This document shows, in pieces, positions 1 to 64,000 of a stretch of DNA of 64,000 bases (within the stretch, counting starts at the first letter, position 1; each line of letters opens with the position of its first letter). Made by a program: the position numbers and the translations under genes. The DNA comes from Mrakia gelida (taxonomy: Eukaryota; Basidiomycota; Tremellomycetes; Cystofilobasidiales; Mrakiaceae): the NCBI GenBank assembly GCA_024345305.1, contig BRON01000015.1, positions 930,001-994,000 of the forward strand, read 5' to 3'. Under the pieces are notes generated by a model. That model ran no database searches. It was not told the origin of the DNA and saw only the letters and a list, made by a program, of their open reading frames with translations.

Positions 1-823
1 GACGCGACGACGAGCTGATCTCTTCCCCTTGTTCTTCTTCTCTTTCTCTTCGCTCGCAATCGAATCAACAGACTGCCCCATCTGCTACGACGATCTCTTG
101 GCTACGGATCCTGCTCTCACGTTCTGCCTCGCTCCTGGAGGTTGCGGTCGAGGTGAGCTTTTTCTGTCTTCGCTCGAGTCGTCGTTCCTCGCGCTCGTCG
201 TCGCCTCTGACTCTTCTTCCTCCCTCTCCCCGCATCAGCTCTCCACAACGAATGCCTCGGACAGTGGATCAGGACTCAGAAGGGTCTCGGAAAGGAGGTT
301 ACCTGCGTTTGGTGCAGAGCGGCTTGGTCGTCGACGGCTGGAGCGGGAGGTCAGACTCTCGGTGGAGGAGGAGCGTCGTCTTCTCAGGGAGGAATCTAGT
401 GAGTCTTTCCTCTTCTTTTCTCTAGACCGATTTGCTCCGTATCTTTCGATGGTGGAACGACGGGTTGAACTGACGCCCCTCTTCTCTCGTCTCCCTTGTC
501 CAGCACCAACCTCGCCGCCGAAGCAGGCATGAGCTCCACTCGAGACGTCTCGAGCTACTAGTGAGTCTTCCCTCACTCCCTCGTTCACCACACCCACCTC
601 TCTCCCTCGCTAACACCTCGTTATCTCTCGCCCTCTCTCTCCAGCATGGGTCCTCGACGGTTCGTCGCGTCGTGCCCTGCAGCGCTCGCCTCCTCCTTTG
701 CTCGTTCGCTCGTCCTCTGACTCGCCTTCTTCCCCCTTTTATTCCTCTCGCAGAGGCGAATCCTACAACAGCTACACCATCTCCCAACGATCTCAGTCCT
801 ACCAGAACGGAGGCGGATACTGA
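1..823 (+). CDS. RING-finger protein, 3' end (5' partial)
   Basis: C-terminal part of a gene that starts before the window. Exons read about 72-152, 239-398, 504-560, 645-659 and 754-823, with GT/AG borders and one continuous frame. The first two exons join to give a RING finger: CPIC, then a Cys in the TFC...GGCG segment, then LHNEC, then CVWCRA, which is the spacing of a RING-type zinc-binding ubiquitin ligase module. The tail after the RING is Gly/Ser-rich and ends GESYNSYTISQRSQSYQNGG-Y. The first 71 bases are read as the end of an intron (branch-like gctgat, acceptor aacag). E3 ligase activity is inferred from the RING only; substrates and N-terminal domains lie outside the window. The 15-nt exon at 645-659 is short but keeps the frame. 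Confidence 0.7.
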
Positions 824-1809
824 ACGACCTCGTCTCTGATCCCTCGGTTTCTTCGCTGGTACTTCTTCTCGCACGTCTCGTTTCGCTTTTCAACACTCGC
901 TGGTCAAATATCTAGTCATCTCGCTTTCTCCTCGACACCGTACTCTCTTCTTCTCTCTGTACTGTAGTCTTTCTCGCTTTCCCTCATCGTCCGCTCTCGC
1001 CTGTCTCTTCGCCGTCCTTCTCTTTCGTGTTCTTTTTTTCGCCTCTCGTTTTTTTTCTCGTTACGATCTCTTCACGACTTTCTCCTCCTTTCTCTGCGTG
1101 CGTCATGCGTTGACGGAAAAGAGAGAAAAAGAGAGCGCGGCTCGGAGTCGGAGTTGGGGGAGCAGGATGTTGAGTTGAGAGCGAGCGAGAAGGTATGGGA
1201 AAGAAGGGAGGGAGAGAGAGTAGGGGGTTGTAAGTAGTACGCTTCTGCTTCTCTGTCGTTTAGTACATGGTAGGAGCAGGAGGGCAACTCCGATCTCGCG
1301 ATAGTGCTGCCGGGCGGAAGCGCTTGTTTTGTTTTCACTTCACTTCCCTGGGTCCCTCTCGCAGTCTGTTTGTAGCCACACTCGACGCCTCTTCTTCGCA
1401 AAAGGACTCGAACGAATCCACCTAGCCGGTTCAAATCTGCTACCTCATGTAGCATACCTAGATGCATCTCAGCCTGCGTTGGGTCGAGTTCAGGTACCTC
1501 TGACTTTCCCCTTTCCCCTCCCTTCTCGTCTTTCCTCTTTCAGGACCCTGAGCGCTTTTCTTTTATCCGGAAGCGAAACATCTTTCTTCTTCGGCTGCTC
1601 CAGGTCTCGCTCTCTTTGTGGAAGAGCCTTAAACATCGACCAACCGATCGGTGGCGGCGTGAACGTCGATTCGAGGACGAGGCGTTTCGTCCTTTTCTTT
1701 CACGCCCACGCTTTCCAAACAGTTCCCTGAACCTGACTTTTCGTTGTCTCCCACCCAACACCCACCTCCTCCCGTCTCTAATAGACCTCCCAGCTCTCCA
1801 TCCTCATCA
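824..1809. other. intergenic, no gene seen
   Basis: About 1 kb between the RING gene stop and the secreted-protein start. Pyrimidine-rich on the + strand. Several open frames exist but none has a convincing ATG, splice structure or recognisable protein. It probably holds the 3' UTR of the first gene and the promoter and leader of the next. Confidence 0.5.
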
Positions 1810-2707
1810 ATGCTCTTCACTCAGCAACCAGGTCGACTCTTTGCCCTCGCGATCCTCCTCGCTTCTTCTCCACCCACCCACGCTGGCTACGTGAGACCAC
1901 AAGCTCTCCAAGCTCGTGCGTCGAGCTCTTCATACGTCTGCAACAACCCAGCTCAGGCGTGAGTACTAGTACTTCTCTCCTTTTCTTCCTAATCGATCCT
2001 TCGAAGCTGTCTTCGCGTCGCAGATCGTTTTCGCTCGCCATCCTCCCCTCGTTCACTGACCTGCCTTCTCCTCTTTCTCTTTCTCAAAAGCTCCGGATGC
2101 CCTGACGAGTACATCGCCACATCCTCCTCTTCAACGGAAACCAACTGCAGCGACATCGGCGGAAAGTTCGTCCTCCTAGTTTCCCGTTTTCTCTTTCTCA
2201 ACAAGAAACGCCTCAAGCCCCCTCCCCCTCCCCCTCGATCTCCAAACGTCGCGACTCGCAAGCTCACACGTTCCACCTCCTTCTCCTCCTTTTCTTCTTC
2301 ATCTACCCCTCTCTCTCCACACAGCTACGACTGCCAGTACAATGCCAGCGGCCAGCTCAACACCGACGCTTCAAGCACCGAGTGCCCTGCCTCGGCCTAC
2401 CCTCGAGGAACGCTCTGTGAACCAGCCGAAGGAGGAGACTACTATCCCTGTCAGAACCCGGTGACAACCGGAGGAGTGACCACTTGTACGAACATGGCGA
2501 GGAGGAATGGAATGAGTAGGAGTCCCGGTGAGAGAGAGGTGTTTTTTTTTCCTTCGACGCGACGCGTGAATCGAATAGTCTAGAGAACTGATCTCTTTCG
2601 TCTCTCCCTTCCTCTTTCTCTTTCGTTCGTCAGAATGGGTTAAGAAGAGACAAGCTAAGGTCAAACGAGCTTCGGTTCGAACCCTCAAGGCCTCTCCTGC
2701 CTACTAA
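1810..2707 (+). CDS. small Cys-rich secreted protein
   Basis: Four exons: 1810-1958, 2091-2165, 2325-2527, 2634-2707. The product starts MLFTQQPGRLFALAILLASS and has a clear signal peptide (a hydrophobic run, then PPTHAGY). After it comes a Ser/Thr-rich region with eight cysteines in short motifs such as YVCNNP, SGCPDEY, TNCSDIGG, YDCQYN, TECPAS, TLCEPA, YPCQNP and TTCTN. The C-terminus is basic with dibasic KKR and VKR sites, so Kex2-type processing is possible. The start is the only ATG that places the hydrophobic run at the N-terminus. Secretion is well supported by the sequence; the role (wall protein, effector-like or other) is unknown. I do not recognise the family. Confidence 0.7.
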
Positions 2708-3006
2708 TTAAGATCGATTGAGATCAGACGTCGCGTCGAGATTGATCTGTTTCGTTGGTTTATCTTCCCGTCCTCTCTCTCTTTTTTCCGCTTCTTTGGA
2801 GGATTCTGTTGGTAAGGTGGGAAGAGAAGTACAGAGAGCTTTTCCTTCCTTTTCCTGCCTCAAGAAAGTACCGTAAAATCTTCCTTCTTCTTGCCATCGG
2901 AGTCATTTCCCAAAGGAAGGAAAAGCAAAACCCACGTGACTCGACCAAATCGATCCTCCCTCGCTCGCCCCCGTTCTCGGTCTCCCCGACCAACGACCTC
3001 CTCGAC

Positions 3007-4218
3007 ATGCTCCCCAGATCTCTCCGAGTATCAGCCCCCCTTACCTTCACCTACAAAACAATCCCCTACTTCCCTAACCCTCTTTCCCTGACCCTCGACG
3101 TCCATCTTCCCGCTTCGAATCTCTCCGCCACCGCGTCGTCCCCTGCTCTGCTCCTCATCCACCAAGGAGGCTTCACCAACAAATCGAAATCTAACCTTCC
3201 GCCTTGGCTTCTAGATCTCGCGCACGAGAAGGGATGGGTCGTCGTGGCGCCGAACTACCGACTTCTCGCTGGAGGACTCGCGGAGAAGAGCGAGGGAGGG
3301 GAGAACGACGAGGGGAAGGCAGTAGGGGTGGATCTTGGAGATAGTTTCGACGATGTGCTAGACGCGTACGAGTGGATGGTTGGTGGGAAGTTGGATCGTG
3401 TGCTGAGAGAAAGGAAGGGAGGGGAGGAGCTGTTGAAGGTCGATTTGGAGAAGCTCGTCGTCGTCGGAATGAGCGCTGGTGAGTTAAATTGTTCCTTCCA
3501 TCTACTCTATGGTTTTCGAAGCGCGTCTGACTCTCTTACGGGCCCCTCTTTTTTTTTGCTTTTCCTTTCCTCAGGCGGCGCTCTTTCCCTCCTCCTCCCC
3601 ACCCAACTCGCGTCGTCGTCCCTCCCTCAACCCTCCTCCGTTATCTCGGTCTACCCCATCACTCGCCCCTTTCATCCCTACTACAACACACCTCGACACA
3701 CACCTTCATCCCCTTACCCATCCTTCAACATCCCTCCCTCCTTCACCCACGTCGCGTCGAAACTGTCCATCGCTCCCGTCGTCGCGTCGGCGTCGGATCC
3801 CAGTGACCGAAGCGACCTCTGGAGCTGGGTAGTCCAGAACGGATGGTTTGGAGACATGTGTCTAGGCAAGGGCCTAGGAGAGTTTACTGGGAGGGGGAAA
3901 GGGGATCGAGACCCGACGCGGCCGGAGGGGACAGGGACGTTGAAAGCGAGGCTTTCCCCTCTCGTTGGAGTCAACGCTCCTCGGAAAGAGTCCTACCCTC
4001 GGACTTACATCCTCCACGGAGATGCAGACGTCTGGATCCCGTTCGAGGAGAGTGAGTGGGCGAAGGAGAGGTTGGAGGAAGGTGGGGTTGAGGTTGAGTT
4101 CGTGAGGGTTGAGGGAGAGGATCATGGGTTTGAGGAGGAGATGAGGTTGGGAGTGGATGGGAAGTATGATGGACTTTGGAGGAGGGTTGGGAGTTGGATG
4201 GAGGCGGGCTGGAAGTGA
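3007..4218 (+). CDS. alpha/beta hydrolase
   Basis: Two exons, 3007-3478 and 3575-4218, giving 371 residues. The intron splits the nucleophile elbow: joined, it reads VVVGMSAGGALSLLLP, a GxSxG motif with Ser156 as candidate nucleophile. Upstream is LLIHQGG, in the position of the oxyanion-hole HGGG-type motif, and near the C-terminus YILHGDADVWIPFEES and GEDHGFEEE supply the expected acid and His. No signal peptide is evident, so it is probably cytosolic. The ATG at 3007 is chosen because the open frame further upstream is low-complexity and has no good ATG. Substrate unknown; arylesterase, lipase or carboxylesterase-like roles are all possible. Confidence 0.8.
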   Translation: MLPRSLRVSAPLTFTYKTIPYFPNPLSLTLDVHLPASNLSATASSPALLLIHQGGFTNKSKSNLPPWLLDLAHEKGWVVVAPNYRLLAGGLAEKSEGGENDEGKAVGVDLGDSFDDVLDAYEWMVGGKLDRVLRERKGGEELLKVDLEKLVVVGMSAGELNCSFHLLYGFRSASDSLTGPSFFLLFLSSGGALSLLLPTQLASSSLPQPSSVISVYPITRPFHPYYNTPRHTPSSPYPSFNIPPSFTHVASKLSIAPVVASASDPSDRSDLWSWVVQNGWFGDMCLGKGLGEFTGRGKGDRDPTRPEGTGTLKARLSPLVGVNAPRKESYPRTYILHGDADVWIPFEESEWAKERLEEGGVEVEFVRVEGEDHGFEEEMRLGVDGKYDGLWRRVGSWMEAGWK

Positions 4219-4637
4219 GACGGATGGCGGAGACGAAGGAGAGACGAAACGACGACGCGACGCGACCGAGTTTTGCGCTTTGCTTGCTTAACTATGTATG
4301 TCATGATTAAAACGAACCTACAAGCGAACACAGATGGAATCGAGCCGATGGTGCCAGAGCGTGGTTGAGCCCGGCAAGGAGGTAATCGTGTCCAAAGAAA
4401 GCGAGCCGGACGCGTCGCGTATTCTCTGCTCCGCCACGGCTTCTTCTCGTCAACTCTGAAGCTCAAGAGAAGACATGCGCTGTCCTATGCAACTCTCGAG
4501 ATAGGAGAGGTCCTCGAAGACGTCCGAACAAGAGAAGCGACCGTCAGCAGCCCGGAGAGAAGAACAAGAGAAGAGGCGGGAATGGGCTGTCCAAATTTAC
4601 ACAACCTGTGTGCAAAGGTGGGTTCGCTGTCATCGAC
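4219..4637. other. intergenic between hydrolase and tRNA
   Basis: About 420 bp. No open frame with splice support and no repeat seen. It should contain the hydrolase 3' end and the upstream flank of the tRNA gene. Confidence 0.5.
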
Positions 4638-4710
4638 GGGGGTTTAGCTCAGTTGGTAGAGCATACGCTTAGCATGTGTAAGGTCGTGAGTTCAATCCTT
4701 ACAGCCTCCA
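4638..4710 (+). tRNA. tRNA-Ala (anticodon AGC), intronless
   Basis: The 73-nt sequence folds as a canonical cloverleaf. The acceptor stem pairs GGGGGTT with AGCCTCC (one G-T, one T-G pair). The D arm is GCTC-AGTTGGTA-GAGC. The anticodon stem pairs TACGC with GTGTA around the loop TTAGCAT, which puts AGC at positions 34-36. The T arm is GTGAG-TTCAATC-CTTAC. The A box (TAGCTCAGTTGG) and B box (AGTTCAATCC) needed by Pol III are present. CCA is not encoded, as usual in eukaryotes. Confidence 0.95.
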
Positions 4711-4714
4711 TTCG

Positions 4715-4719
4715 TTTTT
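4715..4719 (+). terminator. Pol III T5 terminator of tRNA-Ala
   Basis: A run of five T starts 5 nt after the mature 3' end of the tRNA, the standard Pol III termination signal; a T4 run follows a few bases later. Confidence 0.8.
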
Positions 4720-5130
4720 GCTTTTGCTCTTGCCACCCCAGAAACTCGCGTTTTGGTGCCTTCTTCCTTCACACTTGACCGAACAACTCACCTGCTCTCT
4801 TCTCACGAAAGGAGGACTCGCCCGGCCTGAAAATGAAGCTGTGACTGCCGTCTCGATCCGAGCTCGTCTCCTTCCCTTTCCCCCTCACCACCACCACAGC
4901 AGCAAACGGTGTCGGACTCCCAGCATCCTCTTGTCGACGCCTCCAGCAACACTCTCCGGTATGCAACGATCGTCTTCACAAGAGCCATCTAGATACGAGA
5001 AGGGCTGAAGGCAAGAAGAAGGAAACAACGGCGAGCTCGAGCTGACCTTCCTTCCTTCCTCCCCTTCTCTCTCCTCCAGACCATCACCTTCCCCAACCCC
5101 GAGCTTCTGTCTAAGGTTCTGCCCTCACGG
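4720..5130. other. intergenic upstream of F1
   Basis: About 410 bp. Purine/pyrimidine-rich, no coding exon supported. Contains the F1 promoter and possibly a 5' UTR intron (ctgacct-like tract near 5040). Confidence 0.4.
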
Positions 5131-5996
5131 ATGTTCTTCAGACAATCCTTGCACTCCCCAATCAACGCTCTTGCCTCGACATCAAGGCTAGTGCGAGCCG
5201 TTCCTCCTCCTCCATCTGCGAGCTCAGCGCCCCTCCTTCGGTCCATCTCCGAGAGGGCCTCTCCTTCGTCCAACGAGGGAATAGCGTCTCCAGTACGTTT
5301 CACGAAGGGTTCAGAACCATGATTATCCGTCCGAAAGTATGGTTCTTTTCCAGAACAAGCTCAAGCTGACCTCTTCTCGTTCCCATCTCGGCCTTCTCCC
5401 AGACCCTTCCCACCTCGCCTCCTCTTCCTTCCAACCGTCCTCCTCTTCCTCCTCCAAAAGGCTCTCCAGGACTTGGAATCAACTTTTACTCCAAGTTCTC
5501 GGACATCCCCTCCTCTGAAGCTCTCGCTTCCATCCTCCAACTCGCTCGATCCATCACCCCCGCTGAGCTCGCTCCCCTCCCCCCTTCGACTCGAGAACGA
5601 CACATCAAGCTCCAGGCTATCCTCGCCCTTGCGTCCAACATGGACAACCTCACTCGGAAGCACTACTTCCAATCCTTGGATGCGGAGTTTGTCTCGCAGG
5701 AAGAGGTGGAGGCGAGGAGGAAGGAGGTGGCGAGGATGGAAGTGGCCGAGGGAGGGAAGTTCGACGAGTACGACGCGGGAACGATGAAGGAGTGGGAGGA
5801 GGCTGCTCTGGTCGGGAGAGTCAAGGTCTTGAAGGGTCTTGAAGGGGCAAAGAGGAGATCTACAGTGAAGTGGATCGACAAGAAGACGGAGAGTGACAGG
5901 AGGAAGACGATGGCGAGGAGGGACGTGAGGAGAGAGTTGAAGGAGCGGGAGGAAAAGGAGGAGAAGGGAGTAGGGTTGATGAACGATGATACGTAG
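5131..5996 (+). CDS. family F member F1, putative mitochondrial protein
   Basis: Two exons, 5131-5292 and 5403-5996 (251 residues), phase-0 intron with aagctgac branch point. Exon 1 encodes an Arg/Ser-rich, acid-poor N-terminus that ends in LLRSIS, typical of a mitochondrial presequence. Exon 2 has the family core: FYSKFSDIPSSEALASILQL, then ITPAELAPLP, then a helix ending LALASNMDNLTRKHYFQSLD. A highly charged helical tail follows, with ARRDVRRELKERE near the end. It aligns along its whole length with F2-F7 in this window, including the intron position. It is one of the more diverged copies, with F2 and F6. Function unknown; mitochondrial location is inferred from the presequence only. Confidence 0.75.
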
Positions 5997-6276
5997 ATAT
6001 ATCTCGATCATGTTAGTTCGATATCCTTAGGTCACCGAAATATCTGGATGAGAGGGAGCAGGACGAAACGCGTCGCGCGCCGAGCCGCGTCTTTCTTCTT
6101 TGCGTTGCCGAGCTCGAAGAAGGGAAGGGGTGGTCATAACAGAGGTCGTGAATCATGTATCTAGTTTTAGCAATTGTAGTATAAGATGAGAAGAGCAGAA
6201 AAACAACATAAGCACGTCAAATCTAGTCCCGTTCGTGTTTCGTCTGGTCGTCCGCCTCGTCTCAGTTCGTCCCTCC

Positions 6277-9200
6277 TCAGATGTCCGACATCCTCCCAGT
6301 ATCTCCACTCAAGTCCATGATCAATCGTCCCTCCGCCTTCCTGGTCATCAGTCGTTTCGTCTCCATCCAGATAAGCTCTCGTAACTTGTAGATCTCGGTA
6401 GATCGATCCCACCTCCATCCCATGAGGAGGTTTCGGAAGCAATTGACAGCCTCGAGAGAAACGTCTCCACCTTCGGCGAGAGGGATCTGGATGTGATCCG
6501 TCTTCTGGGCCACTGGGAAGCGCGAGGAATGAAGGAAAAGCGGAGTTAGCGGAGGCACGAGATCGGTCGTCTCAGCGAGACAAGAAAGGGAGACGAACTA
6601 TCGCTGCTGTCGGGGTCTTTGATCCCAGCAGCGGGCCAAGCAGCTCGGATACTGTGGGAAGAAATAAAGAGCGTGATCAGCACCGTTCGTCGAATCATCG
6701 AACGAGACGGGAACGAGACGAGAGAAGAACTCACGCGTGCCACCAACTGAAAGGTCGTCCGTCGGCGAGGCGTTTCCTATCTCCGCTGTAGAACAAGAAG
6801 GTCCTCATCGTCGAGGAAGCGAGATCGAAGCGATGAACGGCCCAGGTGTCGTCCTCGTTCTGCGGTCGAGGGAGAAGGGAGGTCAGTTCGAGGAACGAAA
6901 ACGGGGAGAGCAGAACGACACGACTCACTCGATGTCGACAGATCGCGAGGATGACTCGAGGGAAGCCAGTTGGGCATAGGGCTGGGAGACCGAAAGGAGT
7001 CCAGAGCTTCGAAGGAGAAACGAGCATGTCAGTGAAGACGATGGAAGGAAGGAAGAGAGCTCGACGCGACTGACCTCCTCGATTATCATTTTGGCGTCGT
7101 TAAACCGTTTCTGTTCGAAGAGAAGCGAAGCTCGAGTCAGTCATGGATTTCAGAGTAGAAAGGGCTGCAGAGAAGAGGACTAACGTGGTAGCAAGCCTGA
7201 TTCAAGCTGTCTCCAAGGTTCGGTGGAACGAAGAGCTTGTCGACGACCTCGCTCGGGTTCGAACAGAGTCGATGTCGAAGTTGACGCTTGTAGGTCGTTG
7301 TCGTCCAGATCGTCAGCGCGAAGGAGTTGACTGAGGTGTTGGAAGAGGCCGAAAGAGGGGAGGGAGCGTCAGCAAAGGATAGAAGAGACGAGAAGAGAGC
7401 TCGCTCGAGGAGAAGAGAGGGACGTCGAGCAGAGTGAACGACGAACCTTGTCGAGCGAGCGAAATCTCCTCCAAGGCTCTCGTGAAGTCCTCCATCGACC
7501 AGATGACGGCCCAGGCGTACTATATAATGGGAAAAGCACGGAAGGAGAAGAGTGGTCAGCTCGACGCGAAGAGACGAAGCCAGGCTCGACAGCGGACGCG
7601 TCGAAACGAAAACGAACGCGAGCGTGGACTCACCAATCTCTGAGTCACCAAATCCCATGGCCTCGGATCCATCAATCTCGGTAGAATAGGATTTTCTCCA
7701 AAGTCCTCCTTCTCTCGCGTCGCTTTCCCTCCTCTCCCGTTCACCAACGTCTGCCCTTCGACCTCGTCCTCCTGGACGGGAGGAGGTTTGAACGCAAACA
7801 CCCCCGCCTCCGAATCCGACTCAACCACCTCAGGAGGTATCTGAGGAAGCTCTCGATCGGCGAAATCCCTCGTGATGACCTCCTGAGCTTCCGGAAGGAC
7901 GGGTTGTTCGACGATGGGAGACGCGACCAACGCTGGAGTTCTGGATCGATTCGTCGAGGGAGCTTGAACGAGGATTTGAGGAGCCGTAGGGATGACGGGA
8001 GGAGGAGTAGGAGTGGAGGAGTTGATGGTTCCGGTTTGAGCTCGTTGGGAGGAGACGGGTCGGACGGAGGAGGGAGGATCGACGACGATGATTCCGGGAG
8101 GTCCGACGGGATGGAAGGTTGCTGGATCGACTTCGACGTACAGAGCTCTTGCTTCCGAGGCTGGGTCTCCAAAGGTGTGTCGAGTCGAAGAGGAGGGATC
8201 GTCGAGAGTGGTTGGGGTCTCGGTGAAGAGACCGAGGGAGGTTCCGAGGGGGTGTTGAGTTGTCCGTTGTCGAGATCGAGTCGGTGAGGCAGAGGTCGTA
8301 GGGATGTCTTGGGTCGGAGAAGTGGGCGAGAGAGGAACAATGTAGGCGTTGGGAGGTGGGTAAGATGAGTTGATGTTGGTTGGGGTGGAAGGGGAAGATG
8401 TCGAATGAGGCAGAGAGCGAAGGATGGTTTCGATTCGGCTGTTGTTCGCTTCGAGTTTGTTGAGAAGATCCACCGCCCAAGCAGGAGGAGCCTATCAAGA
8501 GAAAGAGAAGACGCCTCAGATCAGTACGAGTCTTTGAGCGAGGACCCAAAGGAAGAAAAACGTACCTCCTGAAGCTGCTGCCTCGTCTCGAATGCTCGAC
8601 CGTCGACCTCCTGCCTCAACACCTCCCTCGCAAGCTCTCCAACCCGTTTCTCCACAGCCGTCTTCAGCACCTTCTTGACCTCCTCTCCAAGCGAAGGGTT
8701 CGACGACGCCTCGAGTAGCTCGCAGAGAACCTTGTCGTGGAAGAGACTCGCTCGAGCGAAGGTGGATCGAGTCGCGTCGGCTGAGTGTCGATGAGTCGAA
8801 AGGGAGGGAGCGCGATTCGACTGAACGAGTTGTTGGGACTGGGGGTGCTGATGGGTCTGATGATGACTGGAAGCGAGGGGAGCGGGAGTAGGAGCTGTCG
8901 ACTGATGGTCGCGAGGAGGAGAGGGAAGAGCCGTACGGGTCGAGTCGTTATCTCGCTCAGGTCGGATTTCGATGGGAGGCGAAGGCACCGAAGGAGGTCG
9001 AGAGGGAAGATCTGGAGGAGGCTGATTTGCCTGGAAGAACAGAAGAGGAGAAGGAAGGAGTGTGAGCGAAGCTGAACGGACAACGAGAAACGAAAGAACC
9101 GCGAGCTCACCGTCTCCTCCCATCTCCTCCTCACCGTCGATCCAACCTCGGTTCCAGCTGCTGGAGGAGCTCGCTTGATGGGGAGAGTGAGTCGACGAGG

Positions 9201-10647
9201 ACCCTTGTCCGGGTTGTCGACGTTTCCGAACGAGGAGGTAGAGGTTCTCGGGTCCGTGCTAGGAGATTCGATCTGAGAGAAAAGAGATCGAGACGCGACG
9301 GTTAGTCCTTACGAAGGCGGACGAGTGAAGGGAAAGATACTAAACGGGAGGCGAATCGCAACGTCAGGACTCACTGGAGGCCGATGAGATGCTCGAGAGT
9401 TGTTGTGAAGTCGCTCCTGCTGCTGAGACTGAGGACTGAGAGCGTTTCGATCTGGATCGTTCGAGTTCGTCGACGGTTGATCTTGACCGGTTCGCGAGGA
9501 ATGATGGTGCTGCAGGGAAGTAAGAGAAGAGGTCAGCTTTTCCCCAGATCCTCGGTAGACCCAACCCCGACGAGAAAAGCGACGAACCTTCAGAACCTCG
9601 CTCCTCGGAGGCATGAACGGCGAAGGGACGTTTCCACTGGCAGGTCTCCTCCCTCCTCGACCTCTCTCCTCCTCCTCCCTCTCCGCTCGACTAACATCCG
9701 TCGCCGTCCCATCCAACTGACGTTGAAGCTCTGCTGCTGAGACGGACTCGTCTCGTCGCTGGTAAGGAAGGGAAGGAAGGACGACCGGGGAATCGATGGT
9801 GTTGTTGTGGTTGTTCTTCAGAGGAGTCGCAGGGAGAGGCACCACAGGAGGAGGGGTGGATTGAGGGGTTGTAGAAGGAAGAGGTTTTCGTGTAGCTGTG
9901 GGAAAGGGGCCCAAAGGGGAGAGGGGAAGAGCGTCAGCGTGAGCTCGAACAACAAGGCAGCGAAAGAGGGCGACACAGAGAGAGAGAGAGTGGGCGACTC
10001 GACTCACGCTTGAGAATTCCCCCAGCAGTCCTGATCGATCCACCAGCGAAGGACCTCTCATCGTCAGGTCTGCCTCCTCTCGGTACCTCTTCCAACCAAG
10101 GCAAGATCTTGTGCCTCGCTTCAGGGGAAGCGAAAGCTTCGAGACCTCGTATCCTCGAGTTGACGTACTCGAGTCCCTCCTCCTCCTCGGGGTAGCCATC
10201 GTCCTCCTGAGCTTGAAGGTGACGAGGAGAGTTGTTGTTGTTGGTTGGGAGAGGGTATGACATCCTGAGAGTGACTGGAAGGGATGGAAGCCGGACGGAG
10301 AGGGAAGGAGAAGGGAGAGGGGGAGGAGGAAAGCGTGAGCTCGGAACGAAACGAGCGAGCTGAAAACGGGGAGGGGGAGTGGAAAGAGGACTGGTTTTGG
10401 GGACGAACTGTTGGACGACGAGGACGAGGTTCTATACTGTTTCGCGGGTGGGTCTGTGTCCAATCGAGAAGGAACCAGGAGGGAAGAAGCTCGGTCAAAC
10501 TCAAGAGACAGGGAAGGGTGGGCGGGGCGAACGAAGAGGAGAGGGGGGGAGGGAGAAGCAGGGCTCACCTGATTTGAGAAAAGCGAGGTACTCTGGAGTG
10601 GTATGGAAGGAGGTCGTTGGGTAGGAAGGGAGAGAAACCAGCGACAT
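6277..10647 (-). CDS. large protein, possible degenerate Ulp1-like C-terminus
   Basis: Fourteen exons in one continuous frame (1006 residues): 10647-10569, 10274-10008, 9895-9588, 9509-9375, 9272-9111, 9030-8566, 8491-7634, 7519-7447, 7330-7185, 7110-7075, 7006-6929, 6859-6735, 6651-6599, 6512-6277. The N-terminal two thirds is Ser/Pro/Gln-rich and probably disordered, apart from a charged helical stretch (EEVKKVLKTAVEKRVGELA). The last ~280 residues are ordered and cut into many small exons. They contain DDTWAVHRFDLASSTMRTFL and then HIQIPLAEGG...NCFRNLLMGW, an order reminiscent of the HW...D...Q...C segments of Ulp1/C48 peptidases but without the catalytic His and DCG motif. I treat that resemblance as weak. 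The start at 10647 gives a coding-looking first exon (MSLVSLPSYPTTSF) ahead of SYPLPTNNN. Confidence 0.6.
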
Positions 10648-11189
10648 GACCGGGTGAGGCGAGGAGGAAGGAAGGAAGGAAAGGAAGGGCGGAGCTGGTG
10701 AGCGGTTGAGGCGAGTTCTAACAAGAAGGGAGGGTCCGACCGAAGGCTCCTCCGTTTTCAAGGGGTTGAAAGGTGTCTGTATATGAGAGGGAGCAATCAA
10801 GCTTCATGACCCAGAAAGATCGCTGCAGAGAGGAAGGAGCTCGTTGCGCGTCAGCGAAGGAGAAGGCCGTCGAGAGCGAAAGAAGAGGGAAAGGTAAGGT
10901 GGGGCTGAGATTTGATGGTTTGAGCTTCGTTGCCAACGAAGTTTCATTCACCTCTCCCACGAACCTCCGAGGGTCTGTTCTGATACGGAGACCTCTACCG
11001 GAGACACCCCTTCCCCGTAGGAGGAGTGGGTGACTCACCCTGGAGAACGGAGAGACGGCTGGAGAGGCGAAGTGGGATCAAACGCGACGCGTCTCGAGGC
11101 GTCCTTTCCCCTTCTCTTCCTTTCCTCCAGGACGTTCGACAGCCTCAAATGCAGTTGAAAAGGATCTATACTGACAGTTTAAACCCTCT
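10648..11189. other. intergenic, promoter side of 6277-10647 gene
   Basis: About 540 bp between the start of one minus-strand gene and the stop of the next (F2). No exon supported. A GACGCGTC palindrome lies near 11087. Confidence 0.4.
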
Positions 11190-12035
11190 CTAAGGCTTCG
11201 AAGTCTCCTCCTCCACCTCTCCCTCTGCCTTTCCCTCCATCTTCTCCTCCTCCAACTCCCTCCTCACCTCCCTCCTCGCGATCGTCCTCCTCCTATACTT
11301 CCTGATGTCCCTATCCACCTCTACCTCCTTCGACCTCCTCTCCCTCCCCTCCAACCCCTTCAACGCAAACTCCTTCCTCTTGCTTCTCTCCTTCTCCCAC
11401 TCCTCCATCGAAACCGAGTCCTCCAAGTCGAACAACCCCTTCCTAACGTGCTCCCTCGCCGTCGCCATCCTGTCCTGGTCCACCACCGTCATCGGACGAT
11501 GTCGCTGATCCAGGCTCTTGAGATAAGCGTTCCGAGGTTCGTCGTCCAGCTTGACGGCTTTGGCGAGGTAGTGGACGACGAGATCTTCCTGTCGACGGTC
11601 GGCTGGAGAACGGAAGGTCGAGTCGGTGGTGAACGCTCGGGTTTCGAGGAGGACGGATTGGACGGATTCGAGGGTGTCGAGGGAGGAGAAGAAGTTGGGT
11701 TCAAAGGTGATTCGAGGGAGAGGAGGAGTTGAGGTGGTGGAGGAGGTGAGGGAGGAGGAGGGAGGGGAGGACTGGAAGAAGGAAGCCGAGACCGGGGGTC
11801 AGCGTTGAAGCGTTTGCGGGCCGGTAACCTCGAGTAGGGTACCTTGGGGTCGGATATATACACTCACGTGAGGATCGGTGAGACCGTGAGCATCCCGAAC
11901 GACGATGGAAGAAGCGAACGAGCGGGAAGGGAGTCGAAGGACCGTCCGAGGAGCTGTTGGTCGTCCTGCTGCTGCTGCTGCTGTCGAAGCGAGTCCCTTC
12001 AGAGTCCAGCGAGTTAACGATGACGAGAAGACCAT
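11190..12035 (-). CDS. family F member F2, putative mitochondrial protein
   Basis: Exons 12035-11868 and 11771-11190 (249 residues), phase-0 intron at the family position. Exon 1: MVFSSSLTRWTLKGLASTAA... up to LPSRSFASSI, a basic presequence. Exon 2: Ser/Pro/Thr linker, then ITFEPNFFSSLDTLESVQSV, DRRQEDLVVHYLAKAVKLDD, RNAYLKSLDQ, DLEDSVSMEEWEKE and a basic tail with IARREVRRELEEEK. This matches the F core segment by segment. The C-terminal part alone would look like a separate small ORF starting at MTVVDQD, but the frame is open across the junction, so it is a single exon. Sits head-to-head with F3, 541 bp apart. Function unknown. Confidence 0.75.
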
Positions 12036-12576
12036 AGGAGAGGACGTGGTGGTTGAGGGAGGAGGTGTATATACGGTGGGCGAGGGCTGAAGAAGAAGGA
12101 CGTAAGGAAGGAGGAAAAAGCGTGAGCTCGACTCCTTTCACGCTCTTCTCTTCCTCGTCTGCCGCTCTCCTTCCTCCTTGAAAGAGACGATACTTACCAG
12201 AGGGAGCTGTTAGAGACGAGGATGTGTGGATGGTTGTATGATTCAATTTCTAGAAGGAGGAGGTGTGGCCGTTCGAGGAAGGAAGGTCGAAAGTTGAGCT
12301 CGATGAAGGTCAGATTCGTCGAGCTCACGTCTTCTCCCTCCCGCCTTCCACTACTTTACCTTTCCTTCGACCTTTCGCCGAATCGGAACAAGTCCCCTAG
12401 ACCTAGCCTGCAACCCATTTATCCAGTGAGTAGATCTACGAGATCGATCGCCTCTCGAGTGGCAGAGGAGAGCTGGCCTTTGAGGTCGAGCTCACCTTCC
12501 TTCTCGTCCTCTCTTGGTCCCAGCCTCCCTCCCTCCAGCCCCCCTCGCGGCCTCTTTCCATCAATTCTACATCAAT
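12036..12576. promoter_or_regulatory. shared divergent promoter of F2 and F3
   Basis: 541 bp between two divergently oriented paralogs. No exon supported. A tatatac stretch near 12070 on the + strand and the pyrimidine-rich run before F3 are the only recognisable elements. Its being a shared promoter is inferred from gene orientation. Confidence 0.4.
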
Positions 12577-13436
12577 ATGGCCCTCTCCTCATCGACTCGC
12601 TGCTGTTTGAACGTCCTCGGATTCGCGTCTCGCTCAACGAGAGCCGTTCAACTCTCTCGACCTCAACGATTCAACCTCCCTTCCCACGTCGCCCCTCGTT
12701 CGATCTCCCACCAACCTCCTTCCTCTTCTTCCAGCGACGATCCTAAACCTCAGGTCAGCTCTCCCGAATGCACGGCGGCTACCGTCCGTGATTCCTCGCT
12801 GACCTTTGCTTCTCTTCTCGCTTCTTGACCTCCGAAGGCCTCGACTCCCCTCGTCCCCTCGCCTCCTCCCTCCTCAACACCGCCCTCTCCTCCCACCTCC
12901 AAACCTCTCTTGTATCCAGAGCCCGTCACCTTCAACTTCAAGTTCTCTTCCATCACCACTTCCGACACCCTTGCTAGGGTTCTCAAAGTTCGACGGTTGG
13001 TCACTCCTCCGAGCTCGCCCTCCTCCCCGAACTCGAGCAGCAGCAGCACAAGCTCGCTCTCCACATCCTCACCAAAGCCTCCAAGATGGATCCTGAGCAA
13101 CGAGCGGCTTACTTCAAACGAGTGGACAGTCACCGTCGACCCTTGGAGGTCCTCGAGCGCTCTCGAAGGGACAAGGCGAAGGGGGAGATCGAGCTTGGAC
13201 GGTGGGACGAGGAGGACGCGTTGTCGGCAGAGGAGTGGGAGGAGGTTCGCAGGGTCAAGCGCGAAGCGAAGTTGGAGGAAGGGATGGCGACTGAGGGTTG
13301 GGATAGGAAGGAGGCGATGAAGAAGATAGCCGTCCAGGACAAGCGGTACAAGCTGCACAGGAGGAGGAGGTTGGAGAGGTTCGAGGTGAGGAGGGAGATG
13401 AAGGAGGCTGAGGAGGCAGAGAAGGAATCGAAGTAG
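12577..13436 (+). pseudogene. family F member F3 with 1-nt frameshift
   Basis: Exon 1 12577-12753 encodes MALSSSTRCCLNVLGFASRS... to APRSIS, the family presequence; exon 2 is 12838-13436. After FKFSSITTSDTLARVLKVRR the reading frame breaks. At 13010-13016 the sequence reads cactcctcc, whereas F4 has cactccctcc; restoring the family frame needs one extra base. Downstream, the correct frame (SELALLPELEQQQ, MDPEQRAAYFKRVD, EEWEEVRRVKREAKLE, EVRREMKEAEE) stays open to the stop at 13434-13436 and is strongly conserved. Without correction, translation runs out of frame to about 13320. Either a very young pseudogene or a sequencing/assembly error in a short C run. Closest relative in the window: F4. 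Confidence 0.7.
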
Positions 13437-14714
13437 AGTAGGAGGGACTGAGGAGAGATGCGATGTATGCGTCCTTTCTTTTCTCGACAGAAAAAGTCCT
13501 AGTCTTGCGAGAGGAGCCGCAACTGTCGCTGGTCAGCCGAAAGGGGTTCGACGCGTCGAGGCTGACGGAGACTCTTCGCTCTCCAGGCTCTTCCGGTGGG
13601 GAACGAAGGTAGATACAGCACTGCGTTTGAACCCCTTCCCTCTACTTCCCTTCCCAAGTCAAACGAAACAGAGTATCTTCTCTTCTCTCCCTTTCCTTTT
13701 GCGCGCGTCGACTCGACGCAACGCAGCCGACTCACCCTTCTTCCTTTCCCGCCGTCTTTTTCGACCTATATAACCTAACTCCTTCCCCCCGAAGACCCAA
13801 GTCTTTCCCTCCCAAAGCACATCGCACCGAACCGAGTCCCAGAAAGGGTAACGACGACGGACAGAGCATCGAGTCCAACCTCGTTCGAATCAGACTCGAC
13901 GCGTCGTCGCTCTCTTTCTTTTTTCCTTCACCGCGCCCCCCCCCCCCCTCCCCTCCCTCCTTCTTCTCGTCCTTTCGCCTCAGCCCACTCACTCTCAAAA
14001 GCCCACAAACAACAGGTCCCACCCTCCTCGCTCTCCCGCTCCTCGTTCAACCCATCACCCCAGTCTACAAACACAACCGCCGTCGCGTTCCTTGTCGTCC
14101 TCGTTCTTCTTGCTTCGAATCTTCACAAACAGACACAAACAGACACGCACAGACACGCACATACACACTCTTCCTCTCGCAGACACAGTCCCCAAGCTCA
14201 ACCGCACCGAGCTTCGTCTCTCGCTCGACGCGCGTCCATCCCGCTTTCCTGTTCCCCCTCCTCTCCTTCTCCTCAAAAGCACAAAACACCAAACTTTAAT
14301 CCAGAGTAAGAACAAGAGCAAGAGTAAGGAAGTAGAAAGAAAAGCCGAAAAGTGTCCGTGTCCGTGGGTTGTTGTAGAGAAGAGAAGAGAGAGGTATGCA
14401 AGTGTGTGAAGTGATGAGGATCGAGGGACGAGAGGTGAATGGGTTTGGGAGGGGTTGAGAGAGAGAGAGAGCAGTTGAGTGGCAAACGAGAGGGGTGCAA
14501 AACGAGAGATGCTAGAGGAGGGTGTGGTGTGGAAGGGGGAGGGGAGAGGACGAGGGGAGAGTGAGGAGCGAAACGAAACGATGCGATGTCAGCTTTGTCC
14601 TTCAAAAACCCACACCGAAATCGGACCACAGGCAAAGAAAGAGACAGAGAAAGGCGAGGCGAAGGGTAAAACTCACGTTTAGACTATAGCGACAACGACA
14701 AGACGGTCGGGGTC
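13437..14714. other. intergenic, convergent 3' flanks
   Basis: About 1.3 kb between F3 and the minus-strand gene at 14715. No coding exon supported. Contains GACGCGTC palindromes near 13551 and 13900, a C13 tract at 13936-13948, and a CA-rich stretch with repeated acaaacagacac/acgcac units around 14120-14170. Confidence 0.5.
13936..13948 (+). repeat. C13 homopolymer
   Basis: Thirteen C in a row in intergenic DNA, just after a T/C-rich run. Confidence 0.8.
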
Positions 14715-15469
14715 TCACACCACCCCTCCAGGGTTCGCGCCTCTCAACCTGATCTTGCCCGACCCGTCCTTCAGGCGTTCCTTGATGACGGGCGAGGCGG
14801 CTGGACGGAACTTGAACTCGGGGGAGTATCTGCGTGGAATGAAGAGGGGAGGGGGTGAAGGTTAGTTGTAGCAAGGAGGAGAAGGAAGGAGGGAGGGAGG
14901 AAAGGCGGGGGGAGGGAAGGGCTGAGAGGGAGAAGAAGGGAGGGAGGGAGGAAGCGTCGAGCTCGCAGTGTTGAGAAGGGAGGGGACGATAAAATCAGGG
15001 TCGCTCGTCCCTCCTAGCTCCTTCGTGTCCTTTTCCTCGCACCAGGGACAGGTTGCAGTCGGTGCCCCTATAACAGCTAGAGGTAGACGAGAACGAACGA
15101 AAGAGAGAGAACGGAAACGTACCTCTTCGCATGCACCACCTCAGCTCCATACTTCTCCTTCAGACCTTCATTGAACTTTGCCCTCCCATCGTGGAGTTTG
15201 CCACCTCCTGTTACCCCGCCCTTCTGAGCGCTGCCGTCCCCTAGTCCTCCAAGATGGAAAGCGAGGTAGAAGAGGATCGCGATGAAAGCGAGGAGGAGGG
15301 CTCGTTGGTAGGAAGGGACGTGGGGGCGGTCGAAGCTGACACTCGTTGAGGGAGCGGAGGGAGAGGGTCGTTCTCGTCGAGGAGGGAGCGTAGAGGTTGA
15401 CGAGCGAGGAGAGGAAGGAGGGGAGTCAGAGGAGGAGGTGGGGATGGGAGCGTAGGTGTTGGTGGACAT
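14715..15469 (-). CDS. conserved-looking one-pass membrane protein
   Basis: Two exons, 15469-15123 and 14829-14715 (153 residues), joined in frame at HAKR-YSPEF. The N-terminus is Ser/Pro/Thr-rich and cytosol-like (MSTNTYAPIPTSSSDSPPSS...). One hydrophobic segment, about residues 50-70 (ALLLAFIAILFYLAFHLGG), follows SYQR, giving a type II or tail-proximal topology. The lumenal part is basic, with KFNEGLKEKYGAEVVHAKRY and FKFRPAASPVIKERLKDGSG. There is no cleavable signal peptide. I do not recognise the family; ER/Golgi or mitochondrial membrane are both possible. Transcribed divergently from the V-ATPase f gene only 147 bp away. Confidence 0.7.
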
Positions 15470-15616
15470 GGTTGGTGGTGAGCGTTTGAGCAAAAAAGGG
15501 AGGAGGGGAGGGAGGGAAAGAGGGGACGACGTCAAGACCGCAGGCTGGGCGATGGCAGGGTTGACTCTCACCCACCATCCCCTCTTCCCTCCTTTTCTCT
15601 AGTTTTCTCACTCAAA
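15470..15616. promoter_or_regulatory. 147-bp bidirectional promoter
   Basis: Only 147 bp separate the start codons of the minus-strand membrane protein gene and the plus-strand V-ATPase f gene, so both promoters must lie here or overlap the 5' ends. No TATA box is visible. Confidence 0.5.
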
Positions 15617-16740
15617 ATGGCTCCTCAGATCAAGCCCGTAGTGTCAGCTCCTCTCGGTGAGTCTGATCTGAGGGTCGAACGAAGGGGGGGCTCGAAGCGA
15701 ACGAACGAGGCAAGAGAGCGAGAGCTGACCTTCCCTTCCCTTCCTGTTTGTGGTTCGCTTCCAGCTGGTTGCTGTATCATTCTCTCCATATTTGGAGTCG
15801 TCATTCTCTCAGGTACGCTCGAAGCTCTCTTCCTTTCTTGGAAGCATCTCTGCTCGAGGGTAAACGAGCGAGCCAAAAGAGAGCAAAGCGAGCTGACCCT
15901 TTCACGCTCCTTCCACGGTCCTCCCTCCCTTCGTCGCTTCGTCTTTCCTTCTTCAGTGGTGCGTTCTTCTTGTTCGATGAGATATTTGCTAGTCGCAGAC
16001 TGGAACGCTCAAAGCTGACCACTTCTGCTCTCGTTCTTCCACCTCTCCACCTCCAGTTCGGATGTGAGCTCTTCTCCTTCCCATCCATCGCTCGAAGCCG
16101 ACGACCTTCGACTCCCTCCTTCCCTTCCTTCATCGAGCTTACTTTCTCTCCTTCTTGCTTTCGTCGTAAACAGGGTGCTTCGACCACAACGTCGAGGCTG
16201 TCATGGGAGCTACCAAAGATCCTGCAGATGGACACACCGTCAGTCCATCCTCCTCACCTCCCTTCCCTCCCTCTGACCTTCTCGTTTCGACCTCGCTCTG
16301 ACTTCTCCTTCGTTCTTCAACACTCTTTGATCTTGATAACACAGGTCGCCGTAACCTGCTACTCAGCAGCAGCCATCTACGTCGCGTTCATTCTCTTCTG
16401 TGGTTGCCAGGTCAGTACATAGTCCTCAGTTCCCAAGCTCAACTCGAGCTCGAGCTCGAGCTCTTCTGCTCCCTTCGATCCACCTTCCTTGCTCCCTCTC
16501 TGCCGTTTCCTTCCTTTCATCCTACCCCTTACCCACTAGCACCACCACTAACACCTCACTGACTTCATCCCATCCCTTTCTCCTCCCCTTTATGCTTTCC
16601 CTCCCTTCCCCTCCCTCAACCCTCTCCCCTCCCCTCACCCATCCACATCACCCACCCGCCTCACCTCCCCAATCCAAACCCCAAACCAAACAAAGGTCTC
16701 CATCCATCGTCGCTACCCTCGAGGATCAGTCCAGCTCTAG
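15617..16740 (+). CDS. V-type ATPase Vo subunit f (YPR170W-B family)
   Basis: Seven exons: 15617-15656, 15765-15812, 15957-15958, 16057-16063, 16174-16238, 16345-16410, 16696-16740, giving 90 residues. Two hydrophobic segments, GCCIILSIFGVVILSVFG and CYSAAAIYVAFILFCGCQ, flank NVEAVMGATKDPADG; the C-terminus is basic (SIHRRYPRGSVQL). This matches the small two-TM protein YPR170W-B, identified in yeast as Vo subunit f, in length and in the FGVVILSV, N-E, G-DP-DG and FCG-Q positions. Exons 3 (TG) and 4 (TTCGGAT) are 2 and 7 nt. They are needed to keep the frame and give exactly the residue spacing of the yeast protein; skipping exon 3 throws the next exons out of frame. Both flanking introns have a gctgac branch point. 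Confidence 0.8.
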
Positions 16741-18020
16741 AACCGCCATCAACCCACTACACAGCAGCACGTTACCTTTCTCCTCTCGCGACTTGACTCG
16801 GCCACCCAACCTCATCCTCCCTGCCCTCGCCAACACTTCAACCAATACCACCGGGATCAGAGGAGGAGCGGCTGGGACGGGTTGGGTTGGAGGGGTGGGG
16901 AAGGGAGGGAGGAAGGGATTGTAATGTATGAGATATGGTTTCGAAGAATCGAACGAACAGACGATGGGGTGTGAGTGGAGGGAGATGAACGAAAGAGAGC
17001 GGAGGGAAGGGAGGAACGGATGCAAGCTGGGTTGATTTTGGTTAGGAAGGTGTGAGTGTGAGTGCGGTTGTGTGGAAAGAGGGAGGTAGATAATGGGAAA
17101 AAGAGGAAGGGAGGTGGGAGCAGGGGAAGTGGGAGTCGACGCGTCTCCCTCTCCGTTGGTTCGTCCATATCGACCGGCCCAGGCTCACTTTGACGAGCGA
17201 GCCTGGGGCTTGGCTGAGGCCATTTATGGAGAAGGGCAGAATCACGGGAGGAGGATGTCCTGATAAACCTTGAGAGCTAGACTACGGCAGCGTCGAGTGG
17301 GTTCGCGCGTTTCGAAGCGAGTCCGTTTCTCTCGTTCTGGATAGGGGTTGTGTAGACTAGGGGGGCTGAAAGAGAATTTAAACAACTCGCTCGCGGGACT
17401 GAGAGAGTGAGAGTGAGAGGAGGAGATTGAGCAGACGTAGACGTAGACGTATGTAGAGAAAGGCTGAGGTTTCGTCGACGTCCTCGACGCGACTTTGGGT
17501 TCGACGGTGGAAACAGCGAAGCTCGAGCTGAGGATCGGTCTTCGCGATGCATCACAGCTCTTCAATTGGTTGGTTGAGCTTTTGGGAGGGGTAAATGAGA
17601 AGGGCATGGTGGCTTCGTTTTTGAAGGAAAGGAAGCAAGGGAGGAAGGAGGGACGCGAAGCTTCGAGGTCGGAGGTCGACGCGTCTCTCTTGCTCCTCGC
17701 CCCATCCTCCTCTCTCCTCTGATGCAATAATCACCTTTCTCGTCGGGGTCGTGAATCTAGCTCCGAGAAAGAGGTGATAAATATGGACGGGGTGGGGAAG
17801 CAAGGCAAGACGTTACATAGAACGCACTTCCGCATCGAATCGACTCTCGCGTGCACGAGCCAAAGTCGTCTCTCTCAGCTCAAAGAAAAAAAACGAGAGG
17901 CCATGCCCAATCGAAGCTACATACGCTAGAAAACCTATCACCTCCCCCTCCCCCTGAAGCTCTCCCACCGTTCCACGACCCTCGCTCCCTCCCAACCACC
18001 AAGCTCCGGCTTCCCTCGTC
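16741..18020. other. intergenic, convergent 3' flanks
   Basis: About 1.3 kb between the V-ATPase f stop and the mS35 stop, which converge. Open frames of up to 160 codons occur on the minus strand but lack family resemblance or splice support. GACGCGTC palindromes near 17135 and 17680. Confidence 0.5.
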
Positions 18021-19769
18021 CTACTGCATGTGAGGAGGAAGATCCATTCGCGACGAGGAGGAAGGAGGGACGGTCGTCGCGAAGGTCGGAGATGAGATGG
18101 ATGGAGGAGGAGTCTTGTAGTTTGTGCTGATAGATCTGTCTTCGAGTCCTGCTCGCTCCTCGGGGGTGAGATTCCACTCGGAGGGGATGTCGCGTTCGGT
18201 GATGCTTGATCCGTCGGCTCGACGGTGTTGACGGCTCCAGAGGAGGAAGTAAGGGGAGAGGTCGAGAGGGATGTCGTCCATGGGGTCCTCGGGGTCCTGG
18301 AGGGGGTTGGAGAGCCGAGGGAGAAGGAGAGAGGGAGGGAGGGAGGAGAGGAAGGAGGCGAGAGGTCGAAGGGAAGGGAGGCGAGGGAGGGGACGAAGGG
18401 AAGAAAGAAGGGGAAGGGGGAGCAAGAAACGAGTCAGCCGGAGATTTCAAGCATCAAGGAACTTGGCACTCGTGGAAGAGAGTGCACGAGCAGTTCGACT
18501 CGTAGAAGGAAGGAGAGGGAAAGGAAAGACTCACGTTCGCCTCGTTCACCAACCTCCTCAGCGTGTCCTCGCACCACTTCTTGTTCTGCAGCTGGAACTG
18601 GAACAGCCCGCACTTGATGCTCACCCACCCATCGAGATCCTCCCCTTTCCTATCCGCCAGCGTCGTCACCCACCTCTGATCAAACTCCAGCGCGGTTCCA
18701 GCTCCGGTTCCGATACTGGGCGTCCATCCTCCGACTCGAGGGGCGGGAGCTCGGTAGAGGGCCTTGGTTCGCTTCGCTCGTTGGTGACCGTACACGTCGA
18801 CTTCGACGACGGGAGGAAGGAAGGTTGATGGGGACCCTTCGTTGACGACCGGGGAGGTGTGAGAGATGTAGGCCCAGTCTTCTCGAAGGCGTTTGTAGGG
18901 ATCGAACGCTTGAGGTCGGAAGGGGTGGTAGTATTCGGGAGAGGTGAGGAGGAGGAACTTGTGACGAGCGGCGGGAGTTTTGAAGGGGAGTCGAACGACG
19001 GGAGCGGAAAGGGTGACGACGGTGCTGTAGGTGGGTGGAAGACGAAGGGAAGGGAGGGACGAGAGGTCAGCTTCGTGAAAAGGAGGAAGGGAAGGGACGA
19101 AGGTGATGAGGTCGAACGAACCTCTCTCGAGAGTTTGAATCTTCTAACGGCCAGGTCTTCTGAGTATGGAAGCGAAGGTACTCTGTTGAGATGTCGGGGA
19201 CCTTGAAGGGTATAGCTGGGAGCGAGGAAGGGAGATGGGAAGGGCAGGAAGGAAGGGGAAGGAGGTCAGCGAAAAAGTCAGGTTCGTCTCGACCGACTTG
19301 ATCTCCTTCAGTCCCTCTTGAGATCACTAGAGACCCCTCGAAGAGTGGCCTTGAGCCTGTTGCTAGTGTATACGAGCACGAACACACCCAAAGTTCTACC
19401 AGAGGAAGGACCGATGAACTCACGTTTCAACTTTGGGAGCTCGAGCTCAACTGTCCTCATGAAAGCGAGAGCGTCCCTCTCCTTCTGGATCATCTCATGA
19501 CCCTGACCAGTAGTCTCGTCGTACTGGAAATCCTCGTACAGCCTCTCCCTCACAACCCTCACTCGATCCTTCTTGTGAATACCAGCTTTGGGAGCTTCCA
19601 GCTTCACAGCACCCCCCACCCCTGGAGCAGCGTCCGCGTAAGAACGATGGGAAGGTCGAAGGGAGAGGACCGAGGGACGAAGGAAGATCCGAGAGGAGGA
19701 GGAAGAGGAGGTGCAGGAGGAGGAGGAGGAAGCGAGAGCAGCTCGAGCTGAGGAAAGGAGGGGAGCCAT
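18021..19769 (-). CDS. RSM24: mitochondrial small ribosomal subunit protein mS35 (Rsm24)
   Basis: Four exons: 19769-19424, 19215-19122, 19024-18535, 18296-18021 (401 residues). N-terminus MAPLLSSARAALASSSSS... to SLRPSHRSYADAAPG is a mitochondrial presequence. The body has the Rsm24/MRPS35 pattern: VTLSAPVVRLPFKTPAARHK, then FLLLTSPEYYHPF, then later IKCGLFQFQLQNKKWCEDTL followed by RRLVNEAN, where the family has a final FP...N...L..L..EA segment. The central insert (GGWTPSIGTG...) and the C-terminal extension with disordered Ser/Pro-rich end are fungal-type additions. Acts in the mitoribosome small subunit. Confidence comes from the domain order rather than from a searched alignment. Confidence 0.75.
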
Positions 19770-20268
19770 CGTCGATGTTTGAGAGGAAGGAAGGAGCGAA
19801 GGGAGGACGAGCTCTGTCTTCCTCTTTTCGACCCGAACCCTTCGCTGCTCGCTTTCCGACCGTCGCTCCGCCTTTTCACCCTGAGATCGGTCTACAGACA
19901 CACTGAAAGCTATTTCTCCAAGCCGAAGTATATTTTTCAAGCCTTTTTCTCGACTCAACTCTCGGTTTCAGTCGTGGGCATCGAGAAGCGTCGAGAAAGC
20001 GTCGGCAGTCGAGTCCCATCTCACCGTCTCGGTGTGATATCTAACTCGATGTGGCGTGAGGAACCTTGCCGTGTACCTCGCTCACTACGCAAGCGCCTTG
20101 TGGGCTCCGAAAGACTTTCTGTGCGCCTGAATCCTTCAAAATGGAAGCTCGACGCGTCGTTGCTCTCTCGCTTTTCCGTCGGCCAGCGACCGGCATGGTT
20201 CTCTCGCGAGACTGGGACTTCATCGTACCAATATATACTCGTATCATCTTCCCTCAACACCTCGTACC
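19770..20268. other. intergenic, mS35 promoter and F4 3' flank
   Basis: About 500 bp. No exon supported. GACGCGTC at 20151-20158. Confidence 0.4.
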
Positions 20269-21120
20269 CTACTTCGACCCCCTTTCTTCCTCCTCAGCGT
20301 CCTTCATCTCCCTCCTCACCACCAACCTCTCCTCCCTCTTCCTCCCTAGCGTTTCATCCTTAGCGATCAACTTCTTCATCGACCTCTCCCTATTCCAGCC
20401 CTTTGGCGCACCCTTGGTTTCAAACTTCGCCTCTCGTCTGACCCTGCGGTTCTCCTCCCACTCCTCCGTCGACAACGCGTCCCCCTCTTCAAACAGCCCA
20501 CTCTCGACCTGCTCCTTCGCCCTCTCCTTCCGAGATCGCTTCAGGACATCGGGGGATGGATGAAATTCGTCCACTTTTTTGAAGTACGCTTTTCGTTGCT
20601 CAGGATCCATCGTTGAGGCTTTGGTGAGGATGTTGAGAACGACCTGGCGCTGCTGCTGCTCGAGTTCGGGGAGGAGGGCGAGCTCGGAGGGAGTGACCAA
20701 CCGTCGAACTTTGAGAACCCTAGCAAGGGTGTCGGAAGTAGTGATCGAGGAGAACTTGAAGCCGAAGATGGGCTTCTTGAGGTGTGCGGTTGGTTGGGAG
20801 GTCATGAAAGAAGGTGGTTCTGAGGGAGGAGGCGATGGGACGACGGGACTCGAGGTCTTCAGAGGGAAAGAAAGAAACGAGAAGAGGAGCAGAGGTTAGC
20901 AAACAGGCACAGAGGATGGGGGTGGAACATGTTATGGAGAGGTACCCACTTCTGGCGTTGGATCATCGCTGGAGGAAGAAGGAGATTGCTGTGAGATCGA
21001 ACGAGCGACGAAGGAGGGAAGGGGGATTCGTTGAGGTCGAGGGAGTCGAGCTGCTCTCGTTGAGCGAGAAGTAGATCCAAGAGCGTTCAGACAGCAGCGG
21101 GCCGACAGAAGGAAGGACAT
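20269..21120 (-). CDS. family F member F4, putative mitochondrial protein
   Basis: Exons 21120-20950 and 20856-20269 (252 residues), phase-0 intron of 93 nt at the family position. Exon 1: MSFLLSARCCLNALGSTSRS..., ending VARSISQQ, a mitochondrial-type presequence, followed by an acidic Ser/Asp linker (SSSSDDPTPE). Exon 2: FKFSSITTSDTLARVLKVRR, SELALLPELEQQQRQVVLNI, MDPEQRKAYFKKVDEF, EGDALSTEEWEENRRVRREA, then LVVRREMKDAEEEE. Intact and nearly identical to F3 over the core, so it serves as the reference for the F3 frameshift. About 800 bp of its upstream DNA is shared with F5, and about 600 bp of that with F7. Function unknown. Confidence 0.8.
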
Positions 21121-21925
21121 ATCGACGTGGGGTTGATGAAGTGAGAGGAGGTTGAGGGAAGGGGGAGAGCTGAGACCAAAGAGAGGGAAGGAAGGAGAGG
21201 TGAGCTCGACCGTTTGTGACCTTCCTTCTCGCCTCTTCCTCGCCCGCCCGCATCCTCGTTCTAGATATCGAAGACTCACGGGATCTATGTGCTACTCTGA
21301 GAGAAGCGGCGGGTCGAGGTTGCTGACTTGCGGTTTGTCGAAAAGAGCTGGGCGGACACTGATCGTTTCGGGGGAAAGGAAGGGAGGGAGGAGGAAAGTT
21401 GAGCTCGTTCGAGTTCGCAAAGGCAGCCGTTCGCTCTGCCCTCGCCACAAAGTTTGGCAGCAAGATCTTCAGCAGAACCATCTCGAACGGATTTTGATCT
21501 GACGAAGCCGTGGATCGAACGAAGGATCGAAACTTGAAGAACTGGCCGTCGTTCGAAAACTGAGACTGAGTCGAGGCTCCCTCACCCTCCTGCTCCTCGC
21601 GTCTTTCCAGCTGACGGCTTCTGAGTTTGTCTTTCATGTACAGGCCGCTCTGCTAGAAACACGTCTTACTCCGCTCAAAATCCGCGCGAGCAACATCCAG
21701 CTCAGGGCGTCACGAAAAACTCAAGTCGTCTACGTAAAACCATGGTCTCGCTCGCTCGCTCGCGTCGTTCCTCATTCCCCGTTATTTCGATGTGGATGAC
21801 GCATAGGAGGATGTGCAGTGAAAGGCATAGAAGAGAAGAGGGGGAAGTCGGTCTCGGTCAGGAGAACGAAAAGAAAGGAAAGGAGACGACGCGTCGCAAC
21901 GAAGCGCATCGACGTCTTCTCCCTC
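21121..21925 (-). repeat. F4 5' flank: duplicated block shared with F5 and F7
   Basis: Read on the minus strand, the DNA upstream of F4 matches that upstream of F5 (48396-49170) and F7 (55348-55934). Shared landmarks are acgtagacgacttgag, gctggaaagacgcgaggagc, ctcgactcag, gagcgaacggctgcctttgc and gagctcaactt. Indels are not multiples of three and stops fall in all frames, so it reads as promoter/5' leader rather than coding exon. The part at 21825-21912 (gaagagggggaagtcggtct...cgacgcgtcgcaa) is shared with F5 only. Confidence 0.7.
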
Positions 21926-22148
21926 CTCCTCGTTCTCCATCCACTCAACGAGATAGAGCTTCTTCCAGAAACGAGCTTATGGATTAGTGCGAGCTCTTCC
22001 AGCTTCGTAAGTGAAGTTTGACTCTGAAGACCGAAGCGCAGAGGGAAGAAGAGTGAAACTCGACGACGACGCGTCGCTGGAGGGCTAGACTCTACACAAA
22101 GAGCTCTTTTCCGTGGACTTAAGTCCCAAGGAGATCCACATAGATCTA

Positions 22149-22162
22149 TTTATATATATATA
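22149..22162 (+). promoter_or_regulatory. TATA-rich element upstream of NAP1
   Basis: A run of alternating T and A (tttatatatatatatag context) about 410 bp before the NAP1 ATG, in otherwise GC-rich DNA. Could be the NAP1 TATA box if a 5' UTR intron separates it from the ATG, which the cttctag acceptor directly before the ATG suggests. Confidence 0.45.
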
Positions 22163-22571
22163 GAGGATCTGAAGAGCAAGCGCTGCGGCGTCGAAGTGCT
22201 GGAAGAGTCGATTCAAACGACCGACGCGTCTCGCTCGACGTTCAGCCCTCCCTCCTTGCCCTCCTCCTCACCGACGAAGAAACCTCAAGATGGCTCTCAG
22301 AACTTGACCGAACTGAAGAGGGTCTCCTTCTCTCACCCTGCGACCGCTTTCCGAGATCATTCCAGCAATTTTCTCCACTCGGATCGGACGCGTTCCCTTC
22401 CGCTGCGCTCTCGAGAGTAAAATCGCTTGGGGAAGGCCAAACTCGTTCCCTTCTCTCCACCACCTCCCTCCCTCCCTCCCTTCCCTTCTCCGACGTACGT
22501 CCCTCCCCTTCTCTTCCTTCGTCTTCTCAGCACTGAAAGCTAACGGACCTTGATGTTTCTGCTCTTCTAGC

Positions 22572-25189
22572 ATGTCCTCCTCCCTCAACATCCCCTCGAA
22601 AGCCAACGGAGTCCCCCAGACTCCTGCCAACTCGTTCGCCTCTCCTTCTGGACTCACCACCGCTGGAGCTTCGTCTACCCAGCCCACCGTCGAGGACGTC
22701 GCCGAGGAGGGAAGCGAGGAGGAGACCGAGCAGACCCCCGCGTCTCTGTTGGCCAACGTGAGTTCGAGCAGGAGAGGGAAACGGAGAGGGGAAGGGAAGG
22801 AAGGGGACGTGAGGATGGCTGAGCTGGTTCGAGGGAGCTCGATCAAGGGATGGGGAGAGTCTTTTGGGATAAAGCTCCCTGAAGGCATCATGCTGGAGGA
22901 GAAGTTGCTCAGCTCGTGCGAGAACGAGCGAGGACTAGAGCTGTCGAGATGGAAGAAAATGAGCTCAACCTTCAGCTCGACCCTTCCCTCCCTTCCTTCC
23001 TCCCCTTCCTTCCCCAACGCCGACCTCTTCCGATATCCCGCTCTCTCACTTCCACAGCAAGCTGACCACCACCTTCCTTTTGGCCCGCTCAGAACCCCGC
23101 TCTCGCTGCTCTCGTTCAGTCCAAGCTCTCGGGCCTCGTTGGAAAGTCCTCGGGCTACATCGAGAAGTGAGTCCTTCCCGTTCTGGCTGGTTCGTCGAGG
23201 TCGAGGAGCTGGGAGCTGATGTCCTCCTGTACGTTCTTTGGTTCGTTCCAGCCTCCCTGCTGCCGTTCGGACTCGTATCAACGGTCTCAAGGGTGTTCAG
23301 GTCGAGCACGCCAAGATCGAGACTGAGTTCCAGCTCGAGATCCTTGCTTTGGAGAAGAAGGTGAGTTCCCCAGTCTCTGCTGCATCTCTTTGCCTTGCCT
23401 CCTTGCTCTTGAGCCCAAAGATAGCTACATCGGATATCTGAAGCTCGGATCAGTCCTAGAATCTGCTCGTACCAATCGAATCGCGTCGGTCGCTGACTTT
23501 CTTCCATTCCCCTCCCCTTCCGCTCCCGTCTCTCCATCGCCTCAGTTCGCCACCAAGTACGCTCCCCTCTACTCTCGACGATCCGCCATCATCTCAGGAG
23601 AGGTCGAGCCCACTGCCGAGGAGATCGCTGCCGGAGAGGCTGCCGATTCCGACGACGAGGACGAGGAGGCTAGGGTTTCGGAGGTCGAGGACGACGAGGA
23701 AGCCGTCAAGGGTATCCCCCAGTTCTGGCTCACTGCTCTGCAGAACCACCAGGGTATCGCAGATTTGATCACCGAGAGGGACGAGGAGGTGAGTCGATTG
23801 ATCTGCGTGCAACGCGAGGGAGACAGTGGAGAAGAGAGAGCGAGAGAGCTGACCTCTTGGTTCGTGTTCGTTCGCCTCAGGCCCTCGAGTCCCTGACCGA
23901 TATCAAGCTTGCCTACCTCGAGGACGCCCAGCCCGGATTCAAGCTCGTCTTCAAGTTCGGACCCAACTCTTTCTTCGAGAACGCTGAGCTTGAGAAGACC
24001 TACTACTACCAGGAGGAGGTCGGATACGGAGGAGACTTCGGTGCGTCCTCTCTCTTCGCACTAGCTTTGGAGAGACCGAGATCCGAGAGCTGACTTTGTT
24101 ATCGTTGTGCTTGCGTTCAGTCTACGAGCGAGCTGAGGGAACTGCTATCACCTGGAAGGCCGATCAGGACCTTACCAAGGTGAGTTCCGTTTCGAACGAG
24201 CTCGCTCCTCCCGTCTCGTTTCCCTTCCGCTCGAGCTGACCTTCCCGAACCTCTCATCTTCGTCTTTCACAGACCGTCGAGGTCAAGAAGCAGAGGAACA
24301 AGAGTCCGTCCATCGTCCCTTTTCCTTCCTCTCTCACTCGACGTCGACTTCGACCTCAACTCTCCTCCCCGAACGCGAAGTCACGAAGCTCACCTCCTCC
24401 CCTTCCCTTCCTTCTTTCCTTCCCCGCCTTCCTCCACTACAGCCACCAACAAAACCCGAATCATCAAGAAGGTCATCCCCGCCGACTCGTTCTTCAACTT
24501 CTTCTCCCCTCCTTCGCCACCTACCATGGAGTCCCTCGAGGCTGGAGATGTCGATGAGGAGGAGCTCGAGGCTCTGGACGAGAGGCTCGAGTTGGACTAC
24601 CAGATCGGAGAGGACTTGAAGGAGAGAATCATTCCGTGAGTTTCAGCGTCTCATAAAGGCGACGTGTGGATGTGTGAGAGAGAGAGACGCGCTGTTCTCG
24701 AGCCGCTTCGCTGACGTCGCTTGTTTCCTTCTCCAGTCGAGCTGTAGATTTCTTCCTTGGCAAGAACTTGGGATACGAGGACGAGGGATCCGAGGGAGAG
24801 TTCGATGAGGAGGATGACTACGATGTGAGTAGCCCCTCCGACACGTGCTGGGAGATGAGGCTCGTCGAGAGAGGGAAAAGGGAGGAGATTTCGCCGAGAC
24901 GACGCGACGGGACTCGCATTCGAACGAGATCCCTGACTCCTTTTCTTCATTCTCCTTGCTTTCGCTTATACAGGAGGACGAGGATGAGGACGAGGACGAC
25001 GACGAGGCTCCCCCTCGTCGAGGTAACAAGGTCGCCGGAGCTGAGGATCCTCAAGAGTGAGTCGGTCGTTTCGCTTCCCTCCTTTCCTCCCTTTTTATCA
25101 CTCGACTTTCTTTCTTCCTTTCGCATACTGACCCTCCCGCCTCTCATTTCCTTCCGTCTTCTTCGCTCATCAGGTGCAAGCAGCAGTAA
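22572..25189 (+). CDS. NAP1: nucleosome assembly protein 1
   Basis: Eleven exons: 22572-22757, 23093-23166, 23252-23360, 23546-23788, 23881-24040, 24121-24179, 24273-24303, 24443-24635, 24737-24824, 24974-25056, 25174-25189 (413 residues). Histone H2A/H2B chaperone shuttling between cytoplasm and nucleus. Seen: the long dimerisation helix ([20 protein letters not shown] and the following residues), [76 protein letters not shown], then an acidic tail ([16 protein letters not shown]). The last exon encodes only ECKQQ plus stop, and CKQQ is the same CaaX-like end found in animal NAP1L1. A cttctag acceptor one base before the ATG indicates a 5' UTR intron. Confidence 0.95.
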
Positions 25190-25855
25190 ACCTGTCTCGA
25201 AACCCTCGCGTCTCGATCCGTTTGCTTTCTGCTCCCTCCTCTCTTTCCCACCTCACGTCTTTACTTTCTTCCCCTCGACTCAACTACCTACACTCTTCTC
25301 GTGCTCTTTCTCTTCCTTGCCCGCTCTCTTTTTTGAACCGACTTGTAGTAGGCTCCCTAGATCCGATGCTTTTGCCTCGTTCTCGTCCTCTCGTCCGACT
25401 GCAGCTTGCTCAAGCTTTGATGACGCTGAGCCCACCAGACGGTCTGCTGTTCCGCTCCCTTTGCGTGTTGCGATGCGGAAAGTCTGCAGTTGGGCGAGAG
25501 ATGAAGGCAGGAATGGAGAATCAAACTTCGACGCGTCTCGTCAAAGGATCACAGCATGAGATCTCGATGAGGATGGATGTGATCAGAGACAGAGCTTGAA
25601 AGTTATTGGACTAGGGCGTACAGGAGATGAGAAGGAAGAAGAGGTACTTAGAAAAGGAGCAGAGAAAAATCGAAAGAAAGGAGACAGCTCGACGACGACG
25701 CGACGAGCTCCTCGGTGACCCAACATCCGACTCGACGGATCCGTTACGGTATGGTAGCTCTTACCGTCAAAGGCAGAGTGAACTGAGGTCAGACCGAGCT
25801 AGAGGTGGTGGGACGAGAAGCGAAACCTAGCCGTCGAAAAACAAGCGACGAACCG
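25190..25855. other. intergenic, convergent 3' flanks
   Basis: About 670 bp between the NAP1 stop and the minus-strand gene stop at 25856. No exon supported. GACGCGTC near 25537. Confidence 0.5.
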
Positions 25856-26793
25856 TCAATCGTGGTACTTCCAGATCATCTGAGTGGTTGGAGTCTTTCC
25901 AGCAACTCCGAGGTAGTCCGGATCCCGGATCTGGCGGAGAGAGAGAGAGGTGATGAGCTGAAGCAACAGCAGATAGAGAGGGATCTCGTCGGCGCGTCCT
26001 CACCTTCGTTCTCTTCCAAGGCGGTAACGAAAGCTCGCGTTCCTCATCTTGGTCGGACGAATCTCGAATCTCCTCTGCTGCCTCGTCGTTCTCCCTGAGA
26101 TACTCCTCCCCTCCCGCTCCGTCCGAGAAAGAGGGAGAGGAGGGCCTACGACGAGGGCTAGCTCGAGGAGAGCCAACGTCCGAACGATGCTCGTCGACCA
26201 TAACATCCGCTTCCTCCTGGTCACCGAGCTCATCTAGACCCCAGTCCCTGTCGCCGTCGTCGTTCCCAAAATCATCTACCACCTCTTCCTGCCTTGATGA
26301 AGTGAGAGGCCAGGCGTGAAAGATCGCACGAGCAAAGCTGGAAAGCGAGCTCTTCGGGAGAAAACGCAAGGCAGGGACGGACTCACACCACCAGGACGAC
26401 CAGCAGCAACCTTCAGAACAGAGGAACACATGCGAGTAAGCGTCTTCAGTCCACTGTATCCTTAGAAGTCCGCAAGAAGACTGGAACGAGCTCGACCCAA
26501 AACGCAAAGACTCACCCTCGCCTCCCCTGCCTGCCTCGCCGACTTCGTCCAATCGTCCAGAAATTCCTTCTTCAAGTGATCACTCTCCCTCGAGAATTCC
26601 TTCATCATCCAAAGGTAGAACTTCTTCTCCTTCTCGGTGAGGGGAAGAGCGCGAGCTCCATCCTGTTCCTTTATTCGATACTGTACAACTCGTCCGCGGT
26701 GTAGCGTTGAGGGTCGGCGAGGATCCTGCTGTCGATGAGATGAGCTTGGAGGGTCATGGAGAGATCGGAGACGTTTTCGAGGTTGAGGGGCAT
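25856..26793 (-). pseudogene. unrecognised gene with broken or unresolved frame
   Basis: Three coding-looking stretches on the minus strand do not join cleanly. (a) 26793 to about 26690: MPLNLENVSDLSMTLQAHLI... then ADPQRYTADEL. (b) about 26690-26516, shifted by one base: YRIKEQDGARALPLTEKEKK, then FYLWMMKEFSRESDHLKKEF. (c) from about 26470: GLKTLTRMCSSVLKVAAGRP, spliced (gtgagt after 26387, cag acceptor before EEVVDDFGND) to an acidic region, then ending PWKRTK / IRDPDYLGVAGKT...IWKYHD at 25930-25856. Stretches a-b need one extra base. Stretches b-c do not agree in phase at the gtgagt donor (26515). A weak gtctcc donor after MPLNLEN would bypass the first problem. It may be a decaying gene, a sequence error, or a structure I cannot resolve. 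Family unknown. Confidence 0.4.
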
Positions 26794-27806
26794 GGCGTTG
26801 AGAGAGGGAGGAAGATAGAAGGGAGTAGGAGTGGAAGGAAGAAGATGGGCGTTGAGAGGAAATCGAAAGAGCTGACGCGGTGGAGTGGCCGAGCCAGGAG
26901 GGTTTGACCCTCGCTACCGAGGCCTCGGTCTAAACTTTAGAGGAAATGGTATCAGGGGGTAGATGAGTTGTCCACCGTCACGAAAAGTAAACGTTGTAAG
27001 TGTGAGCCAGAGAAGGAAAGAAACAGAGAAGCCGACGCGTCGAGCTTTCGCTCGTCATCTGCATTCTCGCAACGGGAGTTCCCTACTCCTTCCACGACAG
27101 GTCAGCGTCGAGTACTAAATCTCAATTCAAGATCTCGAGACTCAGCCTGATCCAAGGCCGAAGCACGAACCGGAAGACGCGTCTCAGGTGTGTCTCATCG
27201 TCGCGTCGCCTCGCTTCGCCCACCACGTCTTCTTCCTTCGACCATCAAGCTCCTCCTTGCCACATCCAACCCTACCCCCGTCCTACTACTCTCGTACCTC
27301 AAACTGGCGCCCTTCAGTCGTCGCTCGCTCTCCCAGCCTTCCGAACGCGTCTCGCTCTTCGCCCGGCCCTCCCTCAGTTCGAGCCAAAAGCAAAACCAGT
27401 TCGGATCCTCTCGAACCGAATTGAACACGATCTCAGCTTCTTTCCCAGCGCAGGCTAGCAATCTAGGAATAGCGACGGAATGAATGCTAGGTTGAATGAA
27501 AAGCGAGAGTGGGTCGGTCGAACGAAAGGAACGAAAGTCGAGACGCGTCGTAAAGATCAAGAAAGGGAAAACGAGAAAAGATGCAACGAAATGTCCAGAT
27601 AATACGCAGTGAGAGCGAGAGCGAGAAGTAAGATGAAGTGGTTCAAGATGAGAGAGGGTATCTAAGTGAAGGTGAAGCAGAGCAAGAACGAAAAAAACGA
27701 GAACCACGAACCGAAACCGAAAACTAACGAGCGTCCTCACCTCACCTCCCTCCCCCCCTCCCCCCCTCCCCCCTCAACCCACCCACCCTCCACCTCATCA
27801 CTTCGC
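26794..27806. other. intergenic, no gene seen
   Basis: About 1 kb. Several GACGCGTC palindromes (near 27031, 27178, 27541). Open frames on both strands lack splice or family support. The stretch 27740-27800 is C-rich (ccccctcc repeats). Confidence 0.4.
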
Positions 27807-30800
27807 TTAACTCTCCCCCGCCACTCCCCTCCTCCACCTATCGACCTTCTCCTCCGGTCTCGGCCCTTGAGGAGGAGGCATCGCCATCCCCATCCCACCC
27901 ATCCCCATCCCGCCCATCCCCATTCCCATCCCGTTCATCCCCAACATCCCACCCCCACCACCCATCATCATGCTCTGCCTAACCTGGAACTCATGCATCT
28001 GCTGCTGCTGCTGCATCATCGCCATCTGATGCTGCTGAGCCATGTAGATCTGCTGGAGATGTTGAGCTTGAGTGAGTCCGAGGGGGAGGTCGTCGTCTTC
28101 GTTGGAGGGGTGTTGTTGGTGTTGGTAGGAAGAGGTTCGAAGACCGAGAGGGACGTCGTCTTCGTCTTCGTCGTTGCCGGTGGGAGGTTGGTTGGAGTTG
28201 GAAGTGGTGCGAAGAGTAGGTACGGTAGCGGAGGAAGCTTGTCGATCTCGTTTCTCCTTGAGGATCTGAGCGAGCGGTCGTTCTTCCTCCGAGTCGTCGT
28301 CGTCGTCCGAAGGAGGAGGTTTGGTTACTGAGATGAAGGAGCGAGAGGAAGGGAGGTTGTACTGAGCTGCGAGAGGGACTTCGTCGTCGGAGGAATCGTC
28401 CGCTGCTGCTGTTTTGGTGACGACGGGTGGTTGAGGAGACGCACGTCTTCGTCGAGGAGTTCCATTCTCGCCTCCTTCGTCCTCGTCGCTGCTAGCGAAC
28501 CAAGTCCCGATTCCCAACCCTCCACTCGTCCTTCGACCTTCCCCATCCTCTCCACCAGCGCCAGACGTTCGTCCCTTCTTCGTTCGACGCGTCGCCTGAC
28601 CCGAACCGAGATCGTCCCCTCCTCGTTCCTCCTCTCGAGCCTCCCAGTCCGAGTCCGAGTCGTCGTCGGTGGGTCGGCGGAGCATCTGGGAGATCGGTCT
28701 CGAAGGCGAGTGTTCCAGAAGAGCAAGGGTAGGAGGGAGAGCTGAGATCCGAGTGTCGCTTGGGGAGGTAGGGAGAGGAGTATCGACGGCGAGTTGAGTT
28801 GATCCGTTCGGGCTCGTAGGAGGAAGAAGGGACGATGATCCTCCAGGCGACATGATGAACGACAACCTCGACCTCCTCTTCCCCTGCTTCTTCTCCAACT
28901 TGAGTCTCTTCTTCTCCTCCTCGAGAGCGACCTTGACCCTCTGCTCCTCCTGCCTCTTCTCAGCTCGTTCAGCTTCCTCCCTCTCCTCTGCTTCCCTCTG
29001 ACGCGTCTCCTTCTCCCACAGCTCGTCGATTCCGAAGACCGAGTTCCGTTTCTTGGGCATGCCTGGTCGAGCGTTGGGATCGCCGGGGTTGAGGAGCGTG
29101 TTGGGTCGAGCGGGGTTGATTTCGTCGCTGAGAAGGTCGTGGAGGGATTGAGGAGAGGTAGAAGAGGCGGGTCCTCCAGGGAGAGTAGGGTTGAGATGGA
29201 TCGAACCGGCCATGGAGTTGGGTCGTTGGGAGTTGAACGAGCCGGAGGATTTCGTTCGAGTGAACATGGCTGGTCGGGAGTCGCCAGCGAAGACTCTGAG
29301 GATCGACGACGAAGGAGACGAAGGGAAGAGAGGAACAAAATGGGTGGAGAAGAGACAGTCAGGTCTCGCGAAAGAAAGAAAACGGGTCTGTTCGACGAAG
29401 AGGGGGAAACGAGAAACGACTCACCTCTGCTTCGACTTCAACGCCAACTTCCTCTCCTCCAACACCTCCATCAAACTCCTCCCATACAGGCTCCCCGGTC
29501 CTCTATAATTATCCTCTCCTCTCCCACCCAGCCCAGCCCCACCCACCACACTCTCCAACCCAGCATCCTCATCCAACTCCCACCCCCTCGCTCCCTCCTC
29601 CAACGCCCCACCCATGAACTCCCCTCCCCTCTTCCCGTCCACCACCAAACTAGCCCTGAACGTCTTCTGCGCCAAGGAGAGTCTTTTTTGAGGCACTCCG
29701 AGCGCTGCAGCAGCTGCTACGAAGGACGAGGAGGATTTGGAGTGAACGAGAGGAGGTCGGGTTGAGAAGGACGCGGGGAGAGGGATGGAATCCGTTTGGA
29801 CGAAACCTCCTCGGGTGGAGTTGGAGCGGACTGGAGCGTGGTGTGCGCCGTTGGAGGAAGGGTCGAGTGGGGCTGGCATGACGAGGACGGGAGGGAGGAA
29901 GATCGATGAGGTTGGAGTGGTGGAAAGTCGATGGGTTTGACCGAAGTGAGCGAGCGACGACGGTCGAGTTTTGGGGTTGTTGATGCCTCGTTTCCCTGGA
30001 AGTCGACGACCCGTATCGTTCGCTTGTTGTTCGATGGATGCTCGTCGTTGTTGATCTTCCTCGTCGCCGCCGAAATCGGATCCTCCAGGAGGGACGGGGG
30101 TCATTCCTGTTCTGGACGAGATGGATTGGGATTTGGGATCGAAGCGGGATGCTCGACCGTGGGAGGGAGGAGGGACCCAACGTTCTTCTTCTACGAGTTC
30201 CTCTTCTTCGTTGTCCTCGTCGTAGTCCTCGGCGACGTACTGACTGCTTCGGAAGGACTGCCTCGACGCTCCTCCTCGCGCAACGGCGGCGACGTCGACT
30301 TCTCCTCCTCCTCCTCCGACTTGATCGTTCCTCGACAACAGATCCGGTGTCGTCCTCCCGATCTCATCCCACAAACTCCCTCCAGGAGTCCTTCTCCCTC
30401 CCTCAGGTCCATGATCCCTCTCCTCGTCGCCGAGCTCGAGATCCAGTCCTCGGAAGGGAGTCGAAGGCGAGAGAGGTCGACTGTTGGACGACGACGAAGG
30501 GAAAGGGATGGCTCGATCGTTGTAGTCTCCAGCGGTCGACCGAGGGGTGTTGCTTCCGCTCTCGTCGTGTCGGAACATGGGACGAAGGTCGAGATCTCCT
30601 CCTCCGTCGTCGAGAGGGACTCGGTCGATGAAGCTGAAGCCGGAGGAAGGTCGTCGACTGCCGTTGTCGTAGGAGAGTCGCCCCCAGCTCGATTCCGGTG
30701 TAGCTCCACTCGTTCGTCGTCGTTCGTCGAGTTCCTCGGGGTCGTGGACTTCTTCGAACTCGGGACTGTCCTGCTCCTGGGGTGAAGGGACGACGACGAT

Positions 30801-32395
30801 GGAGAGACGTCGCGACGGCTGGTCCGTTGTCGTTGGCGGTGGTCGAACTCCGTAAACTCCCTCGAACTCGACGGTCCCATCGTCCTCCTCGACGGCAGTG
30901 TCTTCCCTCGTCGGGACCTGACCCTGCTGAACGAGCTCCTGAGAAGGAGGCTTCACCCAAACGTCCCTCACCCTCTGAGCGTACCCTCCAAACTCGCCTC
31001 CCCCAACTCCAGCTCCCTCCGCTTCTCCTCCATGAGCCAACACCAAGCTCTCCCAGTCTCCCATACTAGCTGTTCTTCCCCTACCTCCGAAGCTCCTATG
31101 CGATGGTCCCTCCCCACCGAGCGATCTCGGGAGAGCAGCGATCGACTCCCTGAGCGTCTCCGAGAGCGGTCGGATCGGTTCGGCTGGAGGTTGAGGAGCG
31201 AGAGGGGAGGGAGTCTTGGGTTTCGAGGACATGAGGAGAGCTGAGAGCCGACGTTTGGGTGGAGGAGCTGGTTTGGTCGAGGAGGAGAGACGAGGATCGA
31301 AGGAGGGGACGTTGAAGAGCGCGATGGGTGCAGCGGTGTAGATTGTTGACGCTTGGGTGGAGGAGAGGGAGTTGCTGGAAGCTGACCGAGGGATGGGAGG
31401 GACCTCTGATTGCTGCTGAGCGGCGGGTTGGAGAGGGATGGTCATGGGGATGGGGTCGAGGAGGGAGGAGGAGGAGTTGAGAGGTTGGGTTGAGTGAGGA
31501 CGAGGTGGGACGTGCGCTTTGGGAGGAGCTGCGATTCGAACGGGTTGGACGTCCATCATGTCTGCTAGGACTCCTGAGATGGAGACGTTTCGTTGAGAGG
31601 ACATGGCTTTGGGTTTGATGATCTTGGGTTGGGAGACTGGAACTTGACGAGGTGTGGCTGGAGGGGAAGGTTGAGGTTGAGTTGAGGAGGAGGGAGGAGG
31701 AGTTGAGGTCGAAGCTCGATTTGGGATGGACGACGACGACGACGAGGGTTCGTGTAGGTTTTGGAGGAAGGGTGACGAGGAGCGACGGAAGTCTGGTGCT
31801 GGAGATGGTTGTTCGTTCCTCTGCTGCAAGGAGGGAAGGAGATAAGGGAAGGTCAGCTCGCTCTCTCTTGTTGAAGGAAGGTGAAGCTGACCTCTTCCCC
31901 CCCCCCCCCCCCCCTTCCCTCCTTCGCTCCCTCGCCGCGCCTTCTCACGCTCTTCTTTCTCCTTCTTGTGACTCACCATCTCCCTCTCCCTCTCTTGTTC
32001 TTGCTCCCTCTCCAACTGCTCGTCCTCTTCCCTCTCCCTTTCGGCCTGTTCTTCCCTCTCTCTCGTCCAATCTCTCCTGACTGGTTTCCTCCTCTTGTCG
32101 GGACTTTGAGCGTTCACACTCGACATGATCGCAGACTCCTTGGCAAACTTGCGCTCAGTAGTGTACGGAGAGTCATTGTCGTACTCTGTGAGACCCGAAC
32201 CAAAGAGAGAGAGAGGGAGAGATCAGCTTGGAGAGTGAACGGAGAAGGAGGAGGAGGAAGCGGGACTTCGAGCAAGAGCGTCGTCCCCTCCTCCTTCTTC
32301 CCCTTCGCCTCTCTGGCCAAGACCGGGAGACAAGGTAAGAAAGGTTACTAACCGATGAGTGCAGCTGCTAACTGAACACGGGAGAGCGATCCCAT
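27807..32395 (-). CDS. large low-complexity (disordered) protein
   Basis: Four exons: 32395-32353, 32185-31977, 31823-29425, 29295-27807 (1379 residues). The short first exons give MGSLSRVQLAAALIEYDNDS and then TTERKFAKESAIMSS, the most ordered-looking part. Next come a Glu/Arg-rich helical stretch (REREEQAEREREEDEQLERE) and a very long Ser/Pro/Gln/Thr-rich region. A second charged helix (EEERKRLKL-type, VKVALEEEKKRLKLEKKQGK) follows, then acidic Asp/Glu/Ser clusters, a Met/Gln stretch (MAQQHQMAMMQQQQQMHEF) and a Gly/Met repeat near the end (GMGMGMGGMGMGGMGM). No catalytic motif seen. The composition suits a scaffold or condensate-type protein, but no family is recognised. The two N-terminal exons fix the start. 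Confidence 0.65.
31897..31914 (+). repeat. C18 homopolymer in intron
   Basis: Eighteen C on the + strand inside the 31824-31976 intron of the large disordered-protein gene (so poly-G in its pre-mRNA). Confidence 0.85.
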
Positions 32396-32904
32396 CTTCG
32401 AGCGAGAAGGGAGGGGCGGGGGTGAAGAGAGAGGTGATCGTTTGGGAAGGACAGCGTTGAGTTCGAGTTGAGCTTGGACAAGGAAGGGGAGGTCACCGCA
32501 GTTGAAAGGGCTCGACTGACCTCTCGTAGAAGTCGGTTGGAGGTAGGAGAAGATACGAGATCAAGATTCAGGATTGAGTTTTGGAAGATGTGCGCGTCCC
32601 TTGTTCAGCGAGGTGGTCGCGAAGGAAGAGAAACGAGAGGACGCGTCGTCGTCGTTCGTTCGTTTCGCGATAGCTGTCTTGCTCTCACTTCCTCCTCGTC
32701 GTTTGAACGTCAGGAATCCTCAAGGGAAGTTCGATGTTCCATCTCTGCGACTTGAAACCAGCAAGAAGGAGATCGTCAAAGCCCTACCTCTTCTGCTGAA
32801 AACGAACTCGAAGGGTTCTCGCTCCTCTCGGTCCCTCTTCCTTCCACCAGCGAAGCCGAAACGCTCAGTGAAACTTCATTCTTCAAAGATTCCTTCCTCA
32901 AACC
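32396..32904. other. intergenic
   Basis: About 510 bp between the start of the disordered-protein gene and the bS18m stop. No exon supported. GACGCGTC near 32640. Confidence 0.4.
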
Positions 32905-34178
32905 CTACTTCTTCACCTCCCCTTCCTCCACCAACCCAAACACCCCACTCCCCTTCGGCGGCTCAATCGCCCCCTTACTAAACCCAACAATCCTCCCCAT
33001 CCCCACCCCCCCCGTCGATCCCATCGCACTCAACCGACTCTGCAGCGGCATCCCTCCCCCCGGTCCTCCCATCCTCCTAGCCTGCCTTTCAGCACTCCAA
33101 GGAACCGTCCCAACCGCAAACGGATCCTTGTTCTGCCACCGATGCATCAACCCCATCGCCATACTCCTCCTGATCCCTTTCCCAAGCTGCTTCATCGTAG
33201 CTCGAGTCAACCCCGTTTCAGCTCTTCCTTTGATTCGACCGATGTCGGAAACGAAGGAGGAGAGCAAGCGAGAGTTCTTGTACTCGAAGACGGGGTTGAT
33301 CCGGAGTCGGTGGAAGGGGTCGATGAGGATGGCTTCGGAGTTTTTGGGTCCTAAGATGGCTTTGGGGGGACGGTAGTTGGGTTCCAGGAGGTTTTTGGAG
33401 CGGGAGAGTTGGGCGGGGGCGAGGATCTGGGTGGGGAGGGGGGGGGGGGGGGGGGCAGGGGAAGGGTAGGAAGGGAGGGAGGAGGGAGGGTTAGCTTGGG
33501 AGGTGAGGAGAGAAAGGAGCGTCGTTTTTGAGGCTGAGCTCGGAGGAAAGGCGAGGCGAAAAAGAGTGGAAGCATGGTGAAGATACATAGAGCTCCTGCG
33601 AGTGATCTTGTGAAGATCACCACATTTCGGAAGCTCTGAGGTCGAAGCAGAAAAGGGGGAAGGACGTCGCTCTCTCCCCTTCGCTCCTCTCCTTCCCTTC
33701 CTTCCTCCCTTCGAGACTTTGTCCCTCCCAAGGCCGGTCGATATCGAACGAAGCGAGATCCAACTCACATCTCCCTTGTTCAACAACCTCTTCTCCTGCT
33801 CGGGAGTCTTCTCAACACCAGGCTTCCCTCCTGAGAAACAGCAGCGCAAAAGAAAGAACGAAGGAAGGGAAGGAAAGAAGGTCAGCTTTCGATCTCTCTC
33901 TTGTCTCTTCTCTCTTCGCTCGTCCAAAGCGCATACACCCCACTCTCTACTCCAGACCCTAATCAAGCGATGAAAGAGAGCATTCACTCACGTCGTTCGT
34001 TTACTCTTGGAGGAGCGAAGGGGGAGTGGATCGTGACGGGTCGGTAGTAGGCTCGAACGAGGGAGGGACCGGAGAGAGACGAGGAGGAGGAGGAAGAGTG
34101 AGAGGAGGAGGGAGAGACTGCTGAGGAGAGGAGAGGGCGAGAAGCCGCTTTGGAGGTGGTGGTGAAGAGGAGGGACAT
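32905..34178 (-). CDS. RSM18: mitochondrial small ribosomal subunit protein bS18m
   Basis: Three exons: 34178-33992, 33830-33769, 33426-32905 (256 residues). The N-terminus MSLLFTTTSKAASRPLLSSA... is Ser-rich, basic and acid-free, a presequence. The S18 domain sits in exon 3: ILIDPFHRLRINPVFEYKNS, LLSSFVSDIGRIKGR, TGLTRATMKQLGKGIRRSMA, GLMHRW. This keeps the bacterial S18 order: Y-N..LL..F.s..G.I..R..TG, then Q..l..aIkrar. The C-terminus is extended with Gly/Met-rich and basic sequence, as in fungal homologs. Acts in the mitoribosome small subunit. The second intron (342 nt) is long for this window and contains a G18 tract. Confidence 0.85.
33438..33455 (+). repeat. G18 homopolymer in intron
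   Basis: Eighteen G on the + strand within the second intron of the bS18m gene, close to its 3' splice site, so the acceptor is preceded by poly-C in the transcript. Confidence 0.85.
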
Positions 34179-34341
34179 GGTGAAACCGCTCGAGTGAGGG
34201 AGTGAGTGAGTGATGGATGAGGAAGAAAGGTCGAGCTCGACTGATCTCTCTTCCTCCCACTCGAAAGGAAAAGTCGAGTCGTCGTCGAGTTGGGTTCGGG
34301 ACCTCCCTCCCAACCACCTCATCAACTTTTCCTTATCCAGG
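34179..34341. promoter_or_regulatory. 163-bp bidirectional promoter (bS18m / eIF2B-gamma)
   Basis: The start codons of two divergent translation-related genes are 163 bp apart. A cttatccag acceptor-like site sits one base before the eIF2B-gamma ATG, so part of this may be a 5' UTR intron. No TATA box seen. Confidence 0.5.
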
Positions 34342-37324
34342 ATGTTCTCCGCTCCCCGTAAAGGTCGTAAAGAGTTCCAAGCTGTGATCCTAGCAGGTCA
34401 TGGAGCGTCGTCAGTATTCAATCCATCTCCTCTCTCCGCTCGTTTTCCTCTTCAGCTCGAGATCTGACTCCTTCCCCCTTCCCTTCTTGCAGGCTCTACC
34501 CTCTGTCTGAGAAGGAGAACATGTGCAAGGCTCTTCTCCCCATAGGGAACGAGCCTATGATCTCCTACGTCCTGACTTGGTTGGAACAAGCTGGAATCAT
34601 AGGTTCGTCGTTCACAGATCCATCCATCCCGTCTCTCGTTGTTCTCCCTCTCGAGCTCACACCTTTGTTTGCTCGTTCCTCAACAGACGTTCTCATCCTC
34701 ACTCCCGCTTCGTACTACTCTGCTCTCTCCCACCACCTTCAATCCTTCCGTCAGAGTCAGATCCAGAATGGAGATGGAGCCATGAAGATCAACCTTCAAG
34801 CCGTCAAGGGTTCAGCAGCAGGGAGCGAAGGAGGCGTAGGATCAGACGACGACGAGGATGAGGTCCTCAAGGGGAAGACAGCAGATTTGTTGAGGGAGTA
34901 CAGGGATAGTCTATCAGTCAGTTCAAACATATCTCTCTCGATGTGTCTCTGGTAGCGCGACCCTTGGAAGCTTGGGCGAGTCAGAACTTGAGTTGATGAG
35001 CTGACCTTTCTCTTTCCCTCCCCTCCTCCTCCTCCGCTTAGACCGACTTCATCGTCCTCCCTTGCGACTTCATCCCCCCACCCAACCTCCTCCTCTCAAC
35101 CGTACTAGACTCTCATCGAACACGCCAGAACGCAACTCTCACCACCCTGTTCTACGAGCGAGCAGACGTAGGGAAAGAAGGTTCGTTCGACTCTCGTCCC
35201 TTCCCTCCTTCGCGTCGTCGAGCTCACCTCCCCTCCTTCTTTCTCTTCGTCCCTCAGGTCCCGATCGGATCCTCGTCGGACTAGACAAGCACACCAACAC
35301 CCTTCTTCACGTGCAGGACATCGAGGACATGGACGACGACATCCCCATTCGAATGAGCATGATGTGGAAGTGAGTGGAGTCGCTTTCCCTCCTCCTCGTT
35401 CTCTCTCGCCTTCTTCGTCCATCTCCCGCACCCCATCACTCAACAATCACCCCTTCGTATGATGAACCCCCCGTTTCATCCTTGTTCTTCGAACCGAGGG
35501 GCTTCTTTCTTTCGAGAGTAAAGCTCGCTCGTTGAAGACGACAAACCGTGGCAGCGGACAACAAAGCTTTGAAGCGGATCGTTGGGGATCCCTCTCTCTC
35601 TCTTCCTTCCCTTCTCGAAGGGTGGAGCGAAGGAGAGAGTTTCTTTTCCTCTTCGATTCGTGCTTTTCCCGTTCTGATCTCTCCCTCCTTCCCGAAATCC
35701 ACATCTCGCGTATCCGTTTCCATCCCCTCGCGTCGATTCTCGAAGACTGACCCAGCTCGCTTCTTCGTGGGTCGCGGTTTCAAACAGATACCCCAACGTG
35801 ACTCTGACGACGAAACTCCTCGACTCGCACGTCTACGTCTTCAAGCATTCGGTGCTGGAACTCCTCAAGGTGTCCCCTCAGATCGAGAGTATCCGAGACG
35901 AGCTCGTCCCTTGGTTGCTCAAGGCTGGATTCCAGACGAGGTTGGCTTTGGATTGGAAGACTAGTACGTTCCTCCTCCTTCCCCACATCTCTCTTTCGCA
36001 TTCGATCCTCCCTCTCTCGCTCGACCTGACCGCGTCGTTTTCCGTTCGCGGCTCTTCTTCGCTCTCTCAGCTCTCAACCCAACTCCCGACCCTCAAACGC
36101 TCGCCTACCTCCACTCAACCTCTCACCTCCCAACCTCCATCTCCCACCCTACCACCATCCCCATCCCCTCCCTCCACTCTCACCTCCCTCTCACCCTCCT
36201 CCCCGACTCCCATCCTCACACGCACAACGACTCCCACCCCTCCACGACCAACTCCTCCCAGACCAACCTCTCCTCCATCCCTCCCTCGCCCATCCACCCT
36301 CGCGGCTTCGTCGTCCCAGGGGGAGCGCGTCCGAACCTCTCTCGCTCCGAAACCGTGTTGATTCGAGGGGTGGGCAGGATGGGACTGGAGGATGGAGCGT
36401 ACGGGGACGAAGGGGAGGAGGGAGCGCCGGAGGGAGAGGATGGGACAGAGAGGAGAGTGGCTTGTGGAGTTGTGGTGCATAAGCTGGAGGATGGGTTCGT
36501 GGCGAGAGCGAATACTGTGGCGACTTACTTTGAGCTGAATAGACAGGTGAGTTGGCCTCGCTCGCTCTATCCCTCTCTCTCTAAAACGAGAGGGCGCGAA
36601 CGTCCGACGCGTCGTCTCTCCCTCTTCCTCGTGTCCAAAGCTGACTTCTCCTTCTCCCTTCTTCCCCGCTTCTTCAGTACCTAAAACAATACGCCCTAAC
36701 GCAAGCCTCCCTCCTCGCCTCAACCCCTCAACCACCAACCCCTTCGCCCTCAGCTCCAGCCCCACTCATCGATCCTCGCGCTCAAATCTCAGCCGACTCC
36801 CTCGTCGGAGCCTCTACCCGAGTGGGAGAGCGAACGAGCGTGAAGAAATCCATCATTGGAAGACATTGCGCGATTGGGAAGAACGTCAAGCTCGTGGGGT
36901 GTGTGGTGATGGACTTCGTGAAGGTTGGGGATGGGTGAGTGAGCGAAAATGAAACGAGCGAGGGAGGAGGGTGGGGGGGGGGGGAGAGAGGGAGGGAGGG
37001 ATGGCGGTTCGCTGACTTTCTACGAGGTTTCTTTGGGTTTGTCGTCGGGTACAGTGTGAAGCTCGAGAACTGCATTGTTTGCCAGAGGGCTACGATCGAG
37101 GATCGAGCGGATCTGAAGGATTGTGAGGTGGGAGGACAGTTCGAGGTGTTAGCGGATCGTGAGTTCCTTCTTTCCCTTTCTCTGTGCCGACGAGACGAGG
37201 GCTCGCTGCTCCAGAGAACTCTTGGCCTCGAGCGCACGTATGCTGTTGCTGACATGCTCTCGTCTGTCGTGTACTCGCAGCTGGAGGGAAGACGATCAAG
37301 GGAGAGAAGCTCGCTCTTGTTTGA
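34342..37324 (+). CDS. GCD1: eIF2B gamma subunit
   Basis: Ten exons: 34342-34409, 34493-34602, 34687-34916, 35042-35180, 35258-35369, 35788-35963, 36071-36546, 36678-36934, 37055-37158, 37281-37324 (571 residues). Part of the guanine-nucleotide exchange factor that recycles eIF2-GDP. N-terminal nucleotidyltransferase-like domain: FQAVILAGHGASLYPLSEKE, MCKALLPIGNEPMISYVLTW, DFIVLPCDFIPP. C-terminal left-handed beta-helix with hexapeptide spacing: RAQISADSLVGASTRVGERT, SVKKSIIGRHCAIGKNVKLV, GVKLENCIVCQRATIEDRAD. Between them is a His/Ser/Thr/Pro-rich insert (about residues 280-340, e.g. HSHLPLTLLPDSHPHTHNDS) without family counterpart. The 418-nt intron 5 is the longest here. The start is fixed by the conserved FQAVILAG at residues 12-19. 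Confidence 0.93.
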
Positions 37325-37545
37325 TCGCGCTGGATTAGATGAGCTCTCTTTATCTCTATCTTGTACCTCGCGAGCAGTCGAAGCCCTTCTAGTCGACTCG
37401 CCTGCAAGCCATTTAAACCCAGGAAAATCCTCCTCTCGAGAAAAATATAAAGCTCGCCCTCGCTCGGCCCAACCCGCTCCTCCTCCTCCATCTCCCTTCC
37501 CTCCCCCTTCCCTCCCTCCCTCTGAACCCCCTGTTTCCTCACCAG

Positions 37546-38501
37546 ATGTCCTCCTATCTCTCTCCATCCCACGAAAACACCTACCCCACCCCCTCGCCCG
37601 ACCACTCCTACACCGCGGCTTACGACTTCATGGCTGTGAACCGACATCCGATCGACCTCTTCCGACTGCTCTCCTTCAAGCCTAAACCCGTCGTGGTGGA
37701 TCGATTCGTAGCGGAGGGAGTGATACCGAGGGAGGAAGTGGATGCGATCAGGAAAGGGTTTAAGATCTTGGGAGGTGGGATGGCGGTGAGTCTTCTGCGT
37801 CGAAGAGGGAGGGGGGGTTTGGGGGAGGGAGATGGGAGGAAGATGGAGGAGGGAGGGAGGGGAGGGACCGAGCTGACCTTTGTTTCCTTCCCTCCCTCCT
37901 TCCCTCCTCCCCCTCGTCTTCGAACCCTCAGCTCTCAACAGGTCTCTGCTCCTTGACCCTCGTCATCGTCACTCGTCGAGTCAGCGGGTTAGCGGGACCC
38001 GTCAACAGAGCAGCGCGAGATGTCTTTGCAGGGATGATGGGGGGTCTCGCTGGCGCTCTGCCAGGTTGGCATCTGGCTGGGTTTGTAGCTGGGGAGACGA
38101 TTTACAACGAGTTAGTACCGCTCCTTGTTGAACTCTCTATCGCTACGATCGTATATCGCTTCGAGAGAGAGAGGGAAAGCTCACCCACCCTTCCTTCCTT
38201 CCTTTCCCCGCCCTGACCTCCATCTCCCTCCCCTCCCCTCCCCCACCTCCCTCCCTCTTCCAGAACGTCCAACGGCGGCGAAACCGCCCTCCTCGTCTAC
38301 AAGTACATGTCCGTCGTCAAGGACCCTAAAAACGGTCTCCCTCCCCTTGGATCTCCCTTGTTCTCGGATCTAGGGAGACCCAACTTTGCGATTCGCCGTC
38401 CGCTCGAGTGGCAGAAGGTTGGGTCGAAGGAGGTGGTGGATCAGATGCAGACGGGGTGGAAGTCGTTTGTGAAGTTCTTGGGGTTTGGGTTTGGGAAGTG
38501 A
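37546..38501 (+). CDS. small membrane protein of unknown function
   Basis: Three exons: 37546-37785, 37932-38110, 38264-38501 (218 residues). A caccag acceptor touches the ATG, so a 5' UTR intron is likely. The N-terminus is soluble (MSSYLSPSHENTYPTPSPDH) and leads to FKPKPVVVDRFVAEGVIPRE and FKILGGGMALSTGLCSLTLV. Two weakly hydrophobic, Gly-rich segments follow: GLCSLTLVIVTRRVSG and VFAGMMGGLAGALPGWHLAG. The C-terminus is basic with LGRPNFAIRRPLEWQK and ends FVKFLGFGFGK. Good codon use and clean splice frames support a real gene. No family recognised; a mitochondrial or ER membrane location would fit. Confidence 0.65.
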
Positions 38502-39049
38502 GGAGGATGAGGATGCTTTGCTTTTGTGAGTTTTTTCTTGAGAGAGGGGGAAAGGGAGAGAGGAGGAGAGGAGAGGAGGAGACGGAGGACGACGCGTCCT
38601 TGGGGTTTCCTTCGCCATGGTGTTCTGCTGGCTTCAAGGGATTTCGAGCTCGAAGAGGCCCCTTACTCACTATTACTCAGTCAGGTCGTCGTTTCATCTC
38701 ACTCCCCATCCCTCGGATCACGAACCATCTCAAACTCCAACTCGACGCGTCGTCCTCCTTTCGTTCTCTCCCGAACCGAGCTGGCAACCGCAGCCGCATC
38801 TCTTACAGATCTCTCCCACCACGCGCGACAGATCAATCACCAAGCATCTCGACATGACAACGTAGATCTCGGTCATCCTTCCGCTCGCTTTGGAATCACT
38901 TCAAACGAGTCCCAGGCTTTCTCCACAAACCCGCCAGCGATCAGCCCACCCTCGCTGTCTTGTTTTCCCATCCCATCTCTCCCTCCAACACCAACTCTCT
39001 CCTCCTCCCTCCTCCCTTCCACCTTCTACACCTCTCTCTCCCTCTCAAA
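38502..39049. other. intergenic
   Basis: About 550 bp between two plus-strand genes. No exon supported. GACGCGTC near 38590 and 38742. Confidence 0.4.
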
Positions 39050-40667
39050 ATGGCCAACATCGCTGTCATCACCTACTCTACGTTCGTCCCACCTCCTTGC
39101 CTCTTGAACGAGCGAGCGGTCGAAACCTTCGTTTTTCTGGAGGAGCTCGTCTCGTCTCGTCCTCCCTCCTCCTTCCTCTTGCTGACTCTTTGATGCTTCG
39201 GATCCTCGCAGCTACGGTCACACCAACACTCTCGCCGAGTCCATCGTCAAGGGAATCGAGGCTTCTGGAGCGAAGGGAACTCTCTACCAGGTTCGTTCGC
39301 TCGATGCGTCCAAGGGTTCTCACGCTCGATCTGATTCACCCCCACCGTCTGTTTTTCATGATCCACAGTTCGAGGAGACTCTTTCGGCTGATGTTTTGAC
39401 TAAGATGTACGCTGCTCCCAAGCCTGCTTACCCTGGTCAGTAGTCTGCTCTCATTCGTGAGATGGAAGAAGGCGAGGAGCGTCGAAGGGTCGATCGAAAG
39501 GTTGAGCTCGAGCTGACAAGACGACCACTCTATTCCTCTTCCCTTCCTTCCCCTTTTCTGCTTCTTCTCGTCCTCCAGTCATCACCCCTGACGACCTCAA
39601 GAACTACGACGGATTCATCTTCGCCTTCGGAACTCGATTCGGACGAGCTCCTGGTGCGTCGTTCACGTTCACGCTTCTTCCGTCCCCCTCGATCCGACCG
39701 AGCAAGAGCCAAAGCTGACTGCCAACGAACTTCACCTTAATCTTTAAAGCTCAGGTTTCTTCTTTCTTCGACCAGACCGGTGGGCTTTGGGCTACCGGAG
39801 CTTTGATCGGAAAGGTACGTTTCGCGTCGTCGTCGCGTTTTCGCTCTTTCCTCTCGTCTCCCTCTCCCCCGTCTTCGTTATCACTCGAGCTGACCTTCGT
39901 TTTATTACTGCCTGTTTTTGATTAGTTCGCTGGATTCTCTACCGGAGCTGCTGTTTGTCCCTGTTCCTCCTTCGTAGATTCAGCATACGAACGAACAAGG
40001 GAGCGTGAGACGCGTTGCTGACGGCTGTGTTCTCTTCTCTCCTCAACCTCGCTCGTTCAGGGTCAGCACGGAGTGAGTCCCTCTTCATTTTCGTTTCGTA
40101 CAAACTCGGAGGGCCGGGCGCAGAGAAGAACCGCGAGGTCGTTGGGAACAAAAGACGCGTCGCTGACATCCTCGTTCCCTCCCTTTGCTTTCGCCTACCT
40201 TCGACCGACTCTTCTAGGGACACGAGACCGCCATCATGACCACGGTTCCCTTCCTCGCGCACCACGGTATCATCTACGTTCGTCCATCTCTCTCTAGACC
40301 TCCAATCCTTTCTCGTCTCGAGCTCTCGACGACGTTTCGCTGACCGTCTCGTTCTCTCCTTATTTTTTCTCTTCCATCGAAAGGTTCCCCTCGGATACGG
40401 TAACCCCACTCTTTTCGAAGAGACCGAGGTCATCGGTGGATCTCCTTGGGGATCTTCTTACGTCGCTGGAGGAAAGGGAGTGAGTCGCGAAACTCCTTTC
40501 GCTCTTCTCAACGTCCCCGAAGTCTTCGCCCTGACATCATTTCCTTCCTCTTCCTCAACGTCTCGCAGAACCTCCCCGTCACCGACAAGGACAAGAACGT
40601 CGCTGAGTTCCAAGGAAAGTCCTTCGGAGACCTAGTCTCCACTTTCGTTCGAGGAAAGGCTCTCTAA
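39050..40667 (+). CDS. PST2: WrbA/Pst2-type flavodoxin-like NAD(P)H:quinone oxidoreductase
   Basis: Ten exons: 39050-39081, 39212-39290, 39369-39435, 39579-39653, 39750-39814, 39926-39952, 40061-40072, 40218-40277, 40384-40479, 40569-40667 (203 residues). Seen: flavodoxin start IAVITYSTYGHTNTLAESIV with the FMN phosphate loop at about residues 9-15, DGFIFAFGTRFGRAPAQVSS, FFDQTGGLWATGALIGKFAG, the WrbA-type GQHGGHETAIMTTVPFLAHH and GSPWGSSYVAGG. Length is that of the yeast Ycp4/Pst2/Rfs1 group. Known role: two-electron reduction of quinones, protection from oxidative stress, membrane-associated. One exon (40061-40072) is only 12 nt and encodes GQHG. The 39952 donor is GTTTGT, unusual but frame-consistent. 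Confidence 0.93.
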
Positions 40668-40909
40668 ATCACCCGGACCGATGTCTAGATGTGCATGGAT
40701 CGTTGCGGAAGGGAAACATGGAACCGGCTATATACATAGACCTATTTATCATGGATCTCACACGGAAGTCTAGCAGCAGACGCACGAGAAAGAGAGGGAA
40801 TGTCGCGTCGTCGCGCGGGTCTGGTTCGTCGAGGTCGAGTTGGTTTCGAGGGATCATCGATAGCCTAGTCTACACACAGATAACAAGAGAGGACACCGTT
40901 CGAAGATGT

Positions 40910-42716
40910 TTAGATCAACCCAGCGGCGGCAGCAGCTTCCAGAGCCTTCTTGCTTACTTCCTGGTAGGCTCGTAGCCGGATCCTGTTTCGAGAGAACGAC
41001 GAGAGGGAGAGGAAAGAGACGCGTCAATTTGGGAAAGCGCGAGATTGAGCAGGCGGGAGGGAAGCGAGAGGAGAAACAAGACGTACAGGTTTCGTTGCAG
41101 CATAGCGATGGTGAGCTTTCCGACTGCTGGGATGTAGATGCTGGCCTGAGAAAGGGCGAGAAAGGAACGAGGGGAGAGAGAAAGTCAGCTCGGGTCTTGA
41201 CGCTACGATTCGACGAGAGAGCTGCCCGTTGAGAGCGAGTGAAGACAGAGAGAACGAAACTCACCTTGGTAGCAACATCAGCCTCGAAGTTCTTTTCTCC
41301 AGCGACATCCACGCAAACAACTCCATCCTTCAACCACAAGGTCTGTACTTTGAACTTCCCTCCTGGAACCGCACTGATCACGACGTCGCTCATTCCGACG
41401 GCCTGCTCGAGAGTGATGGTAGTAGGAGTGGTGACGTGAGATGGCTTGAAGGTGAAGGAGGAAGGGGTGGAGGGAGAGGGGAGGAGAGGTCGCTTAGAGT
41501 ACTCTAGGATGCCAGTGATGTCGGCGGAGAGGACGCGAGCTCCGTCGTTGGCTGAGATTGGAAGGGGACGCGAAGGAGAGAAGATCAGCGGAGAAAGAGG
41601 TCGGAGGGGATAGAGGGGAAATTTCACGAACCGAGGAGAGCAGCGAGAGGTCGACCGACGACTTCTGATCGGTTGATCACGGTGATGGTTCGACCTCGAG
41701 CACGGTCGCCTGGAGGGAGAAGAGGGTTGTAGATGTTGGTGTACTCGAGAGTCTTGACCTGGATAAGTGAGGAAACAGAAGATGAGGGTGAGTTCTCATT
41801 TGTTCGAAGCAAATCTCAGAAGGGAAGTTGAGACGAACGATGGCGAGAGGAGTGCAAGGGAGGATAGACTTGAGCGTTCCGGGCTGAGGAGTCGTAGCAG
41901 CGGCAGAAGCTGGGGAAGCAGATCTGGGAGGCTTGAGGGTGAGAGGAGAGATGTATCGGATGCTGAGAAGGTAAGAATCAAGACGATAAGAGGAATCAGA
42001 TCAAGTTGGGAGGGAGAGAGGGAGGGAGGAAGGGAAAGACGAGCTCGAGAACTGACTTGTGGTAGAGGTTGAAGAGGAACTGATGGTTGAGACCCTCGAC
42101 ATCCTTCAGAGGGGAGACGACTTGCTGAAGGTACTGATCTTGAGTTCCTCCGTAGATGGGGTAGTAGACCTGTGGGATGGGGGAAGGAGGGAAGGAGAGA
42201 AAAAGGGAAGGACGTGGTGAGCTTCGAGCTCAAAAACCCGTCCCTTCCTTCCCTCCTCCCCTTCACCATCCCTCCTCGCAAGTTGACATGGGTTGACTGA
42301 ACTGACCATGATTCCTCCAACATCATCGTCGTCGTTAGCAGCGACGATGGCCTCCTCGACTCCGTCTCCCAAGCTCAACTCCGAGTCCACAGCTTGTCCG
42401 ACCAACCTCAGCTCGAACGAAATCCCAAGAGCCTCGCAGGATCGCCTCGTGAACTGGTAGAAATGTCAAGAACGATATCAGCACATGCCCTCGACGTAGC
42501 ATAATCATTGGGAGTGCTTAAACTTACCTCGGCGTACATCTTCGCATCGTCCTTTCCTGTTCCCAAGATTCCGACGAGCTTAAGCTGACCTCCTTCCTTC
42601 TGGATCGCCTCGACGGAAGAGGTGAGCTCAGTCCTGTAGGTAGGGTAGATCTTGACAGCGGTGAGAGTGATTCCTTGGCCTTCGACGGTGGGCTTGGGGA
42701 GAACAGGAGCAGACAT
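40910..42716 (-). CDS. MTD1: NAD-dependent methylenetetrahydrofolate dehydrogenase
   Basis: Eight exons: 42716-42528, 42453-42307, 42169-42057, 41962-41839, 41758-41632, 41551-41265, 41145-41087, 40982-40910 (372 residues). Oxidises 5,10-methylene-THF with NAD in cytosolic one-carbon metabolism. Seen: YAEFTRRSCEALGISFELR, GIMVYYPIYGGTQDQYLQQ, VSPLKDVEGLNHQFLFNLYH, TPLAIVKTLEY, then the Rossmann part GRTITVINRSEVVGRPLAAL, SDVVISAVPGGKFKV and DGVVCVDVAGEKNFE. YPIYGG and the monofunctional length point to Mtd1 rather than the C1-synthase/FolD type. Converges with the flavoprotein gene; 242 bp separate the stops. Confidence 0.92.
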
Positions 42717-43189
42717 CTTTGGCTTCTGAGGTGAGGGTTTGGGGGCTAAAGAAGAGCGAGGGAGGAGGAGGGAAGGGGAAAAACGGGCGAAGAGTCAAGT
42801 TCGCTGCGCTCGGTTGCTAGGAAACGGGATGGATTGCTGAAGTTTTCCTTGTCTGGGATCGAAGGTGATGTGGTCTTTTTTCGTTGTTCAAGGACCTGGG
42901 TCGTCGGACGATGTCACCCAGGAAAGAAGCAGACGTAGTGAGTTTGACCGAGCAGACGCGTCGGACCCCTGCCTCACCTGCGGGTTTGTCCACGTTGTTA
43001 TTCGAGACGGACTATATATTCGCATCTCCAATAGATCACTTCTCAATTTTCTTCTTCTTCTCTCTTCTCACGTCCTTGGGCAGGGCTGGTCACCATTGGC
43101 TGAAGGAAGGAAAGTTGGCGCGTCTCGAGTTGACCTCAACTTCGACCTCCCTCCCTTCCTTCCCTCCCTTCTTCCCGTTCAGACACTGG
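42717..43189. promoter_or_regulatory. divergent promoter region MTD1 / ORC4
   Basis: 473 bp between divergent start codons. Contains a GACGCGTC palindrome near 42956 and an ACGCGT-like ggcgcgtctcgag near 43120, plus a cccgttcag acceptor 7 nt before the ORC4 ATG that suggests a leader intron. An ATG at 42911 with its own open frame lies in the leader and could be a uORF. Confidence 0.45.
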
Positions 43190-46100
43190 ATGGCCCCTTC
43201 TTCCCCTTCCTCTATCCTCCTCATGGACCCTATCTCTTCCTCTTCACCCTCTGAATCTCGGCGTGGGGAGGAGGAGGACCCGATGCTTCTCTCTCCCGTC
43301 AAGAAGAAGCGAAAGACGACCGACACTCGAGCTCATCAACAGGATCCCCAACCGTCTACCAGCTCCCCGAGGACTACGAGAATGAGTGCTTCCCAGCAGA
43401 CAGGGCCCTCGAGAACGAGATCAGGAGCAGCAGCAACATCGTCCAGTCCGCTCAAGAGGTCGTCTCCAGTCAAGAAGAACAAGGTCGACGTTCCTGCTCC
43501 TCGCCCATCTTCCACCACTCGAACAACTCGAAACTCCTCTTCCCCAACCAAGAAACCTACTCCTCACCCTACCCCTGCCTCTACTACACCCTCCAAACGA
43601 GCCAAGAAGGAAGACCCTGTCGCTCCCCCTTCCTCGTCTCGTCGAAGAGGAGGAGGAGGAGCTCGTCCTTCCTCCTCCTCCCATCGAATCTCTCGCTCTC
43701 CTTCGCCTTCCTCCTCAACCTCCCCTCGCAAACCTTCAGGCTGGGTTGGATGGGAACTCGCTACGGCTCCTATGGAGGAACTCCCTTTCAAAGGGTTCGA
43801 TTCAGGCTTGGAGATCCTCAAGAAGCAAGGTCTCCTCGATCCTCAAGCTCAGTTTAAGCTGAGGAACGGCAGGACCGTCGTCGGCAGGTTGGACGAGAAG
43901 AGGAAGAGCGGCGTGGGAAGATGGGGAGACGTAGAAGATGATGATGAGGAAGAGGAGGAGCCTGGTACGGAAGCTGGTGGAGAGGAGCAGGACGTGGAGG
44001 CAGAGCTGGGAATCGAGAAGGAGAAGGAGGACGACGATGAGCTCGACGTCGAGAAACCACCCGACGAGATGGACTGGCAACCTCTGCTACAGCAGCAAAC
44101 TTCTACCTCCTCCGCCTCTCTCCAGCTACGACAACAACATACCCTCGAACCTCACCTCCTCGCCCATCTACCCAAAACCAAAGCTCTCGTCCTCGCTCAC
44201 CTCACAGGTCGAATCCCTCCTCTCCCTCCGACAGCTCCTCCTCCTCCTCCTCCTCCTCTCAAACCCGATCCCAAGGGCAAAGGAAAAGCCAAAGCCGTCG
44301 CTCCTACTCCATCAGCACTTGAGGTACCCGCGGAGGAGAACGAGGAAGGAGTCAAGACGTTGGTCGAGCTGCTACGAGGGACGGTCGAACGAGGAGAGGG
44401 AAACAGTTGTTTGATCCAAGGTGTGAGAGGTGGTGGGAAGACGACAGTGAGCAGCTCTTCCATATTCGTTCGCTCTTCAAAGAAGACGAGCACTGAATCA
44501 TCTCCATCCGTATCGCGTTCAGGTCCTCAACAAAGCTCTCGAAACCATCACGTCCTCCTCGCCCTCGTCGTCGGGAGCTCCTCCTCCCATCGTCATTCGA
44601 CTCTCGGCTCTCACTCAAACGGACGACAGAGCTGCTATTCGAGAGATCGGGAGACAGGTCGGAGCGGAGGGATTCGATAAGCAGGATGGAGCTGCCGAGG
44701 AGGCTGCCGCTGAGGGTGAAGGCGAGGGAGGAGAGGTGAGTGCTCGTCTCGTCGAGCTTTTCGAACCGACGCGTCGAAGAACGCTGACTCGATCTTTCGT
44801 CTTCTCATCTTCCTCGCTTTCGCTTGGCAGCCCAAGGAAGTTCTCCAGATTACCACACTGCCGTCCCATCTCCTCGCCATCCTCACAGCTCCCTCCAAGA
44901 AAGCCATCGTGATCGTTCTCGAGGAGTTCGACCTCTTCGCTGGGTTCGGCAGAGGAGGACGGCAGATGTTGCTGTACTGTCTTCGTGAGTTGCTCACCCT
45001 TCCCTTCTTCCTTCATCTCAGCTATCCTTGCACCTCGTTCGGACCGTCCAACATCTCTCTCGGACTTAACCTCGTTCTCGTTCTCGTTCTCGTTCTCGTT
45101 CTCGTTCTCGTTTTCCTTCCCTCAGTCGACGTCGTTCAATCCATCCGCCCAACCCTCTCGACCACCACCCTCTCCTCTCGGGGCGTCGCAGTCGTAGGTC
45201 TCACCTCCCGAGTCGATACCCTCCACCTCCTCGAGAAACGAGTCAAGTCCAGGTTCTCACATCGGATCATCAGGATCTCCTCGCCCATGCACGGAGATCG
45301 ATCTGGAACGGTCGCGAACCTTCGTCATCCCGTCCCTGGCGAGCAAGCGGAGGAAGAGGAGGAAGAGGAGGAGAAGGAGGAGGTACCGAAGTGGATGGGA
45401 GTGGTTGGACGAGCGTTGGTCCCTTGGGAGAACGACGACGAGGAGGGACGAGGAGACTGGAGAGAGCTGTGGAGGAGTTCGGTTGGGAAGGTGCTGGAGG
45501 ACGAGGAGGTCAAGAAGGGGATGGAGAGGCTGAGTTGGATGAGTAGTGATGTAAGAGCGGTGTTGAAGATCTTTGTGAGTTCTTGCGAGTCGGGTTTCGC
45601 GCGATGGTTGGGTGGGTGGGACGCGTCCGCTCTTGCGCTCAAAACTGACTTCGTTCTTCGCCTCTCGCTTTTACAGATCCGACCGATGATCGAACTTTCA
45701 CCGGTTCAACCTCTTCTTACTCCCTCGAGGATCATCGCTTCCATCGCTGAGCAGGCTGAAGGACCTGGTTGGGGAAAGGATATGAGGAAGCTCGCTGGTT
45801 CGTTCAGACCCTTCCTCCCTGCCTCTCGTTCTTCGTCTTTCAACCTTCCTCTCTCTCTCTCGCGCGCGCCAACTCTTCACTGACCTTCTTCCCCTCTATC
45901 TCGTCCTACATTCACTCTTCCCTCAGGTCTCAGCCCACCCTCCCTCGCCGTCCTCGCCTCCATCAAGGATCTCGGCGAACGAGGCATCATCGAGTTCAAC
46001 TTCGAGCACATCTTCTTCACCTACGGGGAGTTCGCTAAAGCCAAGCTCGTCGGATCGGGGAAGCCTAGGTTCTCGAGAGGGATGATGAGGGAGGTGAGTT

Positions 46101-46424
46101 CTTCTTTTCTCTTCTCGACCGAACAGAAACGAAGCTCGACGCGTCTCGAACCGAACTGACTCTCCTTCTCCCCTCTCTTCCCTTCGCGCTTCCTCCCTTT
46201 CGCTCCATACTCAGGCCTTCAACAATCTCATCTCTACTTCGCTCATCTTCCCTTCCGCCTCGACCACCAACGCTGCGTTCTCGACCATGTCGACTTCGGG
46301 GATGGACTTCGTGAAACATCGATGTGCTGTTCCTGCGTTCGACGTGGTGGAGTTCTTCCGAGGAGAGGGGGGGAGGGGAGTGATGACTCAGCTGTCGGGG
46401 TGGGGGAAGAAGTGGGATGTGTGA
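43190..46424 (+). CDS. ORC4: origin recognition complex subunit 4
   Basis: Seven exons: 43190-44446, 44523-44735, 44831-44984, 45126-45574, 45677-45797, 45927-46093, 46215-46424 (856 residues). Seen: Walker A GVRGGGKTT at about 411-419, split from the next part by intron 1; Walker B IVIVLEEFDLF at about 516-526; GVAVVGLTSRVDTLHLLEKR (sensor-like) with VKSRFSHRIIRISSP; then the ORC4 C-terminal winged-helix part with LAVLASIKDLGERGIIEFNF and YGEFAKAKLV. The first ~400 residues are a Ser/Pro/Arg-rich, basic then acidic disordered extension, much longer than in yeast or animals. The ATG at 43190 is used because it follows an ac-splice-like site; an in-frame ATG at 42911 is possible. Confidence 0.9.
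45071..45112 (+). repeat. (CTCGTT)7 microsatellite in ORC4 intron 3
   Basis: Seven perfect tandem copies of CTCGTT directly before the acceptor tract of the intron 44985-45125. Confidence 0.9.
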
Positions 46425-47541
46425 GGTGGGAGATTGGGAGGGGAGGGGAGGGAAAGTCGCGTTGCCGTTGTGTCTTTTTGCGTTTTCGTCTGTTGCCTTC
46501 TACGTCGATAGGAGGTGGTATGCATCTTTGGTTTCTGCTGGTGACGTCACCTACGTTTGATCTTCAGCTCTTCGAGAGGGAACCTCAAGGCTCGAGCTGC
46601 TTGAAGAGGAAAACGAAAGAACGCAACGGAAAGCAAAAACGAGACGCGTTGTCGTATGATCCACAGAACCAGTAGACCGGCCAAGGAGCTGGTCGACGCG
46701 CATTTGTATCGAAATAAGAGGCTAGCTGGTAGTCACTTCCGAACGTGGAACAACGAAAAAGTAAGGACAAGAAGCGGGACACTAAAGGGCGACGACGCGT
46801 TGAGTCCTGCCTCGAGTGCACCTCACCCAACTCAAAAACCCAGACTTTCGACCAGGGTACATGTATACCATCCTTTCGACCTGCAACAAGCCAGTCCATC
46901 TGCGCTGGAGCAGTCGGATTGAGCTGAGCTAGACTTGAGAACAGCTGATAAACCGCCGCGTTTCATCAAACAATCAATTGCTTCATCGGTTCGAGTCCAG
47001 CTCGGAGTAACTCCACTTCAATCGAACCCTCTTCCCACGAGGTGTTTCTTCGAATGGAAGACAAACCACTCCACAGGGCGCGCAGAAGCTCAACAAATGT
47101 CGGCCCGCGTTCAACCCTTTTGCTTCCGGAGGCGTGCTGGAGCGTCGTCCTCTTATTTTCGGTCTTTAAGTGGAGGTAGACGACGGGACAAAGGGGAGGG
47201 CGGGAGGGCGAGACTAAAGGAAGATGTTTGAAGGGAGCTGGGTGCGATCTAAATCGCATCGAACGAAAGAACGACGCGACGTCGCTCTGACGAGATCTGA
47301 GGTTCCACGCCACGACGAGCAAGATTGCTTCTTCCTGATTCATGCCTGCACTCGTCTGTGTTCGTCACGAGGACTGAGATTGGCACAGTCGAGCGGCGAA
47401 GATCTGAACACCTCGACGAGTCGACGCGTCCAGGTTTGGCTTTCTTCGCGATAATCATCGACGTCCAGGTCTCTTTCACAAGACCAGCGCTCCCGGATCA
47501 GGAAACCAGTGTCACCTTAATTCCGCTCGATATCTACCAAC
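46425..47541. other. intergenic, convergent 3' flanks
   Basis: About 1.1 kb between the ORC4 and F5 stops. No exon with support. GACGCGTC-type palindromes near 46640, 46798 and 47423. Confidence 0.45.
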
Positions 47542-48395
47542 CTAATTGAACCCTTTTCCTCCTCGCTGAGCCTCCTTCAATTCCCTCCTCACTTCCAACC
47601 TCTCCAACCTCAGCCTCCTCCACCTCTTCTCTTGAGCGTCCGCCTCCTTCACCAACTTCTCCCTGCTCCATCCCGTAGTGCTTGCCCTCTTATCCAAGTT
47701 CGCCTCTCGTTTGGCCTTCATCTGGGCCTCCCAGTATTCTGCCGACAACGCATCCGACTCATCCCACGAACCACTCTCGACCTGCTCCTTCGCCTTTTCC
47801 CTCCGAGACTGCTCCAAGTCCCCGGAGGCTTGGTGACCAAGATCTACGTCTTTGAAGTACGCTGCTCGATGATTTGGATGCATCTTGGAGGCTTTGGCGA
47901 GGACGTTGAGCGCGACGGTGCGTTGTCGCTGTTCGAGGTTTGGGAGGAGGGCGAGTTCGGAAGGAGGGATGGATCGTGCGGTTTTAAGGACGGCAGCGAG
48001 CGCCTCCGGAGTGGTGATGGAAGAGAACTTGAAGTCGAGGGTGAGCCTTTGCCAGGCTGATAGCGGTGTGGAGGTGGGAGGAGAGGGTGATGTTGAGGAG
48101 GGAGGGGGAGGGAGAGAACGATTCGAGGTCCGAGTCTTGGGTAGAAAGAAACGAGCAGAGGTCAGCAAACAGGCCTGGACTAATGGGGAGCATGTACGCA
48201 TACATCTCAGGAGCCCACCTTAGGTTTTGAACCATCGCTGGAGGGAGACGAGGGTTGCTGGGAGATGGAACGAGCGAGGAGGGAAGGGAGGATGAATCGT
48301 TGAGCCTGAGGTCGAAGCAGTTGAGCTGCTCTCGTTGAGCGAGACGTCGATCCTAGGGAATTTAGACAGCAGCGAGCCGACTGAAGGACGGACAT
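47542..48395 (-). CDS. family F member F5, putative mitochondrial protein
   Basis: Exons 48395-48219 and 48135-47542 (256 residues), phase-0 intron at the family position. Exon 1: MSVLQSARCCLNSLGSTSRS..., LLRPQAQRFILPSLLARSIS, a presequence almost identical to that of F7. Exon 2: LTLDFKFSSITTPEALAAVL, IPPSELALLPNLEQRQRTVA, KASKMHPNHRAAYFKDVDLG, DESDALSAEYWEAQMKAKRE and a basic tail with LEVRRELKEAQR. Shares the ITTPEAL core variant and LRPQAQRFIL with F7, so the two are closest relatives here. Tandem with F6, same strand. Function unknown. Confidence 0.8.
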
Positions 48396-49170
48396 GTTGA
48401 CGTGGGGTGGATGAAAGGACAGGAAGATAATGGAAGGGGGGGAGTGCTGGGACAGAAGAGAGGGAAGGAAGGAAAGGTGAGCTCGACGATTTTGACCCTG
48501 CCCTCTCCGCTTCTGCCTCGCTTCTCACCTCGTTCAAGATGCCGAAGACTTGCGAGATCTATATGGTACTGGGAGAGAGAGGTTGATTGAAGTTGCTAGC
48601 TTGAGGGTGATGTCGGAAAAGAGTTGGGGGGGCACTGGTCGTTTGATGGAAGGGAGAGAGGGAAGGGGGGCGACAGTTGAGCTCGCTCGAATCGCAAAGG
48701 CAGCCGTTCGCTCTTTTTCTCGCCAGCGATTCTGGCAGCAAAAATCTCAGCAGGACCATTCGAGCTGGTATGTATCTGACTCAGTCTTGGATCGAAGAAA
48801 AAATCGAAACCTGCAGAATTGCCCGTCGCTCCAAAACTGGGCTGAGTCGAGTCTCCCTCGCCGTCCAGCTCCTCGCGTCTTCCAGCTAACGGGTCTCGTT
48901 TCAAACTCGCTCTCTCCGCGAACACCACCAGCCCCACTCGATTTCTCCCAACCTTCAGCCTCTCCAATGTTATCGAGCTGAAAGCGTCGCGAAGGACTCG
49001 AGTCGTCGACCCAACTGACCATCGCCTCGCTCGCTCGAGCCGGCCCGTTTCGTCCACATGTGGAAGACACAGAAGAGTCACTACGGCCAGAGTCAAAGAA
49101 GAGAAGAGGGGGAAGTTGGTCTCGGTCAGAAGAACGAAAAGAAAGGAACGGAGACGACGCGTCGCAATGA
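48396..49170 (-). repeat. F5 5' flank: duplicated block shared with F4 and F7
   Basis: On the minus strand this carries the same landmarks as the F7 flank: gaaacgagacccgttagctgg, ctcagcccagttttggagcg, caattctgcag, gactgagtcagata, ggtcctgctgagat, gagcgaacggctgcctttgc, gagctcaact. Relative to F7 it has about 28 extra nt after the gacgcga element. The distal 80-90 bp (near 49090-49165) match the F4 flank. No conserved reading frame. Confidence 0.7.
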
Positions 49171-49439
49171 AGGGGACCAACTCAACGTCCTCTCCCTCAG
49201 CATCGTTCCCCTTTACCTCAAAGAGCAGGGTCTTCCATCAGCGAGTATAATCGCATCTCCACCACCTGTGTCATTGGCCTCTCCACGCGAATGCCAAAAC
49301 GCAAAGGACGAGGAGAGAAACGAGACCCGACGCGTCGGTGTCTTTCCCTCGCAGCAACCGCTCCATGATCTTGCCCACGACGCAACCGCACTCTTGTTGG
49401 TCAGGTATCTCATCTCAAACCCTGACAAGACTCACTACC

Positions 49440-50271
49440 CTACTTTGTCTCCTCTCTCACCTCCCTCCTCAACACCGTCGCCTTCCTCATGGCCGCCTGA
49501 CTAGCCTCGATCTTCCTCCTCACCTTCTCCCTCATCTTCGCCCCCTTTTCCTTATCCTCCTCCGTCTTCTCCTCTATCTCTCCCTGAACCTTATAACTCT
49601 CCATCTTCTCCTCTATCCTCTTCCTAGACCTCTCGTCCCACTCCTCCATCGTCAACTTGTCGTCCTCCGCTCCCACCCCCTTCTCAACCTGCCTCCTCGC
49701 CTTCTCCCTCTGCCTGAGGTCGATGTCCGCCCGAGGGGTGTAGGCCATATCCAAGCCTTGGAAGTACTTGGTTCGATCTTCGAGGGAAGGGAGGTGGAGG
49801 CCCCTGTTGAGGTGACGGAGGAGGAGACGGTGTTGAGCTTGTTCGGGTTCGGAGAGGAAGGAAATAGGGACGTCTTCGGCTGCTTCAAGAGCTGCTTGGA
49901 GGACGGGAGTAGGGGAGAGGGGGGCGAAGAAGTTGGGAGCGAAGGTGTAGATTTGCTCTGGTTTGGGGGTGGGGGTTTCGGTTGAGGAGGAGGGGAGGTT
50001 CTTAGAGAGAGCGAGAGGTGAGGGAGGGAGGCAGTCAGCTTTCTGTACGAGGGTTGATGACCGGTGAAGGATGAAGAGTTTGAACCATGCAGCTCACTTT
50101 TGGGAAGCCATCATCGTTGACGTCGAACAAGCCAAAGGGGGTTCGGGAGATGGAGCGACGACCGAGAGAGAGGGAAGACGAAGAAGGGAGTCGAAGGTGA
50201 GGTTGCGTTTGACGAGTTATCGTTGAAGGAAGAGCTTGGAGAGCCCATCGAGTTGAAGAGGAGAAGGACAT
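49440..50271 (-). CDS. family F member F6, putative mitochondrial protein
   Basis: Exons 50271-50098 and 50000-49440 (244 residues), phase-0 intron at the family position. Exon 1: MSFSSSTRWALQALPSTITR..., SLGRRSISRTPFGLFDVNDD, a presequence with the RRSIS signature. Exon 2: YTFAPNFFAPLSPTPVLQAA, then helices ending LNRGLHLPSLEDRTKYFQGL, REKARRQVEKG, KLTMEEWDERSRKR and a charged tail with ATVLRREVREETK. A diverged copy, closest in style to F2 (both have F-x-P-N-F-F at the core start). Upstream, it is divergent from UBA1. Function unknown. Confidence 0.72.
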
Positions 50272-50622
50272 GGAGATGAGGAGGATGTCGAGGTGGTGGT
50301 TGGAGTGGAAACGAAGGTGATGGGAAGGAGCTGAAGAAGAAAGAAAGGCAGGGAAGGGGAAGGGAAAAAGAGGTGAGCTCGAGCAGAAGAGAAGAGGGCC
50401 TGGACGACCGAAGACCAGCAGCCCAGGACTAAATTTGAGCGTACGAGTCTGCTGGTCTGATACCGAAGGTATACAGGCTTTTGGTTTGAAAGAGAGATGC
50501 GAAAGATGAAGAAGACGGTCGAGAGGGAAGCGAACCTGGACCCTCCTCTCCACGTTGTCAGCTCTCGAAAGGAATCGCCACAAACCATCACTCCTCTCCC
50601 CCTCCCACTCCACCCAATCAAT
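50272..50622. promoter_or_regulatory. divergent promoter F6 / UBA1
   Basis: 351 bp between divergent start codons. No exon supported. Confidence 0.45.
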
Positions 50623-53600
50623 ATGTCCAATATGGAGGTAGACGAAGCCGCCATCGAGTGAGTACATATGTTTCTGTCGCTTCAGAATCTCTACCGGAGC
50701 TGACTCTCTTCTTCGCTTTCTCTCTCCTTTCCCAGTGAGGGTCTTTACTCTCGTCAGCTGTGTGTTTCCTCTCTTCTTGTTTCTGTAGCTCCTGAACACG
50801 TTGCTGACTGTCGGCTTGCTCTTTACGCAGATACGTTCTCGGTCACGAAGGTACGCTCTCTTGTAGCAGGAGATTGAGAGGAGAAGCACCCCTCACAAGC
50901 TGACCGAGATCCCCACTTCCTCCTTCTCCCTCTCCCTTCCAGCCATGAAGAAGATGGCTCTCTCCAACGTTCTCATCATCGGAGCTCAGGGTCTTGGCGT
51001 CGAGATTGGTGAGCTCCAGAGATCGGTCTACCCTTCTTCGAGACGAGATCGAGCTGACCACCTCCCACCCATCTCTCTCCTCCATCCATCCACTCCTTCC
51101 CTCTCTCCCTCTCCACCTCTCCCCTTCTCTCCCACCTCAAACAGCCAAGAACATCGCTCTCGCCGGAGTCAAATCCGTCACTCTCTTTGATCCCAACCCC
51201 GTAGCCATCGCGGATCTCGGTACTCAGTTCTTCCTTCGAAAGGAGGACGTCGGATCCCCTCGAGCAGCCGTCACCGTCCCTCGGCTGGCAGAGCTCAACT
51301 CCTACGTCCCCGTGCACGACCTCGGAGGAGCTGTTGGGGACGTTCTTTCCGAGGAGGTCTTGGGACAGTACCAGGTTGGTACACAGCTCGACGCAACACT
51401 TCCGTCCATCTTCTCTTGAGCTCAAGCTGACTCGGTCTCGATCCTCCCTCCCTCCCCATCCGTCAGGTCATCGTTCTCACCACTCCTGCAGCTCAGGAGG
51501 AGGCTCTTCGAATCGACGCTTTCACTCACTCCAACAAGATCGCTTTCATCTGGGCTGAGACCAACGGGCTCTTCGGGTCAGTCGAGCTCAGCTCTTGGAA
51601 GGAGACGAGGGAGATCTCGCTCGAGCTCACCCTCCTTCCTTCTCTTTTTCCCCTTCCCTCAGTTCCGTCTTCAACGACTTTGGACCCGCTTTCAACTGTG
51701 TCGATGCTACTGGAGAGGCCGTTCTGTCTGGCATGGTTGTCGAGATCGAGAATGTACGTAGATCTCGAACGACTCGAGCTTCCTCCTTCGTCGAAGCTCA
51801 CCCTCGCGCTTCCTTCTTTGCCTTTCATTAGGACGCCGAAGCCATGGTCACCTGCATGGACGAGACTCGACACGGTCTCGAGGATGGAGACTTCGTTACC
51901 TTCGAGGAGGTCGCCGGAATGACTGAGCTGAACGGAGGCGAGCCTAGGAAGATCACCGTCAAGGGTGAGTCTCGTCTCGACCTCAGCCTGAGTCGACGCG
52001 AACACAAGCTGACCTCCTCGCTCTTTCTCGCTCACAGGTCCCTACACGTTCACCATCGGAGACACCACTGGTCTTTCCAAGTACACTGCCGGAGGAGTCT
52101 TCACCCAGGTCAAGATGCCCAAGATCATCACTTTCGTTCGTCCAACCTTTTCGTTTCGCTTCCTCGACCTCAACCCTCAGCTCACCTCCTTCGTCTTCGT
52201 TTTCCTCTAGAAACCTCTCTCCGAATCCCTCACCTCCCCCGAGTTCTTCATCTCCGATTACGCCAAATGGGATCGACCTCAAACCCTTCACTTCGGATAC
52301 CAAGCCCTCTCCGTCTTCAAGTCCCAACACTCTCGTCTCCCAGCTCCTCGAAACCCAGCCGACGCTGCCGAGGTCGTTCAGATCGCTACCTCCCTCTACG
52401 GTGCCGACAAGGAGGAGAAGCTGGACGAGAAGGTCCTCACCGAGCTCGCCTACCAAGCGTCAGGAAACGTCGCTCCCATCAACGCCGTCCTCGGAGGGTT
52501 CGTCGCTCAAGAGGTTCTCAAAGCTTGCTCGGCCAAGTTCCACCCCATGGTCCAGCACCTCTACTTCGACTCTCTGGAATCCCTCCCTTCGACTCTCCCC
52601 ACCGAGGCCGAGTGCCAACCTCTCGGTTCGAGGTACGATTCGCAGATCGCGGTCGTCGGGCTTCCCTTCCACACCAAGATCGCCAACCACAGACAGTTCC
52701 TCGTCGGATCGGGAGCCATCGGTTGCGAGATGTTGAAGAACTGGGCGATGATGGGACTGGCTAGTGGAGAGAAGGGGAAGATCCACGTGACGGACATGGA
52801 TACGATCGAGAAGAGCAACTTGAACAGACAGTTCTTGTTCAGGCCGAGGGATCTTGGGAAGAACAAGGCTGAGGCGGCGGCTAGGGCTGCGGCGGAGATG
52901 AACCCTGATCTGGTTGGGAAGGTGGACTCGCATCAGGATCGAGTCGGACCCGAGACGGAGAGTGAGTCGCTCGTTTCGCATCATCCTCGTCGCGTCGCGT
53001 GTTGTTTCGTCATTCCAGTCAAGCTTACACCCTTTCCTTCCATTTTCATTCGCTGCAGACGTCTACGGAGATGGATTCTTCGCTGAGCTCGATGGAGTCA
53101 CCAACGCTCTCGACAACGTCGTCGCTCGTTCGTCTTCCCTCTCTACCTCTTTTTCGACGGGTCGCCTCGTCTCGGCTGAGCTGACCATCGTCCACCTCCC
53201 CTTTGTCTCGCTTCCCTTCTCCACAGGTCAGTACATGGATCGACGATGCGTCTTCTACCGAAAGCCTCTCCTCGAATCTGGAACTCTCGGAACCAAGGCC
53301 AACGTTCAGGTCGTCATCCCTCACCTCACCGAGTCCTACTCCTCTAGTCAGGATCCTCCCGAGAAGAGCATCCCCATGTGCACGCTCAAGAGTTTCCCCA
53401 ACGCTATCGAGCACACCATCGAGGTTCGCTCTTTCTCTCCAACTCCTCTTCTCCTTGCCGCCTCGCTTCGACTGACGCGTCCCTCTCTCGCTCATTCTTC
53501 TCGTTTCCAGTGGTCTCGAGAGCGTTTCAACCAGCTCTTCGTCGATCCTCCCACCAACGTCAACCTCTACCTCACCCAACCCAACTTCGTCGAGACCACC

Positions 53601-55323
53601 CTCAAGCACGGAGGACAGCAACACGAGCAGATCAACCATCTCCACGAATACCTCGTCGCCGAGAAGCCTTTGACTTTCGAGGAGTGTGTGAAGTGGGCTA
53701 GGTTCAAGTTCGAGCACGATTACGGAAACGAGATCAAGCAGCTTCTTCACAGCATGCCCAAGGACGCTGTGAGTATCTCTTTCTTTCGTCTTCGAGGTCT
53801 AGACCCCCAGCTGACTTTCGACCTTCTCCTTTTCTTCGCGCAGGTCACCTCGACTGGAACTCTCTTCTGGAGTGGACCCAAGCGAGCTCCCGATGCTTTG
53901 GTTTTTAACCCTGAGGACGTCAGTAGCCATTGCCCATCGTTTCGATCTGCTCTTGTCTCCCGAGCGGCGCTGACTTCGACGCGTTTTCCTTTCGACAGCC
54001 CATCCACCTCGAGTACATCATCTCTGGCGCCAACCTCCACGCCTTCAACTACGGACTCAAGGGAGAGACCGATCCTGCGATCTTCAAGAAGATCCTCTCC
54101 ACCATCACGGTTCCCGAGTTCAAGCCCAAGCAGGGCGTCAAGGTCCAGGTTCTCGACAGCGAGCCTGTTGCGAACGACGACGAGGGTTCGTTCTTCCCTC
54201 GTCCATGTCTTCCGCCCCATCTTCGCTGACCTTCTCGTCTCCCTTCGCTTCTCCAGAGTCCAAGGACGTCGGGGACATCGTCGCCAGCCTTCCTACTCCC
54301 TCCTCCCTCGCTGGCTACCGACTCAACCCCGTCGACTTCGAGAAGGACGACGACTCCAACTTCCACATCGACTTCATCACCGCTGCTTCCAACCTTCGAG
54401 CTCTCAACTATGGGATCGCTCCCGCTGATCGACACAAGACCAAGTTGATCGCTGGAAAGATCATCCCTGCCATCGCTACCACGACCGCTCTCGCGACTGG
54501 TCTCGTTTGCTTGGAGCTTTACAAGGTCGGTTCTTCTTCCCTTCCTCCTTCTCTCCTTGTCTCTTCGACTCGCGGAAATTCTCGAGACTGATCGCCTCGC
54601 TCCTTCGAACAGATCATCGACGGAAAGAACAAGCTCGAGGACTACCAGAACGGTTTCGTCAACCTCGCTCTTCCCTTCTTCGGTTTCTCGGATCCCATCG
54701 CTGCTAAGAAGGAGAAGGTTCGTCCTTCCTTCCCTTTCTCCCTTTCTCGCTCGTCTCTCGTTTCATTCGAGATCCTGACCTCTCTGTTCGACGTTCGCTT
54801 CCATCAGTACGGCGAAGTCGAATGGACGCTCTGGGATCACTTCGACATCCCCGGAAACCCCACGCTCAAGGAGTTCGTAGACTGGTTCCAGAACGAGCAC
54901 AAACTCGAGGTTCAGATGGTCTCCCAGGGAGTTTCGATGCTTTGGAGCTCGTTCACTGCTCCCAAGAAGGTTCGTCCCTTGCTCTCTTTTGTCTCCTTCG
55001 ACGTCTTCGAGACGACGAGACTGACTCTGCTTTTGATCTCCTTTTCGGTCGTCTCACGAACAGAGCGCCGAGCGACTCACGATGAGGATGTCGGAGCTGG
55101 TGGAGAGTGTTTCGAGGAAGGCCATCCCTCCTTGGGAGAAGACCTTGCTCGTTGAGGTGATGGTGAACGACGAGGAGGGAGAGGACGTCGAGGTTCGTCC
55201 ACTGTTCTTTCGACGCGTCGTTTCCTTCCCTTTTTCTTCGTGTACGCGACTGACACTGACTTCACGTTATTCCTTTTGTGACCTTTCTTTGCACAGGTCC
55301 CCTTCTGTGTCATCCACATCTAA
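50623..55323 (+). CDS. UBA1: ubiquitin-activating enzyme E1
   Basis: Twenty exons, first ones tiny: 50623-50657, 50736-50759, 50831-50850, 50943-51008, 51145-51374, 51467-51576, 51663-51753, 51832-51964, 52038-52135, 52211-52961, 53059-53127, 53227-53423, 53511-53768, 53844-53918, 53999-54185, 54257-54525, 54613-54717, 54808-54969, 55064-55192, 55297-55323 (1011 residues). ATP-dependent activation of ubiquitin, head of the conjugation cascade. Seen: start [20 protein letters not shown], inactive adenylation half [20 protein letters not shown], active adenylation half [20 protein letters not shown] with [17 protein letters not shown], catalytic Cys594 in [19 protein letters not shown], and a C-terminal ubiquitin-fold domain ending EVPFCVIHI. 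Length matches yeast Uba1. Confidence 0.97.
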
Positions 55324-55347
55324 ATAACGAGGGACGAGACGACGCCC

Positions 55348-55934
55348 GGTTTTACGTAGACGACTCGAGTTCTTCATGACGATTTCAGCCCGATGGTCTT
55401 GCACAGGCTGACGAATTGGAGAACAGTGTAGTGTGAGGTCAGTGGCGTGTATGGAAAGAGCGTGCTCGAAACGAGACCCGTTAGCTGGAAAGACGCGACT
55501 CAGCCCAGTTTTGGAGCGACGGGGAATTCTGCAGTTTGCAATTCACTGAGTCAGATAAACACCGGCTCGACCGGTCCTGCTCAAGACTTTGCAGCCATAA
55601 TTGCTGGGGAGAAAAAGAGCGAGCGGCTGCCTTTGCGAACGAGCTCAACTTTCGCTCCCCTTCCCTCCCTTCCCCCAAACAACTAGTGCGCCCGCAACTC
55701 TTTTTCGACACGCCCCAAGACCGCACTTCTTTCTCTCTCTATAGCTTCTCGGAATACTGTAGAGCTCTCGTAAGTCTTCGATGTCTCGATCGGGAGGAGG
55801 AACGAGGCAAAGCAGGAAGAGGAAGGTCCCAAAGTCGCCGAGCTCACCTCTCCTTCTCCTTCCTCTCTTCTTCCTCCCAGCTCCTCTTCCACCCTCTCTT
55901 TCCCTCGTTCTCTCACCATCAACCTCTCGTCAAC
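55348..55934 (+). repeat. F7 5' flank: duplicated block shared with F4 and F5
   Basis: Begins about 25 bp after the UBA1 stop with acgtagacgactcgagtt and runs to the F7 ATG. Landmarks match the F4 and F5 flanks: gaaacgagacccgttagctgg, ctcagcccagttttggagcg, aattctgcagttt, actgagtcagataaacac, gagcgagcggctgcctttgc, gagctcaacttt. So the duplicated unit carried promoter plus gene and landed directly behind UBA1. Confidence 0.7.
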
Positions 55935-56801
55935 ATGTCCTTCCTTCAGTCGGCTCGCTGCTGTCTGAACGCCCTTGGGTCAAGGTCTCGCTCAACGAGA
56001 GCAGGTCAACTGCTTCGACCTCAGGCTCAACGATTCATCCTCCTTTCCCTCCTCGCTCGTTCCATCTCCCAGCGACCTCCATCCTCCCCCAGCGATGCTC
56101 CAAAGTCAGAAGTATGTCATTGTGCTTTGTATGCATACACGCGCCTCATACTTCAGGCCTGTTTGCTGACCTCAGCCTCTATCTGCGTCTCTTTCTCTCC
56201 AAAGAGCTCGAACCCCGTCGTCCCCTCGTCTCCTCCCTACTCAACACCACCCCCACCCTCTCCTTCCACCTCCAAACCCGAGCGGATCACCTTCGACTTC
56301 AAGTTCTCCTCCATCACCACCCCCGAGGCGCTTTCCACCCTCCTCGAACTCGCCCGATCCGCTCCTCCTTCCGAAGTCACCCTCCGTCCAAACGACGAAC
56401 AGCGACAACGCACCGTCGCGCTCAACGTCCTCACCAAAGCCTCCAAGATGGATCCAGAAAAGCGAGCAGCCTACTTCAAGGGCGTCGACGTTGGTCATCC
56501 CCCCATTGAGGGGTTGGAGCAGTCTCGGAGGGAGACCGCGAAGAAGCAGATCGAGAGTGGGCTGTTTGATCGGGAGGACGCGTTGTCGATGGAGGTATGG
56601 GAGGAAGAACTGAGGGTGAGGCGAGAGGCAAAAGTGGAGAAGTTGATGGGGACTACGGGATGTAGTAAAGAGAAGGCGATGGGCGTGTTGATGGGCAAGG
56701 AGAGAAGGGGGCCGAGGAGGCAGAGGGAGGAGAGGTCTGAGATGAGGAGGGAGATGAAGGAGGCTGAGGAGGCAGGGACGAAGGGTTCGGATGTGGAGTA
56801 G
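55935..56801 (+). CDS. family F member F7, putative mitochondrial protein
   Basis: Exons 55935-56111 and 56205-56801 (257 residues). Exon 1: MSFLQSARCCLNALGSRSRS..., LLRPQAQRFILLSLLARSIS. Exon 2: ITFDFKFSSITTPEALSTLL, APPSEVTLRPNDEQRQRTVA, KASKMDPEKRAAYFKGVDVG, REDALSMEVWEEELRVRREA, then RSEMRREMKEAEEAG. The 93-nt intron (gtatgt ... gctgacctc ... aaag) is a multiple of three without a stop, so retention would insert 31 residues. Closest to F5. Function unknown. Confidence 0.8.
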   Translation: MSFLQSARCCLNALGSRSRSTRAGQLLRPQAQRFILLSLLARSISQRPPSSPSDAPKSEVCHCALYAYTRLILQACLLTSASICVSFSPKSSNPVVPSSPPYSTPPPPSPSTSKPERITFDFKFSSITTPEALSTLLELARSAPPSEVTLRPNDEQRQRTVALNVLTKASKMDPEKRAAYFKGVDVGHPPIEGLEQSRRETAKKQIESGLFDREDALSMEVWEEELRVRREAKVEKLMGTTGCSKEKAMGVLMGKERRGPRRQREERSEMRREMKEAEEAGTKGSDVE

Positions 56802-57795
56802 TAGTCAACTTCGAGAGGAGATATCTATACATGGCTATCGAGGAGCAGTGCGCGAGAACGCCTTACACTTTGCTGGTCGTCGCGAACAAAGGCTGCGTCG
56901 AACGAGACGCGTCAAAGATCTCGTGCTGTCCCAACAAAGCACAGAACAAAGATCCCTCCCGCAGACCAAAGATCATCAGTACCAAAGCTTACTTCACTCC
57001 CTCCCCGCCTCTCTTTGAGACCAAAGCTACAGCTGGCTGTCGAAACGCGTCCGTCCGTTCGGTCCTCAACCCCAACTCAACTCTACATCACGAACAATCA
57101 CCCTTGATACGAGTGAGATCACCTATCCTAACAAGGTCAACGAACTTATCTCCCAAAGCCCGCTTACTTCGCTTTGTGAGTCGATCCAAACGAGGATAGA
57201 GCGACTGAACGCGGATCGACACGCGTCGAGTCGACTCCGAGTCGTTTGCTTTCCTCCCTTTCCTTCCCTCCCCATCTTCACCCAACCCTCGCCTCACCCC
57301 ATCCGTTCAATCCCCCTCGCACCCGACCTTCTCAACCCAGAACGTGCAACACTGACTTCACCCTCCCTCCCCCCCATCCCATCCCTCCTCCTTTGGCTCC
57401 CTCCCTCCCTCCCTCCCTTTCACCCTCTCCCCCCCTTCCTTGCATCAACCAGACATCAAGAAAAAAAGGATTTGCATATGTGTGGTACTGGGCTTGACTT
57501 ACCCGCACCCGAGAAAACCGAAACGTCAAACGAGAGGGGTAGCCTAGGTCAAGAAGGATTCGAAGGAGATGGAGAACCAAGACGACGCGACGACGGGAGA
57601 AAGAAAAGAAACCCAAAGGGGGGCATAATCAAAGAAAAGAAAGGTGTGGGAAAAAGAAGAAGAGAGAAGAAGAGAAGAAAGGGGAGAGAGAAGGAAAGAG
57701 GTAAGAAAGACAGACAAGCGAACGACGAACGAGCGAGCGAAACGAGAGAAGAGTAAGCAAGCAAGCAAGAAAAGAGCGAGAAGAGAAGGCTCAAA
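56802..57795. other. intergenic, convergent 3' flanks
   Basis: About 1 kb between the F7 stop and the cyclin stop. C-rich then purine-rich (agaagagaagaaa tracts 57640-57720). No exon supported. ACGCGTC near 56905 and 57222. Confidence 0.45.
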
Positions 57796-59618
57796 TCAAA
57801 CCACCGACTCCATCCTCCCTCCCCTGAACTGAGCGGGATCGAACCCATCATCTTCCTCCCCACCGAGCACTCCAAGCCCCAACGCCCAAGCGACGGAGAT
57901 GTCCAACTGGGACGCCTCCTCGACGACTTCGACGCTGTTCCTCCCCATCCTCTGTCGTTTCCTCATCGGTTGACCTTGTTGGTGTTGTTCATCCGACGAC
58001 GACGACGAGTCCTCCACGGTCCCCATCTCCGACTCGACCTCCGACTCGGATGATTCCTCCGCTTCCGCTTCCTCTTCGATGGATGAAGACGACGTTCCGA
58101 GGGACGAGAGGGAAGCTGAAAGATCCGTGAAGCTCGAGAGGGTGGTGAAGACCGAACGGATTCGAGGGAGGGGAGCGACGGGGTAGGGTGCTCCGAGGAT
58201 GGAGGAGGAAGCGAGGGATTCCGAGGGCGAGGTGAAGATGGAGTCGAGTCCTCCTCCGTTGAGGGTGATGGAAGGGAGGGAGGTGGTTCGACCCCAGGCT
58301 GAGTTGGAGGAGATGGGGTTGGAGGCTGGGAGGAGGACGAGTCGAGAGGAGGTGGTGGTGGTGGTGGTGGGTTCCGAGGAGGTGGATCGACCGAGGAAGA
58401 CGTTGGACGACGAGGACGAGCGACCTCGCTTGAGACGTTGGAGGCGGTCGTGGCCCTGTTGGATGGAGGTCTCGTAGTAGTCCGGGATGGGGATGAGAGC
58501 AGGTGCGTTGGCTCCGAGTTCGAGGTCGACGGCGGCGTTGAAGGTTCCAGGTTCGCGTCCGACCCAGAGAGCCCATCCGAGGAGGTCGCCGAGAGCGGTC
58601 TCGCCTTGAGAGATCTCTCGAACCTAGAAAGGCGGCGAAGCGAAGGTGAAGGCGAAAGAGGGAACGAGCGAGGAAAGCCGAGGGAGGAAGAGCGTCAGAA
58701 AACGAGGGTCGAACGGGGATGTCCGACCAAGGGCTTGGGAGGGAGAGGAAAACGAACCTGCAATCCACTGACTTTCCCCCATGCTCGATTACTGTAGACT
58801 CGATCGTGAAGGAACTTGTTGGCGAGGATGAGGGAGGAGAGGAAGGTCCTTCTCGGGCAAGCGAGGGTTGATTTTCGTTCTTGACCAGAAGGAAGGAGGG
58901 TGGCAGCTCGCTAAGGTCGGTCGAGACGAGAGAGAGAGCATTCCAAGGTCAGACGACGAGCGAGGACGAAAAAGGATTGCGATGGGATGTGAAGGAGGGA
59001 CCAACCTCGAGGTAGAGACGAGCAGCTCGAAGGGTAGCGCAAGACGAGCGACTTCGACGAAGGATCTCGTTGACGAAGGTTCGGAGAGGGACCGCGTCTT
59101 GGTCCGAGTCCGTTCCAGAGTCGGACGAGGTGGTTGAGACGGGAGGAGTGAGAGCGGCGAGGGAAGAGGGAGGGGAAGGCCATACGGAGAGAAGAAGTTC
59201 GAGAGTGGAGTCTAGGAAAGGAAGGAAGGAAGGAGGAGAGAGGTGAGCTTTCCACCACCACCACCAGGCGGACAGCCATGACTCGTCGACGACGCGAGTA
59301 CTCACCAACCAATCGATCTGCTTCCTCCTTTTTCCCACTCCTCTCGCTAACCATCTCTGACCCAGATCTACTCTCTACCTCTTCATCCGAGGACGAAGAG
59401 GTCAAGACTGTGAGGTTGAGGAGGGAAGGTCGATTTGAAGTTGAAGTTGAAGAGGAGTGGTGGAGGTGGTTGAAGTCGGTTGGGTTTGGAGGAGGAAGGG
59501 GACGAGCATGGGAAGGGAACCGTCCCCCTACGAGAGGAGGGACGGTCAAGGATTCTGTTGTGTTGGGTACTGATGATCTCCATTGATCGATGTTGATTCG
59601 ATGAAGGGTTGGGGACAT
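57796..59618 (-). CDS. Pho85-type (Pcl/Pho80) cyclin
   Basis: Four exons: 59618-59306, 59211-59006, 58910-58758, 58623-57796 (499 residues). The cyclin box starts near residue 149: LRTFVNEILRRSRSSCATLR, AARLYLE, CPRRTFLSSLILANKFLHDR, VYSNRAWGKVSGLQVREISQ and GETALGDLLGWALWVGR. This has the Pcl hallmarks (FV.EILRRSR, R.FLSSLI.A.KFL.D, YSNRAW.KI). The N-terminus is Ser/Pro-rich. The C-terminal ~250 residues are disordered and acidic (SESEVESEMGTVEDSSSSSD). Expected partner: a Pho85-type CDK controlling nutrient, phosphate or cell-polarity responses. The exon 3 acceptor is the ccttag before RAATLLPSG, the only one that keeps the box in frame. Confidence 0.88.
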
Positions 59619-60566
59619 GGTGAGAGGGAGGGAGGGAGGGAGGGACCTTCTTCTAAGCCGAGCTTGGGATTAGGCTAGGGCTGAGGTGGAAGGGGAGGGC
59701 GAGGGAGGTGGGTGTTTGACGGGGGGTAACAGGATGTGAAGAGGTGGAGGAGGAGGACAGCGTGGGAGTTGGAGGGAGAGGAGGAGGGGAGGAGGGAAGG
59801 ACGAGAGTCTTTGAGAGGGAGGTTGAGAGTGGTGGCGGTTTTGATTTGGGAAGACCGAGAGCGAGAGAACGAGAGACCTGACTGTAGAGACTTGAAAGCG
59901 ACGGAACCGAAGAGCGAGTGGTGGAGGAGTGGTGGTGGCGAGCTGGATGGATGGATGGGTTGTTTTTTTGTTGAAACTGGAGTGGAGGGTGGACCGGGAA
60001 GACTGCTCCGACCAACGAGTCGAAGAGAACGAAGGAGAGAGAAGGAACGAGAGCGAGCGAGAGAGAGAGGTGTCAGTTTCAACCGTCCTTCAAAATGCCT
60101 ACATCAACGATAAGACCTTGAAACAAAGTGGACTGTAAAGACAGGACCCATCTCTACTCACGAGCTAGTAACTTTTATGAGAAATGGGAACGACGAAGGC
60201 TGGAAGGGATGTTGTTTTTGCGTGGACGGGTGGACGGGATGGGTGGAGTGGAGTGAATTTAGGACGAGTGGTGGAAGCTGACGGTGGTAATCTTGGTGTT
60301 GGTCGAGTAGGTGAAGGCCATCGTGGGCTAGGAAGGGAGCGAGAAGAAGCTCCGGGGGGGTGAGGGTCGAGAGGGAAGAGGGAGGAGGAGAGGGAGGGAG
60401 GGGAGGAGGGTGGTCGACAAGGGTCAAGGGGGAAGGAGGGAGGAGGGGCGAGTCAACTCCCTGCGCGGGTCGGTGCTCCTCCTTTTCCTCTCTTCCCTCT
60501 TTCGCCTTTTCTCTCGCCCTCTGACTCGTTCTCAAGGCGTCATGAAGAAAAAATGTGCCATCGTGT
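59619..60566. other. intergenic, cyclin promoter side
   Basis: About 950 bp. Minus-strand open frames of 120-147 codons exist (e.g. 59653-60082) but are low-complexity Ser/Pro-rich translations of G/A-rich leader DNA; no splice or family support. Confidence 0.45.
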
Positions 60567-62711
60567 CTAAAGCTTCCTCTTCCCAGCAAACGGACATCCA
60601 CCTTCGAAAGCCTGTCTAGGAGCCAACGATCCAGGAGAAACGCCCTCCTCCTTCGCTCGCCTCACCAGTCTAGCCAGTCCATCCTCCCCTCTGTCCACAC
60701 CCAACTCGATGAGCTTCCCGAACGCCTGTCGAGTCAAGAGATAAGGATTCATTCGAGTCAGTCAGTCAGTTCGGCTCTTCGAATCCGAAAGGACAAACTC
60801 ACCTTCGAAAAGTCAACAAAGAAGCGGTCCTGCGAAGACGAAAAGGAAAAAGCACGTCGAGTCAGATCGAGTCGGGAATCCCCCCGAGAAAGAGAAAGAG
60901 AAAGGCCAGGCTCTCTCACCTTGTCCTCAGCGTAGATCTCAACCGATTTCTTGAACTCGGGATCAGAGACGAGAGCCATGTCCGTAGGGAGCATCATCAG
61001 GTCGTTGCCGAGCACTTTGGTCTCGTACTGTTCGAGGGAGGAAGAGGAAGGTCAGCGACGACGCGCGCGAGGGAGAGGTTTTTGCGACCAACGAACCTGG
61101 AAGGGTCCGTCCCATTTCTGAGGTTGCGAAAGGAGAAGGAAAGAGGGACGTGGTCAGCTGAGCGTGGCGAGAGAGACAGACTGGCGGCTCGTAGAAGAGC
61201 GAGGAGGAAGAACGAGGCGAAGAGGAGAAGACGAACCCTCGGGGTCCATTTTCGAGAGAGGAGAAGCTTGAAGTACTGGTTGGAGAATCGGGTGGGGTTG
61301 GTGACCCATCTGGGAGAAGGTTCAGAAGACGAGGGAGTGAGAGTCAGTTTGAGGGGATTCAAGAGCGAAAAGGCGACGACGACGACGACGGCGAGTGATT
61401 TGGGAGCCACGTCGAGAGGAAAGGAGACTCACGGTCCATCGAACCCACTCCTATCCGAGTGGCATCGTCCGAGGTTGTGTGCTCCAGCTACAGGGAGCGA
61501 AGAGTCGAGAGGAAGGAAGTCAGAAGGCGTCCAAACGTGACGAGACAGAACGAGACGCGTCGAGGCTCGAGGACTCACAGAGAGCGACCATCTCCTGATC
61601 TGCAGTCGGTCAAAAGAGAAGAAGGGAGCTGACGTCAGTGGTGGTGATGGGCAAGAAGCGGATCTCGTCAAGACGAACCTGAGAATCCCATCCTGGACGA
61701 GAAACGAGAGGGAAAGGAGGACGACGATCAGCTTCGTTCGACTTCGAGACTGACAAGGGAGATCGAGAGGGAAAGCCTCACCTTCCGAAGACTTGTCGAA
61801 TGTGATCAGCACCTGTAGAGCCAAAAAAATCGAAAAGCCTTTGTCAGCTCAGTTCTCCAGCTCGTCCATGAAAGGAACGAGGTTGAACGAGTCGTCGAGC
61901 GTGAAGGAAAAACGAAGCTCACCCTGAGCAGCATCGGGCAGCCTCGCTCCAACGTCTCCTCGATGTTCAGTCGCAGATGCTTCATCGTCGTAGTCGGTTC
62001 GTCCAGGCACCCAAGGGGTGACAGGTCCTCCCATTGCCTCGACGGCGGTCACTCCAGCGAGGGTCCAGAGATCGGCGAAGGAAATCCAAGGGTGCTTCTC
62101 CTTGATGGGTTGAAGGAAGTTGATGGCGTGGAAGAGACCAGCGTCTGTGGATCGAGGGAGCGAGGGAGCGAGCGTCAGAAAGGGAGAGGAAGAGGGAGTC
62201 AGTAGGAGGTTCTCGAAACGAGGTCGGGTGAAGGTGGTCTCGAGGCGGACCCTCCTTTGTCTCGAGTTCGTTCTCTCTGGGGTCGACCTTCGTGCTGATC
62301 TCGGCCCCGATAGGGATGAGGACGATGGAAGCGTTCGGATTCGAGGCCAACGTGAAGAGGAAAAGAAGAGGTTCGAGAGAGAAAGGGAGAGAAAGCGAGC
62401 TCACTCGCCGGGTCGACTCCTTCAGCACCATGCCTCATTCCCGCTCCGTTGCTTCCTCCCGTATGTTCCACAAGCGAATAAGTTCCCGAAGCATGCCATG
62501 CGAGTCGAACAAAGACAGGCCCAACTGCATCAAGTCAAAGTAAAAGCAATCGCACGAACGAGACTGGTCAGCTTGAAGGTGGAGAGGGAGGGAGAGCGGG
62601 GCAGAAGAAAGGAGAGGACGAACGAGAACCATCGTCGTAGCCTGGGTGGTTGAGAATAGCTCGGATGTCCTTTCGGACGAGATCGTAAGAGCCTGGAGGT
62701 GAAGGTGACAT
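60567..62711 (-). CDS. CCP1: class I heme peroxidase, cytochrome c peroxidase-like
   Basis: Twelve exons: 62711-62630, 62524-62405, 62144-61923, 61812-61782, 61692-61679, 61599-61579, 61487-61433, 61309-61237, 61117-61097, 61027-60920, 60829-60803, 60725-60567 (310 residues). Reduces H2O2. Distal site [10 protein letters not shown] (Arg34, Trp37, His38); [20 protein letters not shown]; proximal GAHNLGRCH (His167); GFDGPWVTNP with Trp183 at the position of CcP Trp191 (16 residues after the proximal His, as in yeast); [19 protein letters not shown] with the conserved Asp. The Trp favours cytochrome c peroxidase activity. No mitochondrial presequence is present with this start ([19 protein letters not shown]), so it may be cytosolic or use an unseen upstream exon. 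Four exons are 27 nt or shorter. Confidence 0.9.
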
Positions 62712-63384
62712 TGCTTTGAGGGTGCTGGTTGGTGGTTGGTGGGAGAGGAGAGAGAGAAGGGAAGGAGGGCTGAAAGCGAGCTCGGCTGAAGGAGCCCTTA
62801 GCCGGAATCCGCTTCACATGCCTTGATAAAAATTATATACTCGATTCGGTGGACGCTGGGGTGTATGAAGAGGATGAAAAGCTTTTACAGGGTTGATGTC
62901 GTAATTAAGTACCACACGACTAAGAGAAAGGGGACGGAGGTTGAGTTCACTCGTCTCGCACGACGGAGGTCGACAACGAGAGGGAAGCATGGTCTCGCCC
63001 CTGTTCCCTGAGTCTCTACTCTCGAGAAACGTCAGTACGGCGTGTGAGGTTACGCCTAGAGCTTCGTTGTTCGAGCCCATGATGTTGAGACGGTGTTTGA
63101 CCGACGAAGGGAGCTGGCGAGGTGGCACAAGACGCGTCCCATCCTCGTCTCTTTTATTCTCGTCCTCTACTCCCACCTATGCTCTCAACTCCCTATCTCC
63201 TTACGACTCGGTGCACAGCAGCAGCGAGCGTTCGGCCCCCAAACAAACAAAAAAAACGGACATGCCGCATCTGCAACGCTCCTTCGACAAACTCCTCCCC
63301 TCCTCTCCTCCTCCGTCTCCCTTCGCTCGCATTCCGTCCGGTAGTAGATTACAGCGAAGCGAGAGCGCCAAAAAGCAAGGATCC
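62712..63384. other. intergenic, CCP1 promoter side
   Basis: About 670 bp. tatatac near 62833, in AT-richer DNA 120 bp upstream of the CCP1 ATG on its coding strand, could be a TATA element. ACGCGTC near 63131. No exon supported. Confidence 0.4.
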
Positions 63385-64000
63385 CTATTTGCTCGTTATG
63401 ATGTTCGAGAGCCAATCCAGTCCCTGTTCGGAAGCGAAGACGAAGACGAGAAAGAAGGACGCGAAGGAAGGTCAGCTCTCGTTCTCGAGCGTAACGTGTC
63501 CTTCCTCGAGAGATGCAGCCTCCCATCCTCCCGTGCACCCTCCACGGCAGCACAGGAGCTCTCGTCATCCCAACCTCAGAATCTACATCCCAAATCCCGA
63601 CCGTCCCTCTCCCTCCCCCGAAACACGCCCAACAACAACGGAAGCGACGAAGGAAGGGGAACGCAAACTCACCTCTTCCAAGCCCTCTCCCTTCAGCGCG
63701 CAACTCCCTCGCACACTCCATTCCCGACCCTTCTCTCCACCAGCCAGCCCCAGTCGCTCCGAGATCTCTCCTGATGGCAGGGCTCCAGGGACATCCTGAA
63801 CGAAGATGACGAAAAACGAAAGAACGAAGGAGGCGAAGGTCAGCTCGCGTCTGCGAACCACGATACCGAGCAGAGGAGCTGGTGACGCTGGAGCAACGAC
63901 GATCTCATCTCCCATGTGGAGGACAGGGATAGCCACGGATATCTCGCGCTCAGGATTGGGTATGAAGGAGGGAGGGAAGACGAACCTGCTTGTTCGCAAA
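63385..64000 (-). CDS. ARL1: ARF-like GTPase (ARL1-like), 3' end
   Basis: C-terminal part of a gene that continues beyond the window. Exons: (64000)-63986, 63795-63673, 63423-63385. The first ends in FANKQ, the NKxD guanine-recognition motif completed by the next exon (DVPGALPSGEISERLGLAGG). Then SVRGSCALKGEGLEE carries the SA(L/V)-type G5 motif, and the last exon gives GLDWLSNIITSK and the stop. The pattern KQD-PGAL--EIS--L-L...W-S-V...SA-KGEGL-EGLDWL resembles Arl1 best; Arl1 acts at the trans-Golgi. Other ARF/ARL members cannot be ruled out without the N-terminus. Confidence 0.75.

Follow-up and report, generated by a model that had tools for sequence, protein, structure and literature searches.

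The stretch of DNA from the Antarctic yeast Mrakia gelida considered here, 64,000 bases of contig C15 (C15:930001-994000; GC 55.9%) and hereafter called the window, carries seven related genes, F1 to F7, each present where a preliminary description had placed it. Six of them (F1, F2 and F4-F7) are open and follow one plan, which a splice-model search reproduced as first described: a short first exon of 54-59 codons, a phase-0 intron of 83-110 bases with a branch-like CTGAC or CTAAC site, and a longer second exon. F1 (5131-5996, plus strand) joins a 54-codon exon 1 (5131-5292) across 110 bases to exon 2 (5403-5996) and encodes 251 residues. On the minus strand, F2 (11190-12035) joins 56 codons (11868-12035) across 96 bases to exon 2 at 11190-11771, for a product of 249 residues; F4 (20269-21120) joins 57 codons (20950-21120) across 93 bases to 20269-20856 (252 residues); F5 (47542-48395) joins 59 codons (48219-48395) across 83 bases to 47542-48135 (256 residues); and F6 (49440-50271), which groups with M902, a copy outside the window, joins 58 codons (50098-50271) across 97 bases to 49440-50000 (244 residues). 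F7 (55935-56801, plus strand) comprises 59 codons (55935-56111), an intron of 93 bases and a second exon at 56205-56801, encoding 257 residues. The remaining gene, F3 (12577-13436, plus strand), is broken by a frame change within exon 2, as had been noted from the start, and has a tract in common with F4 that is read below as the product of gene conversion.

Seven members, the family size first proposed, is an undercount. Fourteen copies are now known on C15, 10 open and four broken, over a span of 266 kb; nine lie on the minus and five on the plus strand, at spacings that range from adjacent up to 64 kb. The seven beyond the window are M783, M784, M849, M902, M919, M1047 and M1049 (C15 783k, 784k, 848k, 902k, 919k, 1047k and 1048k, respectively), of which M849, M902, M919 and M1049 yield open spliced models, while M783, M784 and M1047 are broken. 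M783 and M784 are adjacent, in the same orientation, and look fused (C15:783180-784500); the 3' member of this pair is 82% identical in DNA to M849. A profile built from the six open second exons of the window, which match it by construction, was run on 5,320 stop-to-stop frames from C15:770001-994000, C15:1044001-1051000 and C6:769001-775000. It recovered copies that had not contributed to it: M919 (E 1.6e-75), M849 (1.8e-59), an F3 piece (2e-47), M1049 (2.9e-45), M1047 (1.2e-40), M902 (8e-32) and a piece of M783 (2.1e-27). Whole-genome searches (25 contigs, 34,857,517 bases) with F4 (E up to 0.01) and M902 (E up to 5) placed the family only on C15, the sole match elsewhere being a weak one on C6 in the F4 search. 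These whole-genome counts are lower bounds. C15 beyond the profile-scanned stretches was covered by the F4 and M902 protein searches only. The published M. gelida MGH-2 assembly comprises 25 scaffolds and 34.9 Mb at a GC content of 55.7%, from 230x PacBio and 176x Illumina coverage (PMC9872599; also PMC12749792). The coding DNA of close copies is 19-31% diverged, which excludes assembly duplication, an explanation that the preliminary description had left standing. The family is thus real rather than an artefact, larger than first noted, and apparently lineage-restricted.

The copies are interspersed with genes of other kinds. Five of ten neighbouring frames match Pfam models, all unrelated to the family: an esterase-type hydrolase, a ubiquitin-activating enzyme, ORC4 (below cut-off), ribosomal protein S18 and an MRP-S28-type mitoribosomal protein. 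Two of these neighbours are mitoribosomal-type genes, the MRP-S28-type gene at 18457-19143 (minus strand), adjoining F4, and the S18 gene at 32908-33987 (minus strand). Self-comparison of the region identifies the family unit itself as the main duplicated thing, accompanied by a few other short repeats. In M919, F4, F5 and F7, the unit extends about 0.8 kb upstream of the gene to one common boundary, and the corresponding flanks occupy 21121-21967 (F4, minus strand), 48396-49235 (F5, minus strand) and 55133-55934 (F7, plus strand). Searched against the genome, the F4 flank matches at six sites, each adjoining a family copy on C15. One short repeat neighbours M919, M849 and F5, with no further site found in the genome; a second is found next to M902, next to M783 and at C15:907.6 kb, where no known copy adjoins it. 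This last occurrence, a 190-bp repeat (L022 7589-7777), is possibly the remnant of a lost copy. As flanks, repeats and copies were all found only in the C15 region, the spread has been local and not genome-wide. The 541 bp that separate the divergent pair F2 and F3 (12036-12576) are mostly alignable with the 570-bp gap of a second divergent pair, M1047 and M1049 (C15:1047.7-1048.2 kb; L025 3659-4228), and the two regions agree at 72% over 1,369 columns, the F3 gene included. The two pairs look as if one pair had been duplicated together.

Several other features of the region were considered and set aside. Two tRNA-Ala(AGC) genes, one in the window near F1 (4638-4710) and one near M919 (L024 881-955), have about 360 bp of surrounding sequence in common. 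Linked tRNA genes as drivers of the dispersal were rejected, these two being the only tRNA-Ala genes in the 231 kb scanned. An upstream MCB-like palindrome, CGACGCGTCG, was discarded with 35 occurrences in 224 kb. That the upstream flank might itself be coding DNA was dismissed by eye, gaps among the four copies not being multiples of three.

Sequence comparison among the copies shows rapid change under constraint. Across five close open copies, whole-gene pairwise dN/dS ranges from 0.48 to 0.77, and a codon model returns an omega of 0.61, with omega 1 worse by 11.6 and omega 0.3 worse by 25.7 log units; the log-likelihood of -3112.96 at omega 0.61 against -3124.56 at omega 1 rejects neutrality. 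By region, omega is 0.49 in the core, 0.40 in the middle part and 0.48 at the C-terminus, and 1.12 in the linker, a value that comes from 27 codons only. Introns (18-50% diverged) and 3' flanks (26-61%) mostly exceed the divergence of coding DNA. The upstream flanks of M919, F4, F5 and F7, at 22-37%, are conserved almost like coding DNA, which is not so in M849. Superimposed on this divergence are tracts of identity between particular copies. In a test on seven close copies (M783 and M784 left out), the longest stretch over which all polymorphic sites are identical spans 53 sites in F3 and F4, against a maximum of 27 in 2,000 permutations, and the runs in F5-F7 (22 sites) and F7-M1047 (23 sites) equal their permutation maxima of 22 and 23. 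These three of 21 pairs are significant after correction (0.010, 0.021 and 0.031, respectively), and their shared tracts are best read as gene conversion between copies.

Searches for relatives gave few matches. Pfam returned nothing above cut-off for any of 11 of the 14 copies (E up to 10 or 1; F3 scanned as a piece, M1049 as exon 2 only; M783, M784 and M1047 excluded from the scan), and no PPR motif was found in those 11; sequence searches of the PDB gave no family match below E 0.1. A profile search of protein databases (E up to 1), word-limited in that it relied on short exact words and at most 100 per query, produced two matches. P0001 (E 1.7e-53) is the M. frigida hypothetical protein BDY24DRAFT_115570, which is 58% identical to F2 (E 1.8e-79) and, at a tree support of 100/99, forms its sister, making it the F2 ortholog; it is the only member recovered from M. 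frigida in that word-limited search. P0002 (E 1.5e-22) is a 106-residue fragment without an organism name, closest to F6 (57%). For the close group (F4, F5, F7, M919, M849 and the broken copies), the same word-limited search found no ortholog. The proposal that the family is lineage-specific agrees with these results, relatives in that search being confined to Mrakia plus the one unnamed fragment. Its description as a recent expansion fits only part of the family: with P0001 as the sister of F2, at least the F2 line predates the split between M. gelida and M. frigida, F6 has a relative of its own in P0002, and pairwise dS within the close group is 0.34-0.65.

The first exons have the character of import signals. 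Among the first 40 residues, all 10 open copies and P0001 have four to seven Arg or Lys and at most one Asp or Glu, with no acidic residue at all in P0001 and eight of the 10 open copies and a single one in the other two. Such a basic, acid-poor N-terminal composition is typical of a matrix presequence. The early suspicion of presequence-like first exons is borne out, in composition, in all 10 open copies, and the proteins are probably mitochondrial, their first exons looking like mitochondrial presequences. The proposal that the presequence ends near RSIS or a similar site needs qualification, as exact RSIS is lacking in F2, which has RSFASS instead. In F2, F6, M902 and P0001, the RSIS-like site is overlapped by an R-10-type motif; F5, F7, M919 and M849 have such a motif elsewhere, and F1, F4 and M1049 have none.

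The second exon contains the conserved core, for which the consensus first quoted is matched only loosely by F1, F2 and F6. An AlphaFold2 model of F4 exon 2, computed with the six window sequences, is helical throughout (mean pLDDT 81.7, pTM 0.58). Foldseek and VIA-align identified no convincing fold for it, with no Foldseek match below E 1; a missing structural match does not show that the fold is new. Relatives of the core emerged within Mrakia itself. Sequence comparison identifies the helical core, about 65 residues long, as a homologue of the domain at the N-terminus of two PPR-type proteins encoded on contig C6 (C6:771958-772905 and C6:852153-853124, hereafter C6:772 and C6:852) and of P0003, the M. 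frigida protein BDY24DRAFT_371900. An hhalign comparison of the core with the PPR-type N-terminus gives a probability of 95.7 (E 1e-8, 65 columns, 35% identity). The family profile scores 42.0 bits on C6:772, 36.0 on C6:852 and 34.1 on P0003, against a best of 9.8 in 6,000 shuffles, and genome-wide searches between the C15 family and the C6 PPR-type genes match in both directions (E 1.4e-4 and 2.1e-4). The core is common to C6:772 and C6:852 even though the two are only about 30% identical. The claim that the genes belong to no known family thus holds for Pfam and the PDB, but not without exception, given the core in common with PPR-type proteins and the F2 ortholog in M. frigida. The core is a protein domain unnamed in the libraries searched here.

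The C6:772 gene, modelled by eye, has a presequence-like first exon and a phase-0 intron ahead of the core, as in the C15 family. By a crude filter applied without a control, seven of 10 further C6 loci have a presequence-like basic first exon. The C15 proteins differ in that no PPR motif was detected in them, in their different charged C-terminus, and in size, at 231-279 residues against 516 in P0003 and 440 in the C6:772 model. In the PPR-type proteins, the matched stretch is not part of the PPR motifs, and such an N-terminal domain does not define PPR proteins in general. A search with P0003 finds designed PPR structures (E 4.4e-14), while the Pfam PPR model stays below cut-off both on P0003 and on the C6 PPR-type protein. 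The structure prediction for P0003 is of very low confidence, such that its core helix order of long, short, long, long, as in the family model, carries no evidential weight. The C6 PPR-type genes form an expanded family of their own, confined to this contig, at no fewer than 22 places from 20 to 853 kb (24 matches before two pairs were merged), and the reverse genome search adds one weak C6 PPR-type place at 27% identity. Identity to the query copy is 67% or higher at 16 of the 22 places, the query included, and three places have an internal stop or a split match. Of the 22, 11 loci were read; the core is present in two of these and not recognisable in the other nine. The Pfam model PF13041 is no measure of this family, since its six matches fall on other contigs (one of them over the cut-off) and none on C6.

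Together, these results establish the family itself, its architecture, copy number and genomic location, the homology of its core, the constraint on it and its conversion tracts. For its function, the reading that we tentatively prefer, at a little short of even confidence, is that the C15 genes encode nuclear-encoded accessory proteins of mitochondrial gene expression, of the Mrakia lineage and amplified by local dispersed duplication. It is the most economical reading, with the proteins built on a domain that PPR-type proteins also have. Under this proposal, exon 1 would encode a mitochondrial presequence and the protein would probably be imported. Exon 2 supplies a Pro/Ser linker, the helical core of about 65 residues and, at the C-terminus, a long charged helix. 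As their sequences show, the core and the N-terminus of the two C6 PPR-type proteins descend from one ancestral domain. The core might serve for docking within the mitochondrial gene-expression apparatus, and the charged C-terminal helix might make the contacts. Without PPR motifs of their own, the members may then be partners, in an accessory or regulatory capacity, of mitochondrial RNAs, the mitoribosome or the PPR proteins. The duplicating unit is about 1-1.8 kb, the gene plus up to about 0.8 kb of upstream sequence, and the copies have been partly homogenised by gene conversion while diverging fast under weak purifying selection, some of them decaying to pseudogenes.

Other readings accommodate parts of the same evidence. 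Chance local duplication of a gene for a dispensable mitochondrial protein, with most copies decaying, would explain why four of 14 copies are broken and why omega is as high as 0.61. We regard such nearly neutral redundancy as unlikely, as omega below 1 is strongly supported, 10 copies keep open frames and splice sites, introns and 3' flanks have mostly diverged further than coding DNA, and the upstream flanks of M919, F4, F5 and F7 are nearly as conserved as coding DNA. A role for the proteins in mitochondria that is unrelated to RNA, for example as a respiratory-complex assembly factor, would make the core an old helical domain merely in common with PPR-type proteins. The position of the matched part outside the PPR motifs and the all-helical model fit this reading, which is nonetheless improbable with PPR-type proteins as the only known relatives of the domain. 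The proteins may not be mitochondrial at all, their Arg/Ser-rich exon serving some other purpose, as in nuclear or spore-killer-like proteins; their mature parts are indeed highly charged. This is quite unlikely in view of the basic N-termini, free of acidic residues over the first 40 positions in most open copies and P0001, and of a domain in common with PPR-type genes that mostly begin with a presequence-like exon. Least credible is a mobile element that carries the gene and causes its dispersal. The common upstream boundary in four copies and the short repeats beside copies could suggest one, but mobile elements normally spread genome-wide, and whole-genome searches with the flanking sequences found three, three and six places, all in the C15 region.

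A bolder possibility is an arms race like that of the plant restorer-of-fertility-like (RFL) PPR clusters (PMC5075784, PMC5138203), in which the C15 and C6 families would act from the nucleus to suppress mitochondrial transcripts that are selfish or harmful. Both are of mitochondrial type, have a domain in common and have undergone expansion on a single contig (C15 with 14 copies, C6 with 22 places). Fast evolution, the linker omega above 1 over its 27 codons, conversion and pseudogenes fit such a system, and two extra ORFs are reported for a published M. gelida mitogenome (PMC12749792). Like the plant clusters, in which rice RFL genes mostly sit in clusters at two or three loci and recombine (PMC5075784), the C15 family consists of locally clustered, recombining genes for organelle-type proteins, 14 of them in 266 kb. 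Unlike the plant genes, which encode PPR proteins, the 11 C15 members scanned lack the PPR motif. No site-level diversifying selection was demonstrated, omega in the core, middle and C-terminal parts being well below 1, and the C15 proteins have no known mitochondrial target; the idea is improbable. In its fullest form, which is doubtful, a fungal counterpart of plant restorers would consist of two families with a new docking domain, one with PPR motifs and one without, whose joint expansion would serve to control mitochondrial transcripts that change fast; the family without PPR motifs would perhaps supply a partner subunit.

The best-known case of locally expanded, recombining families of organelle proteins is that of cytoplasmic male sterility in plants. 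In the portion of the literature consulted, there was no report of a fungal or Mrakia PPR or restorer-like expansion and no paper with both "Mrakia" and "pentatricopeptide"; the latter word is absent from the main text of PMC12749792. A basidiomycete yeast that has both a large PPR-type expansion and a second family, PPR-less but with the N-terminal domain in common, makes a tractable system in which one might ask whether fungal expansions of this kind are driven by mito-nuclear conflict or by cold adaptation. The C15 family also defines an unnamed domain with a testable role. COX1 was not found in the assembly, hence no mitogenome can be read from it. The published text on the mitogenome of M. 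gelida PAMC 26583 lists, of the cox genes, only cox1 and "cox6", along with four nad genes and the two extra ORFs, reflecting either unusual content or annotation (PMC12749792). Linkage of the C15 family to mating-type genes was considered and rejected, homeobox matches falling on C11 and C14 and STE3 matches on C16. The two STE3 pheromone-receptor matches (C16:465013-466017 and C16:503471-504508) lie 38 kb apart, and one of them contains an internal stop.
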